This document shows, piece after piece, positions 1 to 64,000 of a DNA stretch of 64,000 nt. Position 1 is the stretch's first letter; the number at the start of each line of letters is the position of its first letter. Source of the stretch: an uncultured Saprospiraceae bacterium (GTDB lineage Bacteria; Bacteroidota; Bacteroidia; Chitinophagales; Saprospiraceae); the NCBI GenBank assembly GCA_937929835.1, contig CALFUU010000170.1, positions 1 through 64,000 on the forward strand, written 5' to 3'. Under the pieces are notes generated by a model, which was not told where the DNA came from, searched no databases, and was given only the letters and a program-made list of their open reading frames with translations. The translations under genes and the position numbers were made by a program.

Positions 1-2
1 GT

Positions 3-3000
3 GCAGACTGGTTCTGGCCAACAGAAGTAGTGGATTTAGAGTGTGGAGTGGATTCGTCTCCTCAAGGAATCTATGATTTCTTCAGAGCTGAGTTCGAAGC
101 AACTACACCTTGCCCAGATCCTGAGTCTTGTGATGAGCCGAGTGATCCATACAATAGAGCTGCTAACACTGCAGGTGTATTGAATGCTTTCCCTCAGACT
201 TTAGGTAAAGATGGAAACTTAGAAAATTTCGTTTCTAACTCATGTAACTTAATATTCGACTTTACAGATAACGTATTAGACGCTTGTGGAGAAGACTGCC
301 CAGGTAATCAGAAGATTATCAGAACATGGACTGTATTAGATTGGTGTAACAGTGTTACATTAAATAATACGCAGATCATACATGCAAAGGACAATACTGG
401 TCCAGTAATAGACATGGACGGTGCTGGAGCTACTTCAGTTAGTATGACAGTAGGTGTAAATCCTTGGGGTTGTGTAGCTGAATTTGAGCTTCCAGAACCA
501 GAGCATTTAACTGATAATTGTTCTCCAACTGTTGAGTATACAGTATCAGGACCTGCTAATGTATCTTTTGTTCCAAGAGAAGGAACTCCAGGTGTTTGGG
601 TTGTTTCAGGTGCTCCTAAAGGAACACATACATTCACTTACACTGCAACTGACTGTTGTGGAAATGAAGGCACAGGTACAGTAGTTGTTACAGTAATTGA
701 TAACTCAGCTCCTCAGCCAATCGCTACTCAGAATATTGTTGTAGGATTAACATTCTCTCCAACTAATCCTGAAGCGGGATCAGCTAAGATTTTTGTTGAC
801 CAGATTGATAATGGTTCTCACGATGGAAGTTGTGGACCTGTAATCACAGCGATCAGAAGAGTAGATGGCGACGGATGTGGAAATATCGGTAACAACGGAC
901 ACGATAACAATACTACGTTCTTCAATTTCAACGATTTACCAGATAATCAACAGCCTACAGATCATTCTATAAATGATACGGATGGTGGTCAGTTTGTTAA
1001 GTTCTGTTGTAACGATCTCTTAACTGGAGATGGTGAAGATCTTGATGGTGATGGTGTAAACGATTACGTTAATATCACAGTAGAATTAGGTGTTTGGGAT
1101 GATGCAAATATGGATGGATGGCCAGGTACTCCAGGAGACTTGTTCGCAAGAACATGGGCTACTGTAAGACTAGAAGCTAAAGTAAATCCTGTATTGCAGT
1201 GTCCTCCTAACGCGAGAATAGACTGTAGAGAAGATGAGACTGGTGATTTTGCTATCAGCCAGATCTTAGGTAGAGCAACTGCAAGTACTGCATGTGGTGC
1301 AGTAGATGTAGAGTTCAATGATGTATGTGGATGGGATCAGAATGGTGATGGTGACTTAAACGATACTTTCTTCATGGGAAGTGTAAGTCCTCCAGTCGCA
1401 GATGTAAGTGAAGAGTTTAACAAAGCTTGTCACTATGGTCCTGTTGTAAGAACATGGAATATAGTAGGTACGAATATTAGCTGTAGCCAGATAATAATCA
1501 TTACTGAGCCTACAGAAGTATTCTCAGGTAGTTACTACCTAGTTGATGCTAACGGCAACTATATATTAAATGGTACTAGACCAATTGAGAATGATAACAT
1601 AACATTCCCATTTGAGAGAGATGCAGTTGATATCAATGACGACAACTTTGATGATTTTTCTGAAGTACAAGTAGATTGTATCGATGATTTAGGAAATCCT
1701 GAGCCAACATGGGTTGATTCTCACTGTAGCTTAATTGGATGGTCTCTAGATTCAGATACTATCAACTTCGAAGATGGTGCTTGTAGAAAGATCATTAATG
1801 AGTATTGTGTAATTGACTGGTGTCAGTTTGACCCATCAGGAGGTCCTATTATTCCAAATAATGGTGATTTCAAGGGCAATACTGTTCAACCAGGTAAGTG
1901 GTGCTGGACTGTTATCGGAAAGCTAATAGATCCATATGCACCAGTTGTGACTGCAGCTAATGATATGTTTGATGCTAATCCTGCACCAGGTGGTTCTGGA
2001 GGTTTCCCTTCAGCTAACACTTGTGTAGGTAGTGGAATAACAATGACTGCAACTGCATTTGACGGAAACACTGATGCTGATGGCAATGTTCAAGATGACG
2101 CTTGTCCTAGTTCTTGGTTACAGTGGGTTGCTTTAGTTGATATCAACAATGACTGGTCATTTGATTTTGAGTATAGCTCATTCATTCCTGAAGGTCAGCA
2201 ATTATTTGATGATACAAACGGTAATGGAATTCCAGATGTACAAGTAGGTGAAGGTTCTGATAGTGCTGATGGTCCTAAAGTTGACCAAGGAGACTATACT
2301 ATATCTATACCTGCAGCAATTCCAGCGGATTGTGGTGCTACACAACACAGAGTTGAGTGGACAGTATATGATGGTTGTGGTAACTTAACATCTACGACTA
2401 GTTACTTCACAGTTCAAGACAAGAAGGCTCCAACGCCATTCTGTGTTAACTTAAGTACAGCATTAATGGATATACCTGCGGGTGGATCACCTGAAGATGC
2501 AATGGTTGAGATTTGGGCTATAGATTTCGATAACGGTAGTTTCGATAACTGTACAGGCGATGATGAGTTGTTATTCACATTCACAGATGATGCTTCTACA
2601 GTAAACCCAGAATTCAGAAGTGCTGCTATGAGATTCGATTGTGAAGCTCTAGGTGGTACAGACAATGCACTTGTAACACTTCCTATTTATGTATGGGATG
2701 GTTGCGGTAACAGAGATTTCTGCTTAGTTAACTTGAGAATTATCGATAACAACAATAATTGTCGTGGTACATCAACTGGTAGCCTTATTGCAGGTACAGT
2801 TTCTACAGAGTCTGGTCAGATGGTAGAGAATGTAGAAGTAATGAATGAAGTAATGCCAGGTACAGAACAGACAATGATGATGACTGAGTCTAATGGAGAG
2901 TTCTTCTTCCATGAAGAGGATAACAGAGATTATCAGTTAACTGGTACTAAGAATGATGACTACTCTAATGGAGTAAGTACGATTGATATCGTTATGATTC

Positions 3001-3989
3001 AGAGACACATATTAGGAATCGAAACATTTGATTCTGCTTATGATATGATAGCTGCTGATGTTAACGGTGATAGTAGAATAGATGGAGCTGATCTTGTAGA
3101 GCTTAGAAAATTAGTTCTAGGTATCTATACTGAGCTTCCACAGAATGATAGTTGGAGATTTGTTAATGCTGACCAAACGTTAGATGTAGCAAATCCTTGG
3201 AGCTTCGATGAGACAATTGAAGTTATGCAATTGTCTGCTGATATGAACGATGAGGACTTCATAGGTGTCAAGATTGGTGATGTAAGTGGTGATGTTGTTG
3301 CTAACGCAATAGATGCACCAAATACTGCTAACAGAGTTGCAGGAGCTGTAACGATAGATTTTGACAATGTAGAAGTTGCTGCTGGACAAACTGTACAGTT
3401 AACTGTTACAGCTAATCAAGCTGATCTTTACGGATACCAGTTCACATTGGCTACTCCAGGATTACAACTAGTAGATGTACAGTCTGCTAACTTGAATGTT
3501 ACTGAAGCTAACTTCGGTGTGTTCGGTGATGTTGTAACGACTAGCTGGAATGATACTAAGCCTATGAATGCTACAGGAGAGTTATTCACATTGACATTTA
3601 CTTCTAATGTAGAAGGTCAATTAGCAGAAATTCTTGACTTGAATAGTAGTGTAACTAAGGCTGAAGCATATGTAGGATCTAACTTAAACATCGTTGATGT
3701 AGAGTTAGCAAGTACAAATACAGTTAGTGAGTTTGCTCTTAACCAAAACGAGCCTAACCCGTTCAGTGCTAACACCACTATCGGATTCGTATTGGCAGAA
3801 GCTGCAAATACAACTATGACAGTATATGATGTAACTGGAAAGGTAATTACTGTAATTAGAGGTGACTACCCACAAGGTTATAACGAAATTAAATTGAGTA
3901 AATCTGATTTAGGAGCTAGCGGAGTTCTTTACTATCAATTAGATAGCGGAGACTTCACAGCAACTAAGAAGATGATTGTAATCGAATAG
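3..3989 (+). CDS. Giant T9SS-exported surface protein, 5'-truncated (paralog A)
   Basis: The frame is open to the left edge, so the N-terminus and signal peptide lie outside the window; 1328 residues are visible. Cys-rich Ig/HYR-like beta modules fill most of the length, with signatures RTWTVLDWC near residue 106 and NEYCVIDWC near 600. A module containing PTPFCVNLSTALM sits near 810, and a short carboxypeptidase-regulatory-like beta domain at about 930-980. A dockerin-like pair follows at about 983-1055 (second loop DVNGDSRIDGAD is a textbook 12-residue calcium loop). Next come a cohesin-like domain at about 1113-1236 and a T9SS type A sorting domain at 1245-1328 (NEPNPFS, TVYDVTGK). It should pass the outer membrane through T9SS and be anchored or released at the surface. 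Export is well supported; adhesion or matrix function is inferred. GTG at position 30 is not a credible start because homologous sequence continues upstream. Confidence 0.9.
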   Translation, partial: ADWFWPTEVVDLECGVDSSPQGIYDFFRAEFEATTPCPDPESCDEPSDPYNRAANTAGVLNAFPQTLGKDGNLENFVSNSCNLIFDFTDNVLDACGEDCPGNQKIIRTWTVLDWCNSVTLNNTQIIHAKDNTGPVIDMDGAGATSVSMTVGVNPWGCVAEFELPEPEHLTDNCSPTVEYTVSGPANVSFVPREGTPGVWVVSGAPKGTHTFTYTATDCCGNEGTGTVVVTVIDNSAPQPIATQNIVVGLTFSPTNPEAGSAKIFVDQIDNGSHDGSCGPVITAIRRVDGDGCGNIGNNGHDNNTTFFNFNDLPDNQQPTDHSINDTDGGQFVKFCCNDLLTGDGEDLDGDGVNDYVNITVELGVWDDANMDGWPGTPGDLFARTWATVRLEAKVNPVLQCPPNARIDCREDETGDFAISQILGRATASTACGAVDVEFNDVCGWDQNGDGDLNDTFFMGSVSPPVADVSEEFNKACHYGPVVRTWNIVGTNISCSQIIIITEPTEVFSGSYYLVDANGNYILNGTRPIENDNITFPFERDAVDINDDNFDDFSEVQVDCIDDLGNPEPTWVDSHCSLIGWSLDSDTINFEDGACRKIINEYCVIDWCQFDPSGGPIIPNNGDFKGNTVQPGKWCWTVIGKLIDPYAPVVTAANDMFDANPAPGGSGGFPSANTCVGSGITMTATAFDGNTDADGNVQDDACPSSWLQWVALVDINNDWSFDFEYSSFIPEGQQLFDDTNGNGIPDVQVGEGSDSADGPKVDQGDYTISIPAAIPADCGATQHRVEWTVYDGCGNLTSTTSYFTVQDKKAPTPFCVNLSTALMDIPAGGSPEDAMVEIWAIDFDNGSFDNCTGDDELLFTFTDDASTVNPEFRSAAMRFDCEALGGTDNALVTLPIYVWDGCGNRDFCLVNLRIIDNNNNCRGTSTGSLIAGTVSTESGQMVENVEVMNEVMPGTEQTMMMTESNGEFFFHEEDNRDYQLTGTKNDDYSNGVSTIDIVMIQRHILGIETFDSAYDMIAADVNGDSRIDGADLVELRKLVLGIYTELPQNDSWRFVNADQTLDVANPWSFDETIEVMQLSADMNDEDFIGVKIGDVSGDVVANAIDAPNTANRVAGAVTIDFDNVEVAAGQTVQLTVTANQADLYGYQFTLATPGLQLVDVQSANLNVTEANFGVFGDVVTTSWNDTKPMNATGELFTLTFTSNVEGQLAEILDLNSSVTKAEAYVGSNLNIVDVELASTNTVSEFALNQNEPNPFSANTTIGFVLAEAANTTMTVYDVTGKVITVIRGDYPQGYNEIKLSKSDLGASGVLYYQLDSGDFTATKKMIVIE

Positions 3990-4017
3990 TACTAGAATAA
4001 AATCGGTTTTTGGGATG

Positions 4018-4053
4018 GCCTCTCTCCACTTGTTGGAGGGGGGCTTTTTTTTT
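4018..4053 (+). terminator. Rho-independent terminator after paralog A
   Basis: A GC-rich stem (GCCTCTCTCC with GGAGGGGGGC, using G-T pairs) is followed by ten T residues. The sequence TTTTTGGGATGG just before it recurs before the terminator of the next giant gene. Confidence 0.85.
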
Positions 4054-4184
4054 TGGGTATCTGTACTTATATGTAGGCTCCAAAGCCACGTTCTTTGACT
4101 TCACTTGTGTGAGTACTTTCATATTAAAAAACTTAAATGTGAAATTTACTCTGAAAACGTTACGATTACATATTATAATAAATT

Positions 4185-4192
4185 TACATTTG
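4185..4192 (+). promoter_or_regulatory. Candidate -7 element (TACATTTG) for paralog B
   Basis: TACATTTG matches the Bacteroidota -7 consensus TAnnTTTG and lies about 120 bases before the ATG of the next giant gene. No clear TTTG -33 box is visible at the expected spacing, so this is a motif-only call. Confidence 0.4.
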
Positions 4193-4313
4193 TTAAGTCT
4201 TAGAGCATACCTATTGTTCTAAGTACAACCTACCACCTTAGGATACTAATAGATCCACAGTAACATTTATTATTTGGGCTAAAACACCCAAGCAGTAATT
4301 AAACAAGGATCTC

Positions 4314-7300
4314 ATGAAGTATTATTATACTCTCTCTTTTGAGAAGTTAGCTAGACTAGTTTTTGTAGTCTTTACATTAGTATTATGTCAAGCTAATGTT
4401 GGATTGTCACAGTGTACGCTTTCATGTAACGGAACGACACAGGTATCATTAAGTGCTGATTGTAATGCGATCATTACTCCAAATATGATTTTAAGTGATA
4501 ATGGGGCATCTTGCCCAAGCCCATATCTTAGAGTAGAAGTGTCAGATGAAAATGGCAACCTTATACCAGGTATAAATGAAGTGACAAGTGGTTTTATGGG
4601 TCAAACATTGACTGTCAGTGTGATAGATAATGTACTCAATGATACCAATGATCCTCCTTTAGGTTCTGGAAATACTTGTTGGGGTCTCATACTTATAGAA
4701 GATAAATTTGGACCCTCTATTATGGGAGGTTGTACAGCTGATTTAATGAATATTGAATTAGAATGCGCTGATCTAGCCATATATCCTGGCCCAACCTTCA
4801 CAGACAATTGTGATGGAGACCTTGAGCCATTGTTGCTATCTGAGGATATTACGCCTTGCCCTTCTCCAGATATTATCAAGACTGTAACGAGAACCTATAC
4901 AGCAGTTGACGAAAAGGGCAATAGAGCTGCAAATACGTGTACTGTAGAAATTGCTTTAAGAAGATTTGACATAAACAACGTAACTTTTCCAGTAGACATA
5001 GAGCTACAATGTGATGTTGCAAGTACGTTTGATACAGATTGGAATGGTATAGATGAGAACGAAATTCCTGTTTCAGAGACAGGATCACCGATATATATTT
5101 TTGAAAACCCCAATGGTGAAAGGGATACTACTTTCTTGTTTCCATTTCCAGATGTATACTGTAATACATCTGTTACATTCACTGATGTAATTTTACCAAG
5201 AATTGGTTGTACTCAGAAAGTACTAAGAAACTGGGTAGTACGTGTATGGGAGTGTCCTAACTCTACTATAACTGAGGCTGATCCATTTTCATTTAGTCAG
5301 ACTATTAATATAATAGATAATACACCTCCTGTAATCAATACAACTACAGATGGTAATTGCATGATAAATGGTGTAGATAAAATTACTGTTAGTACTAATT
5401 CGTTGATTACATCTCCTGGTTCAGGTGACTATGGTGATTTTAATTGTGGTGTCACGACAAGTTTATGTTTACCTAGTGCAATAGATAACTGCTTGGATTT
5501 ACATGGCACTTCATCGGGATTAACTAATTGCGAAGGCACTAAAAATCCTGTAGGTTTAAAATATGACCTTACCTATGATTCTGGTTTTATAGCTGATTAC
5601 AATGGTCAAGACTTATTGTTACCTATGGGGACAAGTGTGGTATTGTTTACAGTTTATGATGAGTGTTATAATTCGAGTCAATGTCATTTACCTGTAGAGA
5701 TAATAGATGATACACCACCTATAGCTATTTGTGATCAGAATACAACAGTAAGCTTAACTTCTGGTGGTACTGCATTTGTAGGAGCTAGTTCATTTGATGA
5801 CGGCTCATATGATGATTGCAAGGATCATTGTTCTTTAGTAAGGAAAATGAATCCAGGTACTTGCGAGTGTAGAAGACCTGATATATGCGATTTGGATTTC
5901 TTAGGAGAAAGAAACGGAAGTTATTACTACCTCTCTAGCTATGACATTTCGGCGAGTATAGCCAAGAAAAGAGCTACTGCCTACGGAGGACATCTTGTAA
6001 AATTTGAAGATTCTGAAGAGGAAGAATGGTTAACTGGAGAGGTTAGACGTACTTACTCGGATAGATTCTGGATAGGACTGAAACGAGAGGGGTCTGGTTT
6101 TAGATGGGATGATCATTCATCTTTATCTTACACTAATTGGGCATCAGGACAACCAAGCAATAATGCCGGTGAAGACTGTGTTATGGTAACGCCTGGCAAT
6201 ACATGGAATGATGCATCTTGCGATGTCGAGTTGAGATACGTACTCGAGGTCAGTAGCGATTGTGGATTTGGTTCTACTATTAATTTCTGTTGCTCTGATG
6301 CGGATACTGACCAGATGGTGGTTTTTAGAGTAGTCGATTTCTATGGAAATTTCAATGACTGTATGGTCAATGTTTCTATTCAAGATAAATCAGCTCCAGT
6401 ACTCAATTGTCCACCTAATCGTACAGTAGCTTGCGACTTTATATACAATCAAAATGATTTAAATGAGGCATTCGGTTCTCTTACAACAGGTGAAAGTTGT
6501 AATCCTAATATTGAACCTTCTGTGACGACAAATATTCGAGAGTGTGGAGTCGGAACTATAGAAAGACTATGGACAGCATTTGACTCTAATGGCAGAGAAT
6601 TAGCTCACTGTAAGCAGACAATTACATTCGAAAATACAGATCCATTTCAGTTTGACACAGAGACACAATGTCCAGAAAGCGAAATTACGCTTAATGATTG
6701 TGTAGACCCAGCGACATTAACACCGGCTAGCTTAGGTACTCCAGACTTCTTAAGAGGTCAATGTGATGTAGTCGGTACAGACTTCGATGATCAATTGTTT
6801 TCTTTTAACAACACGAGCGGTAATGCGGTCTGCTTTAAACTTATCCGTACTTGGGAAATTATTGATTGGTGTCAAGTCAATCCTAATGGAACCTTCCGTA
6901 CTTGGAATTGTGTACAAGTAATCAAAGTTGTAGATCCGAGTAAGCCACAAGCTAGATTTTCTTTTGCACCCGACTTAGATTTTGATGACAAAGGAACTCC
7001 TGTGTTTTCAGTATTTGACTGTGATGGAGGACAAGTAAGTTTTGACTTTTCTGCAGAAGATGCGTGTACACCAGCTAACGACCTGCAATACTCTTATACA
7101 GTTACAGGTCCTGATGGGGTCTCTACCGCTCAAGTAGACGGAACAGGTGCCAACGGAAGTATTTCTGGACAATTTGCAGTGGGAGTCAATACCGCATACC
7201 TCACGTACTATGATAATTGTGGTAACGCTTGTACGGTTCATCAGGAGTTTATCGTGGCCAATAGAAAAGCAGCAACTGCTTATTGCTTAAGTGGGGTAGC

Positions 7301-8816
7301 TGTGGACATTATGCCAATATCAACTACAGGTGGACAAGTTCCAGATGATGCAATGATCGAATTGTGGGCTTCGGATTTTGACGCGGGTAGTTCTCATCCA
7401 TGTGGATATCCTGTGCACTTATCTTTTACAGAGGATATTAATAATACAAATAGAACTTTCACTTGTAACGATATAGGCTTGCAAGAAGTAAGAATATATG
7501 TCACGACGATTGCGCCTGATGGGAGTTTAGTGCAGACTTTCTGTACAACTTTTGTTGACATTCAGAATAATCACGCTGTTAATCCTTGCCAACAATTTAC
7601 TACGGTAAATGTGGAGGGAACAATCTCTACTGAGACAGAACAATTAATTGAAGACGTACAAGTAACATTAGAAGGTGGAAACACTGACGTGTATACCAAC
7701 ACTAATGGAGAGTATGCATTTACAGCAATGGGTACGGGCGGTGATTATATTGTCAATCCAGCTAATAATACTATTCCATTGAATGGTGTATCTACACTTG
7801 ACTTGGTAATGATTCAGAGACACATACTAGGAGTAGAAACTCTAGATTCTCCATACAAGATTATTGCTGCAGATATTAATGCTAATAATATCATCGATGG
7901 AGTGGATCTTGTAGAACTAAGAAAATTAATCTTAGGAATATACACTGAGTTTCCAGAGAATGAGTCTTGGAGATTCGTTGATAAGGATTACCAATTCCAA
8001 AATACTGAGGCTCCTCTAGAAGAAGATTTTTCAGAGAATTATGAGATTATCAATCTTGGACAAAATATGTCTATTGACTTTGTCGCTGTAAAAATCGGTG
8101 ATGTTGATGGTACAGTAGATCAGCTTTTGAATGGCCAAACGAATTCATTGTACAGTACTAGCCAGTCATCTACAATCAATGTAGATTTCATTGAGCAAGA
8201 AATCGCTGACAATCAAGTAGTAGCGCTACCGTTTACAATCGCCAATTCTACTTCAGTCACTGGTTTCCAATTTGAGTTAGATTTTGATCCACTTCAAGTG
8301 GAAGTACAAAGCATTCAAGGGGTTAATATAGAATTGAATGAATCAAATTACAATCTACAGAATGGAACTCTAGCTATAAGTTGGTCAAGTAATGTACCAG
8401 TATTAGATGCTCAGTTTGAGGTTACATTCAGAACTTTAGGACCTGTTAATTTGGATGAACTCTTTAGCATTAATCAGCAAAGTGCACTCAATGCTGAAGT
8501 ATATGATGCATCAATGAATACGCATAAGTTGTTGATGACACCAACTACTAACATTACTGAGTTAGTGCTTCAGAACAACCCTAACCCTTTTAGTACTGAA
8601 ACAGAATTGATGTTCTACTTAAATGAAAAGTCCGTTACGGATATCATCATATCTGATGTACAAGGAAGAGTTGTAAAGTCTATGACTCAAGAGTTAGCAT
8701 CTGGATTGAATACAATGACGTTAAATAAGACAGATCTTGGAAACCCAGGTATCTATTACTTGACTGTAAGAACGTCTACGCATAACGAAATGATTAAACT
8801 AGTTCTTCTGGACTAA
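4314..8816 (+). CDS. Giant T9SS-exported surface protein with C-type lectin domain (paralog B)
   Basis: 1500 residues, complete. A signal peptide covers about residues 1-33. Cys-rich Ig/HYR-like modules follow, including the family signature RTWEIIDWC near 845. A C-type lectin domain is inserted at about 525-650: WIGLK, GEDCV and TWNDASC are recognisable, but the usual EPN/QPD sugar-specificity triplet reads QPS, so calcium-dependent sugar binding is uncertain. The C-terminal part matches the paralogs: carboxypeptidase-regulatory-like segment (~1100-1150), dockerin-like pair (~1155-1225), cohesin-like domain (~1285-1405, with the typical FQFELDFDP strand) and T9SS type A sorting domain (~1420-1500, NNPNPFS). 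It is the only one of the four with the lectin insert, which suggests a glycan-contact role at the surface. Export is seen in the sequence; ligand and role are inferred. Confidence 0.92.
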   Translation: MKYYYTLSFEKLARLVFVVFTLVLCQANVGLSQCTLSCNGTTQVSLSADCNAIITPNMILSDNGASCPSPYLRVEVSDENGNLIPGINEVTSGFMGQTLTVSVIDNVLNDTNDPPLGSGNTCWGLILIEDKFGPSIMGGCTADLMNIELECADLAIYPGPTFTDNCDGDLEPLLLSEDITPCPSPDIIKTVTRTYTAVDEKGNRAANTCTVEIALRRFDINNVTFPVDIELQCDVASTFDTDWNGIDENEIPVSETGSPIYIFENPNGERDTTFLFPFPDVYCNTSVTFTDVILPRIGCTQKVLRNWVVRVWECPNSTITEADPFSFSQTINIIDNTPPVINTTTDGNCMINGVDKITVSTNSLITSPGSGDYGDFNCGVTTSLCLPSAIDNCLDLHGTSSGLTNCEGTKNPVGLKYDLTYDSGFIADYNGQDLLLPMGTSVVLFTVYDECYNSSQCHLPVEIIDDTPPIAICDQNTTVSLTSGGTAFVGASSFDDGSYDDCKDHCSLVRKMNPGTCECRRPDICDLDFLGERNGSYYYLSSYDISASIAKKRATAYGGHLVKFEDSEEEEWLTGEVRRTYSDRFWIGLKREGSGFRWDDHSSLSYTNWASGQPSNNAGEDCVMVTPGNTWNDASCDVELRYVLEVSSDCGFGSTINFCCSDADTDQMVVFRVVDFYGNFNDCMVNVSIQDKSAPVLNCPPNRTVACDFIYNQNDLNEAFGSLTTGESCNPNIEPSVTTNIRECGVGTIERLWTAFDSNGRELAHCKQTITFENTDPFQFDTETQCPESEITLNDCVDPATLTPASLGTPDFLRGQCDVVGTDFDDQLFSFNNTSGNAVCFKLIRTWEIIDWCQVNPNGTFRTWNCVQVIKVVDPSKPQARFSFAPDLDFDDKGTPVFSVFDCDGGQVSFDFSAEDACTPANDLQYSYTVTGPDGVSTAQVDGTGANGSISGQFAVGVNTAYLTYYDNCGNACTVHQEFIVANRKAATAYCLSGVAVDIMPISTTGGQVPDDAMIELWASDFDAGSSHPCGYPVHLSFTEDINNTNRTFTCNDIGLQEVRIYVTTIAPDGSLVQTFCTTFVDIQNNHAVNPCQQFTTVNVEGTISTETEQLIEDVQVTLEGGNTDVYTNTNGEYAFTAMGTGGDYIVNPANNTIPLNGVSTLDLVMIQRHILGVETLDSPYKIIAADINANNIIDGVDLVELRKLILGIYTEFPENESWRFVDKDYQFQNTEAPLEEDFSENYEIINLGQNMSIDFVAVKIGDVDGTVDQLLNGQTNSLYSTSQSSTINVDFIEQEIADNQVVALPFTIANSTSVTGFQFELDFDPLQVEVQSIQGVNIELNESNYNLQNGTLAISWSSNVPVLDAQFEVTFRTLGPVNLDELFSINQQSALNAEVYDASMNTHKLLMTPTTNITELVLQNNPNPFSTETELMFYLNEKSVTDIIISDVQGRVVKSMTQELASGLNTMTLNKTDLGNPGIYYLTVRTSTHNEMIKLVLLD

Positions 8817-8848
8817 AAAGATATATAAGATTTACTGTTTTTGGGATG

Positions 8849-8885
8849 GGGCCCCTCTCCATATAGATGGAGGGGGTCTTTTTTT
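8849..8885 (+). terminator. Rho-independent terminator after paralog B
   Basis: A stem of CCCCTCTCCAT with ATGGAGGGGG and a short loop is followed by seven T residues. The preceding TTTTTGGGATGG matches the copy after paralog A, so the 3' flank was probably duplicated with the gene. Confidence 0.85.
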
Positions 8886-8923
8886 ATTTTGAACTATTTG
8901 ATACACCAAGACATTCATAGGAT

Positions 8924-9334
8924 ATGCCTAGAATACTCGGAATCGACTACGGAATTAAAAAATGTGGAATAGCTGTATCTGATCCTTTACAGATTATAGT
9001 GTCTCCACTTAAAACGGTAAAGACATCCTCTATGATGTCCTTTCTTAAGATATACCTTTCAGAAGAGGAAGTAGAAAAGGTGGTTTTCGGTCTTCCTACT
9101 CACGCAGACGGCAATCCGACATACTTAGTCGCAGAAATAGAAAGTTTTGCTAAAAAGTTATTGGACACACATCCTGAATTAGTCCTAGCCTACCAGAACG
9201 AAAACTACACCTCAGCTCAAGCCCAGCAAATTATTCTCACTAGTGGTTTGACAAAAAAACAAAGACAGGACAAATCTCGTCTGGATAAGATATCTGCTGT
9301 TCTTATATTGCAGCGTTATTTAAAACATATATAA
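8924..9334 (+). CDS. ruvX: YqgF/RuvX family pre-16S rRNA nuclease / Holliday junction resolvase-like
   Basis: 136 residues, the usual length for the family. The RNase H-like fold is marked by the N-terminal GIDYGIKKCGIAVSD strand with its acidic metal ligand, the central FGLP motif, and the C-terminal SRLDKISAVLILQRYL segment carrying the conserved Asp. YqgF proteins process the 5' end of 16S rRNA in the cytoplasm and have been proposed as Holliday junction resolvases. The ATG start directly precedes the first beta strand. The peptide deformylase gene begins 5 bases after the stop, so the two are probably co-transcribed, a pairing common in Bacteroidota. Confidence 0.93.
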   Translation: MPRILGIDYGIKKCGIAVSDPLQIIVSPLKTVKTSSMMSFLKIYLSEEEVEKVVFGLPTHADGNPTYLVAEIESFAKKLLDTHPELVLAYQNENYTSAQAQQIILTSGLTKKQRQDKSRLDKISAVLILQRYLKHI

Positions 9335-9339
9335 TACGA

Positions 9340-9894
9340 ATGATATTACCTATCTACGCTTATGGACAACCTGTGCTTAGACGACCGGGAAAGGAAGTTG
9401 CCAAAGATCAGGAAGGCTTAGAAGTGCTTATCGCCAATATGTGGGATACCATGTATAATGCCAAGGGTATAGGCCTAGCTGCACCACAGATAGGAAAAAG
9501 TTTAAGACTCTTTCTTGTAGATACAATACAGCTTGAAGAAGAAGATAACGACATCAAAGGTGTCAAGATGGCGCTTATCAATCCGACTATCATAGAAGAG
9601 AGCGGAGAAGAAGAATCCTACGAAGAGGGATGTTTGTCTATCCCTGATATAAGAGGTGATGTTTTTCGCCAACCTACAATCCGTATTTTATTTTATGATG
9701 AAGATTTCAAAAAACACGAAGAGAGTTTTTCTGGTATCAATGCACGCGTTATCCAACACGAGTATGATCATATAGAGGGAAAGTTATTTACGGAAAAACT
9801 TAAGCCCCTCAGAAAAAGACTCATCAAAAGAAAGTTGGAAAGTATTAAGAAGGGAAAAGTAAGTGCAGATTACAGGATGAGGTTCGCTACTTAA
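9340..9894 (+). CDS. def: Peptide deformylase
   Basis: 184 residues. It removes the N-formyl group from nascent proteins in the cytoplasm. All three family motifs are present: GIGLAAPQIG (motif 1), EEGCLSIP (motif 2, Cys metal ligand) and QHEYDHIEGKLF (motif 3, HExxH with both His ligands and catalytic Glu). The C-terminus has the basic tail common in Bacteroidota enzymes. It is the second gene of the ruvX-def pair and ends 3 bases before the convergent RNase H gene. Confidence 0.97.
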   Translation: MILPIYAYGQPVLRRPGKEVAKDQEGLEVLIANMWDTMYNAKGIGLAAPQIGKSLRLFLVDTIQLEEEDNDIKGVKMALINPTIIEESGEEESYEEGCLSIPDIRGDVFRQPTIRILFYDEDFKKHEESFSGINARVIQHEYDHIEGKLFTEKLKPLRKRLIKRKLESIKKGKVSADYRMRFAT

Positions 9895-9897
9895 GAA

Positions 9898-10533
9898 CTA
9901 CTTCCGACCGAAGTCTGCAGGAATTTCTCCCCATCGCTCAGTATCCCATTTATATATTTTAGTCTTATAACTATTGTTCTCTAACCATTTTATGGCTCTA
10001 TTCATTAGGAGAAAAATAGGTTCGTTCTTGCTCGTTTTTTTGAGAGTCGTTTTTACTTTTCTATTTCTCACCCACGCCATTGCTGTTTTACTATCTGAGT
10101 AGATAGGTATATCTTCTTTTCCTTTTTTCTTAAGTAGGGCCAGGCCATGTACTAGAGCAAGAAATTCGCCGACATTGTTTGTGCCTTCCTCAAATGGACC
10201 AAGTTTGAATATTTCTTTTCCCGTCTGCGTTACTACCCCTCGATACTCCATAATACCCGGGTTATTGCTACAAGCAGCATCAACTGAGATGCTCTCCCAG
10301 ATTATTTCATCTTTAAAGGCAGATAGATCTCTGGCGGTGGTCTTAGCCTTCTTGCCTATAGATTCTGAGGCTGGCTTCTTGTAGGCCTGTTCTGCTTCTT
10401 GCTTTGTCTTAAAGGACTTATAAGTTGCATTTGGGTAATTGGCTATTTGTGCTTTACACTCCGCCCAGGATTCATATATGCCTGGTCTTAGCCCTATCCA
10501 TACGACGTAGTATTTTGTTTTACTTTTGGCCAT
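9898..10533 (-). CDS. rnhA: Ribonuclease HI with N-terminal viroplasmin-like RNA-binding domain
   Basis: 211 residues from the ATG at 10533; an in-frame TTG one codon upstream is less likely. The N-terminal ~45 residues (YYVVWIGLRPGIYESWAE, KSFKTKQEAEQAY) match the caulimovirus viroplasmin/RNase H1 hybrid-binding domain. The C-terminal ~140 residues are RNase H, with acidic catalytic positions in SVDAACSNNPG, NVGEFLAL, YSDSKTA and PADFGRK. It degrades RNA in RNA:DNA hybrids. The gene is divergent from tatD, with only 12 bases between their start codons. Confidence 0.93.
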   Translation of the reverse strand: MAKSKTKYYVVWIGLRPGIYESWAECKAQIANYPNATYKSFKTKQEAEQAYKKPASESIGKKAKTTARDLSAFKDEIIWESISVDAACSNNPGIMEYRGVVTQTGKEIFKLGPFEEGTNNVGEFLALVHGLALLKKKGKEDIPIYSDSKTAMAWVRNRKVKTTLKKTSKNEPIFLLMNRAIKWLENNSYKTKIYKWDTERWGEIPADFGRK

Positions 10534-10545
10534 CAATTATCTGAT

Positions 10546-11325
10546 ATGTATATAGATACGCATGCTCATTTATACTTGGAGCAATTTAATGAAGATATTG
10601 ACCAAGTCTTAGCACGAGCTCAGAATTCAGGAGTCGGGAAAATATTTTTACCTAATATAAACTCTGAAACTCTAGCAGCTATGAATAACCTTGGGCAGCA
10701 ATATCCTAAACTATGTTACCCATTGATAGGGCTACACCCTTGTTATGTTAAGGAAAACTATAAGGATGAATTGGCTATTATCGAATCAGAATTAGCACAA
10801 GGTCAGTATTATGGGATAGGGGAGACAGGTATCGATTTATATTGGGATTTGACTTATAAGACCAATCAGATCAGGTCTTTTGAGTTCCAGATTGACTTAG
10901 CCAAAAAGTATAAGCTCCCTATAATTATTCACTCTAGAGACTGCTTAGACCTAACCTTAGATATAATTGAATCCAACCAAGATGGAACCCTGACCGGTAT
11001 CTTTCACTGTTTCAATGGTGATAAAGCACAATGCAAAAAAGCTGCTGATATGGGGTTTCATATGGGGCTGGGTGGCGTGATAACCTTCAAGAAAGCCAAT
11101 CTGGGTGATATGGTTGCTTATGCTCCACAGGACTACCTCCTCTTAGAGACGGATGCCCCTTACTTAAGTCCAGCGCCTAATAGAGGGAAGCGCAATGAAT
11201 CTGGATATTTACCACTTGTGGCAATGAAGATGGCAGAATTCAGGTCACAACCTGTCACAGAGATTAGGGATTTCACCACGGCCAACGCCGAAAAATTATT
11301 CAAAATAAACGCTGCACAAGTCTAA
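10546..11325 (+). CDS. tatD: TatD family metal-dependent deoxyribonuclease
   Basis: 259 residues, a TIM-barrel amidohydrolase-type nuclease. Metal ligands are in place: the HxH of DTHAHL at the N-terminus, Glu in GIGETGID, His in HSRD and HCF, and Asp in LLETDAPYLSP. TatD proteins are cytoplasmic 3'-5' exonucleases linked to DNA repair. The start follows the divergent RNase H start by 12 bases. The gene ends just before a TAnnTTTG element that serves the tRNA gene. Confidence 0.93.
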   Translation: MYIDTHAHLYLEQFNEDIDQVLARAQNSGVGKIFLPNINSETLAAMNNLGQQYPKLCYPLIGLHPCYVKENYKDELAIIESELAQGQYYGIGETGIDLYWDLTYKTNQIRSFEFQIDLAKKYKLPIIIHSRDCLDLTLDIIESNQDGTLTGIFHCFNGDKAQCKKAADMGFHMGLGGVITFKKANLGDMVAYAPQDYLLLETDAPYLSPAPNRGKRNESGYLPLVAMKMAEFRSQPVTEIRDFTTANAEKLFKINAAQV

Positions 11326-11330
11326 AAAAC

Positions 11331-11338
11331 TAACTTTG
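11331..11338 (+). promoter_or_regulatory. -7 promoter element (TAACTTTG) of tRNA-Ser
   Basis: TAACTTTG fits TAnnTTTG and ends 13 bases before the mature tRNA 5' end, the expected position for a tRNA promoter in this phylum. It lies immediately after the tatD stop codon. Confidence 0.65.
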
Positions 11339-11351
11339 CAGCGCATTTTAA

Positions 11352-11439
11352 GGAGAATTGGCCGAGTGGCTTAAGGCGCACGCTTGGAAAGCGTGTATAC
11401 TCCAAAAGGGTATCGGGGGTTCGAATCCCTCATTCTCCG
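11352..11439 (+). tRNA. tRNA-Ser (anticodon GGA)
   Basis: The acceptor stem GGAGAAT/ATTCTCC pairs fully with discriminator G. The anticodon stem CACGC/GCGTG encloses the loop TTGGAAA, whose middle triplet GGA is at 11386-11388. A long variable arm typical of class II tRNAs follows. The T arm GGGGG/CCCTC has the loop TTCGAAT. CCA is not encoded. It reads UCC and UCU serine codons. Confidence 0.97.
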
Positions 11440-11442
11440 CTC

Positions 11443-12474
11443 TTATTTTAGATACTTCCATACCTCGCTACCTAGGTAATCTACGAGCATCGTCTTGGAC
11501 AATGTATGTTTAGACGTAATCTGATTCTTCAGTTGCTGAGATAATAAACTGCTTTCCATTTTTAATTCTCCAGATCTAAGCTTTTGCATTAGCTCTAGGC
11601 TGCTTTTATAAGCTTGACCCCTGAGATACTTGATAGAGAGTGCAAGGGCATTTTTATCTTTATCATATTTAGTTTGGGGCAGCTCCAGTTTTTCATATTC
11701 AGAGACGTTTACAGGTATATCATTTAGATAGAGATGGTCTCTCCCAGACTGATATACATAGCTAATCTGTAAGTGTTTTCGAGGATTGGCGAACAGGTAG
11801 TTGTATGTCGGAATACCTGCTTCATAGGTAATCGTTACATAATTAATGATCTCGGAGTCGTTGCTTAGGGATATAAAGGCCTTAGAATCGATATTGAAGA
11901 GCTTGTTGTCAAAATGGCCAGAAACTAGACAATTGGTATTTATATCTAATAATGCAGTTCTACGTTTGAGAGGACTATGCCCTATTGTAATGTCAAATTG
12001 CATATCCTGGACTTGATCGAGTAATCTATGTAATTGCTTTTTGTCAGCTGTCGTGTGATAGCTGATGCCAAGTAAATTGAGTCCTTGGATATTAACCGTG
12101 CTATCTGAGAATTCCTTTACCAGTGGTAACGAAGGTAGTCCCTGAACTACGGCCTTATAATAACTATCTAGATCATTGTCACCTCTGATAAATAAAGTAG
12201 GTATCTCTTGAAGTTGAAGTAAACAAAGTAGGTAATAAAAGGCTGTCTGAAAACCGTGCCCACAAGATCCATCACCTGTTACGTCCCCTGCAAATATGAC
12301 TAGGGTAGGATTATGAGCAGTTATTATCTTGTAATAGTCATCTACACGGCTAAATCGCTGACCACTTCCTATGGTTCTCGATTCGAACAACATTAGAATA
12401 TCGGCTCTATTAATCCTTTTAGAGCCGATATGCCAGTTGAGATCTGAAAATATTATAATTCTAGGATCTAACAT
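11443..12474 (-). CDS. Divergent calcineurin-like metallophosphoesterase
   Basis: 343 residues from the ATG at 12474; an upstream in-frame TTG at 12510 would add a hydrophobic stretch of 12 residues but is less likely. The N-terminal ~210 residues follow the phosphoesterase pattern: SDLNWH (in place of DxH), FAGDVTGDG, RGDND (in place of GNHD), GHSP and SGHFD (in place of GHTH). The C-terminal ~130 residues are unrecognised. The altered spacing and GNHD-to-GDND change make activity and substrate uncertain. The stop is 3 bases from the end of the convergent tRNA gene. Confidence 0.75.
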   Translation of the reverse strand: MLDPRIIIFSDLNWHIGSKRINRADILMLFESRTIGSGQRFSRVDDYYKIITAHNPTLVIFAGDVTGDGSCGHGFQTAFYYLLCLLQLQEIPTLFIRGDNDLDSYYKAVVQGLPSLPLVKEFSDSTVNIQGLNLLGISYHTTADKKQLHRLLDQVQDMQFDITIGHSPLKRRTALLDINTNCLVSGHFDNKLFNIDSKAFISLSNDSEIINYVTITYEAGIPTYNYLFANPRKHLQISYVYQSGRDHLYLNDIPVNVSEYEKLELPQTKYDKDKNALALSIKYLRGQAYKSSLELMQKLRSGELKMESSLLSQQLKNQITSKHTLSKTMLVDYLGSEVWKYLK

Positions 12475-12565
12475 CAAGACCAAGATACAGAGTATATAAT
12501 TAAGGCTCAACCGAATATAAATTAGGCTATTTCCTTATATGACTTGATGCACCATACTGTGGAAT

Positions 12566-12601
12566 ATTATCATCTATTTAAGTGAGTTAAATGGTGATAA
12601 T
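12566..12601. repeat. Imperfect 36-base palindrome upstream of exbB
   Basis: ATTATCATC...TTAAATGGTGATAAT forms a near-perfect hairpin with arms of about 14 bases and a short loop. No T-run follows, so it is not an obvious terminator. It lies 120 bases before exbB in the 246-base gap shared with the divergent phosphoesterase gene, and could be an operator or mRNA structure. Function unknown. Confidence 0.4.
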
Positions 12602-12720
12602 TATTGTCCAAGTCATTGTTTGCGAAATATTAACGTAGACTTCAAGTATTACAACAATATTTCTATTTTAGGGCTTTGATAGTCACCAATCGACTGAATT
12701 TTAAATAGAAAAGATTAAAA

Positions 12721-13452
12721 ATGCGAAAGATCATCCTTATTTGTTTTCTGCTGACAGGAATCAGTTTTTTAGGCCTTGGAGAGTTGATGGCTCAGGCTGG
12801 AGATTCTGCTGAAAGCACCGGTTTATTCCAAGTATTAAAGGAAAAGTTTATTGAAGGGGACTGGAAGTTCATGAGTTTGGTTCTTGTGACTTTGATTCTT
12901 GGTCTTGCTTTCTGTATTGAAAGAATTATCACCCTTAACATCGCTACTACCAACACTTCTAAACTAATGAGCAGGATAGATGGTAGGCTAGCAGATGGAG
13001 ATCTTGATGGAGCGATGGAAGTTGCAAGATCAACATCGGGTCCCACAGCAAGTGTATTATATGAAGGGCTAAGAAATGCTCACAACGGTCCAGAAGCTGT
13101 AGAAAAAGCTATAGTTTCTTACGGTTCCGTGCAGATGGGACTTCTAGAGAAAGGTTTGGTATGGATATCTCTATTCATCGCCATTGCACCGATGCTTGGA
13201 TTTATGGGTACTGTAATCGGTATGATACAAGCCTTTGATATGATTGAGATAGTTGGAGATTTATCTCCTTCAGTAGTTGCGGGAGGTATCAAGGTAGCCC
13301 TATTGACTACAGTATTTGGTCTTATTGTGGCGATTATACTTCAGATTTTTTACAACTATATCGTTTCCAAGATTGACGGAATTGTCAACAAAATGGAAGA
13401 GTCTTCTATAGGCTTAGTAGATGTAATGGCCAGAAATGGTGTATTTAAGTAA
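12721..13452 (+). CDS. exbB: MotA/TolQ/ExbB proton channel family protein
   Basis: 243 residues. An N-terminal signal-like hydrophobic segment (1-24) is followed by a first membrane helix (~50-68), a cytoplasmic segment (~70-135) and two more helices (~142-165, ~185-212), the standard ExbB topology. The conserved GLVWISLFIAIAPMLGFMGTVIG region is recognisable. With ExbD partners it forms a proton-driven inner-membrane motor that energises outer-membrane import or envelope processes. It is first in a four-gene run with an extra membrane protein and two ExbD genes. Confidence 0.93.
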   Translation: MRKIILICFLLTGISFLGLGELMAQAGDSAESTGLFQVLKEKFIEGDWKFMSLVLVTLILGLAFCIERIITLNIATTNTSKLMSRIDGRLADGDLDGAMEVARSTSGPTASVLYEGLRNAHNGPEAVEKAIVSYGSVQMGLLEKGLVWISLFIAIAPMLGFMGTVIGMIQAFDMIEIVGDLSPSVVAGGIKVALLTTVFGLIVAIILQIFYNYIVSKIDGIVNKMEESSIGLVDVMARNGVFK

Positions 13453-13471
13453 CATATAGTTATAACTGAAT

Positions 13472-13966
13472 ATGTATAAATTATTAACGACAAAAGGACA
13501 GCTCTTTGCTATCCTACTAGGGGTAATCAGTGTTGCAATAGCACTGGGTACAATAATATCTGGTGTCAAGTCGAACTATTCTATGGGGGATGATCTCAAT
13601 GATATCCTTAAGAATGATGCTACGGCCAACTTCGACTTCTTTAATCCAGCAATCAATATTGTAGTTGCCCTCGTAATTGTAGCCGTTATAGCTATGGTTT
13701 TATTTGGCTTAGTGCACTTGATATCTGACCCCAAGAGCTCTATAAAGGCCATAATAGGGTTAGCATTAGTGGTAGCACTATTCTTTATACTGACCTCTTC
13801 TGCTGAGGTGGCCGGTACTGCCAAGCTATCAGAGCTAGTGGACAAAAACTCTCTATCTGATGGCATATCCAAAATGATAAGTGGAGGTGTAAAGACTGCC
13901 GTTATTGCAGCATTGGTAGCCTTTTTCTCTGCAGTAGTAATGGAGATTATTAACTTGTTTAAGTAA
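13472..13966 (+). CDS. Four-helix membrane protein of the exbB-exbD operon
   Basis: 164 residues with four predicted transmembrane stretches (about 12-32, 54-80, 88-106, 140-163). No family motif is recognised with confidence. It lies between exbB and two exbD genes with gaps of 19 and 9 bases, so it is almost certainly co-transcribed, and may be an accessory subunit of the motor complex. The role is inferred from context only. Confidence 0.85.
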   Translation: MYKLLTTKGQLFAILLGVISVAIALGTIISGVKSNYSMGDDLNDILKNDATANFDFFNPAINIVVALVIVAVIAMVLFGLVHLISDPKSSIKAIIGLALVVALFFILTSSAEVAGTAKLSELVDKNSLSDGISKMISGGVKTAVIAALVAFFSAVVMEIINLFK

Positions 13967-13975
13967 TCCAATAGT

Positions 13976-14518
13976 ATGGCAAAGAATGTAAGAACAGCAC
14001 CAGAAGTCAATGCGGGTTCGATGGCAGATATTGCTTTCCTCCTCCTCATTTTCTTTTTGGTGACTACAACCATCGATGTGGACAAAGGTGTACTTGTAAA
14101 GTTGCCACCTTGGTCTGATGAGCCTCCTGAGGATCTCAAGCTTAATAAGAGAAATGTATACTCTGTACTTGTAAATGCAGATAATCAACTGCTAGTAAGA
14201 GGTGAACCACAACAAGTTTCTACTTTGAAGAATAACGCTAAAGAATTCATTATGAATCCTTCTAAGCGTAGTGATATGTCCGAAGCTCCTAACAAGGCTA
14301 TTATATCCCTTAAAAATGATAGGGGTACTAGTTATAAAACTTATCTAGAGGTTTATAACGAGTTAAAAGCGGCATATAATGAATTGAGAGAGGAAGAAGC
14401 CCAGAGGAAATATGGAAAAGCCTTTGAGTATCTTGATAAGGCGAGACAGAAAGAAATTAGATCTAGGATTCCTTTGGTTATATCGGAAGCCGAGCCTACA
14501 AATTTTGGAGAAGAATAA
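13976..14518 (+). CDS. exbD: Biopolymer transport protein ExbD/TolR (first copy)
   Basis: 180 residues. A short cytoplasmic N-terminus leads into a single membrane helix (SMADIAFLLLIFFLVTTT) that contains the functionally required Asp, followed by a periplasmic domain. It partners ExbB as the proton-conducting, peptidoglycan- or TonB-facing subunit. The C-terminal ~60 residues are rich in Glu, Lys and Arg and longer than in typical ExbD. Third gene of the operon, 9 bases after the four-helix protein. Confidence 0.93.
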   Translation: MAKNVRTAPEVNAGSMADIAFLLLIFFLVTTTIDVDKGVLVKLPPWSDEPPEDLKLNKRNVYSVLVNADNQLLVRGEPQQVSTLKNNAKEFIMNPSKRSDMSEAPNKAIISLKNDRGTSYKTYLEVYNELKAAYNELREEEAQRKYGKAFEYLDKARQKEIRSRIPLVISEAEPTNFGEE

Positions 14519-14529
14519 TCTAGATTACT

Positions 14530-14997
14530 ATGGGTAAATTTCAAAAAAAGAGGGGAAAATCGACCCCAAAGGTATCTACGGCCTCTTTGCCAGATATCAT
14601 ATTTATGCTTTTGTTTTTCTTTATGGTCGTAACTGTATTGAGAGACTCTGAGCTCAAAGTCGAAAACAATGTTCCCTATGCAACGGAACTCACTAAACTA
14701 GAGAAGAAGTCTCTTGTCAATTATATGTTTATCGGTAAACCAGTAAAAAACTACCAAGCACAGTATGGAACTAAACCAGCTTTGCAGTTAGGGGATAAGT
14801 TTGCAGATATTAGCGAGATACCTTTGTTTTTAGAAAAGCATAGAAGCACAGTACCAGAAGGACAAAGACCAGGGATCAACACCTCTATGAAAGTCGACGG
14901 TGATGTGACTATGGGATTTGTAACCGATGTCAAGACCAAATTGAGAAAGTCAGGTCAACTAAAGTTGAACTACTCAGCTAAGAAAAGGCCTAATTAA
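14530..14997 (+). CDS. exbD: Biopolymer transport protein ExbD/TolR (second copy)
   Basis: 155 residues. A basic N-terminus (KKRGKSTPK) precedes the membrane helix SLPDIIFMLLFFFMVVT with the conserved Asp, then a periplasmic domain. It differs from the preceding ExbD over the periplasmic region, consistent with a heteromeric motor in which the two ExbD subunits are not interchangeable. It ends the operon; a strong terminator follows. Confidence 0.93.
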   Translation: MGKFQKKRGKSTPKVSTASLPDIIFMLLFFFMVVTVLRDSELKVENNVPYATELTKLEKKSLVNYMFIGKPVKNYQAQYGTKPALQLGDKFADISEIPLFLEKHRSTVPEGQRPGINTSMKVDGDVTMGFVTDVKTKLRKSGQLKLNYSAKKRPN

Positions 14998-15019
14998 GTA
15001 CAATAGAAAAAAGCTTTAG

Positions 15020-15057
15020 AAAAAAAGGAGTCCGATATCATCGAGCTCCTTTTTTTT
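15020..15057 (+). terminator. Bidirectional terminator between exbD and the DUF4293 gene
   Basis: A perfect 11-base stem AAAAAAAGGAG/CTCCTTTTTTT with a 15-base loop. The A-run and T-run allow use from both strands, fitting the convergent gene ends on either side. Confidence 0.85.
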
Positions 15058-15069
15058 ATTCCGTTGATA

Positions 15070-15486
15070 TTATCTCAGTCGATCCATTGATCTCACCAGC
15101 TTATCATCCTTTTTGATAAAGTAAGCGCCAGTAAGACTTGATATCGCAGAAATAATAGGTAACCCCATTCCGAGACCTAAAGCACCTTGGCCAGCACCAT
15201 TAAATAACCAGTAGGCAAGCCCCAATAAGACGAGCGCTGGTAGAAAACTTAGGTAGCTGATATTGGCTTGTAATTTTCTGTTTTTAAAAAGGAAAATCGC
15301 AGCAAAGCTTGTAAGCCCACCGATAATACAAGCTACGAGCAGGCCTATGTGATCGTTAAGATTGAGCATAGTATCACTAAATATACCATTGCCACTAGCC
15401 GTCCCGCTAGCAAAAGGCACAGCAAAGAGCCCCCAATAACCTATAGAAGATACTAATAAGAGTAAGGATTGTATTCTTTGTAACAT
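15070..15486 (-). CDS. DUF4293 family membrane protein
   Basis: 138 residues. It begins MLQRIQSLLLLVSSIGYW, the N-terminal signature of DUF4293, and has four hydrophobic segments (about 7-27, 45-66, 74-92, 97-118). The family is confined largely to Bacteroidota and has no assigned function. The gene is divergent from the FAD oxidoreductase gene, with a 57-base gap. Confidence 0.85.
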   Translation of the reverse strand: MLQRIQSLLLLVSSIGYWGLFAVPFASGTASGNGIFSDTMLNLNDHIGLLVACIIGGLTSFAAIFLFKNRKLQANISYLSFLPALVLLGLAYWLFNGAGQGALGLGMGLPIISAISSLTGAYFIKKDDKLVRSMDRLR

Positions 15487-15543
15487 CTGATTTACATTTA
15501 AGGCAAATGTGTACTTTTTATTTCAATTGTTCCAATAAGATAG

Positions 15544-16647
15544 ATGTATAGCTACTGGGAAAAGAAATATTGGTTTGGACAGACTGATTTTACAATCGTA
15601 GGATCTGGCATAGTGGGTTTATTAACTGCCATTTATCTAAAACAAAAGCATCCTAAGGCCTCAATCAAGATTCTCGAGCGGGAAGCAGTACCCAAAGGAG
15701 CTAGTACAAAAAATGCAGGATTTGCCTGTTTTGGCACAATAGGAGAGCTCCTCGATGATATGACTACAATGGATGAGCAGGAGGTCGCTAACACGCTGGC
15801 CTTGCGTTATAAAGGCTTGGAGTTATTACGATCTACCGTCTCGGATAATAAGTTGGGCTTTAAGCTATCTGGAGGCTATGAAGTATTTTCAGATCTAAAG
15901 AGGTATGAGCAATGCGCTGAGGCTATTTCTAAAATGAATCGTATGGTCTATAGCGTATTAGGCTTATCCCATACGTTTCAGTCTCAATCTTGTGCCTTAC
16001 CCAATACCTATTCCCAGATGATCTGTAATCAGTATGAAGGGGAGCTTAATCCTGTATACTTAGTTCTAGCACTGAGAGAGCAAGCTAGAGCCTTAGGTGT
16101 TAATATTTATTCAGGATTTGTCGTAGAGGGATGGGAGAAAGCTGGAAGTAAGATCGGGATCAGCTTGCAACATTGTGAGTTACAATTAAAGACAAAGACC
16201 CTCGTGTTGGCGACCAATGCATTTACTAATAAATTGTTAGCTCAGCTAGATGTCATTCCTAAGAGAAATCAAGTCCTTGTAAGTCAACCCTTAGGGAGGC
16301 GATTAGATGGAACCTATCATTATGATAAAGGTTATGTCTATTTCCGTAACATAGACAATAGAGTATTGATAGGAGGGGCAAGAAATATAGACCCTATAAC
16401 AGAGAGCACCTCGACGTATGGTTCTAATGACAAGATTGTCCAGCACCTTACAGAATTTGCACAGCGACATATTGCTTCTGATTTTGAGGTGCAATATCAA
16501 TGGTCGGGTATCATTGCAACAGGCTCATCCAAATCACCAATTGTAAAGGAGCAATCAGAAAACGTCTTTGTGGCGGCACGTCTTGGTGGTATGGGTGTGG
16601 CTATAGGTGCACAAGTGGCTAAGCAAGTTGTAGACCTAATAGGGTAG
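15544..16647 (+). CDS. FAD-dependent oxidoreductase (DAO / glycine oxidase-like)
   Basis: 367 residues. The dinucleotide-binding fold is clear at residues ~17-31 (IVGSGIVGLLTAIYL) with ERE at the end of the second strand. STKNAGFACFG follows, and the C-terminal GGMGVAIGAQVAKQV is the second FAD-contact segment of the DAO superfamily. Members oxidise amines or amino acids with FAD; the actual substrate cannot be read from sequence. It stands alone between a divergent DUF4293 gene and giant paralog C. Confidence 0.88.
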   Translation: MYSYWEKKYWFGQTDFTIVGSGIVGLLTAIYLKQKHPKASIKILEREAVPKGASTKNAGFACFGTIGELLDDMTTMDEQEVANTLALRYKGLELLRSTVSDNKLGFKLSGGYEVFSDLKRYEQCAEAISKMNRMVYSVLGLSHTFQSQSCALPNTYSQMICNQYEGELNPVYLVLALREQARALGVNIYSGFVVEGWEKAGSKIGISLQHCELQLKTKTLVLATNAFTNKLLAQLDVIPKRNQVLVSQPLGRRLDGTYHYDKGYVYFRNIDNRVLIGGARNIDPITESTSTYGSNDKIVQHLTEFAQRHIASDFEVQYQWSGIIATGSSKSPIVKEQSENVFVAARLGGMGVAIGAQVAKQVVDLIG

Positions 16648-16810
16648 TTGCATGGGAGTTGATATTAAATTTTTTTTTTATTAGTGAAATATAATTGTAT
16701 TAATTACCTAGGAGTTTGCACAAGTAACTCTAAGAGGAATGTAACTTTGTGACTACAAGAATGTTTTCTCACATTTTGTATTTCCCCCTCTGATAAATCT
16801 GAACACAGAG

Positions 16811-16832
16811 TCTCCCTGCGTGAGTAGGGAGA
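16811..16832 (+). repeat. Perfect 7-bp hairpin in the leader of paralog C
   Basis: TCTCCCT and AGGGAGA pair perfectly around an 8-base loop, 39 bases before the ATG of the giant gene. It overlaps an in-frame GTG that would otherwise be an alternative start, which argues for leader structure rather than coding sequence. Possible mRNA stabiliser or translational control element. Confidence 0.45.
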
Positions 16833-16870
16833 TCTCGTTACTCATTTTATTAACCAAAACTTTTTATCCC

Positions 16871-19800
16871 ATGGTGTTGACCGATATTGTGGGTAAGGTA
16901 GGCGTGGTATGCAAGTATGTGCTGTGTTCTTCTTTACTCATCTTAAATCTAGGAAACCAACTTGCAGCTTCAGAAGCTGCACCTCCTCCTCCTTTAGTAT
17001 GTGATGACCAAATTAATGTCTCTTTGGGTCAAGATTGCGAAGCTGTAATTACAGCCGACTTGATTCTAGAAGGCACTTTTACTGGTACATTCACTGTTCT
17101 TATTTCTGGAGTCTCTGGCTCCACAATTACCGCTCCAGGTAACTATGTAGTCACCGTCACTGATGGTACTAATAGTTGTTGGGGGAATATTCTAGTCGAA
17201 AACAAATTAGCACCTGAGTGTAGTGACCAGACTGTACAATTACCATTTTTGTGTGGTGATATAGAAGGTCTTTTGCCTCCAGCTATTACCTCACCTTCTT
17301 GTGTTACTATTGCTGACATCAGGTTTAGTGATCAATTTACAGATGGTGGGTGTGCTGCTTCTACTCTTGTCAGGACTTGGATTATCGAAGGCGATAATGG
17401 TGCGATTGGAAATTGTACAAGTACATATACCACGTCTCCATTTGATGCAGCGGCTATAAGATGCCCGTTACAAGAACCAGAAACTTTTGGTTGTGATGCA
17501 GATCTAAGCCCTGATGGTATCTACGAAAGATTCTTTAAAGAATGTTTCTTAACACTAGCGCCATCTATACAATCTGATCCAGAATCTTTTCCAGCTGAAG
17601 TACAGATATGTATAGATGCAGGTAACAATGCTGCTTACCCTCATTACTACGATGGGACAAGTACGATCAGTCTAAATGGAGCTGTGTGTAATACATTTGC
17701 TGAATATAGAGACATATTGCTTCCTGTCTGTGATGCAGGTCCAGGTTGCGATGGAGCTAACAAAATATTGAGAGAATGGTCTATCTATGAGTGGTGTGAC
17801 TCAGATGGTGATGGAAATCCTTTGGTAAAAAGATGCAATCAAGTATTGGCGGTAACAGACAATGTTGCTCCAGACTTAGAAGTTTCAGACTTTACTTCTT
17901 CAGTAGATCCTTGGGGATGTACTGCGGATATTGTTTTCCCTAAGCCTACTCACTTATTTGATGACTGCTCATCATTCGTTGATTATACGATTACAACAAC
18001 TACGACTGTCGTTACTCCAGCTGGAGACGGTACAGGTGCAGGCACTGGTACTACTGGTGGAACTGGCTCTGGAACTGGTTCTGGTTCTGGCGGTGGTAGC
18101 ACAACCACTGTAATATCTGATCCAGGACTAGCAGGGGTTGCTATAACTTTTGATCCTGACCTGGGTTTTATTGCAGCAGGAGTACCTAGAGGAACTTATA
18201 CTTTCTATTATAACGCTTTTGATTGTTGTGGTAATACAACAGTAGAAGCCGTACAGGTGACAGTAGTAGATGCAACGCCACCAGTAGCCATTACAAAGCA
18301 AGACATTGTAGTTTCACTTATTCCAAATCCAGGAAGCGTAGGTGAACCAGGGATAACAAAAATATTTGCTGAGAATATCGATAACGGCTCATTTGATGGT
18401 TGTGGCGATGTTCAGTTAGAAATTAGAAGAGAAGTTGATGGCTGTGGATTTGATAGTAACCTTACTTTCAACAACGACGGTCATATGCAGGATGATTCAC
18501 TTGATATGGATGGTGGAAAATTTGTCAACTTCTGTTGTAATGATCTAGTTGAGTTTGGTATAGATGAAGACGGTGATGGTGCTGTTGATTATGCTAGATT
18601 CAGAGTATATCTACGTGTGTGGGATGATGGTGATGGAGACGGCACTTTTGGGTCTGCAGGTGATAACTTCAGTGAAGTATGGTCATTTGTAAGATTGGAA
18701 GACAAGTCTAATCCTACTATCGTATGTCCTGGACCTATAGAGATAGAATGTGATGGAGATATCTCAGATATGTCTCAGCTCGGAAGAGCAACGGCATTCA
18801 ATTCTTGCGGTGAATTGGCGACTGGTCACAGAGATATAAATGTGGAATTGTCAAATTGCTTTAGCGGAACTGTCACTAGAGAATGGTTTATAGTTGGAAA
18901 CGAAAGTATCAACTGTATGCAGACAATTACAAAATTAGGCTCTACTCCAGCAGATATAGAATTGACTTTCCCAGATGATAGGATTTTATCTTGCTCAGAA
19001 GAGCTTCCAGATGATGTTCCGACGTGGGTAGCTGGACCTTGTGATCAGATTGCTTATAATGTAGATAGAGATACATTCTTCTTCCAAGAAGGTGCTTGCT
19101 TCAAGATTCTTAACTACTGGACTGTCATCAACTGGTGTACTTATGAGCCAGACAATCCTACTTCAGATGGTATATATTCTGACGTACAAGTGATCAAGAT
19201 TTTTGATGAATCAGCACCAGTAATTGCATGCCCTACAGGTACTCAAGTACTAACGACTATGACAGGTGAGTGCTCTGGACCAGTTATGCTAACCAGCTCT
19301 GCAACGGATGAAGGCCTATGTGCTTCTAACAGTTTAAGATGGGAAGCTCAGGTTGACCTTCAGAGTGATTGGAATATCGATTTTGTATTTTCTAGTAGTA
19401 TGAGTCCATCTTCAGGATTTTATATACCTCCTTCTCTTTCTGGAGAAGAAGTGAAAATAAATGTGCCTGAAGGAGATTCTGGTGAACATAGAGTATTGTG
19501 GAGGGTTTCTGACGGATGCGGAAACAACACGACATGTACTACTTTCTTCACTGTAGCTGATAATGTTCCCCCTACACCATACTGTGTAAACCTAAGTACT
19601 GCTTTAATGGAAACTGGTTCTGTTGATATATGGGCTTGTGATTTTGATCTAGGCGCCTTTGATAACTGTTCAGCACAAGAAGATTTGAGATTTACATTTA
19701 CAGATGTTCCACCTGCGGATGATCCTGACTATAATCCTTTAGCACAATGTTCTGCAAGAACTTTTGATTGTGACGATGTGATTAATCCAGCAGGTACTAT

Positions 19801-21124
19801 TGTACCGGTCAATGTATATGTGTGGGATACAGATGGCAATTCTGATTTCTGTACAGTATTCTTAACGCTAGTTGATAATAATGGCAACTGTCCTGATGGC
19901 TCTGGAAGTATCTCTATTTCTGGAGAAATATCTACAGAAACGGGACAGATGGTAGAAGATGTAGAAGTATCTCTTGTTAGTAACCAGCCTAACTATCCTA
20001 TAAGTTCTATGACTGACGATTCAGGAATCTATATGTTTGTAACTAACCCTGTAGACCGAGACTATACAGTTTCTGGTACTAAGAATTCAGACTATCTCAA
20101 TGGCGTGAGTACTCTAGATTTAGTTATGATACAAAGACACATATTGGGTATAGAACCAATAACGAGTCCATACAAGTTGGTTGCAGCTGATGTTAATGAT
20201 GATCAGAATATTAATGGTCTTGATCTTGTAGAACTAAGAAAGTTGATACTCGGTATCTACACTGAATTACCACAGAATGACAGTTGGAGATTTATTAATA
20301 CAGGAACGTCTATGGATATACAATTCCCATGGCCACTAGATGAAATCAGAGAAATCTTTGCAGTTCAGAATAATATGATGACAGAGGATTTTGTCGGGGT
20401 CAAAGTTGGAGATGTAAATGATGATGCCGTAGCTAATGCTATGCAAGCACCTGCGGTAGGTAACAGATCCAATGCGGAGCTGACACTAGATTTTGCAGAC
20501 CAAGTGTATGCAGAAGGCGATTTTGTAGAGATGACGCTAAGCTCAGAGCAGGCTTCCGCTCTAGCAGGTATGCAATTTGCATTACAATTTGATGGTTTAG
20601 AGTTAGTTGATCTAGCTGGAAAAGACCTTGAGATTTCAGATAATAATTTTGCGCTAATAGCTGATGATGTAATGAGCTTCTCTTGGAACTCATTAAGTAA
20701 TGTTAATGCCCAAGACTTGATGACAATCAAGTATAGAGCTACTAAGAGTGGAAAGTTGAGTGAAAGCATTACACTTGCATCTACTACAAATGCTGAAGCC
20801 TACATAGGTGGAGCATTAACTACAATCCCCGTCACACTATCCGGCCAAGATAATTCTGAACACGAATTTGTGCTTTATCAAAATAATCCAAATCCATTCA
20901 GAGGAATGACCACTATCAGTTTCAATCTGCCAAGTGAGAGTCCTGTGACCATTACAGTGACTGATGTAACTGGAAAATTGGTTTATGCTGAAGAAGGCGT
21001 GTTCCAGAAAGGAATGAATTCTCTTGACTTCAATACTCAAGGGTGGAACGCATCAGGTCTATTGTACTATACAATAGAAACTGACAACCATTCTGCTACG
21101 AACAAGATGATTGTCTTGAAGTAA
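16871..21124 (+). CDS. Giant T9SS-exported surface protein with Gly/Ser/Thr linker (paralog C)
   Basis: 1417 residues from the ATG at 16871, which places a signal peptide at the N-terminus (hydrophobic VLCSSLLILNLG, cleavage near residue 34); an in-frame GTG at 16820 lies in the leader hairpin. Ig/HYR-like modules carry REWSIYEWC near 300 and NYWTVINWC near 748. A low-complexity Gly/Ser/Thr linker at about 375-418 interrupts a module that is continuous in the paralogs. TPYCVNLSTALM lies near 902. The tail has a dockerin-like pair (~1073-1145; loop DVNDDQNINGLD), a cohesin-like domain (~1201-1326) and a T9SS type A sorting domain (~1332-1417, NNPNPFR). Export is clear; structural or adhesive function is inferred from the domain set. 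Confidence 0.9.
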   Translation: MVLTDIVGKVGVVCKYVLCSSLLILNLGNQLAASEAAPPPPLVCDDQINVSLGQDCEAVITADLILEGTFTGTFTVLISGVSGSTITAPGNYVVTVTDGTNSCWGNILVENKLAPECSDQTVQLPFLCGDIEGLLPPAITSPSCVTIADIRFSDQFTDGGCAASTLVRTWIIEGDNGAIGNCTSTYTTSPFDAAAIRCPLQEPETFGCDADLSPDGIYERFFKECFLTLAPSIQSDPESFPAEVQICIDAGNNAAYPHYYDGTSTISLNGAVCNTFAEYRDILLPVCDAGPGCDGANKILREWSIYEWCDSDGDGNPLVKRCNQVLAVTDNVAPDLEVSDFTSSVDPWGCTADIVFPKPTHLFDDCSSFVDYTITTTTTVVTPAGDGTGAGTGTTGGTGSGTGSGSGGGSTTTVISDPGLAGVAITFDPDLGFIAAGVPRGTYTFYYNAFDCCGNTTVEAVQVTVVDATPPVAITKQDIVVSLIPNPGSVGEPGITKIFAENIDNGSFDGCGDVQLEIRREVDGCGFDSNLTFNNDGHMQDDSLDMDGGKFVNFCCNDLVEFGIDEDGDGAVDYARFRVYLRVWDDGDGDGTFGSAGDNFSEVWSFVRLEDKSNPTIVCPGPIEIECDGDISDMSQLGRATAFNSCGELATGHRDINVELSNCFSGTVTREWFIVGNESINCMQTITKLGSTPADIELTFPDDRILSCSEELPDDVPTWVAGPCDQIAYNVDRDTFFFQEGACFKILNYWTVINWCTYEPDNPTSDGIYSDVQVIKIFDESAPVIACPTGTQVLTTMTGECSGPVMLTSSATDEGLCASNSLRWEAQVDLQSDWNIDFVFSSSMSPSSGFYIPPSLSGEEVKINVPEGDSGEHRVLWRVSDGCGNNTTCTTFFTVADNVPPTPYCVNLSTALMETGSVDIWACDFDLGAFDNCSAQEDLRFTFTDVPPADDPDYNPLAQCSARTFDCDDVINPAGTIVPVNVYVWDTDGNSDFCTVFLTLVDNNGNCPDGSGSISISGEISTETGQMVEDVEVSLVSNQPNYPISSMTDDSGIYMFVTNPVDRDYTVSGTKNSDYLNGVSTLDLVMIQRHILGIEPITSPYKLVAADVNDDQNINGLDLVELRKLILGIYTELPQNDSWRFINTGTSMDIQFPWPLDEIREIFAVQNNMMTEDFVGVKVGDVNDDAVANAMQAPAVGNRSNAELTLDFADQVYAEGDFVEMTLSSEQASALAGMQFALQFDGLELVDLAGKDLEISDNNFALIADDVMSFSWNSLSNVNAQDLMTIKYRATKSGKLSESITLASTTNAEAYIGGALTTIPVTLSGQDNSEHEFVLYQNNPNPFRGMTTISFNLPSESPVTITVTDVTGKLVYAEEGVFQKGMNSLDFNTQGWNASGLLYYTIETDNHSATNKMIVLK

Positions 21125-21146
21125 TATTCAAATCAATATGATATTA

Positions 21147-21181
21147 GGGCTGCACAGTTAATATGTGTAGCCCTTTTTTTG
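21147..21181 (+). terminator. Rho-independent terminator after paralog C
   Basis: GGGCTGCACA pairs with TGTGTAGCCC around a 7-base loop, followed by seven T residues. Confidence 0.88.
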
Positions 21182-21220
21182 TTGAGGTAATCGTGTACCT
21201 TGCAAGTCTAATAGACTTTG

Positions 21221-21703
21221 ATGAGACCAATTTTATTCTTTCTTTTAATTGTAACAATTACCTCCTGCAATAGAAAGTTCTCAGGGGATCTCCAGCAAAA
21301 ACCTGGTGGCTTAGAGATTATGCACCCTTTTGGATTTGTAAATGCTACAGATCTATCAGAGGTGTTGTTTTTTGCTAAGGCGGAGAATAAGTTGGTATTT
21401 TTGGATGTATACACAGATTGGTGCCTCCCTTGTCAGATTATGGATGAAGATGTCTTCTCTAATAATGAGCTAGCGCATTACTACGATGAGAGATTTGTCT
21501 CCTATAAAGTTAACGCCGAGAAAGGTACTGGTCCTCTTATTGCGATTAATTATGATGTGCCAGCTTATCCCACACTGCTGTTTCTCAATACAGAGGGTGA
21601 GGTACTCGTTAAGAAACTCGGATCAGCAAGGCGGTTAGAAATGTTTGATCTAGCTGATGAGGCGGTAGCTAAAGGAGTGATGCCAGAAGAGAGCGACAAT
21701 TAG
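21221..21703 (+). CDS. Thioredoxin-like lipoprotein
   Basis: 160 residues from the ATG at 21221; a TTG one codon upstream is not needed. The N-terminus is a lipoprotein signal with lipobox ITSC at Cys16. The thioredoxin fold carries the active site WCLPC near residues 67-71 and the conserved cis-Pro region VPAYPTLLFL. It would act as a membrane-anchored periplasmic thiol-disulfide oxidoreductase. Its place after the Cys-rich paralog C is suggestive of a role in disulfide handling, but the terminator between them shows separate transcription. Confidence 0.88.
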   Translation: MRPILFFLLIVTITSCNRKFSGDLQQKPGGLEIMHPFGFVNATDLSEVLFFAKAENKLVFLDVYTDWCLPCQIMDEDVFSNNELAHYYDERFVSYKVNAEKGTGPLIAINYDVPAYPTLLFLNTEGEVLVKKLGSARRLEMFDLADEAVAKGVMPEESDN

Positions 21704-22054
21704 GGGTGTCGCCAAATCCAGATTGTAAGCCTTTAGGTTTCCTTTCTGAGGAATGTGAATGTTTGAGCCTAATCTCTGATAAGCTATAATCTTCATTATT
21801 TCAGATTCGCCTTTGCTTAGAAAGGTGTATCTCAGCACTATTACTTTCCTATACAAAAAACATATAACCTTAATTGTCAGTTGTTTATGTCGCATTAGGT
21901 ATAAATAGGGGTTGTGTTTTGCCATTTTCATACTTAATTATTCTGAATAAGAGTTTTAAAGGAACCTAGAGGAACGAATATTGTTAATAGTGTCGAGGGT
22001 TAATGAATCTAAAATTAGATCTTGTTACCTTTGCTCACGCTTTAGAGAATAGCT
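21704..22054. other. Gene-poor interval before the cassette-like segment
   Basis: A 351-base AT-rich stretch with no convincing gene on either strand; a 93-codon reverse frame lacks family features and overlaps the thioredoxin gene. Near the right end is the TACCTTTG promoter element for the small ORF at 22055. Confidence 0.5.
22026..22033 (+). promoter_or_regulatory. Candidate -7 element (TACCTTTG)
   Basis: TACCTTTG matches TAnnTTTG and ends 21 bases before the ATG at 22055, placing the expected transcription start about 15 bases before the start codon. This is the best evidence that the small ORF downstream is expressed. Confidence 0.5.
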
Positions 22055-22264
22055 ATGAAATCAGCAAAAACAGACTTTCAGACCAGACTAGCAAGCATAC
22101 AGGATTATGTTAAGACTAACTCGGGTGTTAATACTGGGATAGATGTGGATTTCGCTAAGTCTTCTGGTATTCAAATCAAAAACACTGAAACTCCTTCAGA
22201 AGAGATTGACTTGTTTACCAACTCTAGTAATTCTGCTATTGCCTTAGCTTGGTTAGAGGCCTAA
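22055..22264 (+). CDS. Small hypothetical protein (69 aa), possibly the 5' part of an interrupted gene
   Basis: No family is recognised. The protein is hydrophilic with no signal peptide. It has an ATG start with a good promoter element 21 bases upstream. The TAA stop is followed in the same frame, after 5 sense codons, by a further 176 open codons, so this may be the first part of a ~250-codon gene split by one nonsense change. Both halves look cytoplasmic. Confidence 0.45.
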   Translation: MKSAKTDFQTRLASIQDYVKTNSGVNTGIDVDFAKSSGIQIKNTETPSEEIDLFTNSSNSAIALAWLEA

Positions 22265-22279
22265 ACCAATTTTACCAGA

Positions 22280-22810
22280 TTGACTCTGTTGGACAATTAC
22301 CTTTTAGATTTTGATTTAGAGAAAAGAGAAAGGGAAATCCAAAGGGGATTAAATTTATTTTCTAAATATAAGACTGGTGTTAATTACATTAATGATGCGG
22401 CGCTTAAAATAACAGGTGTTTATGCAAGCATTTTAAGTCAGAAGATAAAAGACCTTATTCCCAAAAGGATAAGTAAGTTTAAAATGGGTGCAATCACTGC
22501 ATTAACAGTAGTAAAATTACAACCTATTCAAATCGGTGATAGTGATGCAGAAAAGAAGCTAGAAAGAGAATTAAATGCAGAGTTAGCATTCTTTTTGGCA
22601 ATGAATTTGATTTTAGACATGAACAATCCTAATGGATATGAACTTGGAAGTGGCATTGAGACCCTTGATGAGTCGGCAATAGCTATTAAATCTCAACACA
22701 TCTCATATCTGAAGCTAAAGGAATTTAATGATTTTCCTGTCTTTCCAGTTGCGTCTTTTTATTATTGTTTCTTTCTATTGAATGTCAATAAGTTTATGGC
22801 ATTTCCATAG
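22280..22810 (+). CDS. Hypothetical protein (176 aa), in frame with the upstream small ORF
   Basis: No family is recognised. It is rich in Lys, Glu and Leu and looks alpha-helical (EKREREIQRGLNLFSKYK near the N-terminus), with a hydrophobic C-terminal stretch. The only early start is a TTG at 22280; the first ATG comes much later, which weakens it as a free-standing gene and favours its being the 3' part of the ORF begun at 22055. It is followed 42 bases later by an attC-like inverted repeat, as in an integron cassette. Confidence 0.45.
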   Translation: MTLLDNYLLDFDLEKREREIQRGLNLFSKYKTGVNYINDAALKITGVYASILSQKIKDLIPKRISKFKMGAITALTVVKLQPIQIGDSDAEKKLERELNAELAFFLAMNLILDMNNPNGYELGSGIETLDESAIAIKSQHISYLKLKEFNDFPVFPVASFYYCFFLLNVNKFMAFP

Positions 22811-22852
22811 AATTTCGTGCAGTTGTAATTACGTAATTGCATCAAACAAACC

Positions 22853-22902
22853 GCCTAACTACCAACTACCATAAGCAGTTGGGCCAGTACTAGACGTTAG
22901 GT
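22853..22902 (+). repeat. attC-like imperfect inverted repeat
   Basis: GCCTAAC (22853-22859) and GTTAGGT (22896-22902) fit the integron attC core patterns RYYYAAC and GTTRRRY. Inside them ACCAACT (22861-22867) pairs with AGTTGGG (22877-22883), and outside AACC pairs with GGTT. The spacing between outer and inner arms is lopsided (1 and 12 bases), unlike a standard attC, and no integrase gene is in view. It is either a cassette recombination site or an unrelated hairpin. Confidence 0.35.
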
Positions 22903-23036
22903 TGGTTATAAGTTTTTGTAAGTTATGCCTATAAAGGACAGATACATCTTATTAGCTGAGCTGAATGTTCTAAGCTTGGTGTAGTTGTTTGCTTTCGCGC
23001 AAGTGTATCAAGAAAACAGTAATGATTTTCCTTTAC

Positions 23037-24404
23037 TTACTTTCCTATGCAAAAACTAGAAAAGATATTCTCTAATAAGTCATCTGTACTTATTTCTCCT
23101 GTTATCAGCCCAATTTGATAAAGGCAATCTCTGATATGGATGGCCAACAAATCACCAGTAAGCCCATTCTGAAGGCCTAGCTCAACCTCAGCTATAGCGA
23201 TCTTGGTTTTATGTAAGGCATCGAAGTGTCTTTGGTTGGTCAGTATGGCAGAGTCTGTGATTTCCTCAGAGATGACCAAGCCAGACATTTTAGATTTTAG
23301 TTCTTTAATATTGCTACCCTTCATCGCTGAGCACTGAAGGTAGGGGAACTCTAGTTGTTCGAGATGGAGTGTGGAATCGGAAATGACGCTGATATCCGAT
23401 TTGTTAAGTATCATCAACATCTTGCCCGTATAATCCAAGTCACTAATCTCGGAGATAACATTATTCAAATCACTAAGGTTGGAGCTGTCAACTACATAGA
23501 GTACAAGATCTGCTAGTTTGAGCTTGGCTTTGGCTTTTTCGATGCCTACTTTTTCGATATGGTCTTCGCTTAGGTGTAGACCTGCAGTATCGGTTAGGAT
23601 ATATTTAATGCCTTCAAGGATAAGTTCTTCTTCTATAGTATCTCGAGTAGTGCCTGCTTGAGCCGAGACGATTGCACGATCATCTTGGAGTAAGGCATTG
23701 AGTAGGGTAGACTTGCCCGCATTAGGCTTGCCAGCTATGACAGTCTTGAGGCCTAACTTGATGGCATTACCTGCTTCATAAGAGCTTAGCAGTTTAGAGA
23801 CTTCAGATTTGAGCGCTGACACTGTTGCTTTCAGTTGGCTGCGCTCAGCAAATTCAACATCCTCCTCTCCAAAATCCAATTCTAATTCCAAGAGACTAGC
23901 TAACTGAACGAGTTCGTGTCTGAGTTCCTGCAATTTTTGTGAGTAGCCGCCGCGCAGTTGCTCTAGAGCTATCTGGTGGGACTTTTCTGTGTCGGCAGCT
24001 ATGAGATCTGCCACCGCTTCAGCTTGGGTGAGATCTAGTTGCCCATTGAGGAAGGCCCGCATAGTGAATTCGCCCCTTTGCGCCATTCTTGCACCTTTCT
24101 GCAGGAAGGTATTTATAATACTCTGGACGATATATGGAGAGCCGTGACAAGATATTTCAATACTATCTTCTTTGGTATAGCTGGTAGGATTACGGAATAA
24201 ACTAACAAGACAATCATCGATAGGCTGACCTCCAATGCTTTTAAGTGTTCCATAATGAAGGGTATGGGACTTTTTTTGGCTGAGCTGCTTAGAAAACTGT
24301 GAGTTTACCATCTCGATACAACCCTGACCCGATAATCTGACAATGCTGACGGCACCTATACCATTGGCTGTAGCTTGGGCTATTATGATATCCTTGTTTT
24401 CCAT
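23037..24404 (-). CDS. mnmE: tRNA uridine-5-carboxymethylaminomethyl(34) synthesis GTPase MnmE
   Basis: 455 residues from the ATG at 24404, which gives the family start MENKDIIIAQATANG and matches the ~454-residue E. coli protein; in-frame ATGs at 24410 and 24446 are possible. The N-terminal folate-binding domain is followed by a helical region and a G domain with GKPNAGKST (P-loop), GTTRD, DTAG and NKSD. The C-terminus CIGK carries the essential Cys. With MnmG it modifies U34 of certain tRNAs. It is monocistronic here and divergent from the leader of paralog D. Confidence 0.96.
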   Translation of the reverse strand: MENKDIIIAQATANGIGAVSIVRLSGQGCIEMVNSQFSKQLSQKKSHTLHYGTLKSIGGQPIDDCLVSLFRNPTSYTKEDSIEISCHGSPYIVQSIINTFLQKGARMAQRGEFTMRAFLNGQLDLTQAEAVADLIAADTEKSHQIALEQLRGGYSQKLQELRHELVQLASLLELELDFGEEDVEFAERSQLKATVSALKSEVSKLLSSYEAGNAIKLGLKTVIAGKPNAGKSTLLNALLQDDRAIVSAQAGTTRDTIEEELILEGIKYILTDTAGLHLSEDHIEKVGIEKAKAKLKLADLVLYVVDSSNLSDLNNVISEISDLDYTGKMLMILNKSDISVISDSTLHLEQLEFPYLQCSAMKGSNIKELKSKMSGLVISEEITDSAILTNQRHFDALHKTKIAIAEVELGLQNGLTGDLLAIHIRDCLYQIGLITGEISTDDLLENIFSSFCIGK

Positions 24405-24528
24405 AGTCATTGGGTCAAATCTATACCTTTTACAATATGGAAACATATATCATATCGTAGTTTTAATATATGATGCATCATTAATGAGAAAAAAAACTCT
24501 AGAATTTCTCCAAAGTGTCTAATCTTCC

Positions 24529-24536
24529 TATATTTG
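24529..24536 (+). promoter_or_regulatory. Candidate -7 element (TATATTTG)
   Basis: An exact TAnnTTTG match about 19 bases before the structured segment at 24555 and about 500 bases before paralog D. It could start a small RNA or a very long leader. Confidence 0.45.
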
Positions 24537-24554
24537 CAAGGACGAAATAGTTCT

Positions 24555-24677
24555 AAGGAACAAACAAACTCGATCTCACTCTTTTTTAACTATTTGATTG
24601 TCAAGGATTTAGACGAAACTTCCTTGAGTAAAGTCAAATAGTAGTTAATCCTCGGATTAGCTAGTTTGTGTTCTTTT
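24555..24677 (+). ncRNA. Candidate structured RNA (three-stem junction), unknown class
   Basis: Closing stem: GAACA-AA-CAAACT (24558-24570 region) with AGTTTGTGTTC (24663-24673), 11 pairs with a 2-base bulge. Hairpin A: AACTATTTGA...TCAAGGA (24588-24607) with TCCTTGA...TCAAATAGTAGTT (24621-24646). Hairpin B: TAATCC/GGATTA (24646-24659). A -7 promoter element lies just upstream, and TTCTTTT closes the element. It does not match any RNA family I can name. It could be a small RNA, a leader regulator of paralog D, or a mobile-element remnant with imperfect terminal repeats. Confidence 0.35.
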
Positions 24678-25037
24678 AGGCTTATGGGATATTAATTTAT
24701 TCATTAAGTAAGGCTAAATGATATTAAAATATTTCTCTCTCACTCCCCACACAAGCAGCCTCCTCAAGCTGCCCTTTGAAGGGGTTTTTCTATTTGAAGT
24801 ACTCCATTCTTGGAGCTTACCATTTATTTATATTTCCAGATTTAATCTACTTCCCGAAGCCAACGAAATCATTTCTAGATTCGTTACTTCTATACTAACA
24901 ACTGTAACTCGCAGTTGTAGCACTCTTTGTGAATGCTATCTATGTATTACCAGGTGTCTGAGCCGACGAAACTCAGGAGCCTTATTTTGCAAACTCAATC
25001 TCCAGCCCAAGACATTGGGCGATAACTCAATCTCACT

Positions 25038-28000
25038 ATGAAAAAATTTAATTTTCTAATTCTATGTTTATTGACCACTACATTTAGTAGCGGTCTTTCT
25101 GCATTTACTACAGATGCTTCTTCAGCTTGCGTTACAGCAAGTTGCAAAGACGCTACCTTGTCTCTAGATGGTACTGGTTGCGTCGATATCACAACACTTT
25201 CCATAAATAATGGATCTTCAGCTACCGGCAACATTGTGTCTATGTCGCTAGATAGGACAAGATTTTGTTGTGAGGATGTATTGGCTGGTCCTCAGGTTGT
25301 CACCTTGACCATCGCCGCTTCTTGTGTAGATCCAGTGACTGGTATATCATGCTCCGAGATAGCAACTTGCCAATCAACGGTAACAGTGCAAGATGAGTTT
25401 GCACCCGTAATTTTCTGTCCAGAAGATAAGACGCTAACTCTACAACCAGGCCAATGTGGTAGTTTCAATACACAACCGACACCTTTGGTGATAGATAACT
25501 GTGGCGCTACAATTACTGGTAGTGGTGACCCTGGGTTTGTTTCAGTAGCTTGTAATGCAGATTGTAATGGCCCTGCAAGTGGTACTGCTACCACTTACAG
25601 CTATGTTGCGGTTGATGAAGCAGGTAATACGTCTACTTGCGAGTTTACAGTAACACTTCAGGATTATACACCATTTAGTGGATCACTTTCTTGTAATGAT
25701 CAAGTTAATCTTTCTGCCAATCTAGATTGCGAATTTGAGCTGACACCACAAATGTTGCTTCAGGGAGATTATGGTTGTTACTCTTGTTTTGATGTAACAA
25801 CGGAAGAAATTCACACAACTTCTGCTTTAGCTGAGTTTAGAATGACCGTAACAGATCCTTGCACTGGGGTTAGTTGTTGGGGTATGGTGACTGTTGAAGA
25901 TAAAAATGACCCGACTCTCGCTTGCGCTGGGTGTACTGATCCTAATGTTTCAGACCCTGATTGTATTCTTAATTGCGTAGAGCTGCCTCTCTTCACTACA
26001 CTGAATAGAGACAATGGTGTTTTAGGATACGATGAAGGTCTCTTAGATGATTTGATCCCCACAGATAGAGAAGATTTTATCGCTGAGTTTGTTTCAGAAT
26101 CTTGTGGACAACAGGTTACTGCAGACTTTAGTGACCAAGTAACAACATCAAATAATTGTGGAGATGGAGCACTTTTGACAAGGACTTGGACTATTCAGTT
26201 CACTAGAGCAAATGGTAGCCTCGGTTCACTAAGTTGCGAACGCTATTATAGATTCGATGACGTACAGCCTTTGACAGTGAAGGACCTAGAAGGAAATATA
26301 GAAGGGGTAGAAGCACCACACGATACGATTGCCCCAGGCCTATATGTGCCATTTGTGGAAAATGATATAGATGCAGGCGTAATTGTAGAGGATGTCATTT
26401 TGATGCCAAAGCAAATCGTCGAGATACCTGATTGTGGAGTAGGTATAAGTCCAGCAGAAATTGCTGATTATTTTGATAATCCGCTTACCGTGGATCAGGA
26501 TACCGATGATGATAATATTGACCCAGATGAATTTGATGTAGACTGTGTTATCGAAAATAATGAAGGTATTTGGTTGGCCTACCCACACTATTACATCCAA
26601 GGAATAAGACCAGATGGGCCACATGCACAACCGATTACGGATAGGGTATGTAACCAGGTAGTGGATTATGTCGATACACCCATAGAGGCTTGTGCTGTAG
26701 GATGCGAGGGTAACCAAAGATTACTGAGGGTATGGACTGTATTAGACTGGTGTAACAACACATTTTTTGAATATAACCAAGTAATAAAAGTAGAAGATCA
26801 GATAGCACCAACAATGGAAGTCCCACCAATTGTAGCGAGTGTAGACCCTTGGGATTGTGAAGCGACTATCGCTCTTCCAGCACCCACAAAATTAAATGAT
26901 GCCTGTGATGACAATCTGACTTACAGCATAGGATTTGTAGAGGGTGCTCTAGAAGTTACAGGTAATGTAGATGATGGATTCGTTGTACACGGTGTCCAAG
27001 CTGGAGAGACCTTGATACAGTATATCGCTGAAGATTGTTGTGGCAATCAGAGTAAAGTATTTACAACAATTTCTGTTTCTGATATAACGCCGCCAATTCC
27101 CGTTACCATTCAAAACTTAGTGGTAGAGTTGACGAGTTTTGGTACTCCAGGTCAAGGTGTTGATGGCGCAGCTAAGCTTTACGCAGAAGATGTAGATAAT
27201 GGTAGCTATGATAGTTGTAACAGGGTGACCGTAGATATAAGAAGGACTCCGGTCTGTGATAAAGATGATGCAGAATGGGCTCCATTTGTTACGTTCTGCT
27301 GTGCAGATCTTGCGGGTGCATCTAGTACGATTGTGGATATAGAAATGCGAGTAAGAGATCTCTTTGGAAACGAAGCCTTTATTTGGAGCTCAGTGACTTT
27401 AGAGGATAAGGCGGGTGGCACAGGTTCTTGTCCACTCGATGTAGTTATCAAGTGTACGGATGATATCTGGAATTTTGATGTAACTGGCGGTACGCCGAGA
27501 AGTTTCACTACATGTCAGGAAGTAACTCAAGCTGTTGATACGCTTCAGGTATTCGAGGACACGCAGCCAAGTAGAAAGAATGCTAATGATGGTGGCCCTT
27601 CTCTCGGACAATATTTTGGTGTTAGGGTAGAAGCCTATGATCCTAGTTGTGGTTTTGGAGCTTGGGAGAGGGAGTTTGATGGTTGCACGCAATGGATTAT
27701 TGTAGAACCTGAAGGTGGTGTGACTATCGATGCTGAAGGTCGATTCGTTATACCTTCTAGTTTTGATGATACCACTTTACAGTTTCCTGCTGATGTAGAA
27801 GTCGATTGTGACGCTTACGATACAGGTGAGCCTACGTGGTTAGAGAGTAGTTGTAATCTTGTCGGATTCACAGTAGAGTCAGAAGAATTTAATTTTGAAG
27901 GAGATGCTTGTCTCAAGATAGTCAATACCTATACCGTCATAGATTGGTGTGCTTATGATCCGACCGATCCTGATCTCAACGATATAGTTGATGCGCCAGC

Positions 28001-30116
28001 AGCGGGTGAGGACTTTGACAGATTTATTCACGATAGTGGAGAGGTAGAGGGTCGATATATCAGCAATCAAATTATCAAAGTTATTGACACTGAGGCACCT
28101 CTAATAGCCACAGACGATGTTGCCTTTGATACCAACATAGAATGCACAAATAAGGGCCTAACCCTCAGTGCAATTGGAATTGATAATGGAGAGTGTAGTA
28201 GTGCTTGGTTGAGTTGGGATATAGAATTAGATTTCTTTGGAGATTGGACCATAGATGCGACTTATAGTAGTCGAGTCTCAGCTGTACTCCCGAGTGGAGA
28301 TCCTAACCCAAGTTTTATACCTAAGACCAATAATGGTGAAGCAATTACAATCGCCATCCCCGATGGTATCAGTGCTAGTAATGCTCAGCATAGAGTAGAG
28401 TGGAAGGTCAATGATGGTTGTGGCAATACAACTAGCCATACTTCTTACTTTACGATACAGGATAACAAGGCTCCGACGCCTATGTGCCTCAATCTAGGTA
28501 CTGCTGTTATGGAAAATGGTGAAGTGGAGTTATGGGCTATTGATTTCGATAATAAGAGTTTTGATAACTGTAGTGGTGAGAATCTCTTATTCACGTTTAC
28601 AGATGTGGCCCCACCATCACGATGTGATGCAGAGTATGATAGCAATACACAACTCATGTGGTACAATGGCACCTTCTGGTACTATGATGCGAGTCAGATT
28701 GAAGATGATGTCCAAGAATGCGGTGTGACAGGTGCAGGTGAATTTCAGAACATCGAAGATTATGGAGGAGATGTGCATAGATGGGAGCCAGGCTTACAAA
28801 GCGCAGGAAAGATATTTACCATAGATGAATTTGATAATGGATTTTTGGATGTACCTATATATGTATGGGATGAAGAAGGTAATAGAGATTTCTGTTTGGT
28901 AAGATTACGAGCAGATGATAATGACGGTGGCTTAAGTGCAGGCGTTGTAGCAGGAACAGTAAGAACCGAGACTGCTCAGTCAATAGAAGGTGTCGAAGCC
29001 AATCTTATGAGTAACAGTCCATCTTACCCTAGGGCAGATATGACAGAGCAAGATGGTCGATTTGAGTTTGTAGAAAACGAAATGTCTAGAGACTACCAAG
29101 TAAGTGGTATCAAGGACGGTGACGATGCTAATGGTGTCAGTACCATTGACCTAGTTAAAATACAGAGACACATTCTGGATATAGAAAGACTAGATAGTCC
29201 ATATAAGATGATAGCTGCTGATGTCAATGGCGATAAGCGTATCAACGGACAAGACCTTGTCGAGCTCAGAAAGTTAATCTTAGGTATCTATGTAGAATTA
29301 CCACAGAGTGAAAGTTGGATGATTTTAAATGCCGAAAAGCAATTAGACATAGATAATCCTTGGGACTATGATTTGACTAGAGCAATTCAGAATCTGAGCT
29401 TAGATCTTATGCAAGAAGACTTTATAGGAGTCAAAATAGGAGATGTCGATAATGATGTCAATCTCGAGTTAGCAACACCTACCGGTACTAATGGCAAAGT
29501 ACTTAATCTAAGTGCCCCTATGGGAATGGTGCAAGCTGGTGAAGAGATTTCTCTTACGCTAAGCACAGAGCAAGCTGTCAGTGGATACCAATTTACTTTG
29601 GAGACAGGCGAGATGGAGCTCCTTGACGTAGCAGGTATATCTGAAGATAAATTGGCTGTCCACAAGAGTGCTATTACCGTGAGTGAAAACTTGACGGAGC
29701 AGAAAGTAGGAGAGTTGATGACAATTACCTTGAGAGCCAATCAGAGTGGCGCAGTAGCAGATATGATCGGTCTATCAAGCAGAATTACAAAAGCGGAAGC
29801 TTATGTAGGGCCTCAATTAGAAAAGGTAGACTTATCCCTTAGTGGAGTCTCTCAAGGAGAATTCAGCCTAAGACAAAACGAGCCGAACCCTTTCAGTGCG
29901 GAGACAACTATACATTATACTTTGCCAGAGGCGAGTGCTGTTACAGTGACACTGATGGACGTAACAGGTCAGATTATTAATACTATAGAAGCTGATGGCA
30001 ACGCAGGTGCTAATGCGTTGAAATTAGAAAGAACTGGATTGAGTACAGGTCTTATCTATTACAGATTACAGGCTGGTAACAATGTAGCAACAAGACATAT
30101 GATTGTGATTGAGTAA
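25038..30116 (+). CDS. Giant T9SS-exported surface protein, longest copy (paralog D)
   Basis: 1692 residues. A signal peptide (KKFNFLILCLLTTTFSSG) covers about residues 1-22. It has an extra N-terminal Cys-rich region with an HYR domain (APVIFCPEDKTLTL near 123), then the module shared with paralogs B and C that begins SCNDQVNLSA near 217. RVWTVLDWC lies near 563, NTYTVIDWC near 962 and TPMCLNLGTAVM near 1147. The common tail is a dockerin-like pair (~1357-1428; second loop DVNGDKRINGQD), a cohesin-like domain (~1486-1604) and a T9SS type A sorting domain (~1607-1692, NEPNPFS). It has its own long upstream region and a downstream terminator. Surface location is well supported; role is inferred. 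Confidence 0.93.
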   Translation: MKKFNFLILCLLTTTFSSGLSAFTTDASSACVTASCKDATLSLDGTGCVDITTLSINNGSSATGNIVSMSLDRTRFCCEDVLAGPQVVTLTIAASCVDPVTGISCSEIATCQSTVTVQDEFAPVIFCPEDKTLTLQPGQCGSFNTQPTPLVIDNCGATITGSGDPGFVSVACNADCNGPASGTATTYSYVAVDEAGNTSTCEFTVTLQDYTPFSGSLSCNDQVNLSANLDCEFELTPQMLLQGDYGCYSCFDVTTEEIHTTSALAEFRMTVTDPCTGVSCWGMVTVEDKNDPTLACAGCTDPNVSDPDCILNCVELPLFTTLNRDNGVLGYDEGLLDDLIPTDREDFIAEFVSESCGQQVTADFSDQVTTSNNCGDGALLTRTWTIQFTRANGSLGSLSCERYYRFDDVQPLTVKDLEGNIEGVEAPHDTIAPGLYVPFVENDIDAGVIVEDVILMPKQIVEIPDCGVGISPAEIADYFDNPLTVDQDTDDDNIDPDEFDVDCVIENNEGIWLAYPHYYIQGIRPDGPHAQPITDRVCNQVVDYVDTPIEACAVGCEGNQRLLRVWTVLDWCNNTFFEYNQVIKVEDQIAPTMEVPPIVASVDPWDCEATIALPAPTKLNDACDDNLTYSIGFVEGALEVTGNVDDGFVVHGVQAGETLIQYIAEDCCGNQSKVFTTISVSDITPPIPVTIQNLVVELTSFGTPGQGVDGAAKLYAEDVDNGSYDSCNRVTVDIRRTPVCDKDDAEWAPFVTFCCADLAGASSTIVDIEMRVRDLFGNEAFIWSSVTLEDKAGGTGSCPLDVVIKCTDDIWNFDVTGGTPRSFTTCQEVTQAVDTLQVFEDTQPSRKNANDGGPSLGQYFGVRVEAYDPSCGFGAWEREFDGCTQWIIVEPEGGVTIDAEGRFVIPSSFDDTTLQFPADVEVDCDAYDTGEPTWLESSCNLVGFTVESEEFNFEGDACLKIVNTYTVIDWCAYDPTDPDLNDIVDAPAAGEDFDRFIHDSGEVEGRYISNQIIKVIDTEAPLIATDDVAFDTNIECTNKGLTLSAIGIDNGECSSAWLSWDIELDFFGDWTIDATYSSRVSAVLPSGDPNPSFIPKTNNGEAITIAIPDGISASNAQHRVEWKVNDGCGNTTSHTSYFTIQDNKAPTPMCLNLGTAVMENGEVELWAIDFDNKSFDNCSGENLLFTFTDVAPPSRCDAEYDSNTQLMWYNGTFWYYDASQIEDDVQECGVTGAGEFQNIEDYGGDVHRWEPGLQSAGKIFTIDEFDNGFLDVPIYVWDEEGNRDFCLVRLRADDNDGGLSAGVVAGTVRTETAQSIEGVEANLMSNSPSYPRADMTEQDGRFEFVENEMSRDYQVSGIKDGDDANGVSTIDLVKIQRHILDIERLDSPYKMIAADVNGDKRINGQDLVELRKLILGIYVELPQSESWMILNAEKQLDIDNPWDYDLTRAIQNLSLDLMQEDFIGVKIGDVDNDVNLELATPTGTNGKVLNLSAPMGMVQAGEEISLTLSTEQAVSGYQFTLETGEMELLDVAGISEDKLAVHKSAITVSENLTEQKVGELMTITLRANQSGAVADMIGLSSRITKAEAYVGPQLEKVDLSLSGVSQGEFSLRQNEPNPFSAETTIHYTLPEASAVTVTLMDVTGQIINTIEADGNAGANALKLERTGLSTGLIYYRLQAGNNVATRHMIVIE

Positions 30117-30131
30117 TCATTTTGGTTTATG

Positions 30132-30166
30132 AAAAAGGGGATGCGTATCTGCGTGTCCCCTTTTCT
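30132..30166 (+). terminator. Rho-independent terminator after paralog D
   Basis: AAAAAGGGGA and TCCCCTTTT form the stem around a short loop with an inner TGCG/TGCG element, followed by TTCTGTTTTG. Confidence 0.75.
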
Positions 30167-30226
30167 GTTTTGAGGGGATGAGTTGTCTGATAATTTGTTT
30201 TCAGCAATAACTTTAAAGACGAAATA

Positions 30227-30949
30227 GTGAATAAGTATTTCAATGCATTTCAAAATGAGGTAATCGGATTTAACTATAGTAAGGAACCAATTGAGACATT
30301 TGAAATAGAAAATTTCAATTTAACTGAGTCATTTAAAGCTACTTTTCCTTTGATGACTGAGTTGATAAACGAAAGCGTCAAAACAGGTGTAGAATACAAA
30401 GGCAAATCGATGGTTCTGTTTAGTTGGGAAGTGAGGAATGAAATAAGTGGGTGGCTATGTCAATTTGATAAACCTAAAATTGAATTACTTAACGAGCATC
30501 AACTTCTTATTGACAATATTGGTGGAATAATTGAATCTTTTAGTGGACCTGAATCAATAGAGATAAATGGGTGCAATTATAATTATACTTTGACCCTAGC
30601 TCAAAATTTTATGTTTGTTGGTTCGTTGGCCGCTAATAAATTAGATTGGGAAGATTATTATTTTGAGATTTGCGTCAAGTTGGGATTAAAACCTATTGAT
30701 TTGTCAAATGTAGTTTTCTTCACTGAAGAGGCAAATGGAGCTAAATATTTCTATGACAGAAATACTAAAGAAGTTAGATTGTTTTCGCACGATCATGATT
30801 TCAGATTTGTAGAGTTTTTAGAGAACCAGCCGAAGTATACAATGCATAAAATTATGGGAGTGAATTCCTTTGTAGATTTTGTTGAATTGCTTTCGAAACA
30901 ATGGTTGAGGTTTTTTGAATTAAAAAAGAATACGATTAGTAAAAAGTGA
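30227..30949 (+). CDS. Hypothetical protein, possibly SMI1/KNR4 (SUKH)-like
   Basis: 240 residues with a GTG start. No signal peptide or membrane segment; acidic and rich in Phe and aromatic residues. The C-terminal pattern of a predicted strand-turn (KYFYDRNTKEVRLFSHDH) followed by FVDFVELLSKQWLRF resembles the end of SMI1/KNR4-type domains, which often serve as immunity proteins, but no toxin gene is adjacent. AT content is higher than in neighbouring genes. Family assignment is tentative. Confidence 0.6.
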   Translation: MNKYFNAFQNEVIGFNYSKEPIETFEIENFNLTESFKATFPLMTELINESVKTGVEYKGKSMVLFSWEVRNEISGWLCQFDKPKIELLNEHQLLIDNIGGIIESFSGPESIEINGCNYNYTLTLAQNFMFVGSLAANKLDWEDYYFEICVKLGLKPIDLSNVVFFTEEANGAKYFYDRNTKEVRLFSHDHDFRFVEFLENQPKYTMHKIMGVNSFVDFVELLSKQWLRFFELKKNTISKK

Positions 30950-30995
30950 TAGAAGCATTTTGCAGTTCTAGCACGAAATAGTATCCCACCACAAT

Positions 30996-31649
30996 TCACA
31001 ACCCCACCAAAAAAACAGTCGGAATCTTCCCCAACACCACCTGCTTTCCTCTCCATTCTTTTACAGTCCGTGTCTTAATGAATTCTTCTTGTCCAGAGAT
31101 ATCCCGAGCGACACACAGCTTAATATGAGCGGGCAACTCCTTGAGTAGATTAGCGAATAGACGATCATTTCTGTATGGCGTCTCTATAAATATATGCGTG
31201 GTCTTATGTTGCGTTATAGATTGGACGATCTGTTGGATGGCTTTCTTGAGAGGGGCCTCCTTGACAGGTAGATATCCATCAAACTTAAAGTTCTGCCCAT
31301 TGAGCCCACTCGCAGCCAAGGCTAACAATAAAGAAGATGGCCCCACCAACGGCCGCACTCGCCACCCGCTCTTATGCGCCATAGTGACCACCTCTGAGCC
31401 TGGGTCTGCAACACCTGGCATTCCAGATTCTGAGATGAGGCCAAAATCCACTCCATCCTTGAGTAGGTTGGCGATAGCAGTTTGGTTAGTGTGTGGGTCT
31501 CGCTTGTCTAGTTCTATGATATGCAGCGCATCAATCAGGTAAGGCGGATTTGTTGCTCTGATGAACCGTCTAGCCGTCCTAGCTCGCTCTACCACAAATA
31601 CTTTTAGCTGATGAATGACCTGTATCGTCGATTCCGGTAGGGTAGACAA
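30996..31649 (-). CDS. RsmI-like tetrapyrrole methylase family protein (second paralog)
   Basis: 217 residues from a TTG at 31649. It matches the SAM-dependent tetrapyrrole (corrin/porphyrin) methylase fold as in RsmI: GLISESGMPGVADPGS and VRPLVGPSSLLLALAASGL are both clear. The first beta strand of the family (LYLIPT) is encoded upstream in the same frame at about 31667-31685, yet no ATG, GTG or TTG exists between the preceding in-frame stop (31717-31719) and that strand. The native start may therefore be ATT or ATC near 31700, with a GGAG sequence 12 bases before it. The canonical rsmI is a separate gene at 50993. Substrate unknown. Confidence 0.85.
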   Translation of the reverse strand: MSTLPESTIQVIHQLKVFVVERARTARRFIRATNPPYLIDALHIIELDKRDPHTNQTAIANLLKDGVDFGLISESGMPGVADPGSEVVTMAHKSGWRVRPLVGPSSLLLALAASGLNGQNFKFDGYLPVKEAPLKKAIQQIVQSITQHKTTHIFIETPYRNDRLFANLLKELPAHIKLCVARDISGQEEFIKTRTVKEWRGKQVVLGKIPTVFLVGL

Positions 31650-31742
31650 CTCGCCGTCAGAAATAATGGTCGGGATGAGGTATAAGGTAGCGGAGATAAT
31701 TTTACTTTTAAGCTCCTAAAAATAGCCCAACAGGCTCTCAAA

Positions 31743-32528
31743 ATGAATAGCGCTACATATAAAGTCAAAATTGACCACTTCGAAGGTCCCTTCGACCTGC
31801 TTCTCTACTTCATCCAGAGAGATGAGTTAGACATCCACGACATAGATATATCTAAGATCACAGACGACTTTTTGGCCTATGTGAGAGAGCTAGAGCGTCT
31901 AGATATAGATGTAGCCTCAGAATTTATACTCGTCGCTGCGACGCTGATGCGTATAAAGGCTAAGATGCTGATCCCTAGAAAGGAACTCGATGAGGAAGGC
32001 GTAGAGATTGACCCTCGTCAAGAGCTCGTCCAAAGGCTTCTAGAATACAAGCAGTATAAAGACGTCATCTCACAGTTCGTTGATAAAGAGAAGGAAAGAG
32101 CACAGAAATTACTCCGTGGCAATGCTGCCCTCGAGATCAAGGCACTCGCCGAAGAGTCTCTAGTAGATGTGGAGCTAGAATCTCTGACGACATACAAGCT
32201 ATTCAGAGCATTCCAAGCTGTGCTATTACGGTTTCAGAATCGGGAAGACAAATATGTCCACCAGATCGTCAAGTACCCTTATACGCTTAAGGATCAGTCG
32301 GCTTTCTTACGGGCTGCGGTTGCTGATGGCAGGGATTATGAGTTTGCTGAGATATTCGGTCAGCTCGATAACAGAATGCATGCTATCGTAACCTTCTTAG
32401 CGATGTTAGAACTCCTAAATGCGCAGGTCATCACGCTTCTTGATAGCGAAAAGACGAATAATTTTTTCCTTAGACGTGGAAAAGACTATGATCAGGCACC
32501 ACAGGCCAATCTCTCTGAGGAGGAATAA
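31743..32528 (+). CDS. scpA: Segregation and condensation protein A
   Basis: 261 residues. The N-terminal FEGPFDLLLYFIQRDELDI is diagnostic of ScpA, the kleisin that bridges SMC dimers in the chromosome-condensing Smc-ScpAB complex. The C-terminal winged-helix region carries FLAMLELLNAQVI. scpB is not adjacent. The gene is divergent from the RsmI-like gene and lies upstream of atpD with a 218-base gap. Confidence 0.95.
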   Translation: MNSATYKVKIDHFEGPFDLLLYFIQRDELDIHDIDISKITDDFLAYVRELERLDIDVASEFILVAATLMRIKAKMLIPRKELDEEGVEIDPRQELVQRLLEYKQYKDVISQFVDKEKERAQKLLRGNAALEIKALAEESLVDVELESLTTYKLFRAFQAVLLRFQNREDKYVHQIVKYPYTLKDQSAFLRAAVADGRDYEFAEIFGQLDNRMHAIVTFLAMLELLNAQVITLLDSEKTNNFFLRRGKDYDQAPQANLSEEE

Positions 32529-32706
32529 TCGGCAGTAAGTCCTGACTACCAATTAGTTAACTAGCCATCCGTGGGTCTAATAATAATCTCGTAGGCCATA
32601 TCAACTATCAGGTCATCATAAGTCTGCTTTCTATGCTCTGCAAGAAAACGTCTGTTTATTAGCTAAAAATCGGATTTGTATTGCACTGATTTTAGGCACA
32701 TTCGAC

Positions 32707-32714
32707 TATCTTTG
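32707..32714 (+). promoter_or_regulatory. -7 promoter element (TATCTTTG) of atpDC
   Basis: TATCTTTG fits TAnnTTTG, with a TTG about 23 bases upstream as a possible -33 box. The expected start is about 26 bases before the atpD ATG. Confidence 0.6.
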
Positions 32715-32737
32715 CAGCAAATTTCAGAACCTAATAA

Positions 32738-34264
<1,527 letters not shown>

Positions 34265-34266
34265 TT

Positions 34267-34518
34267 ATGGACTTAGTAGCACTTACACCAGAAAAGGAAT
34301 TATTCAAAGGGGAAATTACCTCTGTAAAGGTTCCAGGCATAAATGGACAGTTCGAGATCCTTAATGGCCATGCACCTATCGTAGCGGCTTTGGCTGAAGG
34401 TGAAGTAAGGATCCTAGATGCCTCAGGCGCTAAGACAACTTTCATTATCCACAAGGGATTTATTGAAGTCCTCAACAATGAGGTGTCTTTGCTGATCCAA
34501 TCTATGGCAGCAGAATAA
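34267..34518 (+). CDS. atpC: F1F0 ATP synthase subunit epsilon, short form
   Basis: 83 residues, against about 130-140 in E. coli. The N-terminal beta-sandwich is intact (PEKELFKGEITSVKVPG, FEILNGHAPIVAAL), but the C-terminal helical hairpin that inhibits ATP hydrolysis in other bacteria is missing. This short form is common in Bacteroidota, so it is unlikely to be a recent truncation. It is co-transcribed with atpD and followed by a terminator. Confidence 0.95.
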   Translation: MDLVALTPEKELFKGEITSVKVPGINGQFEILNGHAPIVAALAEGEVRILDASGAKTTFIIHKGFIEVLNNEVSLLIQSMAAE

Positions 34519-34544
34519 TCATATAATTGAATAAAATATATAGA

Positions 34545-34576
34545 GCCTCCAGTCATTTGATTGGAGGCTTTTTTTG
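34545..34576 (+). terminator. Rho-independent terminator of atpDC
   Basis: A perfect stem GCCTCCA/TGGAGGC with a 10-base loop, followed by eight T residues before TAG. Confidence 0.9.
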
Positions 34577-34608
34577 TAGTCTCCCTTCGCTCTGTTAACT
34601 TTAGCTTA

Positions 34609-35184
34609 ATGGAGAGTGAGTTCGATAAAGTAATACAAAAAGCACAGACCAGTTTATATCAGTATAGCGACTCTGATGATATCAGTGCGCTCACTGTTTG
34701 TATGCTTTTTATTGTTATCCTCTGTCTAGTATTAATAGGTGCCGTAACCATTAGATATGGATTTCATAATAAGTACCTGATTTTCATCTTACTCATTGTG
34801 GGACTTTTTGTCAATTATCGATTAAAGATGGGCGCTGCAACAACACTCAACTTATCTAAGGCCAATTATAAGTCTATAGACCCTATGGACAAAAAGTCTT
34901 TTGCGATGGGCATACTTGGGTATCTCAGTACTGGGATCGGTATCAAAATTACTCGCATCAAAGGTGTCCGTTTATTCTTTATCTTACTCGTGCCTCTGGT
35001 GATGATTTGTAGTTATGAGTTTTTCTATGGATTTATGACAACCCAACGATTGTTAGTGTCTATGTTGGTAATCTATCCCATAAATTACTTTGTGTGGACT
35101 GCTTATTTTTCAGAAGAGAAGTCTGAATTCCAATTGCTCCAAGATGAGTATGATCGGAATTATAGAGAGGTTGTAGATTTGTAG
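34609..35184 (+). CDS. Hypothetical membrane protein
   Basis: 191 residues from the ATG at 34609; an upstream in-frame TTG at 34561 lies inside the atpC terminator and is rejected. Four hydrophobic segments are visible (about 29-50, 57-74, 116-136, 145-165), with a cytoplasmic-looking acidic C-terminus. TAACTTTA about 13 bases upstream is one base off the -7 consensus. No family recognised. Confidence 0.75.
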   Translation: MESEFDKVIQKAQTSLYQYSDSDDISALTVCMLFIVILCLVLIGAVTIRYGFHNKYLIFILLIVGLFVNYRLKMGAATTLNLSKANYKSIDPMDKKSFAMGILGYLSTGIGIKITRIKGVRLFFILLVPLVMICSYEFFYGFMTTQRLLVSMLVIYPINYFVWTAYFSEEKSEFQLLQDEYDRNYREVVDL

Positions 35185-35187
35185 AGT

Positions 35188-35550
35188 TTAGAGCAGATCA
35201 TCTACTTCATCTAGCGATTCGTCATTAACCTTAGAAGTTATTTCTGATAGTTTTTTTCTGGCCTTGGCTCGTACCCCGTCATCTACATAACTTGCGATGG
35301 TCACTAGCCCAGCTGATAGTACAGCAATATCATCTGTCATCCCGATAAACGGTGTCAGGTCCGGAATGGCATCTATCGGGCTGACCACATAGGCTACTGT
35401 GCCAAGTATGATGCGCTTCGCCCAGGCTGGAACCGCCTCGTTCCGATAGGCATAGTACATCAGAAGGATCATATACAATCCCTTAGAAGAGGCTTTTGAG
35501 AAAAGCCTCTTAGCATAGTGTATGACCTTATCGAGATTAAATCCGTTCAT
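35188..35550 (-). CDS. YkvA family protein (DUF1232)
   Basis: 120 residues. The DUF1232 signature VSPIDAIPDLTPFIGMTDD is present in the middle (~55-75), following a hydrophobic stretch and followed by a charged C-terminal tail. Family function is unknown; members are small membrane-associated proteins. The stop is 3 bases from the end of the convergent membrane protein gene. Confidence 0.9.
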   Translation of the reverse strand: MNGFNLDKVIHYAKRLFSKASSKGLYMILLMYYAYRNEAVPAWAKRIILGTVAYVVSPIDAIPDLTPFIGMTDDIAVLSAGLVTIASYVDDGVRAKARKKLSEITSKVNDESLDEVDDLL

Positions 35551-35677
35551 TACTTGTAACTACAACTGACTATGCCTAAGATATAGTTCCATAGGTACTT
35601 GATATTATTTTATGTCGAGAAAAATGACATAGGTACATCCCTACTATGCATTATGCTTGACTGTACTTGGAACTTTT

Positions 35678-36718
35678 TTACGGTGCTGGATTGGGGTTAG
35701 TCTCGTGGATCTTATTGATTTTTGTAACAGTCTTTTTGTCCAGCTCTACACCAGCACTAGCGATATTTTCTCTCAACTGGTCCATCGTACGAGCACCGAT
35801 TATATTGGTGGTGATAAATGGCTGCTGGTTGATCCACGCTAATGAGAGCTGCGCTAGACTCAGCCCTGTCTCTTGGGCCAAGTCATAGTATTGCTGAGCT
35901 GCCCGCTGCGTGTTTTCAGAATTATATCTTGTAAAATGACGAGGATGACTATTGAGTCTGCACTCAGGCGTATCGATACCTTCGATGTATTTATTAGTGA
36001 GTTTACCGAAGGCTAGGGGAGAGTAAGCGAGCAAGCCCACCTGCTCTCGTATCGCCATTTCTGCTAGGCCCACTTCAAAAGTTCTATTGAGGAGGCTGTA
36101 TGGATTCTGAATAGAAACAATCATCGGTAGGTCAAACTCCTTAGCCAACATCTTGTATTGCATCAGGCCCCAAGGTGTTTCATTAGAGATACCGATATAT
36201 TTTATTTTTCCTGCCTCAGTCAGCTCTTTGAGTACTTCTAGGCGCATTTTTATATTGCTTTCCCAGCCATCTTGATGGTGTGTGTAGCCACGTTGCCCAA
36301 AGGTATTGGTCTTTCTTTCCGGCCAGTGTATTTGATACAAGTCGATATAGCTGGTCTGTAATCTCTTTAGGCTGCCCTCTACTGCTTCTATTATACTTTG
36401 TTTACTGTAGGTGGAGATATCTCTGATGTGCTTGGTGTAGGCGCCTGGCCCAGCGATTTTGCTAGAGATAAGATATTGGTCCCTGTTTTTTCTGTTGGCC
36501 ATCCAGTTGCCGATATATAATTCCGTTAGACCATAAGTTTCTGATCGAGCAGGCACCGCATAGAGCTCGGCCGTATCGATAAAGTTGACCTTATGTGCTA
36601 TGGCGTAATCTAATTGTTCCCACGCTTCTTGTTCTGTATTTTGCTCGCCATAAGTCATCGTGCCTAAGCCTATTACGCTAATATCTATATCGGTATGGCC
36701 GAGTTTGTTGTATTTCAT
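35678..36718 (-). CDS. tas: NADP(H)-dependent aldo/keto reductase, Tas-like
   Basis: 346 residues, close in length and in many blocks to E. coli Tas: GLGTMTYGEQNTE near the start, then NPYSLLNRTFEVGLAE. The AKR catalytic residues are in place (DTAELY, SSKIAG, YQIHWP), and cofactor contacts lie in the C-terminal IIGARTMDQLREN. It reduces aldehydes or ketones with NADPH in the cytoplasm; the substrate is unknown. Its ATG directly abuts the stop codon of the deacetylase gene upstream, so the two are probably translated from one mRNA. Confidence 0.93.
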   Translation of the reverse strand: MKYNKLGHTDIDISVIGLGTMTYGEQNTEQEAWEQLDYAIAHKVNFIDTAELYAVPARSETYGLTELYIGNWMANRKNRDQYLISSKIAGPGAYTKHIRDISTYSKQSIIEAVEGSLKRLQTSYIDLYQIHWPERKTNTFGQRGYTHHQDGWESNIKMRLEVLKELTEAGKIKYIGISNETPWGLMQYKMLAKEFDLPMIVSIQNPYSLLNRTFEVGLAEMAIREQVGLLAYSPLAFGKLTNKYIEGIDTPECRLNSHPRHFTRYNSENTQRAAQQYYDLAQETGLSLAQLSLAWINQQPFITTNIIGARTMDQLRENIASAGVELDKKTVTKINKIHETNPNPAP

Positions 36719-37297
36719 TTATAAGGATTGTTGCGGTAGATGGCTAATCGCAAAGAGTACTTTCTCTAGGCAAGCCGGTGTGTCGTGTAGAACGATAATC
36801 CCTTCTTGTTGGAACGCTATAGATACTTCTGAGCTTACAGATTCTTTGGTGATTGTAGGATCAAAATCCCCTGGCATAGAAGTCCACAAGACAATTTTAT
36901 GCTGCGCCTTAAGGTACTGATACTGTCGAGGTGTCATCCGACCATAGGGTGGTCTATACAAGGTGGACGCTGAGATCTCTGCGCCTTGCTCTGCATTGGA
37001 AATGTACGTCTGATAATCCGTCGTCCATCCCGATAGATGTTGGTACCCATGATTGCCCACTTGGTGCCCTTGCTGTAGGATCATCTGATAGAGTTCTGGA
37101 TATTTTTCCAGTTGTTCGCCAAGACAAAAGAATGTGGCTTTGATGTTTTTCCTGAGTAGCAGATCTAGCAATTGCGGTGTAGACTCAGGATGTGGCCCAT
37201 CATCAAAGGTTAGCCGCAGGCGAGGCTCTTGACTTGAGCTCCATATGGCTGAAGGAAATATTGTCTGTACTAAAGCGGGTACACTGGTGAGGTACAT
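36719..37297 (-). CDS. Polysaccharide deacetylase (NodB homology) family protein
   Basis: 192 residues. The NodB domain motifs are all visible: LTFDDGPHP (catalytic and metal Asp), GNHGYQHLSG (HxxxH metal ligands), RPPYGRMTP and the C-terminal IIVLHDT. Such enzymes remove N-acetyl groups from peptidoglycan or other polysaccharides. There is no clear signal peptide; the hydrophobic N-terminus is short. Upstream partner of the Tas-like gene, with zero spacing. Confidence 0.9.
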   Translation of the reverse strand: MYLTSVPALVQTIFPSAIWSSSQEPRLRLTFDDGPHPESTPQLLDLLLRKNIKATFFCLGEQLEKYPELYQMILQQGHQVGNHGYQHLSGWTTDYQTYISNAEQGAEISASTLYRPPYGRMTPRQYQYLKAQHKIVLWTSMPGDFDPTITKESVSSEVSIAFQQEGIIVLHDTPACLEKVLFAISHLPQQSL

Positions 37298-37301
37298 CTA
37301 C

Positions 37302-37925
37302 TTATCTCATTCTAGGCCTTCTTCTCTTACTCTTACCACCACCTTGACGCATCATACGCATACCATCCTTACCCATAGATCGAGCGGTTTTCATTTGAGC
37401 TTTGTTGTTCTTGAGTACTTTTTCAAAGTAGTCTAGTTGGCCCTTTATCTCAGCTTGTGTGACATCAAGTTTCTGTGCCTCACGGAAATAATTGGTAGCA
37501 GCAGTCATATTACCCTTGGAGCCTTTGATATTGGCCAATTGCATTAAGACCATTGCCTTTTCGTTATCAGAAGGCAGCTTTAGCCCAAGAGCCGTATTGA
37601 AGTGTTCCTCTGCTGTATTGTGATCATTCCTACCCGCCGCTATAGACCCTTTCATTATGTAGTAGAAGGCTCTATTGGTGATATAGAGGAGGTTGGGAAA
37701 TTTGGTAAGATTAAGTCTCGCTTCTGCGCCATCTAGGTCTGATTCTTGGACCATAATCGCAGCCGTCTGGATTGTACCTAGAAAGATATAACTCGCCAAC
37801 ATTACAAAGCCGAGCAACCAAAAGGGAAGGGCGTACCAAAAGCCTAGGGTAGTCGTCAGGATGGCCCCGCCTACAAAGCCCACTGCAATCAGTAAGAACT
37901 TAAGATATATATTGATAGTAAACAT
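37302..37925 (-). CDS. Membrane-anchored TPR-like protein
   Basis: 207 residues. Two N-terminal membrane helices (about 8-28, 34-57) are followed by helical tetratricopeptide-like repeats (~65-170; AEEHFNTALGLKLPSDNEKA is characteristic). The last ~30 residues are strongly basic (GGGKSKRRRPRMR) and may bind RNA, ribosomes or phospholipid. No specific family name can be given. It is 4 bases upstream of the deacetylase gene on the same strand. Confidence 0.82.
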   Translation of the reverse strand: MFTINIYLKFLLIAVGFVGGAILTTTLGFWYALPFWLLGFVMLASYIFLGTIQTAAIMVQESDLDGAEARLNLTKFPNLLYITNRAFYYIMKGSIAAGRNDHNTAEEHFNTALGLKLPSDNEKAMVLMQLANIKGSKGNMTAATNYFREAQKLDVTQAEIKGQLDYFEKVLKNNKAQMKTARSMGKDGMRMMRQGGGKSKRRRPRMR

Positions 37926-37975
37926 TCGTGTTAGATTTTAATTCAATCAAAAATAAGAAATACCGCGACCACCCT

Positions 37976-38650
37976 CTAGCGTAAATACTGGCTATCGTTG
38001 ACACAGATAATATTGTCTTGGATGTGTAAGGTACTAGACTTACTGAATACCTTATTAAACACGGGTTCAAAGGCTTTGTTTTCTCTTTTGTGACTACTGG
38101 AGATATTCATTCTATTGTAGAGCAACAGGCCATCAGGCGAGAGTTTGTCTTTGAGTAAGGAGAGATATGCTTCTGACTGGAATTGTAGAGGTATATCTCC
38201 ACTCTGAAAGATGTCCATAATGACGAGATCATAAGTCTCCTCTCTCGTATGTAAAAAGTTAGTAGCTTCTGTAGGGAGGACCTCTACATAAGAATCGAGT
38301 TCTGAGAGTGTATACTTATTACATAACCGACAGATTTCTGGATCTATCTCCACAGCAACATAATCAAATTGTTGCTTATACTTTTTTTCTAAAAGTAGTA
38401 TGACAGATCCTAGCCCGAGACCTAAGACTAAGGCTTGCTTCCGTTTAAATTTAGTCCAATCAATTTTTTTGAAGGCGTAATCAAAATTGAGATACTTGTC
38501 ATCAAAAGAATAGATGGCATCTTCAGTAACTAACTGGTGGCGACCCCGTACAAGCAATACTTCTAGATGGGGATTGTAATTAGATCCCGTCTGCTCTAGC
38601 GAAAGTTCTTTGATGTGGCTCAACCATTTTTTCCAAAGAGGCTGTTGCAT
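37976..38650 (-). CDS. Spermidine synthase-like methyltransferase-fold protein
   Basis: 224 residues. The Rossmann core shows VLGLGLGSVILLLEKK as the nucleotide-binding loop, AVEIDPEICRL at the second strand, and LVIMDIFQ at the fourth, as in the spermidine synthase/fused-methyltransferase group. The polyamine-site residues of true SpeE are not evident, so the donor and acceptor are unknown. Its ATG overlaps or abuts the end of the GlmU-like gene upstream (0-base gap), indicating an operon. Confidence 0.82.
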   Translation of the reverse strand: MQQPLWKKWLSHIKELSLEQTGSNYNPHLEVLLVRGRHQLVTEDAIYSFDDKYLNFDYAFKKIDWTKFKRKQALVLGLGLGSVILLLEKKYKQQFDYVAVEIDPEICRLCNKYTLSELDSYVEVLPTEATNFLHTREETYDLVIMDIFQSGDIPLQFQSEAYLSLLKDKLSPDGLLLYNRMNISSSHKRENKAFEPVFNKVFSKSSTLHIQDNIICVNDSQYLR

Positions 38651-39856
38651 TTATTCCCAGTTTCTATAACTGGCAGAGTCATGATAGACGTGCTGAAGGA
38701 TAGTACTGTCATCACTGGTCAAGTCAATGTTGCGTCGACCCATTACGATTCTGGCGACTTCTAGAGCTTTGTCTACATTATAAGTCTTATAGCCAGAAGC
38801 ACCTCCCCAAGCGTAAGAGGGGATAAAGTTTCTAGGGTATCCCGACCCAAAAACATTGGCACTGACACCGATCACTGTGCCTGTATTGAGCATAGTGTTG
38901 ATACCTGTCTTACTATGATCGCCCATTATAAGTCCACAAAACTGCAAACCTGTTTTCGTAAAAGAATCTTTGGTATAGTCCCACAGTTTGACTTCTGCGT
39001 AATTGTTCTTTAGGTTACTGCTGTTGGTGTCGGCTCCGAGATTACACCACTCACCGAGGTAGCTGTTACCTAGATATCCATCATGGCCTTTGTTGCAGTA
39101 GCCCTGAAAGACAACATTAGATACTTCTCCACCTACTTTCGCATAGGGGCCTAGTGTTGTGTCTTTGTATACACGAGCACCCATTTTGAGTACTGCACCT
39201 TCGCCCATTGCAAAGGGGCCTCTTATGTTGCAACCCTCCATAACTGTGGCATTCTTGCCGATATAGATGGGCCCTTCAGAGGCATTGAGTGTCGAGCACA
39301 ATACGGTTGCACCTTTTTCTATAAATATGTTTTCGGGTGCTATAGGGTGGTTGTGGTAGGAGATCATTTCTGACTTCTTGAGATGGGTCAGGATCTTATA
39401 GTCCTTAGGGATCTCTTTGCCATTCTCTATGAATACATCGTAGGGTCTTTTGATCAAGTGGACATATTTATCCTCCTTGGCTAAGTCGACACCTTCTAGT
39501 TCTTCGAGTCCTTGATTTTCTATGAGTTTATCAAACTGTGCTTTATTGAGCCTAGCTGCAATTAGCTGATCTTTATACAAGAGCGCTTCATTAAATCCCA
39601 ACTGAAGGATAAGATCTTCCATATTATCATTGGGCAATAATCTAGAGTTGATGACAAGATTATTGTCTGAGATATTGATAGGAAATTTCTGTGCGAGATA
39701 GTCTTGTGTGATATGGCTGATCTGGCATTTGATACGATGTTGCCATTTCTCGCTGATAGTAAGAATGCCGATTCTTATTTCTGATATCGGTCGTGTATAA
39801 GTTATTGGCAGAAGTGACTGCCAGTAATCATCATCGAAGAGAATAATATTTTCCAT
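38651..39856 (-). CDS. GlmU-like putative sugar nucleotidyltransferase / acetyltransferase
   Basis: 401 residues. It matches the Bacteroidota alternative GlmU family: an N-terminal region of about 170 residues replaces the usual pyrophosphorylase (LFDDDYWQSLLPITYTRP), then a left-handed parallel beta-helix of hexapeptide repeats (~190-350, e.g. GPIYIGKNATVMEGCNIRGP). Family members are proposed to make UDP-GlcNAc from GlcN-1-P for peptidoglycan and LPS. Activity of this copy is inferred from the family. First gene of a short operon with the spermidine-synthase-like protein. Confidence 0.88.
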   Translation of the reverse strand: MENIILFDDDYWQSLLPITYTRPISEIRIGILTISEKWQHRIKCQISHITQDYLAQKFPINISDNNLVINSRLLPNDNMEDLILQLGFNEALLYKDQLIAARLNKAQFDKLIENQGLEELEGVDLAKEDKYVHLIKRPYDVFIENGKEIPKDYKILTHLKKSEMISYHNHPIAPENIFIEKGATVLCSTLNASEGPIYIGKNATVMEGCNIRGPFAMGEGAVLKMGARVYKDTTLGPYAKVGGEVSNVVFQGYCNKGHDGYLGNSYLGEWCNLGADTNSSNLKNNYAEVKLWDYTKDSFTKTGLQFCGLIMGDHSKTGINTMLNTGTVIGVSANVFGSGYPRNFIPSYAWGGASGYKTYNVDKALEVARIVMGRRNIDLTSDDSTILQHVYHDSASYRNWE

Positions 39857-39891
39857 TCCTTGGTTATACTGTCTTCAGGAGAGGTATAAAA

Positions 39892-39916
39892 AAAGCCCCA
39901 AATAAGTCGGGGCTTT
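39892..39916 (-). terminator. Rho-independent terminator of rpmE2
   Basis: A perfect 8-base stem AAAGCCCC/GGGGCTTT with a 9-base loop. On the minus strand it is followed by a T-run, ending L31 transcription 12 bases past its stop codon. Confidence 0.88.
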
Positions 39917-39927
39917 CAGTGTATGTC

Positions 39928-40248
39928 TTATGCTTCTTTGTTCTCTGCTTCCTCTGCTGCTTTTGCCGCCTCTGCTTTTTCGGCAGTTTTGCTCTTCGAA
40001 GCAAATTTTGAGAACTTCTTGTTGAACTTGTCGATTCTACCCGCTGTATCGACAAAGGTCATCTTACCTGTGAAGAATGGGTGTGATGCCGATGATATCT
40101 CCAACTTGATCAGTGGATATTCATTTCCATCCTCCCATTGGATAGTATCTTTTGTATTAGCGGCACTCTTGCCTAACCATGATTTATCAACAGAGAAATC
40201 TTGGAAAACCACTGTTCTATATTCTTCTGGATGAATTCCTTTTTTCAT
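39928..40248 (-). CDS. rpmE2: 50S ribosomal protein L31 type B
   Basis: 106 residues. The start [17 protein letters not shown] and the central [10 protein letters not shown] are diagnostic of L31. The zinc-binding Cys residues of the type A form are absent, making this the zinc-independent type B. A C-terminal extension of about 25 residues rich in Ala, Glu and Lys follows the usual end. A TACTTTTG promoter element lies 41 bases upstream, and a terminator closes the gene. Confidence 0.96.
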
Positions 40249-40288
40249 CTTATGCTTATTTAGGTTATAGTCTACTTAATTAGGGCTG

Positions 40289-40296
40289 CAAAAGTA
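40289..40296 (-). promoter_or_regulatory. -7 element (TACTTTTG) of rpmE2
   Basis: On the minus strand TACTTTTG matches TAnnTTTG, 41 bases from the L31 ATG. A TTTA lies near the -33 position. Confidence 0.5.
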
Positions 40297-40337
40297 CATC
40301 AAATACCCTTGTAAATAAAGGGATTTTCAGAGATATG

Positions 40338-40700
40338 TTAGAAAAATGCGTCCTTAAAGTGCTTGATTTCTGCTTTTTGTGGTGCTTTTTTGAGAATTAT
40401 CGCAATTATGTCAAATCTGATCTCCCATTCGTGACCAATTTGCTCCATATATCGCTGACCAGCATCGATAATAAGCGCTTCTTGATTTGCATGCACAAAC
40501 TCCTCTGGTTGACCATAATAGTCGTAAGATCTCGTTTTTACTTCTACAAAGACAAGGGCCTCCTTGTCTTTTGCAATGATGTCAATCTCGGCTTTACGAT
40601 ATCGCCAATTGCGCTCTAGAATGGTATATCCTTCCAGTTCTAGGTGTTTTACTGCTAAATTTTCGCCTATGTCGCCTATTTCTCGATTTCTCGTGGACAC
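40338..40700 (-). CDS. YraN family (UPF0102) endonuclease-like protein
   Basis: 120 residues with a GTG start. GENLAVKHLELEGYTILERN at the N-terminus and the PD-(D/E)XK-type core AEIDIIAKD...VFVEVKTRS are typical of the family, which is restriction-endonuclease-like but of unsettled biological role. It is divergent from the sugar isomerase gene, with a 52-base gap. Confidence 0.93.
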   Translation of the reverse strand: MSTRNREIGDIGENLAVKHLELEGYTILERNWRYRKAEIDIIAKDKEALVFVEVKTRSYDYYGQPEEFVHANQEALIIDAGQRYMEQIGHEWEIRFDIIAIILKKAPQKAEIKHFKDAFF

Positions 40701-40715
40701 TCTATTTATTAAAAT

Positions 40716-40723
40716 TATTTTTG
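40716..40723 (+). promoter_or_regulatory. -7 element (TATTTTTG) of the sugar isomerase gene
   Basis: TATTTTTG matches TAnnTTTG and lies 30 bases before the ATG at 40753, in the short divergent gap with YraN. Confidence 0.5.
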
Positions 40724-40752
40724 TACATATAACTATTCAATATACTTAAATT

Positions 40753-41742
40753 ATGATGGATCAATTGATTAGTCGCTTCCCTGCACAATTAAAAGAAGCA
40801 CTAGAGATAGGAGCTGGCGCAGAGATAAGACCACACTCACAACAGATCAACAATGTGTATGTCGCTGGTCTAGGCGGCTCCGGTATTGGGGCAGATTTTG
40901 TAAAATCATTTATCTCCAAAGACAGTGAAGTGCCCTATCTCATCGGTAAAGGCTATGAGATACCACAGTATGTAGGCAAAAACACCTTAGCCATCTGCTC
41001 ATCTTACTCTGGCAATACAGAAGAAACCCTGTCGGCTTATGAGAAAATGAAAGGCACTGGTGCCAAAATTGTTATCGTTTCTTCTGGTGGGAAGCTGATA
41101 GAAGAGGCCAAACAAAATGACTTGGATTACATACAAGTTCCGAGCGATTGGCCATCACCAAGGGCTTGTCTCGGATACTCTATAGTGCAGCAACTTTTCA
41201 TTTTGTTCCGACTAGGCATAATTGATGGCTCTTTTAAGAGTAGAATAAAAGCTGCGGCTGATTTGCTCGTCTTTGATCAAGACGCCATCAAAGCCTCTGC
41301 AAAAAAAGTGGCTGACAGAATTTACGATAAGCTACCTATCATCTATAGTACGGATCGCATCGAACCAGTAGCGGTAAGACTAAGACAACAGATCAATGAG
41401 AATGGAAAGATGCTGTGTTGGCATCACGTGGTCCCAGAAATGAATCACAACGAATTGGTCGGGTGGACAGAAAAGCATCCTGACAAAGCAGTCATCTATC
41501 TGCGCAATCAAGACGACCTGAAAAGAAACCAAGTCCGTATAGCCATCAATCAAGATATCATCAATAAGTACACAGATCATATCATCGAGATCTACTCAAA
41601 GGGTCAGTCTCTGATAGAAAAGTCTATGTACCTCGTACATCTTGGTGATTGGATATCGTGGTATTTGTCAGAGCACAAAAATGTAGACGCCATAGAGATC
41701 GGCGTCATAGATTATTTAAAAAGCGAATTGGCGAAAGTTTAA
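40753..41742 (+). CDS. Bifunctional phosphoglucose/phosphomannose isomerase
   Basis: 329 residues. A double SIS-domain sugar isomerase: AGLGGSGIGADFVKS and CSSYSGNTEETLSAYE are the first SIS signatures. The C-terminal half has the PGI/PMI-type WHHVVPEMNHNELVG motif with active-site residues. It interconverts glucose-6-P or mannose-6-P with fructose-6-P in the cytoplasm, feeding both glycolysis and glycan precursor synthesis. Confidence 0.93.
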   Translation: MMDQLISRFPAQLKEALEIGAGAEIRPHSQQINNVYVAGLGGSGIGADFVKSFISKDSEVPYLIGKGYEIPQYVGKNTLAICSSYSGNTEETLSAYEKMKGTGAKIVIVSSGGKLIEEAKQNDLDYIQVPSDWPSPRACLGYSIVQQLFILFRLGIIDGSFKSRIKAAADLLVFDQDAIKASAKKVADRIYDKLPIIYSTDRIEPVAVRLRQQINENGKMLCWHHVVPEMNHNELVGWTEKHPDKAVIYLRNQDDLKRNQVRIAINQDIINKYTDHIIEIYSKGQSLIEKSMYLVHLGDWISWYLSEHKNVDAIEIGVIDYLKSELAKV

Positions 41743-41769
41743 TTTTTATATCCAAGCTAAAGGAATACA

Positions 41770-44214
41770 ATGTTGAATAAAATCCTGCTCTTACTGACGC
41801 TTGTAATTCTTGGATGCTCCCCAGTATCACAAGAAGACAAATTTTTTCCCTCTGATTATCTATTTGCGCAACGATCTTTTCCTTTTGGCGAGATCGACCA
41901 GAAAGCATATCGGCAGAGTATTGCTCAGCTGGATAGCTATCGACAATCAACACATAAGTTTACTGAGCCTTGGACTTTTGAGGGGCCGACAAATATCTGT
42001 GGTCGTATCACAGATATCGAAATGCCAGTAGATGATATGCAAACTATCTATGCAGGTACGGCTTCTGGAGGGGTCTATAAGTCGGATAATCAAGGAACAG
42101 TGTGGACTCAGATATTTGATGGGGTGCCAGTGCAGTCTATCGGTGATATGGCCATAGACAAGAGCGATACCGATGTCATATATGTGGGGACGGGCGAGTC
42201 TAATGCAGGTGGCGGTTCACTGGCCTATGATGGATTAGGCGTCTACAGGTCAGAGGACGCTGGTGTTACTTGGGAAAGCCGAGGATTAGAAGACGTCGGT
42301 AGTATAGGCAGGATAGTTATAGACCCCAATGACAACCAAAAAGTCTTGGTGGCAGCTATGGGATCATTGTTTAGAAATAATGAAGAAAGAGGCGTCTATA
42401 GAACCCAGGATGGAGGAGAGAATTGGGAGCAAATACTATTTGTCTCTGACTCAACTGGTGCGATAGACTTAGCGATACATCCACAAGATGGCAATATTAT
42501 TTATGCTGCGATGTGGCAGAGGATTCGTCGTCCACATACACGTATGTATGGAGGAGCAACTTCTGGAATATATAAGAGTGTCGATGGCGGAGATAGCTGG
42601 ACAGAATTGACTAATGACTTACCTACTTTGCCCGAGAATAAAGGACGGATAGGGTTGGCGATCTCTGAGTCTCAACCCAACACCTTGTATGCGTATTATG
42701 CCAACACAGATGGCCCTATTACAGGGATATATAGAACTGATGACGCAGGAGAGACTTGGACGAGCAAGTCTATTCAAGATATTAACAACGTACCTTTCAT
42801 CTGGTGGTTTGGTAGAATAAGTGTCAACCCGACCAATCCCGATGATGTCTATGTGACAAGTATAACAGCACACAGATCGCAGGATGGTGGAGATACTTGG
42901 ACAGAAGTATTTGAAAATGCACACGTAGATCATCACACCTTTTTTATACACCCCCAAGATGACAATCTGGTTGTCAACGGAAATGATGGCGGCGTATATT
43001 TGAGTGATAACGGAAATCCTGTAGAGAGTACCTATTTGACAGGCATGTCTAATTTCCAATTTTATGCTTGTGAGATCAATCCACACAATCCAGATATTAT
43101 ACTCGGTGGCTCGCAGGATAACGGAACCAATACCAACAATGGAGCCGTAGATAGCTGGCAAAGAATATGGGGCGGTGATGGATTTAGAGTTATTGTAGAC
43201 CCACGCAATGAGAATAATATCTATGCAGAATCCCAGAGAGGAAATATCGTCTTCTCACGAAATGGTGGATTATCTTTTGGCTCTGCTACGCAAGGTCTAA
43301 CTGGAAATTCTAACTGGAATACACCTATAGTAATGGATCCAGATGACAGCAACATCTTATACACTGGACGACAAAATTTATTTAGATCTACAAATGGTGC
43401 TGAGAGTTGGTCTCCTATATCTCCGTCGCTTGTCAATCCTAATAATCCTCAGGGTATAAATACCTTCGGTACTATAACGACTATAGATGTTTCTACCCAC
43501 GACAGTGAAGTCATCTATGCAGGTACAGATGACGGTAATGTATGGATAACAAGAGATGGTGGTCAGACTTACAATAATATCTCAGCTAATATACCAGAGC
43601 GATGGATAACAGCAGTAACGCATGATCCCATAGTGGCATCGGGTGTGTATGTCACGGTTTCTGGGTTTAGATTTGGTGATGCGGTGGCACAAGTGTTGTA
43701 CTCTAATGATTATGGAGATACTTGGCGAGAAATCGGTGAGAACTTACCCGATATCCCTGTCAATGATATCATTGCTGACGATCGGCTACCTGGCAAAGTG
43801 TATGTGGCAACAGATATAGGTGTCTTTGTTGGAGAAAATAGGGGAGACTGGTGGGCAGTGCTCGGAGAAGACTTGCCAGTAGTGCCAGTGACTGATCTGG
43901 ACTTTGATGCGGGTTCTAGAAAACTAGCTGCAGCGACTTATGGTAGAGGTATATACACTTACGACTTACCGGATCAAGCCAGTTCTGTGAAGTTGGTTAG
44001 CGATAAAGTCTATGTGATAAATCCTAATCCTGTTTCTGACTATCTAGATGTATCCAACTTTGTGGTGGATAATTCTTCCGTAAGTATTTTCGATTTTAAT
44101 GGACAGAAAGTATTAGAGCAGAGCGGTAAGCTCATTGATGTACAATCATTAATTTCTGGGACTTATCTACTCCGACGAGTGGATGGGCAGACTACAAAGT
44201 TTGTCAAACTATAA
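41770..44214 (+). CDS. BNR/Asp-box beta-propeller surface protein with T9SS sorting domain
   Basis: 814 residues. It contains about nine Asp-box motifs of the SxDxGxTW type (e.g. YRSEDAGVTWESR, YKSVDGGDSWTEL, YRTDDAGETWTSK), spread over residues ~95-700. These point to a multi-bladed propeller like sialidase-type or sortilin-type glycan- or protein-binding proteins. Catalytic residues of sialidases are not evident. The last ~75 residues form a T9SS type A sorting domain (NPNPVSDYLDV, VSIFDFNGQKV). The N-terminus has a lipobox (LVILGC, Cys16), an unusual combination with a T9SS domain. 27 bases after the isomerase gene. Confidence 0.88.
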   Translation: MLNKILLLLTLVILGCSPVSQEDKFFPSDYLFAQRSFPFGEIDQKAYRQSIAQLDSYRQSTHKFTEPWTFEGPTNICGRITDIEMPVDDMQTIYAGTASGGVYKSDNQGTVWTQIFDGVPVQSIGDMAIDKSDTDVIYVGTGESNAGGGSLAYDGLGVYRSEDAGVTWESRGLEDVGSIGRIVIDPNDNQKVLVAAMGSLFRNNEERGVYRTQDGGENWEQILFVSDSTGAIDLAIHPQDGNIIYAAMWQRIRRPHTRMYGGATSGIYKSVDGGDSWTELTNDLPTLPENKGRIGLAISESQPNTLYAYYANTDGPITGIYRTDDAGETWTSKSIQDINNVPFIWWFGRISVNPTNPDDVYVTSITAHRSQDGGDTWTEVFENAHVDHHTFFIHPQDDNLVVNGNDGGVYLSDNGNPVESTYLTGMSNFQFYACEINPHNPDIILGGSQDNGTNTNNGAVDSWQRIWGGDGFRVIVDPRNENNIYAESQRGNIVFSRNGGLSFGSATQGLTGNSNWNTPIVMDPDDSNILYTGRQNLFRSTNGAESWSPISPSLVNPNNPQGINTFGTITTIDVSTHDSEVIYAGTDDGNVWITRDGGQTYNNISANIPERWITAVTHDPIVASGVYVTVSGFRFGDAVAQVLYSNDYGDTWREIGENLPDIPVNDIIADDRLPGKVYVATDIGVFVGENRGDWWAVLGEDLPVVPVTDLDFDAGSRKLAAATYGRGIYTYDLPDQASSVKLVSDKVYVINPNPVSDYLDVSNFVVDNSSVSIFDFNGQKVLEQSGKLIDVQSLISGTYLLRRVDGQTTKFVKL

Positions 44215-44261
44215 CACAAGTGAAGGGCCATTTTCAGAAGAGCGAAAGCTAGATTGCAGGC

Positions 44262-44657
44262 TTAGTTGTGGTATTTCTTGATGATAGACAGCATATCTTC
44301 AACGGCAACATTTTTAAATTTGTTTTTCTTCATCAAAGCGATAAAGTCATCTATCATAACTGCGGAAAAACCTAGCTTAAACGCGTAATGGTGGATAACC
44401 TCTATTTCTTCCTCTCTGATGATCGTATCTACTTTCATCAGAAATAGCATATAATAGATGATGGTCATCCTTTCTTCTTCTTTCTGAGGGATAGTCAGAT
44501 TGGTTATATCTACATTTTTGATAAGGTCTTCGACACGATTGTCGTCAATGCCTAGATGCTTGCCCACCTTTAGTAAATAGGTAAACTCAAATTCGTCAAA
44601 ATAATTATCCGCTTTAGACAGCTTAATAAGTGCAGCCAATACCTCTTCTGATTTCAT
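44262..44657 (-). CDS. TerB-like small cytoplasmic protein
   Basis: 131 residues, all-helical. The pattern (LAALIKLSKADNYFDEFEFTYLLKV and the later VDTIIREEEIEVIHHYAFKLG) resembles the two-fold helical TerB/DjlA N-terminal domain. That domain links metal or stress responses to membranes, but the metal-coordinating acidic set is only partly matched. It lies 13 bases after the PspC-like gene, so the two probably form one operon. Confidence 0.7.
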   Translation of the reverse strand: MKSEEVLAALIKLSKADNYFDEFEFTYLLKVGKHLGIDDNRVEDLIKNVDITNLTIPQKEEERMTIIYYMLFLMKVDTIIREEEIEVIHHYAFKLGFSAVMIDDFIALMKKNKFKNVAVEDMLSIIKKYHN

Positions 44658-44670
44658 CTTATGCTCTTAT

Positions 44671-44889
44671 TTATTGGATGATGAAGTCATAACCTCTTCT
44701 CAAGTACCGTCTGATATTGAGCCAGAAAGCGAGCACGAGATAAATAATCAATGGAGATCCCAATGTGACAAAGGAAAGGTACATAAAGTAGAGCCTGACT
44801 CTAGAGCTGGCTATACCCATTTTTTGGCCTATATAGCTACACACTCCGAAGGAGTATCGCTCTATATTATTTCTGATTGTGTCTATCAC
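44671..44889 (-). CDS. PspC domain small membrane protein
   Basis: 72 residues with a GTG start. The PspC pattern is evident: an N-terminal RYSFGVCSYIGQKMGI, then YFMYLSFVTLG and a membrane helix (PLIIYLVLAFWLNIRRY). PspC domains sense envelope stress in other bacteria. Together with the TerB-like gene downstream and the small membrane protein upstream, this looks like a compact envelope-stress cluster. Confidence 0.8.
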   Translation of the reverse strand: MIDTIRNNIERYSFGVCSYIGQKMGIASSRVRLYFMYLSFVTLGSPLIIYLVLAFWLNIRRYLRRGYDFIIQ

Positions 44890-44945
44890 AATATCAATAT
44901 AAGAAGAGTCCCTCTTAAATTCAAATAATATCGCTAAGAGAATGT

Positions 44946-45209
44946 CTAGTTGACTGTATAATTAGCCGCATAATAGGTATGAACTGCAGGCGTGGTGGCA
45001 CTAAGATTGTCGTCGTGCCGCGTGACACTCTGGATCTTTTTTTCATTTTGGTCCTGGTTGTAGAGCTTATCTACACATACGGTAAATCCACAAAAACCAA
45101 AAAAGAAGATAAATGTGAGGAAGATGAATTCTTTGAATCCTAGCGAATAGGAAGCATCCTGATCCTCCAATAATCCGCTTTGCGCAGAAGTATCTACAGT
45201 ATTGAGCAT
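44946..45209 (-). CDS. Small single-pass membrane protein
   Basis: 87 residues, ATG start. A Phe-rich membrane helix (FIFLTFIFFFGFCGFTV) lies at about 28-46, with hydrophilic ends. No family is recognised. It is 56 bases upstream of the PspC-like gene on the same strand and probably in the same transcript. Confidence 0.6.
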   Translation of the reverse strand: MLNTVDTSAQSGLLEDQDASYSLGFKEFIFLTFIFFFGFCGFTVCVDKLYNQDQNEKKIQSVTRHDDNLSATTPAVHTYYAANYTVN

Positions 45210-45366
45210 AAATCGATAATTGGGTTAAAATGAAGATTAGAATTGGGATCTAATCTCGAATCCAAATGTAGGCTAAATACTACTGTTATGAAATAGATAA
45301 GGAAATATTATCTGATGTAACTTGCTGATTATGAATTACATATGTCATTTAACAATATGTAACGCC

Positions 45367-46170
45367 TTATTCCTTAATACCCTTAAGCTCAAATACCAAA
45401 GGAATATTGGTACCGTTTACTTCAAAAATATATTCGTCCTCGGCTCGTTTTCCTTTGCCACCAAAGAGATCATAAGGAGAGTAATCATACTCTTGGAACC
45501 TCGTAATACTTAGTCCTTGGTCGATCAATGCGGTCATAAGATCTCCAATAGAGTGTTGCCAGAAATACTCCTTGAGCTTGATATCGGCAGACTTATCAGC
45601 ATAAGTGCCTTGCTCTTCCTCTACATAGGGTTCTCCATTATTAAAATATCTGTAGTCAATCTGCTTGGTATCCCAATCAAACATATACATACAGGGATGA
45701 AATTCCACCATATAAAAAGTGCCTCCTGGCTTAAGCCGCTTCACTAATTGCTCAGCCCACCGCTTGAGGTCTGGTAGCCAACCGATAACCCCATAAGAGG
45801 TAAAGACTATGTCATAGGTATCCATCAGATGTTGGTCTAGTGCATAGACGTTGCTACAGAGAAACTCTGCGTCGAGCCCCAATTCTTTGTTAAGCTGAGT
45901 GGCCGTATCTATAGCGACAGGAGATAAGTCGATGCCTGTACACTGCGCCCCCATACGTTGTAGTGAGAGGGTATCCTGCCCAAAATGACATTGGCTATGC
46001 AAGAGGCTCTTGCCAGGTAACTGAGGTAAGCCGGCCAGCTCTATTTGCTTGAGACTCGTAGCTCCATTAACAAAGGCATTTTGATTGTAAAAGGCACTTT
46101 TGAGGTGTATTCGCGTCTTAGCATCCCAAAGGGCCGCATTTGTCTTAAAGTATTCTTGCTCTTTACTCAT
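45367..46170 (-). CDS. Class I SAM-dependent methyltransferase
   Basis: 267 residues. The SAM-binding loop region (LLHSQCHFGQDTLSLQRMG) replaces the usual ExGxGxG with HSQCHFGQD, a form seen in a Bacteroidota and actinobacterial methyltransferase subfamily. It is followed by CTGIDLSPVAI and a conserved YDIVFTSYGVIGWL motif IV. The acceptor is unknown. It is divergent from DUF3467, with only 34 bases between starts. Confidence 0.9.
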   Translation of the reverse strand: MSKEQEYFKTNAALWDAKTRIHLKSAFYNQNAFVNGATSLKQIELAGLPQLPGKSLLHSQCHFGQDTLSLQRMGAQCTGIDLSPVAIDTATQLNKELGLDAEFLCSNVYALDQHLMDTYDIVFTSYGVIGWLPDLKRWAEQLVKRLKPGGTFYMVEFHPCMYMFDWDTKQIDYRYFNNGEPYVEEEQGTYADKSADIKLKEYFWQHSIGDLMTALIDQGLSITRFQEYDYSPYDLFGGKGKRAEDEYIFEVNGTNIPLVFELKGIKE

Positions 46171-46179
46171 AGTGTTGCC

Positions 46180-46187
46180 TACCTTTG
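46180..46187 (+). promoter_or_regulatory. -7 element (TACCTTTG) of the DUF3467 gene
   Basis: TACCTTTG fits TAnnTTTG and lies 18 bases before the ATG at 46205. Its position fixes that ATG as the start and excludes in-frame upstream codons that overlap the methyltransferase gene. Confidence 0.6.
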
Positions 46188-46204
46188 GAGCTAAAGTATA
46201 TACA

Positions 46205-46522
46205 ATGCCAGAAGAAAAGAAAAAACCAGGAAATCAGGTCAATATAGAGTTGCCAGAGAATGTAGCAGAAGGGGTATATGCCAATCTTGCGATCATCTCT
46301 CACTCGCAATCAGAGTTTGTAGTTGATTTTATCAGACTGGTCCCCAATGTTCCTAAGGCTAAAGTGAAGTCTAGAGTGATCTTGACACCTCAGCACGCTA
46401 AGCGACTGCTCGGCGCCTTACAAGATAATGTTGTCAAATTCGAAAAGCAATTTGGCCCTATCACTGTAGCTAAAAAGGACCCTTACCCACCAATGAACTT
46501 TACACCTACAGCACAAGCGTAG
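46205..46522 (+). CDS. DUF3467 family protein
   Basis: 105 residues from the ATG at 46205; a longer frame starting at 46100 overlaps the divergent gene and lies ahead of the promoter element. The domain is clear from YANLAIISHSQSEFVVDFIR and VILTPQHAKRLLGALQDN. DUF3467 is widespread and highly expressed in Bacteroidota but has no known function. A perfect terminator follows. Confidence 0.93.
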   Translation: MPEEKKKPGNQVNIELPENVAEGVYANLAIISHSQSEFVVDFIRLVPNVPKAKVKSRVILTPQHAKRLLGALQDNVVKFEKQFGPITVAKKDPYPPMNFTPTAQA

Positions 46523-46540
46523 GTCGCCAATACAAATGAA

Positions 46541-46571
46541 AAGATCCCGACGCGAGTCGGGATCTTCTTTT
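46541..46571 (+). terminator. Rho-independent terminator after the DUF3467 gene
   Basis: A perfect 11-base stem AAGATCCCGAC/GTCGGGATCTT with a GCGA tetraloop and a short T-run. It may also end the convergent lipoprotein gene. Confidence 0.92.
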
Positions 46572-46586
46572 TCTAAATTTTGACTT

Positions 46587-47762
46587 CTAGATTCTAAGAT
46601 CGTGTAAGGCTGTAATAAAATCACCTTTCAGTAAGTCAGTAGCATCGTTAATCAATACCAAATCAGAAGGGAAGGGCTCAGAATAACTTCTAAGTCTAGG
46701 ATGATCATGTTTGCATAAGGCTTTTTTATCTCCTCGATAGCTTGTCGCATAATCCTCAAAAATGGCCTCCACTTCTAGATGCTTATGACTGATCACAGAT
46801 TCTGTGTTCGCGTCTATCAGCTTCATTCTACCTGCTACTGTTGCCCACTTTTTTCTGTAGACTTCTGTAACCTCTGCTCTCAGGTTTTTGAATTTGTCAA
46901 TTTTTACTTTGTTGCCAGAGCTGTCTATGATGGCTCTACCACTGTTGTCTTTAGCATATGTCCATCCATCCTTGACTTGCCGCTCATCGGTATGTCGAGA
47001 GACCGTTTCTCTTTCGGGACTCAGGTCGATATGGTTGAGCTCTAAGAGGGCTACATAATCCATTTCAAAATCTGGTGCAGTATGCAGGTGGAATCTCCTC
47101 CAATTACCATTAGCTCTACTTAAGTCTAGAGACAATAACTGATCCTCTGTATGTGTGGGAATCAAGGTTGGGATCTCATTGACGACATCTATTAGGATGT
47201 TAACAATGCCCAGCTCTTGAGCTTCACGTCTTAGGAGAGGGGTGTCTCGGTAGTCTAACTTATATCTGGAGACAGTCCCCAAAATATCGTAAGCTCTTCT
47301 TGCGAGATACGGATCATCTTCGAGTTTGGAAAGTGCTAAAGTTTCTGCGCCTTTATTGTAATAATAATCTGCAGCTCCTGCTATAGCCTCAGCTTTGATT
47401 GCGTAGGTGTCGACCATATCGAAGCTCGCATTGTAACCATCCTTGCTGACTAGCGGTAGGAAGGGTGTGATACGTCTTTGGCGATAGTGCATCGTTTCTG
47501 CAAGTTCTACGATCTCATCCCAGTGCTCCGGATTGTTGGTGGCATTAAGGTAGGAGATGTGCTCGAGGTCTCTTTGTGTAAGCTTATAGAAGGCTTCTTC
47601 TAGCGCTTTGACATGTTCTGTTTTCTTTTTCTTCTTGCCAGCTAGTTTTTCTGTAGCGTAGACGATGGCTTGGTTGTACTCTCCGCGTTCCATCATTCTC
47701 TCGAGTTTTCTACAAGAACCGAAACTTGTCAGGAGGATCATTGTGTAGAGTAATGTTTTCAT
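46587..47762 (-). CDS. Lipoprotein with TPR-like N-terminal half, unknown function
   Basis: 391 residues from the ATG at 47762; a TTG two codons upstream is less likely. A lipoprotein signal with lipobox FGSC (Cys17) is followed by RKLERMMERGEYNQAIVYA, typical of a helical repeat, up to about residue 190. The C-terminal half is a mixed region with no recognised domain. It lies 262 bases downstream of lptC on the same strand, consistent with an envelope role. No family name is given. Confidence 0.78.
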   Translation of the reverse strand: MKTLLYTMILLTSFGSCRKLERMMERGEYNQAIVYATEKLAGKKKKKTEHVKALEEAFYKLTQRDLEHISYLNATNNPEHWDEIVELAETMHYRQRRITPFLPLVSKDGYNASFDMVDTYAIKAEAIAGAADYYYNKGAETLALSKLEDDPYLARRAYDILGTVSRYKLDYRDTPLLRREAQELGIVNILIDVVNEIPTLIPTHTEDQLLSLDLSRANGNWRRFHLHTAPDFEMDYVALLELNHIDLSPERETVSRHTDERQVKDGWTYAKDNSGRAIIDSSGNKVKIDKFKNLRAEVTEVYRKKWATVAGRMKLIDANTESVISHKHLEVEAIFEDYATSYRGDKKALCKHDHPRLRSYSEPFPSDLVLINDATDLLKGDFITALHDLRI

Positions 47763-48024
47763 AGTCAAGATTTTTTACTGGTGAACAATAGAGTGTTGTA
47801 CACTTGTGAGGGTAAGAAGTTCCTTGACGTTACAATTTTAAGTGACTTTGGAGAAGGTTTAACAGAGAGTGTTAGGGGAGTGTTAGGAGAGAGGACTTAA
47901 ATAGAAAATGAGTCAGAGCATATAACTGAAGAGCCCTCTAGATGAGCTCTACAATAAACTGAATTAATGACGCCACTAATATCTATATATTTCCAGTATG
48001 GGAAGTGTTGTCTGAATTATTGAA

Positions 48025-48621
48025 TTAGTTTTCCAAATCTGACACCAACTCATCCACGTTCTTGATAGCAGAAAATTTTCTCTTGATCTCAAACCTTGAA
48101 AATTCTTGATCCGCCTTAAAGCCATAACCAAAGCTGGTGTCGCCTTTGGTGGGTTGTGAGATTTTGACAGGTCTGCTGGTATAGACTTCTTCGGCTTCTT
48201 CATCCCAGACGAGCTCATCCGTTTCTAGTTTGTCATCTTTTTTGTTGTAGAGGACGACGTTTCTTTCGACAAATATTTTCTTTTCCTTGTCTTTGCGGAG
48301 GGCATAGTCTGCAACCAACCAAGAGGTCACTTTTTTGGATGGAGAAAGAAATTCTACTTTTAAGCCTTCAGGAAATTCGTCATAGGAAGCACCTTTGTCA
48401 GAGTAGCGAATCATAACGGGGCTATAGATTCTTACCTTGACTTCGGCAGAGTCGCTGTAGATGATTTCTACGTTGAGTGCCTTCTCTTCTTGGTATTGAC
48501 TCTGAGAAACAATTCTATTGACGTCTTTAATATCATTGGTGCAAGCAGACAGCAAGGTTAGGAACAATAAAGTGCCTATAGTTAGAATAAAAGGAAATAG
48601 TGTTTTGTGGTTGGTACGCAT
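48025..48621 (-). CDS. lptC: LPS export ABC transporter periplasmic protein LptC
   Basis: 198 residues. An N-terminal hydrophobic segment ends in a lipobox (LLSAC, Cys27), then the beta-jellyroll LptC core: NVEIIYSDSAEVKVRIYSP and WLVADYALRKDKEKKIFVE. LptC hands lipopolysaccharide from LptBFG to LptA across the periplasm. Its start codon overlaps the stop codon of the upstream surface protein gene (TAATG), so translation is coupled. Confidence 0.9.
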   Translation of the reverse strand: MRTNHKTLFPFILTIGTLLFLTLLSACTNDIKDVNRIVSQSQYQEEKALNVEIIYSDSAEVKVRIYSPVMIRYSDKGASYDEFPEGLKVEFLSPSKKVTSWLVADYALRKDKEKKIFVERNVVLYNKKDDKLETDELVWDEEAEEVYTSRPVKISQPTKGDTSFGYGFKADQEFSRFEIKRKFSAIKNVDELVSDLEN

Positions 48622-50795
48622 TATCTAAATATCGTCACGTCTCCTGCAAAAGACTCTACGACGTCATCTATAAATAATACTTCGACATACCACACATAGA
48701 CTCCTGGATTTACAAATTGTGTGCCCCGCCCGCTGTTGCGACCAAAGCTTCCATCCCATCCCACAGTCATTTCGTTATTGGCATCTAGCGTGATGTCACT
48801 TCCTTTAAATATTTCACTGCCCCATCTGTCATAGATGGCAAATTCTTGTACGATAGAAACTTGTCTTCCAAATCCCAGTCTGAAAACACTGTTATCATCT
48901 CCACTTGTCGGCGTGATAATATTTGGAGAATAGATAGGCCTGACGATATTGGTTCGGACAGTAACTTGATCTGTAGCTGTACAGCCTCGCTCGTCAGTGA
49001 CAGTCACAGTGTAAGTTTGTGTGCCTGGCGATAATACAACCGGATCTGGACAGTCTATCGTATCAGAATCGAGACAGTCTAGCCCATCGATAGGATCCCA
49101 CGCATAAGTGAACTCGGTAAATGGAGAATCTACAGTCACATTTAAAGTATCTTCAAAACCTAAGTCGACTTCTACATCAAAGCCTGCATCGACGCCAAGT
49201 GGTTCTGGTTCAGGTATCGTGACTTCAAAGGTGTCTAGGCATCCTTTGATGTCTTGTACCAGTACAGTAAAATCTCCTGAGCCCAATCCACCTATAGATG
49301 GGTTAGGAACAAAGATGCCTGGTGGATTAGCTGGGGATACGTTGTAGGTGAACTCAGGATTTCCTCCAGAGGTCACATTGTAGGTCAATACCCCTTCTTC
49401 TTCACCCGGACAGACATTGCCTGTTATGTCTACATCAAGTACTGGAGGCTCAAAGTCTTCGCAGCAAGCACCTACTCTGATGCTCAGGATTTCAGTGACG
49501 ATACAACCACTCTCACTTTCGACAATTAGCGTTGCAGATTTATCACCAAAAGATTCGTAGGTAACAAGATGTGGCCCAGGACCGGTTGCTGTAAGCGGTA
49601 TAGCGCCAGCTCCAAAGTTCCAAGTATGGGATACAATACCATCCAAGGAAGAGCTCATAGATAAATCCGTGAATTCAATTACCTTATCACAAGCTAATGT
49701 GTCTCCAATCGGATTGAGCGAAAAGTCAGCCTCTGGTCCCTCAAATGTTCCTGTGCCACCCCAATCAATGCTAAACCCTTGGCCTGTCGGACTGAAGTTC
49801 ATTATTACAAGAGCATAGGATACGCCGACCTCCATATTAATGGAAGAAACAAAGTTGTCATCATCACCACCTTGACATTGGTTGCAACCTGGAAACTCTT
49901 CAGTATCAGTGCTGTCATCTCTAAGTCCTGTCGGACCATCGCAGGTCATCCATACGTCAAAATTGCAACCAGCTGTCTCTCCACTAGCCATACACCTCAA
50001 CATTTCTTTATTGGCACAGTCATCTAAGCCGCTAGGTAGTTCGAATAGAGCAAAATCTAAATCATCCGACGGTCTGCCTATTGGACTATTATTAGGAGTA
50101 AGTGTAAATGTTAATGACCCTGCATCTTTACAAGTCCATCTGTACCAAGAAGATCTAAATTCTCTATCAAGACATTCTCCCGCGAAGGCATCTAATTCTG
50201 TATCATCGTCTCCTGCATCATTTGTGAAGTCTACTTGAAACGGGTCTTTATTGCAGAGAATAACACCTTCTGGACAGTCAGAATTGGGGCTAGGGACAGG
50301 TACAAAGTTGTCGATACATATTTGCATACTTCCTTCCCGCACAGTTTCTACATAGAGGTAATATCTATCTCCGATTGTCAGATTAGACACACTAAATTCT
50401 GTTACTTCTAGACTATTGCTCGGAGAACAATCTTGATAAACAAAGCCTGCGGGGGACGTGCAACTACCATTAAATAAGACGGCTCTCGGACTTTGGCAAG
50501 TACCTGTCTGCGAGTCACACGTCAATGTGATCAGTGCTCCTGGCTGCTCAGGAAAAAATATAAACCAGATGCCATTGGAATAGTCTATTTGCACACATTG
50601 ATCTATAGCCATTTGTCCCTCAGAAGGAGGATTGATGATATCTGATGTGGCATCAGTATTACTAAATTCAAAAGGATCTGAGCAGAAGTTGTCAGTTGTG
50701 GGAATAGCTATAGCACCGAGACAGTCATCATTTATAGGTTGTGCCCATAATTGTGTAGCAATCAGGATAGATAGAAGGATAAAATAGATTCTCAT
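48621..50795 (-). CDS. T9SS type B (gliding motility-associated C-terminal) surface protein
   Basis: 724 residues. A signal peptide (~1-18, ending LWAQ) is followed by two Cys-rich beta modules (~20-350; each begins with a DDC or SDCPEG motif), a PKD-type domain (~355-440; HTWNFGAG) and a SprB-like repeat (~445-540). A final ~95-residue type B sorting domain follows (NIITPTSGDDNSVF, FAIYDRWGSEIF, GVYVWYVEV). Type B substrates are exported by T9SS and include gliding adhesins. The stop overlaps the lptC start by one base, an unusual coupling of a surface adhesin with LPS export. Confidence 0.9.
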   Translation of the reverse strand: MRIYFILLSILIATQLWAQPINDDCLGAIAIPTTDNFCSDPFEFSNTDATSDIINPPSEGQMAIDQCVQIDYSNGIWFIFFPEQPGALITLTCDSQTGTCQSPRAVLFNGSCTSPAGFVYQDCSPSNSLEVTEFSVSNLTIGDRYYLYVETVREGSMQICIDNFVPVPSPNSDCPEGVILCNKDPFQVDFTNDAGDDDTELDAFAGECLDREFRSSWYRWTCKDAGSLTFTLTPNNSPIGRPSDDLDFALFELPSGLDDCANKEMLRCMASGETAGCNFDVWMTCDGPTGLRDDSTDTEEFPGCNQCQGGDDDNFVSSINMEVGVSYALVIMNFSPTGQGFSIDWGGTGTFEGPEADFSLNPIGDTLACDKVIEFTDLSMSSSLDGIVSHTWNFGAGAIPLTATGPGPHLVTYESFGDKSATLIVESESGCIVTEILSIRVGACCEDFEPPVLDVDITGNVCPGEEEGVLTYNVTSGGNPEFTYNVSPANPPGIFVPNPSIGGLGSGDFTVLVQDIKGCLDTFEVTIPEPEPLGVDAGFDVEVDLGFEDTLNVTVDSPFTEFTYAWDPIDGLDCLDSDTIDCPDPVVLSPGTQTYTVTVTDERGCTATDQVTVRTNIVRPIYSPNIITPTSGDDNSVFRLGFGRQVSIVQEFAIYDRWGSEIFKGSDITLDANNEMTVGWDGSFGRNSGRGTQFVNPGVYVWYVEVLFIDDVVESFAGDVTIFR

Positions 50796-50992
50796 AGGCT
50801 ATAAACAGTTCCTAGGGGTTATTGATCTATGATTAAGACATTAAAAATAGGGAGTTCGTTGCCATTCCCAATCTTTAATATCTCCAATATTAACTTAAAG
50901 TTGCCCCGAGAAATTTGATAATAGGTAATATGGGGTCATATTTAGTACATATTTAAGCTCAAACTGCGTCCATTAGTCAATTACACTAGATA

Positions 50993-51676
50993 ATGCTCTA
51001 CCTCGTCCCCACACCTATCGGTAATCTAGAAGATATCACCTTGAGAGCTCTCAGAGTGCTTAGAGAAGTAGATCTTATCCTTGCAGAGGACACCAGAGTG
51101 ACCAAGAGATTGCTCAGTAAATACGATATCACTACCTCCTTGACGGCTTTTCATAGCCATAATGAGCATAAGCGGGTGGATAAGATTGTCGAGGAGCTCT
51201 CCGCTGGTAAAAATATAGCCTTGGTGAGCGATGCGGGTTCTCCGGGCATCTCTGATCCTGGGTTTCTCTTGACTCGGGCGGCTTTGGCAGAAGGAGTAGA
51301 GCTGACGAGTCTTCCCGGCCCTACGGCACTGATCCCAGCTATCGTAATGTCGGGCATCCCTTGTGATCGGTTTCACTTTGAGGGTTTCCTACCACAGAAA
51401 AAGGGTAAGTTGACCCGTATCAAATATTTACTAGATCTCGGCAATCCCTTTATCCTATATGAGTCTCCGCATCGGGTCATCAAGACCTTAATCAGAATAA
51501 AGGAGGTACATACAGAAAAAGGGCAAGAGACTGTGATAAAAGCCTGTGTCGTCAGAGAAATATCTAAGCTACACGAAGAATGTATTAGAGGGACTATAGA
51601 CGAGGTCATCTCTGCTCTAGAGGCCAAGCCGTCCGTAAAAGGTGAGATTGTCATTATAGTAGACACCAAGGCTTAA
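50993..51676 (+). CDS. rsmI: 16S rRNA (cytidine(1402)-2'-O)-methyltransferase
   Basis: 227 residues. All RsmI hallmarks are present: LVPTPIGNLEDIT at the start, AEDTRVTKRLL, ALVSDAGSPGISDPG and FEGFLPQKKG. It methylates C1402 of 16S rRNA in the ribosome decoding centre. A second, divergent homolog lies at 31.0-31.6 kb. Stand-alone gene. Confidence 0.96.
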   Translation: MLYLVPTPIGNLEDITLRALRVLREVDLILAEDTRVTKRLLSKYDITTSLTAFHSHNEHKRVDKIVEELSAGKNIALVSDAGSPGISDPGFLLTRAALAEGVELTSLPGPTALIPAIVMSGIPCDRFHFEGFLPQKKGKLTRIKYLLDLGNPFILYESPHRVIKTLIRIKEVHTEKGQETVIKACVVREISKLHEECIRGTIDEVISALEAKPSVKGEIVIIVDTKA

Positions 51677-51902
51677 TCCACTCCATTACCCTGTCTATAT
51701 GTCTAGTCCTACTTGTTTCTCAAAAAGGTTTACAATAACCTATACCATTTTTGGCAATTGTATTGACTAGGACATCAAGACCTTTCCCTGTCGTATACAG
51801 AGCGTAGCTGACCAACCCTCGTTAGCTAATTGACGTAATAGGAAGTGTGCTTCTGCTATGAGGCATAAAAGAAACGTATCACTTACTTACAAGAACATTA
51901 CA

Positions 51903-54900
51903 ATGAAATTTTGTACGCAAATTCTCTTTTTTAGTTTATTGAGCTTGATTGGTGTGGCGCAGAGTGTAGACCTACAAAGGGAAGCGGAGCTTATGCCAGA
52001 ATTGTACTCCATTTCAGGAGATGCTTTTTTAGAAGAGTTGAGCAATGGAGACTTACAACTAAGACTCTCTAGCAACTTTACAACTCCAGCAGGTCCAGAT
52101 GTCAGAATTATTCTTAATAGTTCTGTGTCCGGTTCAGGTGGTGTAGAGATTGTCAATCTTTCATCTATTGGACACTTCAATGGTGAGTTGACTGTACCTG
52201 TTCCTTCTTCCGTTGATATTGAAGATTATGATTTCATCGTTTTCTTTTGTGTTGCTTTTAATCAATTGTGGGCCTCAGGAGAGTTTGGTGATACAATTAT
52301 TCTAGGTGGTGGCGGGCCTACTTGTGAGGTGAGTGAGGTCGAGAATGCTAGTGGCTCTAACGTTGTAGATATCTGTCCCTCAGATAATAATAGCGATGTC
52401 ATTGAGTTCGAAAATTCTCTGAATATCTCTGCGGGTAGCGAGTATGCTTATCTTATTACGGACGCCAATCAAATACTGCAAGAAGTTGTCTTAGATGACG
52501 AATATGACTTTGAAGGATCTTCTACCTCGACGCAACGTGTATATGGCATCCATTACGCAGGTATACTTAATAGTGCAATAGGTAGTAATAGAATGAATAC
52601 GACTGCAACAGATTGCTTTGAACATTCTAATAACAGCGACTTTATTACGATAACAAAGAATGCTTGTTTTGAGTGTGAAGAAAGTGATGTTCTCAATGAT
52701 AATGGGCCCAATACTATTGATATCTGTCCGTCAGATAATATTGACGACATCATAGAATTCGACAATACTCTCAATGTAGATGACGAAGACGAATATGTGT
52801 ATCTCATCACAGATGAAAATGAAATATTACAAGAGGTCATTTTTGACGACAATTATAATTTTGAAGGGACGAGCAGTGACGAGCAGAGAGTTTATGGAAT
52901 GCACTACGAGGGCACCATCTCCGAAGCTATAGGAAGTCACAGATTAGCGACAACAGCGAGTGGTTGTGAGGAGCATTCTTCTGATAATGTTTTCATCACA
53001 ATAACCAAAAATGCTTGTATTCCAGCATTCGTTTGTATGACGAGTGGGACCTCTGCTCTCGGTGGTACAAATCTCATAGATGTCTGCCCTAATGACGGAT
53101 CATCAGATATTGTCTCTTTAGATAATACACTCAATCTAACACCAGGTGCCAACTATGCGTACTTGATTACAGATGCAAATGAGATCTTACAAGAGGTGGT
53201 GTTCACTACGGCCTATAACTTTGAGGGTTCTACTCTCGATGAGCAACGTGTCTATGGTGTTCACTATGATGGTATCCTTGTGCCAGCAGTTGGTAGCCAT
53301 AGAGTGATGACAACAGCAAGTGGTTGTGCTGAACATTCTTCTGCATCAACTTTCTTGACGGTAACTAAAAATGCTTGTATTCCCGCCTTTGTATGTCAGT
53401 CCAGTTCTACATCTACAATAGGAGGTGTCAGTACTTTTGATATCTGTCCTAATGATGGCTCTTCTGATATACTTTCTTTGACGAATAGTATAAATGTAGC
53501 ACCAGGTGTCAACTATGCATATCTGATTACAGATGCTAATGAGATCTTACAAGAGGTGGTGTTCACTACGGCGTATAATTTTGAAGGCTCTACTTTAGAA
53601 GAACAACGTGTCTATGGTGTTCACTATGATGGTATACTTATTCCTGCGGTAGGCAGTGTGCGGACGATGACGACAGCCTCAGGTTGTGTAGAACATTCAT
53701 CGAGTACTGCTTTTGTGACAGTGACTAAAAATGCTTGCGTACCAGCCTTCGTATGTGATTCCAGTCAAACATCCACAACTGGAAACGTTACCCAAGTGAA
53801 TATCTGTCCTTCAGATGGCAATTCAGATATTATCTCTTTTCAAAATAGTCTCAACACTGCAGCAGGTGTTAACTATGCCTACTTGATAACAGATGCCAAC
53901 CAGATTCTACAAGAAGTAGTAACAGGATCATCATTTAATTTTGAAGGAACAAGTAATGCAACACAACGCGTCTATGGCGTACACTTTGACGGAAATTTAA
54001 TTCCTCAGATAGGGCAGAACAGAATGATGACGACGGCAACAGAATGCCATATGCACTCAAGTGCTACAAGTTTCCTTTCTATAATTAAGGATGCTTGTCC
54101 GCCAGTCTTTAACTGTCTGGCGAGTACTGTGGCTTCTACTGCAGGTAGTGCGCTGGCTATTTGTGCTGGTGATGGCACGTCAGATCTGGTGACTTTCACA
54201 AATAATATAGGTGCACCAGCGGGTCAGAATTATGTTTACCTTCTAACAAATACCAATGACATACTGTTAGAGGTGATCAGTTCTGGAAGTTATGACTTTG
54301 AGCAAGCTACTGAGGGGCAGCTAAGAGTGTACGGTGTCCACTTCAGTGGTAACCTACAGCCTCAGATAGGATTGAATAGATTAGCGACTTCGTCGACAGA
54401 ATGTTTTTCTCATTCTAGTGCCAATCAATTTGTAACCGTAACGACGACTGATTGTGCGGTGCCTTTTGAGTGTGTCATAAGTACAGTAGGTGTTAGTGGA
54501 CAAGGGAGTACCCTAGATATCTGTCCAGCAGATGGTGTTGACGATGTCGTCACCTTTGTTAATAACTTGTCTTTGGCGCCCGGAGAGAATTATGTGTATC
54601 TCCTAACAGATGAGAATGAAATACTACAAGAAGTTGTCAGTTCTTCTAGCTATAATTTCGAAGGTAGTTCTTCGAGTCAGCAACGAGTGTATGGCTTACA
54701 CTATAGCGGTCAGCTAGATATTAGGGTAGGTGCACCTCGTAGAATGACAACCTCTAGTGATTGCTTTGCACATTCATCTCCGACACAGTTTGTTACCATC
54801 ACGAAGAATGCTTGCCCACCACCATTCGAGTGTATAACAAGCTTCACAGCGACAACCAACTGGGAGTCATCTACAGACCTATGTCCTTCTGATGGTCAAG

Positions 54901-56513
54901 CAGATTTGGTTGAGCTCAGAAATAGCATAGGTATGACAGCAGGAGATAATTATGCGTACTTGATCACCAATGAGGCGGATATCCTTCAGGTTGTTGTCTT
55001 TGATAATTTCTTCAACTTTGAAGGCTCTACCTTAGAGACCCAACGTGTCTATGGTGTCCACTTTGATGGATCGTTACTGCCCGCAATCGGCCAGAGCAGA
55101 AGAGCTACGACAGCGACGGGTTGTATCGCACACTCTGAAGACAATAGATTTCTCACGGTGACTAAAGGGAGCTGCATCATCCCATTTTCTTGTGAGCCTA
55201 GTCAGACGTCGACGTCTATAGGATCTACTATTTCAGTATGTACAACAGATGGACAGCAAGACGTCGTAGAAGTGAACAATACCTTAGGCGTCGTTGATCC
55301 TGCACATTATGCGTACTTGCTGACAGATGCAAGTGACATTCTACAAGCCGTCACTACAGAATCAAGCATCAATGTCGAAGGCATAAATCTAGATGAGATA
55401 AGAATATATGGTATTCATTTCGATGGAACACTCATTCCAGCAGTCGGTCAAAATAGATTGGCTACGACTGCCTCAGGGTGTCACGAGCATTCAAGTGCTT
55501 CTTCGTTTGTTACCATTATAAATGATGCTTGTGCTGCACCATTCGAATGTAGAGAATCCTTGACAGCCACAACTGACTGGGCTGTGACTATTGATATCTG
55601 TCCGAGTGATGGTACACGTGATATGATTCCATTGAGAAATAATCTTTTCGTAGAACCAGGAGAACATTATGCATATCTTATTACAGATACTTTAGATGTT
55701 TTACAGGAGGTAACTCTTGATTCTCTATATAATTTTGAGGGAAGTTCTGATGCACCGCAACGTGTGTATGGGGTACACTTTGATGGTGTTCTAGAGCCGA
55801 TGGTTGGTGCCCATAGATTGGAGACGACTGCAACAGGATGCTTCACACATTCTGGCTCCAATATTTTCTTGACAGTTACCAAGAATGCTTGTGCTTCTAC
55901 CTTCGAATGTGTAGAAACGCTAACAGCGACAACAGCTTGGGTGACCAGTGTTGATGTATGTGCTGGCGATGGACAAGATGATTTTGTTGTCCTGAAGAAT
56001 AATGTCAATCAAGAAGCTGGGGAGCATTATGCTTACTTAGTGACGGATGCCCTTGAGGTCTTACAAGAGATAGTCTATGATACGTTATATAATTTTGAAG
56101 CGAGTGGAATAGAAGAGCAAAGAGTATACGGAATCAGTTTTGCAGGCGATATTATCCCGGCGATAGGAGAACACCGTAGAAATACGGTAGCAACAGATTG
56201 CTATATCCACTCTGGTGACAATTTATTTATAACCATCAATAAATCGGAGGCGTGTGCACAGACAGCGACTGTTGACCTAGATGCTGCCGATGACATTAGT
56301 ATCTATCCTAATCCGAGTAGTGGTGCAATCAATGTCAATTATGAGGAGAGCGAAATCCAGTTTGACATCATCAATATATATGATGTCTCTGGGATGAAGA
56401 CTCAGACGGTTAGGGCAGACTCAAGAGCTATTGACATAGAGACACCAGGTATATATTTTTTACAGTTTTCTAATGAAGAGGCGACAACGGTAAAGAGGGT
56501 AATAATTCAATAA
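51903..56513 (+). CDS. DM13-domain protein with eleven tandem repeats and T9SS sorting domain
   Basis: 1536 residues from the ATG at 51903, which puts the signal peptide (MKFCTQILFFSLLSLIGVAQ) at the N-terminus; an ATG at 51858 would place 15 hydrophilic residues before it. Residues ~30-135 match the DM13 domain (GPDVRIILNS, DFIVFFCVAFNQLW with its conserved Cys), proposed elsewhere to act in redox or electron transfer. Residues ~140-1450 are eleven repeats of about 119 residues, each with ICPSDG-, YAYLITD-, QRVYGVH- and TTA.GC.EHS-type blocks. The tail (~1460-1536, ISIYPNPSSG) is a T9SS type A sorting domain. No enzyme is evident. Confidence 0.92.
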   Translation: MKFCTQILFFSLLSLIGVAQSVDLQREAELMPELYSISGDAFLEELSNGDLQLRLSSNFTTPAGPDVRIILNSSVSGSGGVEIVNLSSIGHFNGELTVPVPSSVDIEDYDFIVFFCVAFNQLWASGEFGDTIILGGGGPTCEVSEVENASGSNVVDICPSDNNSDVIEFENSLNISAGSEYAYLITDANQILQEVVLDDEYDFEGSSTSTQRVYGIHYAGILNSAIGSNRMNTTATDCFEHSNNSDFITITKNACFECEESDVLNDNGPNTIDICPSDNIDDIIEFDNTLNVDDEDEYVYLITDENEILQEVIFDDNYNFEGTSSDEQRVYGMHYEGTISEAIGSHRLATTASGCEEHSSDNVFITITKNACIPAFVCMTSGTSALGGTNLIDVCPNDGSSDIVSLDNTLNLTPGANYAYLITDANEILQEVVFTTAYNFEGSTLDEQRVYGVHYDGILVPAVGSHRVMTTASGCAEHSSASTFLTVTKNACIPAFVCQSSSTSTIGGVSTFDICPNDGSSDILSLTNSINVAPGVNYAYLITDANEILQEVVFTTAYNFEGSTLEEQRVYGVHYDGILIPAVGSVRTMTTASGCVEHSSSTAFVTVTKNACVPAFVCDSSQTSTTGNVTQVNICPSDGNSDIISFQNSLNTAAGVNYAYLITDANQILQEVVTGSSFNFEGTSNATQRVYGVHFDGNLIPQIGQNRMMTTATECHMHSSATSFLSIIKDACPPVFNCLASTVASTAGSALAICAGDGTSDLVTFTNNIGAPAGQNYVYLLTNTNDILLEVISSGSYDFEQATEGQLRVYGVHFSGNLQPQIGLNRLATSSTECFSHSSANQFVTVTTTDCAVPFECVISTVGVSGQGSTLDICPADGVDDVVTFVNNLSLAPGENYVYLLTDENEILQEVVSSSSYNFEGSSSSQQRVYGLHYSGQLDIRVGAPRRMTTSSDCFAHSSPTQFVTITKNACPPPFECITSFTATTNWESSTDLCPSDGQADLVELRNSIGMTAGDNYAYLITNEADILQVVVFDNFFNFEGSTLETQRVYGVHFDGSLLPAIGQSRRATTATGCIAHSEDNRFLTVTKGSCIIPFSCEPSQTSTSIGSTISVCTTDGQQDVVEVNNTLGVVDPAHYAYLLTDASDILQAVTTESSINVEGINLDEIRIYGIHFDGTLIPAVGQNRLATTASGCHEHSSASSFVTIINDACAAPFECRESLTATTDWAVTIDICPSDGTRDMIPLRNNLFVEPGEHYAYLITDTLDVLQEVTLDSLYNFEGSSDAPQRVYGVHFDGVLEPMVGAHRLETTATGCFTHSGSNIFLTVTKNACASTFECVETLTATTAWVTSVDVCAGDGQDDFVVLKNNVNQEAGEHYAYLVTDALEVLQEIVYDTLYNFEASGIEEQRVYGISFAGDIIPAIGEHRRNTVATDCYIHSGDNLFITINKSEACAQTATVDLDAADDISIYPNPSSGAINVNYEESEIQFDIINIYDVSGMKTQTVRADSRAIDIETPGIYFLQFSNEEATTVKRVIIQ
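52323..56254 (+). repeat. Eleven tandem ~357-bp coding repeats
   Basis: The repeats encode about 119 residues each with invariant Cys positions. Copies 3 and 4 (starting near 53030 and 53385) share long near-identical DNA blocks around LQEVVFTTAYNFEGSTL and QRVYGVHYDGIL, while outer copies have diverged. This is the mark of recent duplication or gene conversion in the middle of an old array. Confidence 0.9.
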
Positions 56514-56565
56514 GAGTAAGTTGGTTAGTTTTAGATAATTATATCCACGTATAATTAATTGGATG

Positions 56566-56593
56566 GCCCCTTCTAACGAGAAGGGGCTGTTTT
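56566..56593 (+). terminator. Rho-independent terminator after the repeat protein
   Basis: A perfect 9-base stem GCCCCTTCT/AGAAGGGGC with an AACG loop, followed by TGTTTTGTTT. Confidence 0.85.
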
Positions 56594-56727
56594 GTTTAAT
56601 GAAGTCACTAACATCTGTGTGTAACCTCATAAAATGAAAAATCAAAGTATTTTACTTAATAGATACCCAATATCAAAGTAGATAAGGAAATGCAAAATGT
56701 TTATTGCTAGACTTCTTCTTTTGTCTA

Positions 56728-57012
56728 TCATAGTATCGATTTCATTAAGAAATATAAATCTACTATTCCACTGTCAAGTCTTTTTTTACCCTCTTTTGCA
56801 TTACGATAGGACATAACATTTTTATACCCAAACATTCGGGCAATGTCCTCATCTTTCAGTCCAAGTACTTTCTTTACCACCTTAATATCCAAATGCTCAA
56901 TTGTTTTATCCAACGGAGTATCTAAATCAGATTTCGATTCTAAATTATTTGGATGGTTTTTGAGATTGTTTTTTCGCTGCGTTCCTATTGTAGTTAAGTC
57001 TTTTTTTGGCAT
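56728..57012 (-). CDS. Small hypothetical protein, possible DNA-binding
   Basis: 94 residues, ATG start. Basic N-terminus, then a helical segment (VVKKVLGLKDEDIARMFGYK) that could form a helix-turn-helix-like unit, and a C-terminal helix. TAACTTTA upstream is one base off the -7 consensus. No family recognised. It is divergent from the DUF433/PIN-like pair and might regulate it. Confidence 0.55.
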   Translation of the reverse strand: MPKKDLTTIGTQRKNNLKNHPNNLESKSDLDTPLDKTIEHLDIKVVKKVLGLKDEDIARMFGYKNVMSYRNAKEGKKRLDSGIVDLYFLMKSIL

Positions 57013-57181
57013 TAGCTAAAGTTACGTAGAGCCTTGACCCCAGCAGTCAAGTTTCTATTTGTTATATCTGAAGACGCTTCGTTAATCTATGTCTTTATGA
57101 CCTAGCGCACACCCAAAAATAAGACATATCTTATGTTTGTGCAAGTTTAGAAAGTATTTATTATCTTAATAAATGTTTTAG

Positions 57182-57210
57182 TAGCGTTTTACGCTAAACA
57201 CTATAAACGC
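57182..57210. promoter_or_regulatory. Nested inverted repeats upstream of the toxin-antitoxin pair
   Basis: TAGCGT/ACGCTA (57182-57196) is a perfect inverted repeat, and GCGTTT (57184-57189) also pairs with AAACGC (57205-57210). They lie between a TATGTTTG promoter element (57132-57139) and the antitoxin start, as expected for an autoregulatory operator. Binding is inferred. Confidence 0.45.
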
Positions 57211-57256
57211 ATTATTGTAATTGTTTGCTTACATCAACGTTATACTTCATAATACA

Positions 57257-57916
57257 GTGGCTACATCATTTGAAGAATTAAGAATAGGAGAAGGCATATA
57301 TACCTCTAGGGATATTGCTACCATCCTTAATTTGCCTATAAAAAAGGTTTCTTACTGGTTGTCAAAATACGTTCGAGAAAAATTTCCTCAAATCACTGGT
57401 TATGTTTACAACTTCGAACAGGAGAAGGGTATATATGTCAACTTTAAGTCTCTTTTACAGATTTATGTTTTAAGTGAATTGAGATCACGTGGGCATACTA
57501 ACAAAGAAATTCTGAAGATATACTCTGCTATTTCTGATAAGTACAATACAAATTACCCTTTTGCAAAAAAAAACATATACTCTGTCGGATCAGAATTACT
57601 GATGGAGGAAAATGGGGAATTAGTTGACGCAAACTTTCAAATATCTTTAAAAGAAATTCTTTCTGAATACATTCACAAAATTGAGTTTGATCGAGAAGGA
57701 AATGCTGTTAGATTTTTTCCTTTAGGTAAGGATAAATCGATTGTCGTTGACCCTAAAGTACAATTTGGCTCTCCAGTTATTAAAGGCACAAGGGTTAATG
57801 CTGATATTATTTTTGAGCTTTATGAGAATGGAGAGGATGTTTTATCCATTGCTAGGATGTATGAAATATCTACAGAAAGTGTACAAGATGCTATTGATTT
57901 CTCAATGGCAGCATAA
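57257..57916 (+). CDS. DUF433 family antitoxin with N-terminal MerR-like helix-turn-helix
   Basis: 219 residues from the GTG at 57257, chosen because sequence before it (from a TTG at 57221) looks non-coding. Residues ~12-40 (SRDIATILNLPIKKVSYWL) form a MerR/Xre-like DNA-binding helix-turn-helix. The C-terminal ~60 residues are a DUF433 domain (FGSPVIKGTRVNADIIFELYENG). Usual DUF433 antitoxins are about 75-110 residues, so this is an extended form. The stop overlaps the start of the toxin gene (TAATG), the typical antitoxin-first arrangement. Confidence 0.82.
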   Translation: MATSFEELRIGEGIYTSRDIATILNLPIKKVSYWLSKYVREKFPQITGYVYNFEQEKGIYVNFKSLLQIYVLSELRSRGHTNKEILKIYSAISDKYNTNYPFAKKNIYSVGSELLMEENGELVDANFQISLKEILSEYIHKIEFDREGNAVRFFPLGKDKSIVVDPKVQFGSPVIKGTRVNADIIFELYENGEDVLSIARMYEISTESVQDAIDFSMAA

Positions 57917-58311
57917 TGGTTGAATATTTATTCGATGAAAACCTATCTCCTTCATTCGCAAGGGCATTAAACGAAATAGAAAAATCGAGAGGACAATACG
58001 CCGTTTTACCAACTAAAGATATTTTGGGAACTGGAGTTTCTGACGCTGCGATAGTTCAATACGCAGTATCGCAAGGGCATCAATGTGTGATATGTACTAA
58101 CGATCGAGATTTTAAGAAGAGGCAACTGTTACCGTTAATTATGAGTTCAAGTAATGTGGGTTTGTTTGTTTTTCAATATCCAAAGGGCAGGAATTATTGG
58201 GTTGAATTTTCATTCTTGATGAAAAAATGGATTAACCTTAGAAATATAGTTAATACTGATTCGCCACCTTTTGCATATTGGGTATCTGCACGGAAAATCT
58301 TCAAAATATAA
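57916..58311 (+). CDS. DUF5615 PIN-like toxin
   Basis: 131 residues. FDENLSPSFARAL at the N-terminus and CTNDRDF in the middle are the acidic PIN-like nuclease motifs of the DUF5615/Mut7-C group, RNases paired with DUF433 antitoxins. Translation is coupled to the antitoxin by a one-base overlap. Activity is inferred from family and pairing. Confidence 0.82.
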   Translation: MVEYLFDENLSPSFARALNEIEKSRGQYAVLPTKDILGTGVSDAAIVQYAVSQGHQCVICTNDRDFKKRQLLPLIMSSSNVGLFVFQYPKGRNYWVEFSFLMKKWINLRNIVNTDSPPFAYWVSARKIFKI

Positions 58312-58319
58312 TTTTTGGT

Positions 58320-58339
58320 ATACACTTGTATTAGTGTAC
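58320..58339. repeat. Perfect inverted repeat after the toxin gene
   Basis: TACACT/AGTGTA around TGTATT, 9 bases after the toxin stop, followed by CTTTTAAT. It may be a weak terminator for the pair or an operator of the DUF302 gene 20 bases downstream. Confidence 0.4.
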
Positions 58340-58358
58340 TTTTAATAAAAAGTAAAAT

Positions 58359-58763
58359 ATGGAAAGTGGCCTAGTGACAAAACAAAGTTCATTTGATTTT
58401 GAGGAAACCTACAGTAGACTCAGAACTATTATTGATAACAATCCCAATTTGAAAATAATACTTGAGTTGGATCACTGTAAGAATGCTGGGTCAGTAGATT
58501 TGACGCTGCGGCCGACAAAGATTATTATGTTTGGTAATCCTAAGCTCGGCACGCCACTGATGAATTCCAGTGCCACAGCAAGCCTAGATCTACCTCAGAA
58601 AATTGTCGTGTTCACAGATGAGAAAGGCCTAACCCATCTTACCTATAATGACCCTAACTATCTGATGAGCAGACATAACATAGAAGGGCAAGAGGCCGTA
58701 CTCCAAAAAGTATCTGGGGCACTCAATAAGATCACCAATGCAGCAATCAGCAATGGGGAGTAA
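58359..58763 (+). CDS. DUF302 family protein
   Basis: 134 residues. The DUF302 core is visible: SSFDFEETYSRLRTIIDNN, then IIMFGNPKLGTPLM and KIVVFTDEKGLTHLTYNDP. The fold is a small alpha/beta domain of unknown function found as single-domain proteins in many bacteria. No signal peptide. A terminator shared with the convergent lpdA follows. Confidence 0.93.
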   Translation: MESGLVTKQSSFDFEETYSRLRTIIDNNPNLKIILELDHCKNAGSVDLTLRPTKIIMFGNPKLGTPLMNSSATASLDLPQKIVVFTDEKGLTHLTYNDPNYLMSRHNIEGQEAVLQKVSGALNKITNAAISNGE

Positions 58764-58769
58764 ATAAAA

Positions 58770-58797
58770 AAAGTGCCGAGCGATGGCTCAGCACTTT
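58770..58797. terminator. Bidirectional terminator between the DUF302 gene and lpdA
   Basis: AAAGTGC-C-GAGC pairs with GCTC-A-GCACTTT around GATG, with one mismatch. An A-run on the left and T-run on the right allow termination from both sides. Confidence 0.8.
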
Positions 58798-58827
58798 CGA
58801 TGTATAGTAGTTTATATTCTTTATAGC

Positions 58828-60228
58828 CTAGATATGCAGGTACCTACCACCCGTCGCTCCTAGAGCAGCCTCTTTTACAGCTTCTGTGTAGGTAGGATGC
58901 GGATGTGATATTCTGGCCATATCTTCTGCACTTGCTCTGAATTCCATCAGCGCTACAGCTTCCATTATGACGTCGGCAACTCTCGCTCCACACATATGCA
59001 CGCCTAATATTTCATCGGTCTCTTTATCAGAGATAACTTTTACAAGACCTGCTATATCCATACTGGCTCTCGCTCGGCCTAGTGCCTTCATAGGGAATTT
59101 ACCCACATTGTATGCAATACCCGCTTCTTTGAGTTGCTCTTCTGTCTTACCGACAGCGGCAAGTTCTGGCCAGGTATAGACGACTCCAGGTATCAAGTTG
59201 TAATCAATATGTGGTTTTTGTCCTGTCATGTATTCTGCTACGAGTATGCCTTCCTCTTCAGCTTTGTGCGCCAGCATCGTGCCTTTGATAACGTCACCAA
59301 TGGCAAAGATGCCTTTGGCAGAAGTTTCTAGGTGCTCGTCGACATTGATGCGACCTCTGTCATCAGTAGTGACACCGATACTCTCTAGACCAAGGTTGTC
59401 TGTATAGGGTTTTCTACCCGTGGCGATGAGACAGTAATCTGCTTTTATTTCCAGTATGTCCTCAGTGTCTCTTTTCTTATACTTGACGGTTGCAGATTTT
59501 GCTGTGCCTTTAACTTCAGTTACGGCGTGGCCTGTATGAAATTTGACACCTAGTTTTTTTAGAGTCTTTTGTAATTCTCTAGCAATATCCTTATCCATCC
59601 CTGCGAGGATTCTCTTTTGATATTCTATGAATTCTACTTCAGTGCCCAGTCGTGCATATACTGAGCCGAGCTCTAAGCCAATTACACCAGCACCGATGAT
59701 CACCATTTTCTTTGGCAGGGTCTCTATGTTGAGTGCTTCAGTAGAGGTGATGACTCTCTTCTTATCATAATTAAAGGACTCAGGCGCAACTGGCTTTGAT
59801 CCTGTCGCTATTATCGCTTTGTCGAATTCTATTTCTTTTGTTTCTTTTTCTGACTTGACGGATAGCTTGTTGGCAGAGACAAAAGTCCCATGACCGTGTA
59901 TCACATCTATCTTATTTTTCTTCATCAGATAGCTTACGCCTCCACAAGTCTGCTCCACGACTGCATTTTTTCTAGCAATCATTTGCTTGAGGTCAGCTTT
60001 TACACTAGACACCTTTATACCGTGCTCCGCAAAAGTGTGGGTAGCATTATGGTAGTGTTCTGAGCTATCTAGTAATGCCTTAGATGGGATGCATCCTACG
60101 TTAAGGCAAGTGCCTCCGAGCGTGCTGTATCTTTCTACTATGGCAGTGTTCATTCCTAATTGGGCACATCGTATGGCAGCTACATATCCGCCTGGGCCTG
60201 AGCCGATGATGACGACATCATATTTCAT
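58828..60228 (-). CDS. lpdA: Dihydrolipoyl dehydrogenase (E3)
   Basis: 466 residues. FAD-binding GSGPGGYVAAIR at the start, redox disulfide in GGTCLNVGCIPSK, NAD-binding GAGVIGLELGSVY, and the C-terminal His-Glu pair in HPHPTYTE. It regenerates oxidised lipoamide for pyruvate, 2-oxoglutarate and branched-chain dehydrogenase complexes. No E1 or E2 gene is adjacent. It lies 21 bases after the PSP1 gene. Confidence 0.97.
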   Translation of the reverse strand: MKYDVVIIGSGPGGYVAAIRCAQLGMNTAIVERYSTLGGTCLNVGCIPSKALLDSSEHYHNATHTFAEHGIKVSSVKADLKQMIARKNAVVEQTCGGVSYLMKKNKIDVIHGHGTFVSANKLSVKSEKETKEIEFDKAIIATGSKPVAPESFNYDKKRVITSTEALNIETLPKKMVIIGAGVIGLELGSVYARLGTEVEFIEYQKRILAGMDKDIARELQKTLKKLGVKFHTGHAVTEVKGTAKSATVKYKKRDTEDILEIKADYCLIATGRKPYTDNLGLESIGVTTDDRGRINVDEHLETSAKGIFAIGDVIKGTMLAHKAEEEGILVAEYMTGQKPHIDYNLIPGVVYTWPELAAVGKTEEQLKEAGIAYNVGKFPMKALGRARASMDIAGLVKVISDKETDEILGVHMCGARVADVIMEAVALMEFRASAEDMARISHPHPTYTEAVKEAALGATGGRYLHI

Positions 60229-60249
60229 ATCCTACTGTATGTATTAGTT

Positions 60250-61641
60250 CTAATTTGTTTTGTCAGAATCTCCCTTATTGGGTTTGTTAGCGTTATCTGT
60301 ATTAGGTTTTCCTTTGCGCTTATTGTTGCGATTAGGGCGACGCTTCTTATTTCTGTTGTTAGGTTTGCCATCTTTCTTTTCAGCAGATGGTCCTGAGTCT
60401 GGCTTCTTAGTCGCGTCGCGGCTAGCCGATTTCTTATCGTTGTTCCTGCCTTTGTTATCACGACTATCAGATCGTCCTCTAGATTTATTTCGATTACCTT
60501 TTCTGTTGTTTCTACCAGATTTCTTTCTTCTTATTTCTGCAGGTAATTCGATCTCTCCAGTCACATCAGCAAAGTCGTGCTCGATGTTGTCTTCGTTGAT
60601 CTCTTCTTTTTCTGCAGCTTGGTAGACGGCAGCATTGATGTCTTTTATGAGGATACCTTTTTTATTAAGTGCCTGTAATTTTTTGACTTGGTCCTTATCG
60701 ATAGCTAAGAGTGGTCCTCTGATATTATCTTTCGATATTGAGTAGAACATGATGCCTTTAAATATATCCGTCTTGACTAGATTGGCGTAGCCGCCCTCCA
60801 GTTTTAGCGTATCTGCTTTCTTAGGGAAGTCACCGAGTGCATCGAGATAGGTGTCGAGCTCGTAGTTGAGACAACACTTAAGTCGACCACACTGACCTGT
60901 AAGCTTGGTCTGATTGATCGCAAGATTCTGATATCGAGCGGCAGTCGTTGTTACTGTTTCAAAAGTGGATTTCCAAGTAGAGCAACACAGCTCTCTTCCG
61001 CACGTACCCAAGCCACCGATAAGTGATGACTCTTGTCTAGAGCCGATTTGCTTCATCTCTATCTTGACCCGGAACTCCTTGGCGTACATCCTGACCAGTT
61101 CTCGGAAATCTACTCTCCCATTGGCGGTGTAGTAGAAGGTGGCTTTACGCTTGTCGCCTTGATATTCTACATCGCCGATTTTCATATTGAGGTCCAGCGT
61201 TTTTGTGATCGCTCGCGCTCTGATCATCGCCTTCTTCTCCATACTTCTCGCTTCCTCTAGTTTCTCTAGATCACGGAAATTGGCTACTCTGATGACCTTA
61301 TGTAGGACACTGGCTTCCTCTGTTTTCTTCTTTTTCATCTGCAGGCGCACAAGGTCTCCTGAGAGGCCTATTCTACCGACATCATAGCCAGAGGTAGACT
61401 CCACCACCACCATATCACCAGTAATGGCTTTGGAGTGCGGGGGATTGATGTAAAATCCTTTTCGATTACCTTTTTTAAAGGAGACTTCGACAATCTGATA
61501 GGCCAAGGGATCATTGATCTCCAAGGTCGTCAGCCAATCGAAAGTGTTTTTCTTATTGCAAGAGCCACTAGAGCAGTGACCTTTATCTCCACATCCTGTG
61601 GGAGTACCCGTGGCGGATACTGAACACGTAGAACAACCCAT
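60250..61641 (-). CDS. PSP1/RicT-like protein with long basic disordered tail
   Basis: 463 residues. The first 28 residues hold six Cys (MGCSTCSVSATGTPTGCG and following), then a PSP1 domain (~60-300) with RELCCSTWKSTF and KLTGQCGRLKCCLNYE, the cluster-binding Cys set of RicT (YaaT). In Bacillus RicT works with RicA and RicF in RNA processing and development; in Bacteroidota the role is unknown. From about residue 365 the chain is low-complexity, rich in Lys, Arg, Asn, Asp and Gly, and likely disordered and RNA-binding. Confidence 0.88.
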   Translation of the reverse strand: MGCSTCSVSATGTPTGCGDKGHCSSGSCNKKNTFDWLTTLEINDPLAYQIVEVSFKKGNRKGFYINPPHSKAITGDMVVVESTSGYDVGRIGLSGDLVRLQMKKKKTEEASVLHKVIRVANFRDLEKLEEARSMEKKAMIRARAITKTLDLNMKIGDVEYQGDKRKATFYYTANGRVDFRELVRMYAKEFRVKIEMKQIGSRQESSLIGGLGTCGRELCCSTWKSTFETVTTTAARYQNLAINQTKLTGQCGRLKCCLNYELDTYLDALGDFPKKADTLKLEGGYANLVKTDIFKGIMFYSISKDNIRGPLLAIDKDQVKKLQALNKKGILIKDINAAVYQAAEKEEINEDNIEHDFADVTGEIELPAEIRRKKSGRNNRKGNRNKSRGRSDSRDNKGRNNDKKSASRDATKKPDSGPSAEKKDGKPNNRNKKRRPNRNNKRKGKPNTDNANKPNKGDSDKTN

Positions 61642-61758
61642 CTATTCAATATTTATGTTGATTTTCAGCGACTTAGACCTATGTGGTCAGTTACTGAAAA
61701 AGCTTATTAGACAATCACTTACTTAATAAGTGGTTCGAGCCACTAAGTTATTGACTTC

Positions 61759-62901
61759 TTACCTTAATATGCTATTTATTTGGAGGGTTCTGGTCATCAG
61801 CAAGGCTTTTAGGGCCACATTTCTTTTGATTTGCTTGATGCTTAACTCAAATAGGTCACGTATTTGCTCGGTTTTGCTGTGATCGATGATTTTGGTCATT
61901 TCCATCGCTACTTTCTTTTCTGTAGAGGTCAGCCTCAGCTTATCAGGCTCTCCCGTATTGAGATAGAGCAAATACTCTCTGAAATAATGCAGTCCGTATT
62001 CTAGGAAATTGACGATTTCTTGCTTGCCCCTGCCCGCCATATCATTGGTAAAAGCCACCATTTGCTGTGCATTGACCTTGTAGGCGAGCCTCAGCCAATT
62101 GAGCAGTTCCTCAGAATAATTGAGCTCTTGGCGCTGGCCGAGTAGCTGAGCTTTCCTAAGATTGCCACTAGAGAGAAAGGCCAGTTCTTGCCTGTCTTCC
62201 TCAGAAAGGCTATAGGACTCCGCTATAAATTCCAGCATAGCTGCGTCTTCGGTAGGCGGGATACTGATGATCTGGCAGCGTGATCGCAGGGTGTTGAGTA
62301 CGCGGGTGCTGTTGTTGGTGATCATTATGATAATAGTATCATCGGAGGGCTCTTCTATGAGTTTGAGCAGGCGATTGCCTTCTTTTTCTAGGTAGTCGGC
62401 ATACCAGATGATCTGTATCTTATAACGGCCCTCATAGGTCTTGAGGCCTAGGTTTTTAAGGATCTTGCTGCATTCCGTCTTGTTGATATTGGCCTGCTTA
62501 TCCGAGGCATTCAGATGGGTGAGCCAGTCATTGAGGTCACCATAAGGGTGCTCGACAACAAAAGACCTAAATTCTGCCATAAAGTCCTTTGCCGTCGTAT
62601 CCTCCCGCTTGAGCTTGTCTTTTTTGACAACAGGGAAAGCAAGATGGAGGTCAGGATGGATGAGTTGTAGCGTCTTAGAGCAGCTGCCGCAGACACCACA
62701 AGCGCCTGTAGGTTGGCGGTCTTGGCACTGGAGCAAGGCCGAAAATCCCAAGGCTATCTGCAGTTTGCCATAACCCTCACCGCCTGAGAGCAGGATGGCG
62801 TGGGGGACTCTATCCTCTGCGACGATCTTATGGAGATAAGCTTTGACGTCTTCTCTGCCTGGTATATCCTGTAAAAGCATAGGGGCGAAGATAATTAACA
62901 T
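61759..62901 (-). CDS. holB: DNA polymerase III subunit delta' (clamp loader)
   Basis: 380 residues. Domain I has a P-loop-like LSGGEGYGK and the zinc site CGVCGSC with a fourth ligand in IHPDLH. SRC...RSRCQIISIPP is the sensor-like region, with a C-terminal helical collar after residue ~210. The canonical Walker lysine context is kept (GYGK), but delta' need not hydrolyse ATP. Starts at 62901 (AGGAGG only 2 bases upstream) and 62880 are both possible. It is divergent from the queD-like gene. Confidence 0.9.
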   Translation of the reverse strand: MLIIFAPMLLQDIPGREDVKAYLHKIVAEDRVPHAILLSGGEGYGKLQIALGFSALLQCQDRQPTGACGVCGSCSKTLQLIHPDLHLAFPVVKKDKLKREDTTAKDFMAEFRSFVVEHPYGDLNDWLTHLNASDKQANINKTECSKILKNLGLKTYEGRYKIQIIWYADYLEKEGNRLLKLIEEPSDDTIIIMITNNSTRVLNTLRSRCQIISIPPTEDAAMLEFIAESYSLSEEDRQELAFLSSGNLRKAQLLGQRQELNYSEELLNWLRLAYKVNAQQMVAFTNDMAGRGKQEIVNFLEYGLHYFREYLLYLNTGEPDKLRLTSTEKKVAMEMTKIIDHSKTEQIRDLFELSIKQIKRNVALKALLMTRTLQINSILR

Positions 62902-62923
62902 TACCTCCTCTCTATATGTTCTT

Positions 62924-62931
62924 TACTTTTG
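62924..62931 (+). promoter_or_regulatory. -7 element (TACTTTTG) of the queD-like gene
   Basis: TACTTTTG matches TAnnTTTG and predicts a transcript start near 62938, after any upstream ATG at 62916, so the gene should start at 63018. Confidence 0.5.
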
Positions 62932-63017
62932 TGTTGTGGTTTGTTGGCGTAAGTTTTCCATACAGGCCAGCTGCTCTAGCGGGCAGGTTATTATCAATAC
63001 TAAACAGAAAAGAAAAG

Positions 63018-63425
63018 ATGCGTATTTCGATATTTAGAATGGCTCATTTTAATGCGGCTCACAGATTACATAATGATCACTGGACTGACGAGAAGAATGA
63101 GGCGGTTTACGGTAAATGCAATAACCCTCACTATCACGGACACAACTACGAGGTGGAGGTGCGGTTGACAGGAGAGGTAGATGAGGAGACAGGTTTCTTA
63201 TTTGATCTCGGAGAGCTCAAGCATCTGATTAAGATTCATATCGAAGACAGATACGATCATAAAAATCTCAACTTAGAGTGCCCAGAATTTAAAGACATCA
63301 ATCCATCGGCTGAATACATCTGCTTCAATATCCATAAGATCATGCGAGAAGTCATCGATGACAAATTTGAGATTGGTGTCAAGTTGTGGGAGACGCCTAG
63401 GAATTATGTGCAGTATCCTGCGTAG
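63018..63425 (+). CDS. queD: 6-pyruvoyl-tetrahydropterin synthase / 6-carboxytetrahydropterin synthase (QueD family)
   Basis: 135 residues from the ATG at 63018. The zinc His residues are in FNAAHRL and YHGHNYEVEV, the catalytic Cys in YGKCNNPHYHGH, and the pterin-binding Glu in LWETPRNYV. Members make 6-carboxytetrahydropterin for queuosine and 7-deazaguanine synthesis, or pyruvoyl-tetrahydropterin. Sequence alone does not settle which product this copy makes. Promoter position excludes a longer form starting at 62916. Confidence 0.93.
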   Translation: MRISIFRMAHFNAAHRLHNDHWTDEKNEAVYGKCNNPHYHGHNYEVEVRLTGEVDEETGFLFDLGELKHLIKIHIEDRYDHKNLNLECPEFKDINPSAEYICFNIHKIMREVIDDKFEIGVKLWETPRNYVQYPA

Positions 63426-63443
63426 AGAGAGTCAACTAACCAT

Positions 63444-63689
63444 ATGAAATTACTCTTAGGCAGTCTGTCGGCAGGATTTATAGGGTTGCTTTTAGTCAAC
63501 TCGTTCATCTTTGCAATAGCCTTAATTAATGCTGATAAAGGCACTGATTGGAGTGCAGAGTTTAAGCACTTAACGTATTCTGTAAATGGAGAAGTGGTGG
63601 GTTTTACGTTCAGTTCTATTGGAGCCTATGTGATTATTTTGTTAGGGGCTGTGGGCCACTATTTTAAGCAGATGAGGAAGGACAATTAA
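63444..63689 (+). CDS. Small hypothetical membrane protein
   Basis: 81 residues with two membrane helices (about 6-28, 57-73), the loop between them facing outward. No family recognised. It follows the queD-like gene by 18 bases and is probably co-transcribed. Confidence 0.7.
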   Translation: MKLLLGSLSAGFIGLLLVNSFIFAIALINADKGTDWSAEFKHLTYSVNGEVVGFTFSSIGAYVIILLGAVGHYFKQMRKDN

Positions 63690-63784
63690 ATTGTGAGGTG
63701 ACTAGGTCAACATCTGTTTTAATAGAAAAATAGTTTTAGCTATTATAATTTTCTTAAGCGATTAGTCATTATAAATAAATCACT

Positions 63785-64000
63785 ATGAGAAATTTTATCT
63801 TTTGTGCATTACTTATGTTCTTCAGTGCCTGTAATGATAATTCAGAGGTTGAGAATATTGAAGAGCCCTTGTTGACTTTTGTACCAAATCAAATCCTACA
63901 AGCTTCTAGATCTGATGAAGATCTTGTCTTGATGCTCCATTCCAATTTTGAATTTGATTATTCGCTGGTTGTTTTTGATGATAATGACCAGGTTATCTTT
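63785..64000 (+). CDS. Lipoprotein, 3' end cut by the window edge
   Basis: 72 codons are visible with no stop before position 64000. The N-terminus is a clear lipoprotein signal (MRNFIFCALLMFFSAC, lipobox Cys16). The following ~55 residues are acidic and of unknown family. The reading frame runs in step to the last base. Confidence 0.8.
   Translation, partial: MRNFIFCALLMFFSACNDNSEVENIEEPLLTFVPNQILQASRSDEDLVLMLHSNFEFDYSLVVFDDNDQVIF

Follow-up and report, generated by a model that had tools for sequence, protein, structure and literature searches.

A putative non-cellulosomal cohesin-dockerin system for the surface display of giant type IX secretion cargo in Saprospiraceae

Described cohesin-dockerin systems

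In the cellulosome, dockerin-bearing enzymes are assembled on a scaffoldin made of tandem cohesins. The loci described here, from an uncultured member of the Saprospiraceae, a family common in water and sludge, resemble it by a tandem-cohesin scaffoldin, by many dockerin-bearing proteins and by a dockerin signature shared within each genome. They differ from it in that the scan of the dockerin proteins (see below) revealed no catalytic domain, that no carbohydrate-binding module stands among the Pfam matches of the scaffoldin, that T9SS signals are present, that each dockerin protein also carries a cohesin, and that the dockerin is predicted to lie nested in a CnaB/transthyretin-like domain. 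With regard to this last feature, an X module precedes the dockerin in clostridial scaffoldins, and such X-module-dockerin pairs (5k39_B, 5m0y_B) likewise associate an Ig-like module with a dockerin, whereas here the dockerin would be inserted inside the module.

The 'planctosome' is a hypothetical non-cellulosomal system of freshwater Planctomycetes, whose adaptor carries a dockerin, HYR and a cohesin on one chain and in which LTD and P domains occur, as they do in the Saprospiraceae tail proteins. However, its docked parts are peptidases and no tandem-cohesin scaffoldin is named in the available part of the source (PMC6461901), while the present genome encodes T9SS signals, a large dockerin-tail family and a scaffoldin, with no peptidase found in the dockerin-tail proteins scanned. 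According to the available part of PMC8542988, the cellulosome-like system of Candidatus Stygibacter (Cloacimonadota) also has a scaffoldin of tandem cohesins, anchored through a conserved T9SS-like C-terminal domain, but its dockerins are borne by enzymes and its scaffoldin has CBMs, whereas here the dockerins are borne by giant proteins in which the scan found no catalytic domains. ANME archaea are described as having scaffoldin-like proteins that bear a dockerin together with at most five cohesins, and the dockerin/cohesin proteins are discussed as organisers of extracellular space; unlike the present system, this one is archaeal, and S-layer and transporter-component proteins are among its docked parts (available part of PMC9012536). 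Finally, among the matches listed for Saprospiraceae together with dockerin or cohesin in the literature, PMC8547425 alone was found, which, in the part available, is a metagenome count of cellulosome-like modules.

Four giant T9SS proteins with a common tail

The window, i.e. the whole 64,000-nucleotide stretch analysed, contains four genes (Table 1) for which a preliminary description had proposed an ending in dockerin, cohesin-like domain and T9SS type A signal. This order is borne out by sequence profiles and by a structural model of the tail of paralog A, and export by the T9SS, also proposed, agrees with a type A domain (TIGR04183) above cut-off in all four paralogs (30.5-36.9 bits). With a curated Dockerin_1 (PF00404) cut-off of 22.9 bits, the dockerins of A, C and D score above and that of B slightly below. 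The tail cohesins are weak by sequence profile alone: among the four, PF00963 (cut-off 24.1 bits) matches paralog B only, at 18.2 bits, and at 21.6 bits, likewise below the cut-off, in a genome-wide profile search; another tail elsewhere in the genome reaches 33.7 bits, above it. The C-type lectin domain of paralog B lies at residues 554-643 (Lectin_C, 58.5 bits).

Table 1. Positions in the window of the four giant genes and their tail domains
Feature	Position	Strand	Basis
Paralog A, giant T9SS protein	3..3989	+	open frame 1328 aa; contig start cuts 5' end
Paralog A, first part of dockerin-hosting CnaB/transthyretin-like domain (predicted)	2778..2951	+	PF13620 below cut-off; VIA-align
Paralog A, inserted dockerin (predicted insertion)	2952..3128	+	PF00404 28.1 bits; helices in model
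Paralog A, last strands of CnaB/transthyretin-like domain (SWRFV...DFIGVKIGDV) (predicted)	3129..3284	+	VIA-align ranges; X-mid couplings
Paralog A, cohesin-fold domain	3333..3716	+	model residues 191-316 vs solved cohesins, Z 9.8-10.8
Paralog A, T9SS type A C-terminal domain	3726..3986	+	TIGR04183 35.4 bits; PorU 6za2_A Z 10.3
Paralog B, giant T9SS protein with C-type lectin domain	4314..8816	+	open frame 1500 aa
Paralog B, dockerin	7767..7943	+	PF00404 21.5 bits, slightly below cut-off
Paralog B, cohesin-fold domain	8160..8546	+	PF00963 below cut-off; alignment to modelled tail A
Paralog C, giant T9SS protein	16820..21124 (alternative start 16871)	+	open frame 1434 aa
Paralog C, dockerin	20084..20260	+	PF00404 28.5 bits
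Paralog C, cohesin-fold domain	20465..20848	+	alignment to modelled tail A; without own profile match
Paralog D, giant T9SS protein with HYR-like domains	25038..30116	+	1692 aa; HYR_4C 38.3 bits
Paralog D, dockerin	29115..29291	+	PF00404 25.6 bits
Paralog D, cohesin-fold domain	29487..29843	+	alignment to modelled tail A; without own profile match

While all four paralogs are real, the family is not limited to them, since the genome holds 17 complete tails and two cut ones. The fronts of the proteins differ between members (HYR, DUF11/DUF7507, SprB, lectin, P and LTD domains), and the constant tail consists of a CnaB/transthyretin-like domain with its predicted inserted dockerin, followed by the cohesin-fold domain and, at the end, the type A sorting domain. 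The absence of an attached enzymatic module, as first described, is upheld: no catalytic domain was recognised in the 17 dockerin-tail proteins (25 commonest pooled families, and protein by protein for 10 of the 17), and no glycoside hydrolase was found in the same scan and families. These proteins were scanned as 19 pieces, two being incomplete (paralog A at its 5' end and L258:8117 at the locus end).

Predicted structure of the tail

The structure was taken from an AlphaFold2 model of tail A, which stands for one tail of the four. Residues 191-316 of the model (pLDDT 95.3) align with the solved cohesins 6kgf_A, 4fl4_L, 3l8q_D, 4uyp_C and 5lxv_C at Z 9.8-10.8, 6kgf_A sharing 121 aligned residues at an rmsd of 2.8. 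A Foldseek search of the PDB with the whole tail gave an ambiguous list, with the C. perfringens cohesin construct 2w1n on top followed mainly by antibody chains, which a second look with VIA settled in favour of cohesins. In the model, the post-dockerin domain of tail A is a cohesin by structure, as the preliminary description had supposed, and the structural objection envisaged there, namely a post-dockerin domain unlike cohesins, does not arise because of this fold.

The region preceding the dockerin, first read as Ig/HYR-like, has to be reconsidered, as the model puts the dockerin inside a CnaB/transthyretin-like domain. In tail A the PF13620 match covers profile positions 2-53 of 82, below cut-off, and VIA-align superposes the host domain on 5aq0_A over 79 of 81 residues (rmsd 1.9), the range 5..169 of the model bridging the dockerin. 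The Z of 7-8 obtained for the host domain is insufficient as proof of fold, and the insertion is read from the near-complete 80-residue domains that span the dockerin. Dockerin and host domain are thereby predicted to form one rigid unit (pTM 0.90). Couplings within the tail (238 tails, a shallow set) show a modest X-mid enrichment, with 9 of the top 100 against about 4.5 expected. In Foldseek, the nested unit finds the clostridial pairs 5k39_B at rank 7 and 5m0y_B at rank 22, although the whole superposes poorly (rmsd about 12).

Sequence comparison relates the tail dockerin to dockerins of solved structure (4uyp_B, E 2.4e-6). Of the pair of calcium loops originally noticed, loop 2 is canonical, with D97 and D108 in 105/105 aligned tails, but loop 1 is degenerate, with Leu or Met at position 5 in 81 of these 105.

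Such a tail could be a rigid, self-contained stalk, whose dockerin, host domain and cohesin pack within the chain as a folding or spacer unit with no docking in trans. The whole 406-residue tail is indeed predicted to be rigid (pTM 0.84), its nested unit even more so, and couplings tie linker 171-179 to both the dockerin and a cohesin strand (V176-T226, I104-V176). Nevertheless, a mere spacer offers no reason for the genome-specific dockerin signature at recognition positions, nor for the neighbouring tandem-cohesin gene, both presented below, and this explanation is considered quite unlikely.

A scaffoldin encoded beside a dockerin-tail gene

The idea that the tails would do without a separate scaffold finds no support, as the genome encodes a type B scaffoldin of 2014 aa (L031:4224-10268) with eight tandem cohesins, counted with a profile built from the scaffoldin itself, and such loci recur. 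PF00963 matches it above cut-off in five stretches (110.4 bits), sequence similarity links its modules to cohesins of solved structure (5nrk_A, E 1.4e-6), and CHU_C (69.6 bits), SprB repeats (46.9 bits) and a type B sorting domain above cut-off (TIGR04131, 48.9 bits) are also present; no carbohydrate-binding module stands among its Pfam matches. The gene sits between a dockerin-tail gene and porP/sprF, the latter recognised by PorP_SprF (156.8 bits) and T9SS_PorP, also above cut-off.

Regions of this kind were collected with a search profile whose seeds were the scaffoldin of this genome and nine others near tails. In 49 of 61 scaffoldin regions porP/sprF lies downstream within 1500 nt, as judged by similarity to the own PorP/SprF protein, an arrangement shared with the PorP/SprF-linked type B proteins of the SprB kind. 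A dockerin-tail gene lies within 1500 nt upstream or within 2500 nt after porP in 39/61, although, the seeds near tails being kept in mind, this adjacency falls from 32/41 to 7/20 in the lower-scoring batch. The recognised genes are co-stranded in 61/61. As a control, 29 rpoB loci (185 kb) contained no dockerin tail and no cohesin, the control being small and 11 of its loci coming from tail-lacking genomes.

The same tail order had been suggested for a search in Saprospiraceae, and full tails were found in 89 of 100 genomes of the family. These 89 have both tail and scaffoldin, ten have neither, one has the scaffoldin only (G071, a scaffoldin-like gene for which a dockerin was searched and not found) and none has the tail only. 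Among the named relatives, by which the present genome is placed in the Saprospiraceae, Portibacter marinus has tails together with a tandem-cohesin gene (L049), and Lewinella cohaerens has tails. However, the co-occurrence of tail and scaffoldin rests on few independent events, because the absences cluster on an rpoB tree (four changes among 27 genomes, at least three of them forced). Outside the family, tail and scaffoldin are not linked in occurrence at the thresholds used (296 genomes across the phylum): a tail without scaffoldin occurs in G163 and G169, a scaffoldin match without tail in G160, and both parts in G309 alone, where they share one frame.

A genome-specific signature in the dockerins

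Likeness within and between genomes was compared for 89 tails of 13 genomes with 300 permutations. Dockerins are more alike within genomes (0.694 vs 0.627; 0/300 permutations as high), with a positive excess in 13/13 genomes, whereas on average neither the tail cohesins (0.246 vs 0.243) nor the sorting domains (0.350 vs 0.365) show an excess, even though 7/13 genomes do have an excess for the tail cohesins (up to +0.213, in G049) and 9/13 have one for the sorting domains. An earlier pass with fewer labelled tails agrees (dockerin 0.693 vs 0.626; tail cohesin 0.248 vs 0.241, z 1.5). Five tail positions beat every permuted maximum, namely 79, 105, 106, 110 and 111, all in the dockerin. Of these, 106 corresponds to position 10 of repeat 2, which, according to the available part of PMC8063739, is among the determinants of specificity in dockerins already known. 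The wider claim that all twelve canonical contact positions stand out was dropped (mean excess 0.138 vs 0.066 for other variable dockerin positions; Mann-Whitney P 0.058). R79/G106 is found in 17/17 own dockerins and K79/T105 in 10/10 sampled dockerins of a same-genus genome, and in each of the eight reciprocal best pairs formed by the two genomes the signature is different.

Recent gene conversion as the origin of this likeness is not supported, because four-fold third bases agree hardly more within than between genomes (0.376 vs 0.356), the middle segment having a somewhat larger excess (0.410 vs 0.353); old conversion with saturated synonymous sites may have contributed. A signature confined to dockerins when tail cohesins are averaged, together with the lack of support for recent conversion, suggests that the dockerins of one genome most likely share one partner in trans.

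The signature points to a shared partner, not to its identity, and this partner could be something else than the scaffoldin, for instance a part of the T9SS or of the outer membrane, or a surface protein other than a cohesin, porP/sprF being linked to the same loci. In this context, a comparison over 53 genomes of how the dockerin signature and the columns of the scaffoldin cohesins co-vary gave no clear signal above control modules: the best pair, dockerin 78/column 40 (z 7.5 and 7.4 in two runs), was discarded as docking evidence, since position 78 scores nearly as high with the sorting domain (6.1) and the tail cohesin (5.8), so that clade structure can explain it. Nonetheless, the sorting domain, the part recognised by the secretion machinery, is on average without signature, and the scaffoldin is the richest cohesin source found and is encoded beside a dockerin gene. 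To our knowledge, cohesins are the only known class of dockerin partners. A different shared partner is therefore regarded as very improbable, and from sequence comparison the scaffoldin best explains the shared signature.

Head-to-tail linkage, in which the dockerin of one tail would bind the cohesin of another and form fibres without separate scaffold, was the initial proposal. All 17 complete tails of the genome carry both modules, the cohesin fold is real in the model of tail A, and the strand residue Q224 of the tail cohesin is invariant in 105/105 tails, at a position which we take to be where known cohesins touch dockerins. On the other hand, a separate scaffoldin exists, and the tail cohesins are much less conserved than the dockerins, the most frequent residue at a position having a mean share of 0.43 in the former and 0.70 in the latter (105 aligned tails). 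Dockerin-cohesin pairs make up 6 of the 200 strongest within-tail couplings against about 20 expected by number, although this is a weak negative, as the set is shallow, the strong conservation of the dockerin leaves little variation and other distant pairs are also rare (X-Coh, 5). Since the couplings stay below expectation and the signature is on average confined to the dockerins and absent from tail cohesins, head-to-tail linkage becomes less likely, to the point of being judged hardly probable.

Proposed system and its meaning

Taken together, we favour, as probable though far from certain, a non-cellulosomal cohesin-dockerin system in which giant T9SS cargo is docked on a shared scaffoldin for PorP/SprF-linked surface display. 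Each cargo protein would combine a variable adhesin-like front with the constant tail, and its nested dockerin would plug into the tandem cohesins of the one scaffoldin by a putative, presumably calcium-dependent binding. The scaffoldin would be held at the outer membrane, where it is probably attached to the co-encoded PorP/SprF protein. The outcome would be a calcium-dependent surface array in which giant adhesins of many kinds are presented by one common scaffold, with a putative adhesive role for the displayed proteins.

A more elaborate version, which we hold to be rather unlikely, would be a two-layer polymer, where the giant adhesins gather on the scaffoldin, which nucleates them by way of the nested dockerins, and where the tail cohesins accept further dockerins, yielding a branched calcium-set coat; the plug-socket code would change in all plugs of a genome together and thus insulate the coats of different species.

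If the favoured system is true, the cellulosome principle would have been put to non-enzymatic use, and nature would offer a case of a single plug-socket code rewritten in step over many genes, as well as novel orthogonal pairs of dockerin and cohesin, among them one whose dockerin is kept rigid inside another domain. Finally, a whole bacterial family would display its largest proteins by cohesin-dockerin docking and not by one anchor per protein, which would explain the many giant genes with one constant tail in such genomes.

Tail architecture and predicted structure

The preliminary description had attributed a common tail to four giant T9SS protein genes of the window (paralogs A to D), and both the genes and the tail were confirmed. 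The window opens at the first base of contig C170, so that paralog A lacks its 5' end. The order in the alignment of tails (A1) runs from CnaB/carboxypeptidase-regulatory-like strands through the dockerin, a 50-residue segment (SWRFV...DFIGVKIGDV), and the beta-sandwich to the T9SS type A domain. An AlphaFold2 model of tail A, made with an input alignment of 105 tails, reached a pLDDT of 95.3 and a pTM of 0.84. Its residues 191-316 match solved cohesins (6kgf_A, Z 10.8, rmsd 2.8 over 121; 4fl4_L, Z 10.6; 3l8q_D and 4uyp_C, 10.3; 5lxv_C, 9.8), and residues 320-406 match T9SS C-terminal domains, e.g. that of PorU (6za2_A, Z 10.3). Q224 (model numbering) of the tail cohesin (window 3333-3716 and equivalents) is invariant in 105/105 tails, the domain being variable elsewhere.

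When the first 186 residues of tail A were modelled alone (pLDDT 96.0, pTM 0.90), structure alignment spread known domains of about 80-95 residues over a range of about 165 residues, as judged from the first and last aligned residues only. We read the dockerin (62-120) as inserted in a host domain, whose last strands the conserved post-dockerin segment would form in the model. Consistent with this reading, PF13620 matches stop early, at profile position 51-53 of 82 in paralogs A, B, and C, and highly ranked couplings (e.g. V19-G166, E40-I169) link the host-domain parts before and after the dockerin.

Features of the window and related genomes, and structural matches of the host domain
Feature	Location	Strand	Details
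T9SS protein, 1551 aa	window 51858-56513		N-terminal DM13 domain; about a dozen repeats of about 110 residues by eye
T9SS type A protein, 814 aa	window 41770-44214		sortilin/VPS10-like region
Dockerin without cohesin and sorting domain	own genome, C40:65535 (L009)		short frame, 343 aa
Dockerin without cohesin and sorting domain	own genome, C191:2030 (L018)		short frame, 591 aa
Dockerin-tail gene	L031:10540-15480	minus	
Scaffoldin, 2014 aa	L031:4224-10268	minus	
porP/sprF	L031:3183-4175	minus	
Single-cohesin T9SS type A protein, 267 aa	own genome, C13, L263:10107-10910		one scaffoldin-like cohesin
1432-aa frame	L264:5992-10287		G309, another family of same class; scaffoldin-like cohesin, nested dockerin tail, tail cohesin
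Transthyretin-like domain, human carboxypeptidase D (5aq0_A)	model 5..169		79/81 residues, rmsd 1.9, Z 7.0
CnaB2 domain (8bdw_A)	model 3..170		89/95 residues, Z 7.2
3e8v	model 5..168		79/82 residues, Z 7.0

Distribution of the tail

The window's own genome holds 22 PF00404 matches. Seventeen are complete tails and two (C92, C178) are tails truncated where a contig stops; one frame among the 17 contains a second match, and the remaining two are tail-less dockerins (C40, C191). Since the two cut tails, near-identical to each other, both run into contig ends, tails seem to break assembly, and the count of 19 is probably an underestimate. The front parts of the tail proteins carry HYR, DUF11, DUF7507, SprB, LTD, P-domain, C-type lectin, and similar domains; no catalytic family was recognised among the families listed (the 25 commonest in the pooled scan, and per protein for 10 of the 17). 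No dockerin is among the Pfam matches of the 1551-aa DM13 protein of the window.

Among 100 genomes of the same family (own included), A1 found matches in all, strong in 89 (E < 1e-40, a boundary for tail presence chosen after the values were seen) and weak in 11 (best E 1e-9 to 4e-34), the latter mostly to the sorting domain, judging by scores. Phylum-wide, with six candidates scored per genome, eight of 296 genomes have the tail at E <= 1e-30, namely five of the six listed from the same family and three others.

A genome-specific dockerin signature

Removal of near-copies reduced a set of 285 low-gap tails to 238, of which 114 were genome-labelled; 89 of these belong to the 13 genomes represented by four or more tails. 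Likeness was compared in tail pairs less than 60% identical overall (333 within and 3581 between genomes). Dockerin likeness is 0.694 within versus 0.627 between genomes (z 11.6), the excess being positive in 13/13 genomes. The host-domain parts show a smaller within-genome excess (+0.034 and +0.031); on average there is none for the tail cohesin (+0.003; positive in 7/13 genomes, with +0.213 in G049) or the sorting domain (-0.015; positive in 9/13). When the identities of the cohesin and of the sorting domain are included as covariates, the dockerin effect is 0.069, the largest of 500 permutations giving 0.017. On average, the tail's own cohesin does not follow the dockerin code.

With the whole tail scanned, five positions lie above the largest permuted maximum: 79, which is position 18 of repeat 1 in dockerin numbering, and 105, 106, 110, and 111, which are 9, 10, 14, and 15 of repeat 2. 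Position 18 is a specificity determinant. Positions 10 and 11 are known as such from PMC8063739.

All 17 own-genome dockerins carry R79, G106, and E111; those of G032, from the same genus, carry K79 and T105 in 10/10 and A106 in 9/10. Elsewhere, some positions vary within a genome (at 79, four R and three K in G082, three R and two K in G080). The signature differs in 8/8 reciprocal best pairs between the own genome and G032, only two of which share at least 40% over cohesin and sorting domain. For these two pairs, dockerin identity to the counterpart falls below the mean identity to paralogs within the genome (paralog A pair: 60% over cohesin and sorting domain; dockerin 63% versus 65% and 75%). 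Recent gene conversion as the cause was considered and is not supported: agreement of four-fold third bases at identical residues is 0.376 within versus 0.356 between genomes, far from the level expected under such conversion.

The scaffoldin and its neighbourhood

On contig C116 of the own genome (locus L031), a dockerin-tail gene, a tandem-cohesin scaffoldin, and the outer-membrane protein gene porP/sprF follow each other in transcription order on the minus strand. The scaffoldin carries PF00963 (110.4 bits), SprB repeats, and a CHU_C/type B sorting domain; a profile made from its own repeats counts eight modules, and a profile of it and nine relatives matches solved cohesins in sequence. 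The alignment of these ten scaffoldins (A3) matches 90 of the same 100 genomes at E <= 1e-15.

Gene order was compared in 61 scaffoldin regions: the own locus, those of the 40 other genomes with the best scores, and 20 hand-picked from the remaining 49, one of these taken at its genome's second-best place. The recognised genes are all on one strand in 61/61, and in 49 porP/sprF lies no more than 1500 nt downstream of the scaffoldin. In 26 regions a dockerin-tail gene is found on the same strand at most 1500 nt upstream of the scaffoldin (more than 600 nt being available in 50 regions), and in 19 one is found at most 2500 nt past porP; 39 regions show at least one of these placements. By batch, adjacency is 32/41 and then 7/20, the first figure being biased upward because nine of the ten A3 seeds were chosen for nearness to tails. 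As a control, 29 rpoB loci (185 kb) contained no dockerin tail and no cohesin, 11 of these genomes being without a tail anyway.

Co-occurrence of tail and scaffoldin

Both parts are present in 89 of the 100 genomes, neither in 10, the scaffoldin only in one (G071), and the tail only in none (Fisher P 6e-13 on the assumption of independent genomes, which does not hold). In an rpoB tree of 27 genomes out of 30 selected, three having been left out for a missing or short rpoB, the lacking genomes cluster, with four changes, at least three of them forced. G006, with neither part, is nested beside G062, with both; G022, among the lacking genomes, has weak forms of both (tail 4e-34, cohesins 3e-11). 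In G071, a scaffoldin-like 2458-aa frame on contig C464 has four cohesin matches; its start may be cut, since the first of them begins at contig base 93, and a search of this genome for a dockerin found none. Outside the family, among the 296 genomes, G163 and G169 have the tail only, G160 a scaffoldin match only, and G309 both in one frame, a possible fusion of the system's two halves.

Functional interpretation

The use of cohesin-dockerin pairs outside cellulosomes is known in principle. Earlier papers propose a dockerin and a cohesin on a single HYR protein (PMC6461901), T9SS-type scaffoldins (PMC8542988), and archaeal scaffoldins (PMC9012536); among the open-access matches listed, no published account of a Saprospiraceae dockerin-tail/scaffoldin system was found.

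Plugs that carry one genome-wide code on otherwise diverged proteins suggest a common socket. The scaffoldin, whose gene sits between those of a plug protein and an outer-membrane anchor, is the obvious candidate for this shared partner; direct co-variation of the dockerin code with the scaffoldin was sought and was not demonstrable. The single-cohesin protein on contig C13 is a possible second socket. By eye, two genes resembling glycosidases flank its gene.

Finally, the type A sorting domain is usually cleaved off during secretion, and it may provide a separate attachment of the protein to the surface. The predicted docking may therefore organise or cross-link proteins that are anchored already, rather than anchor them.
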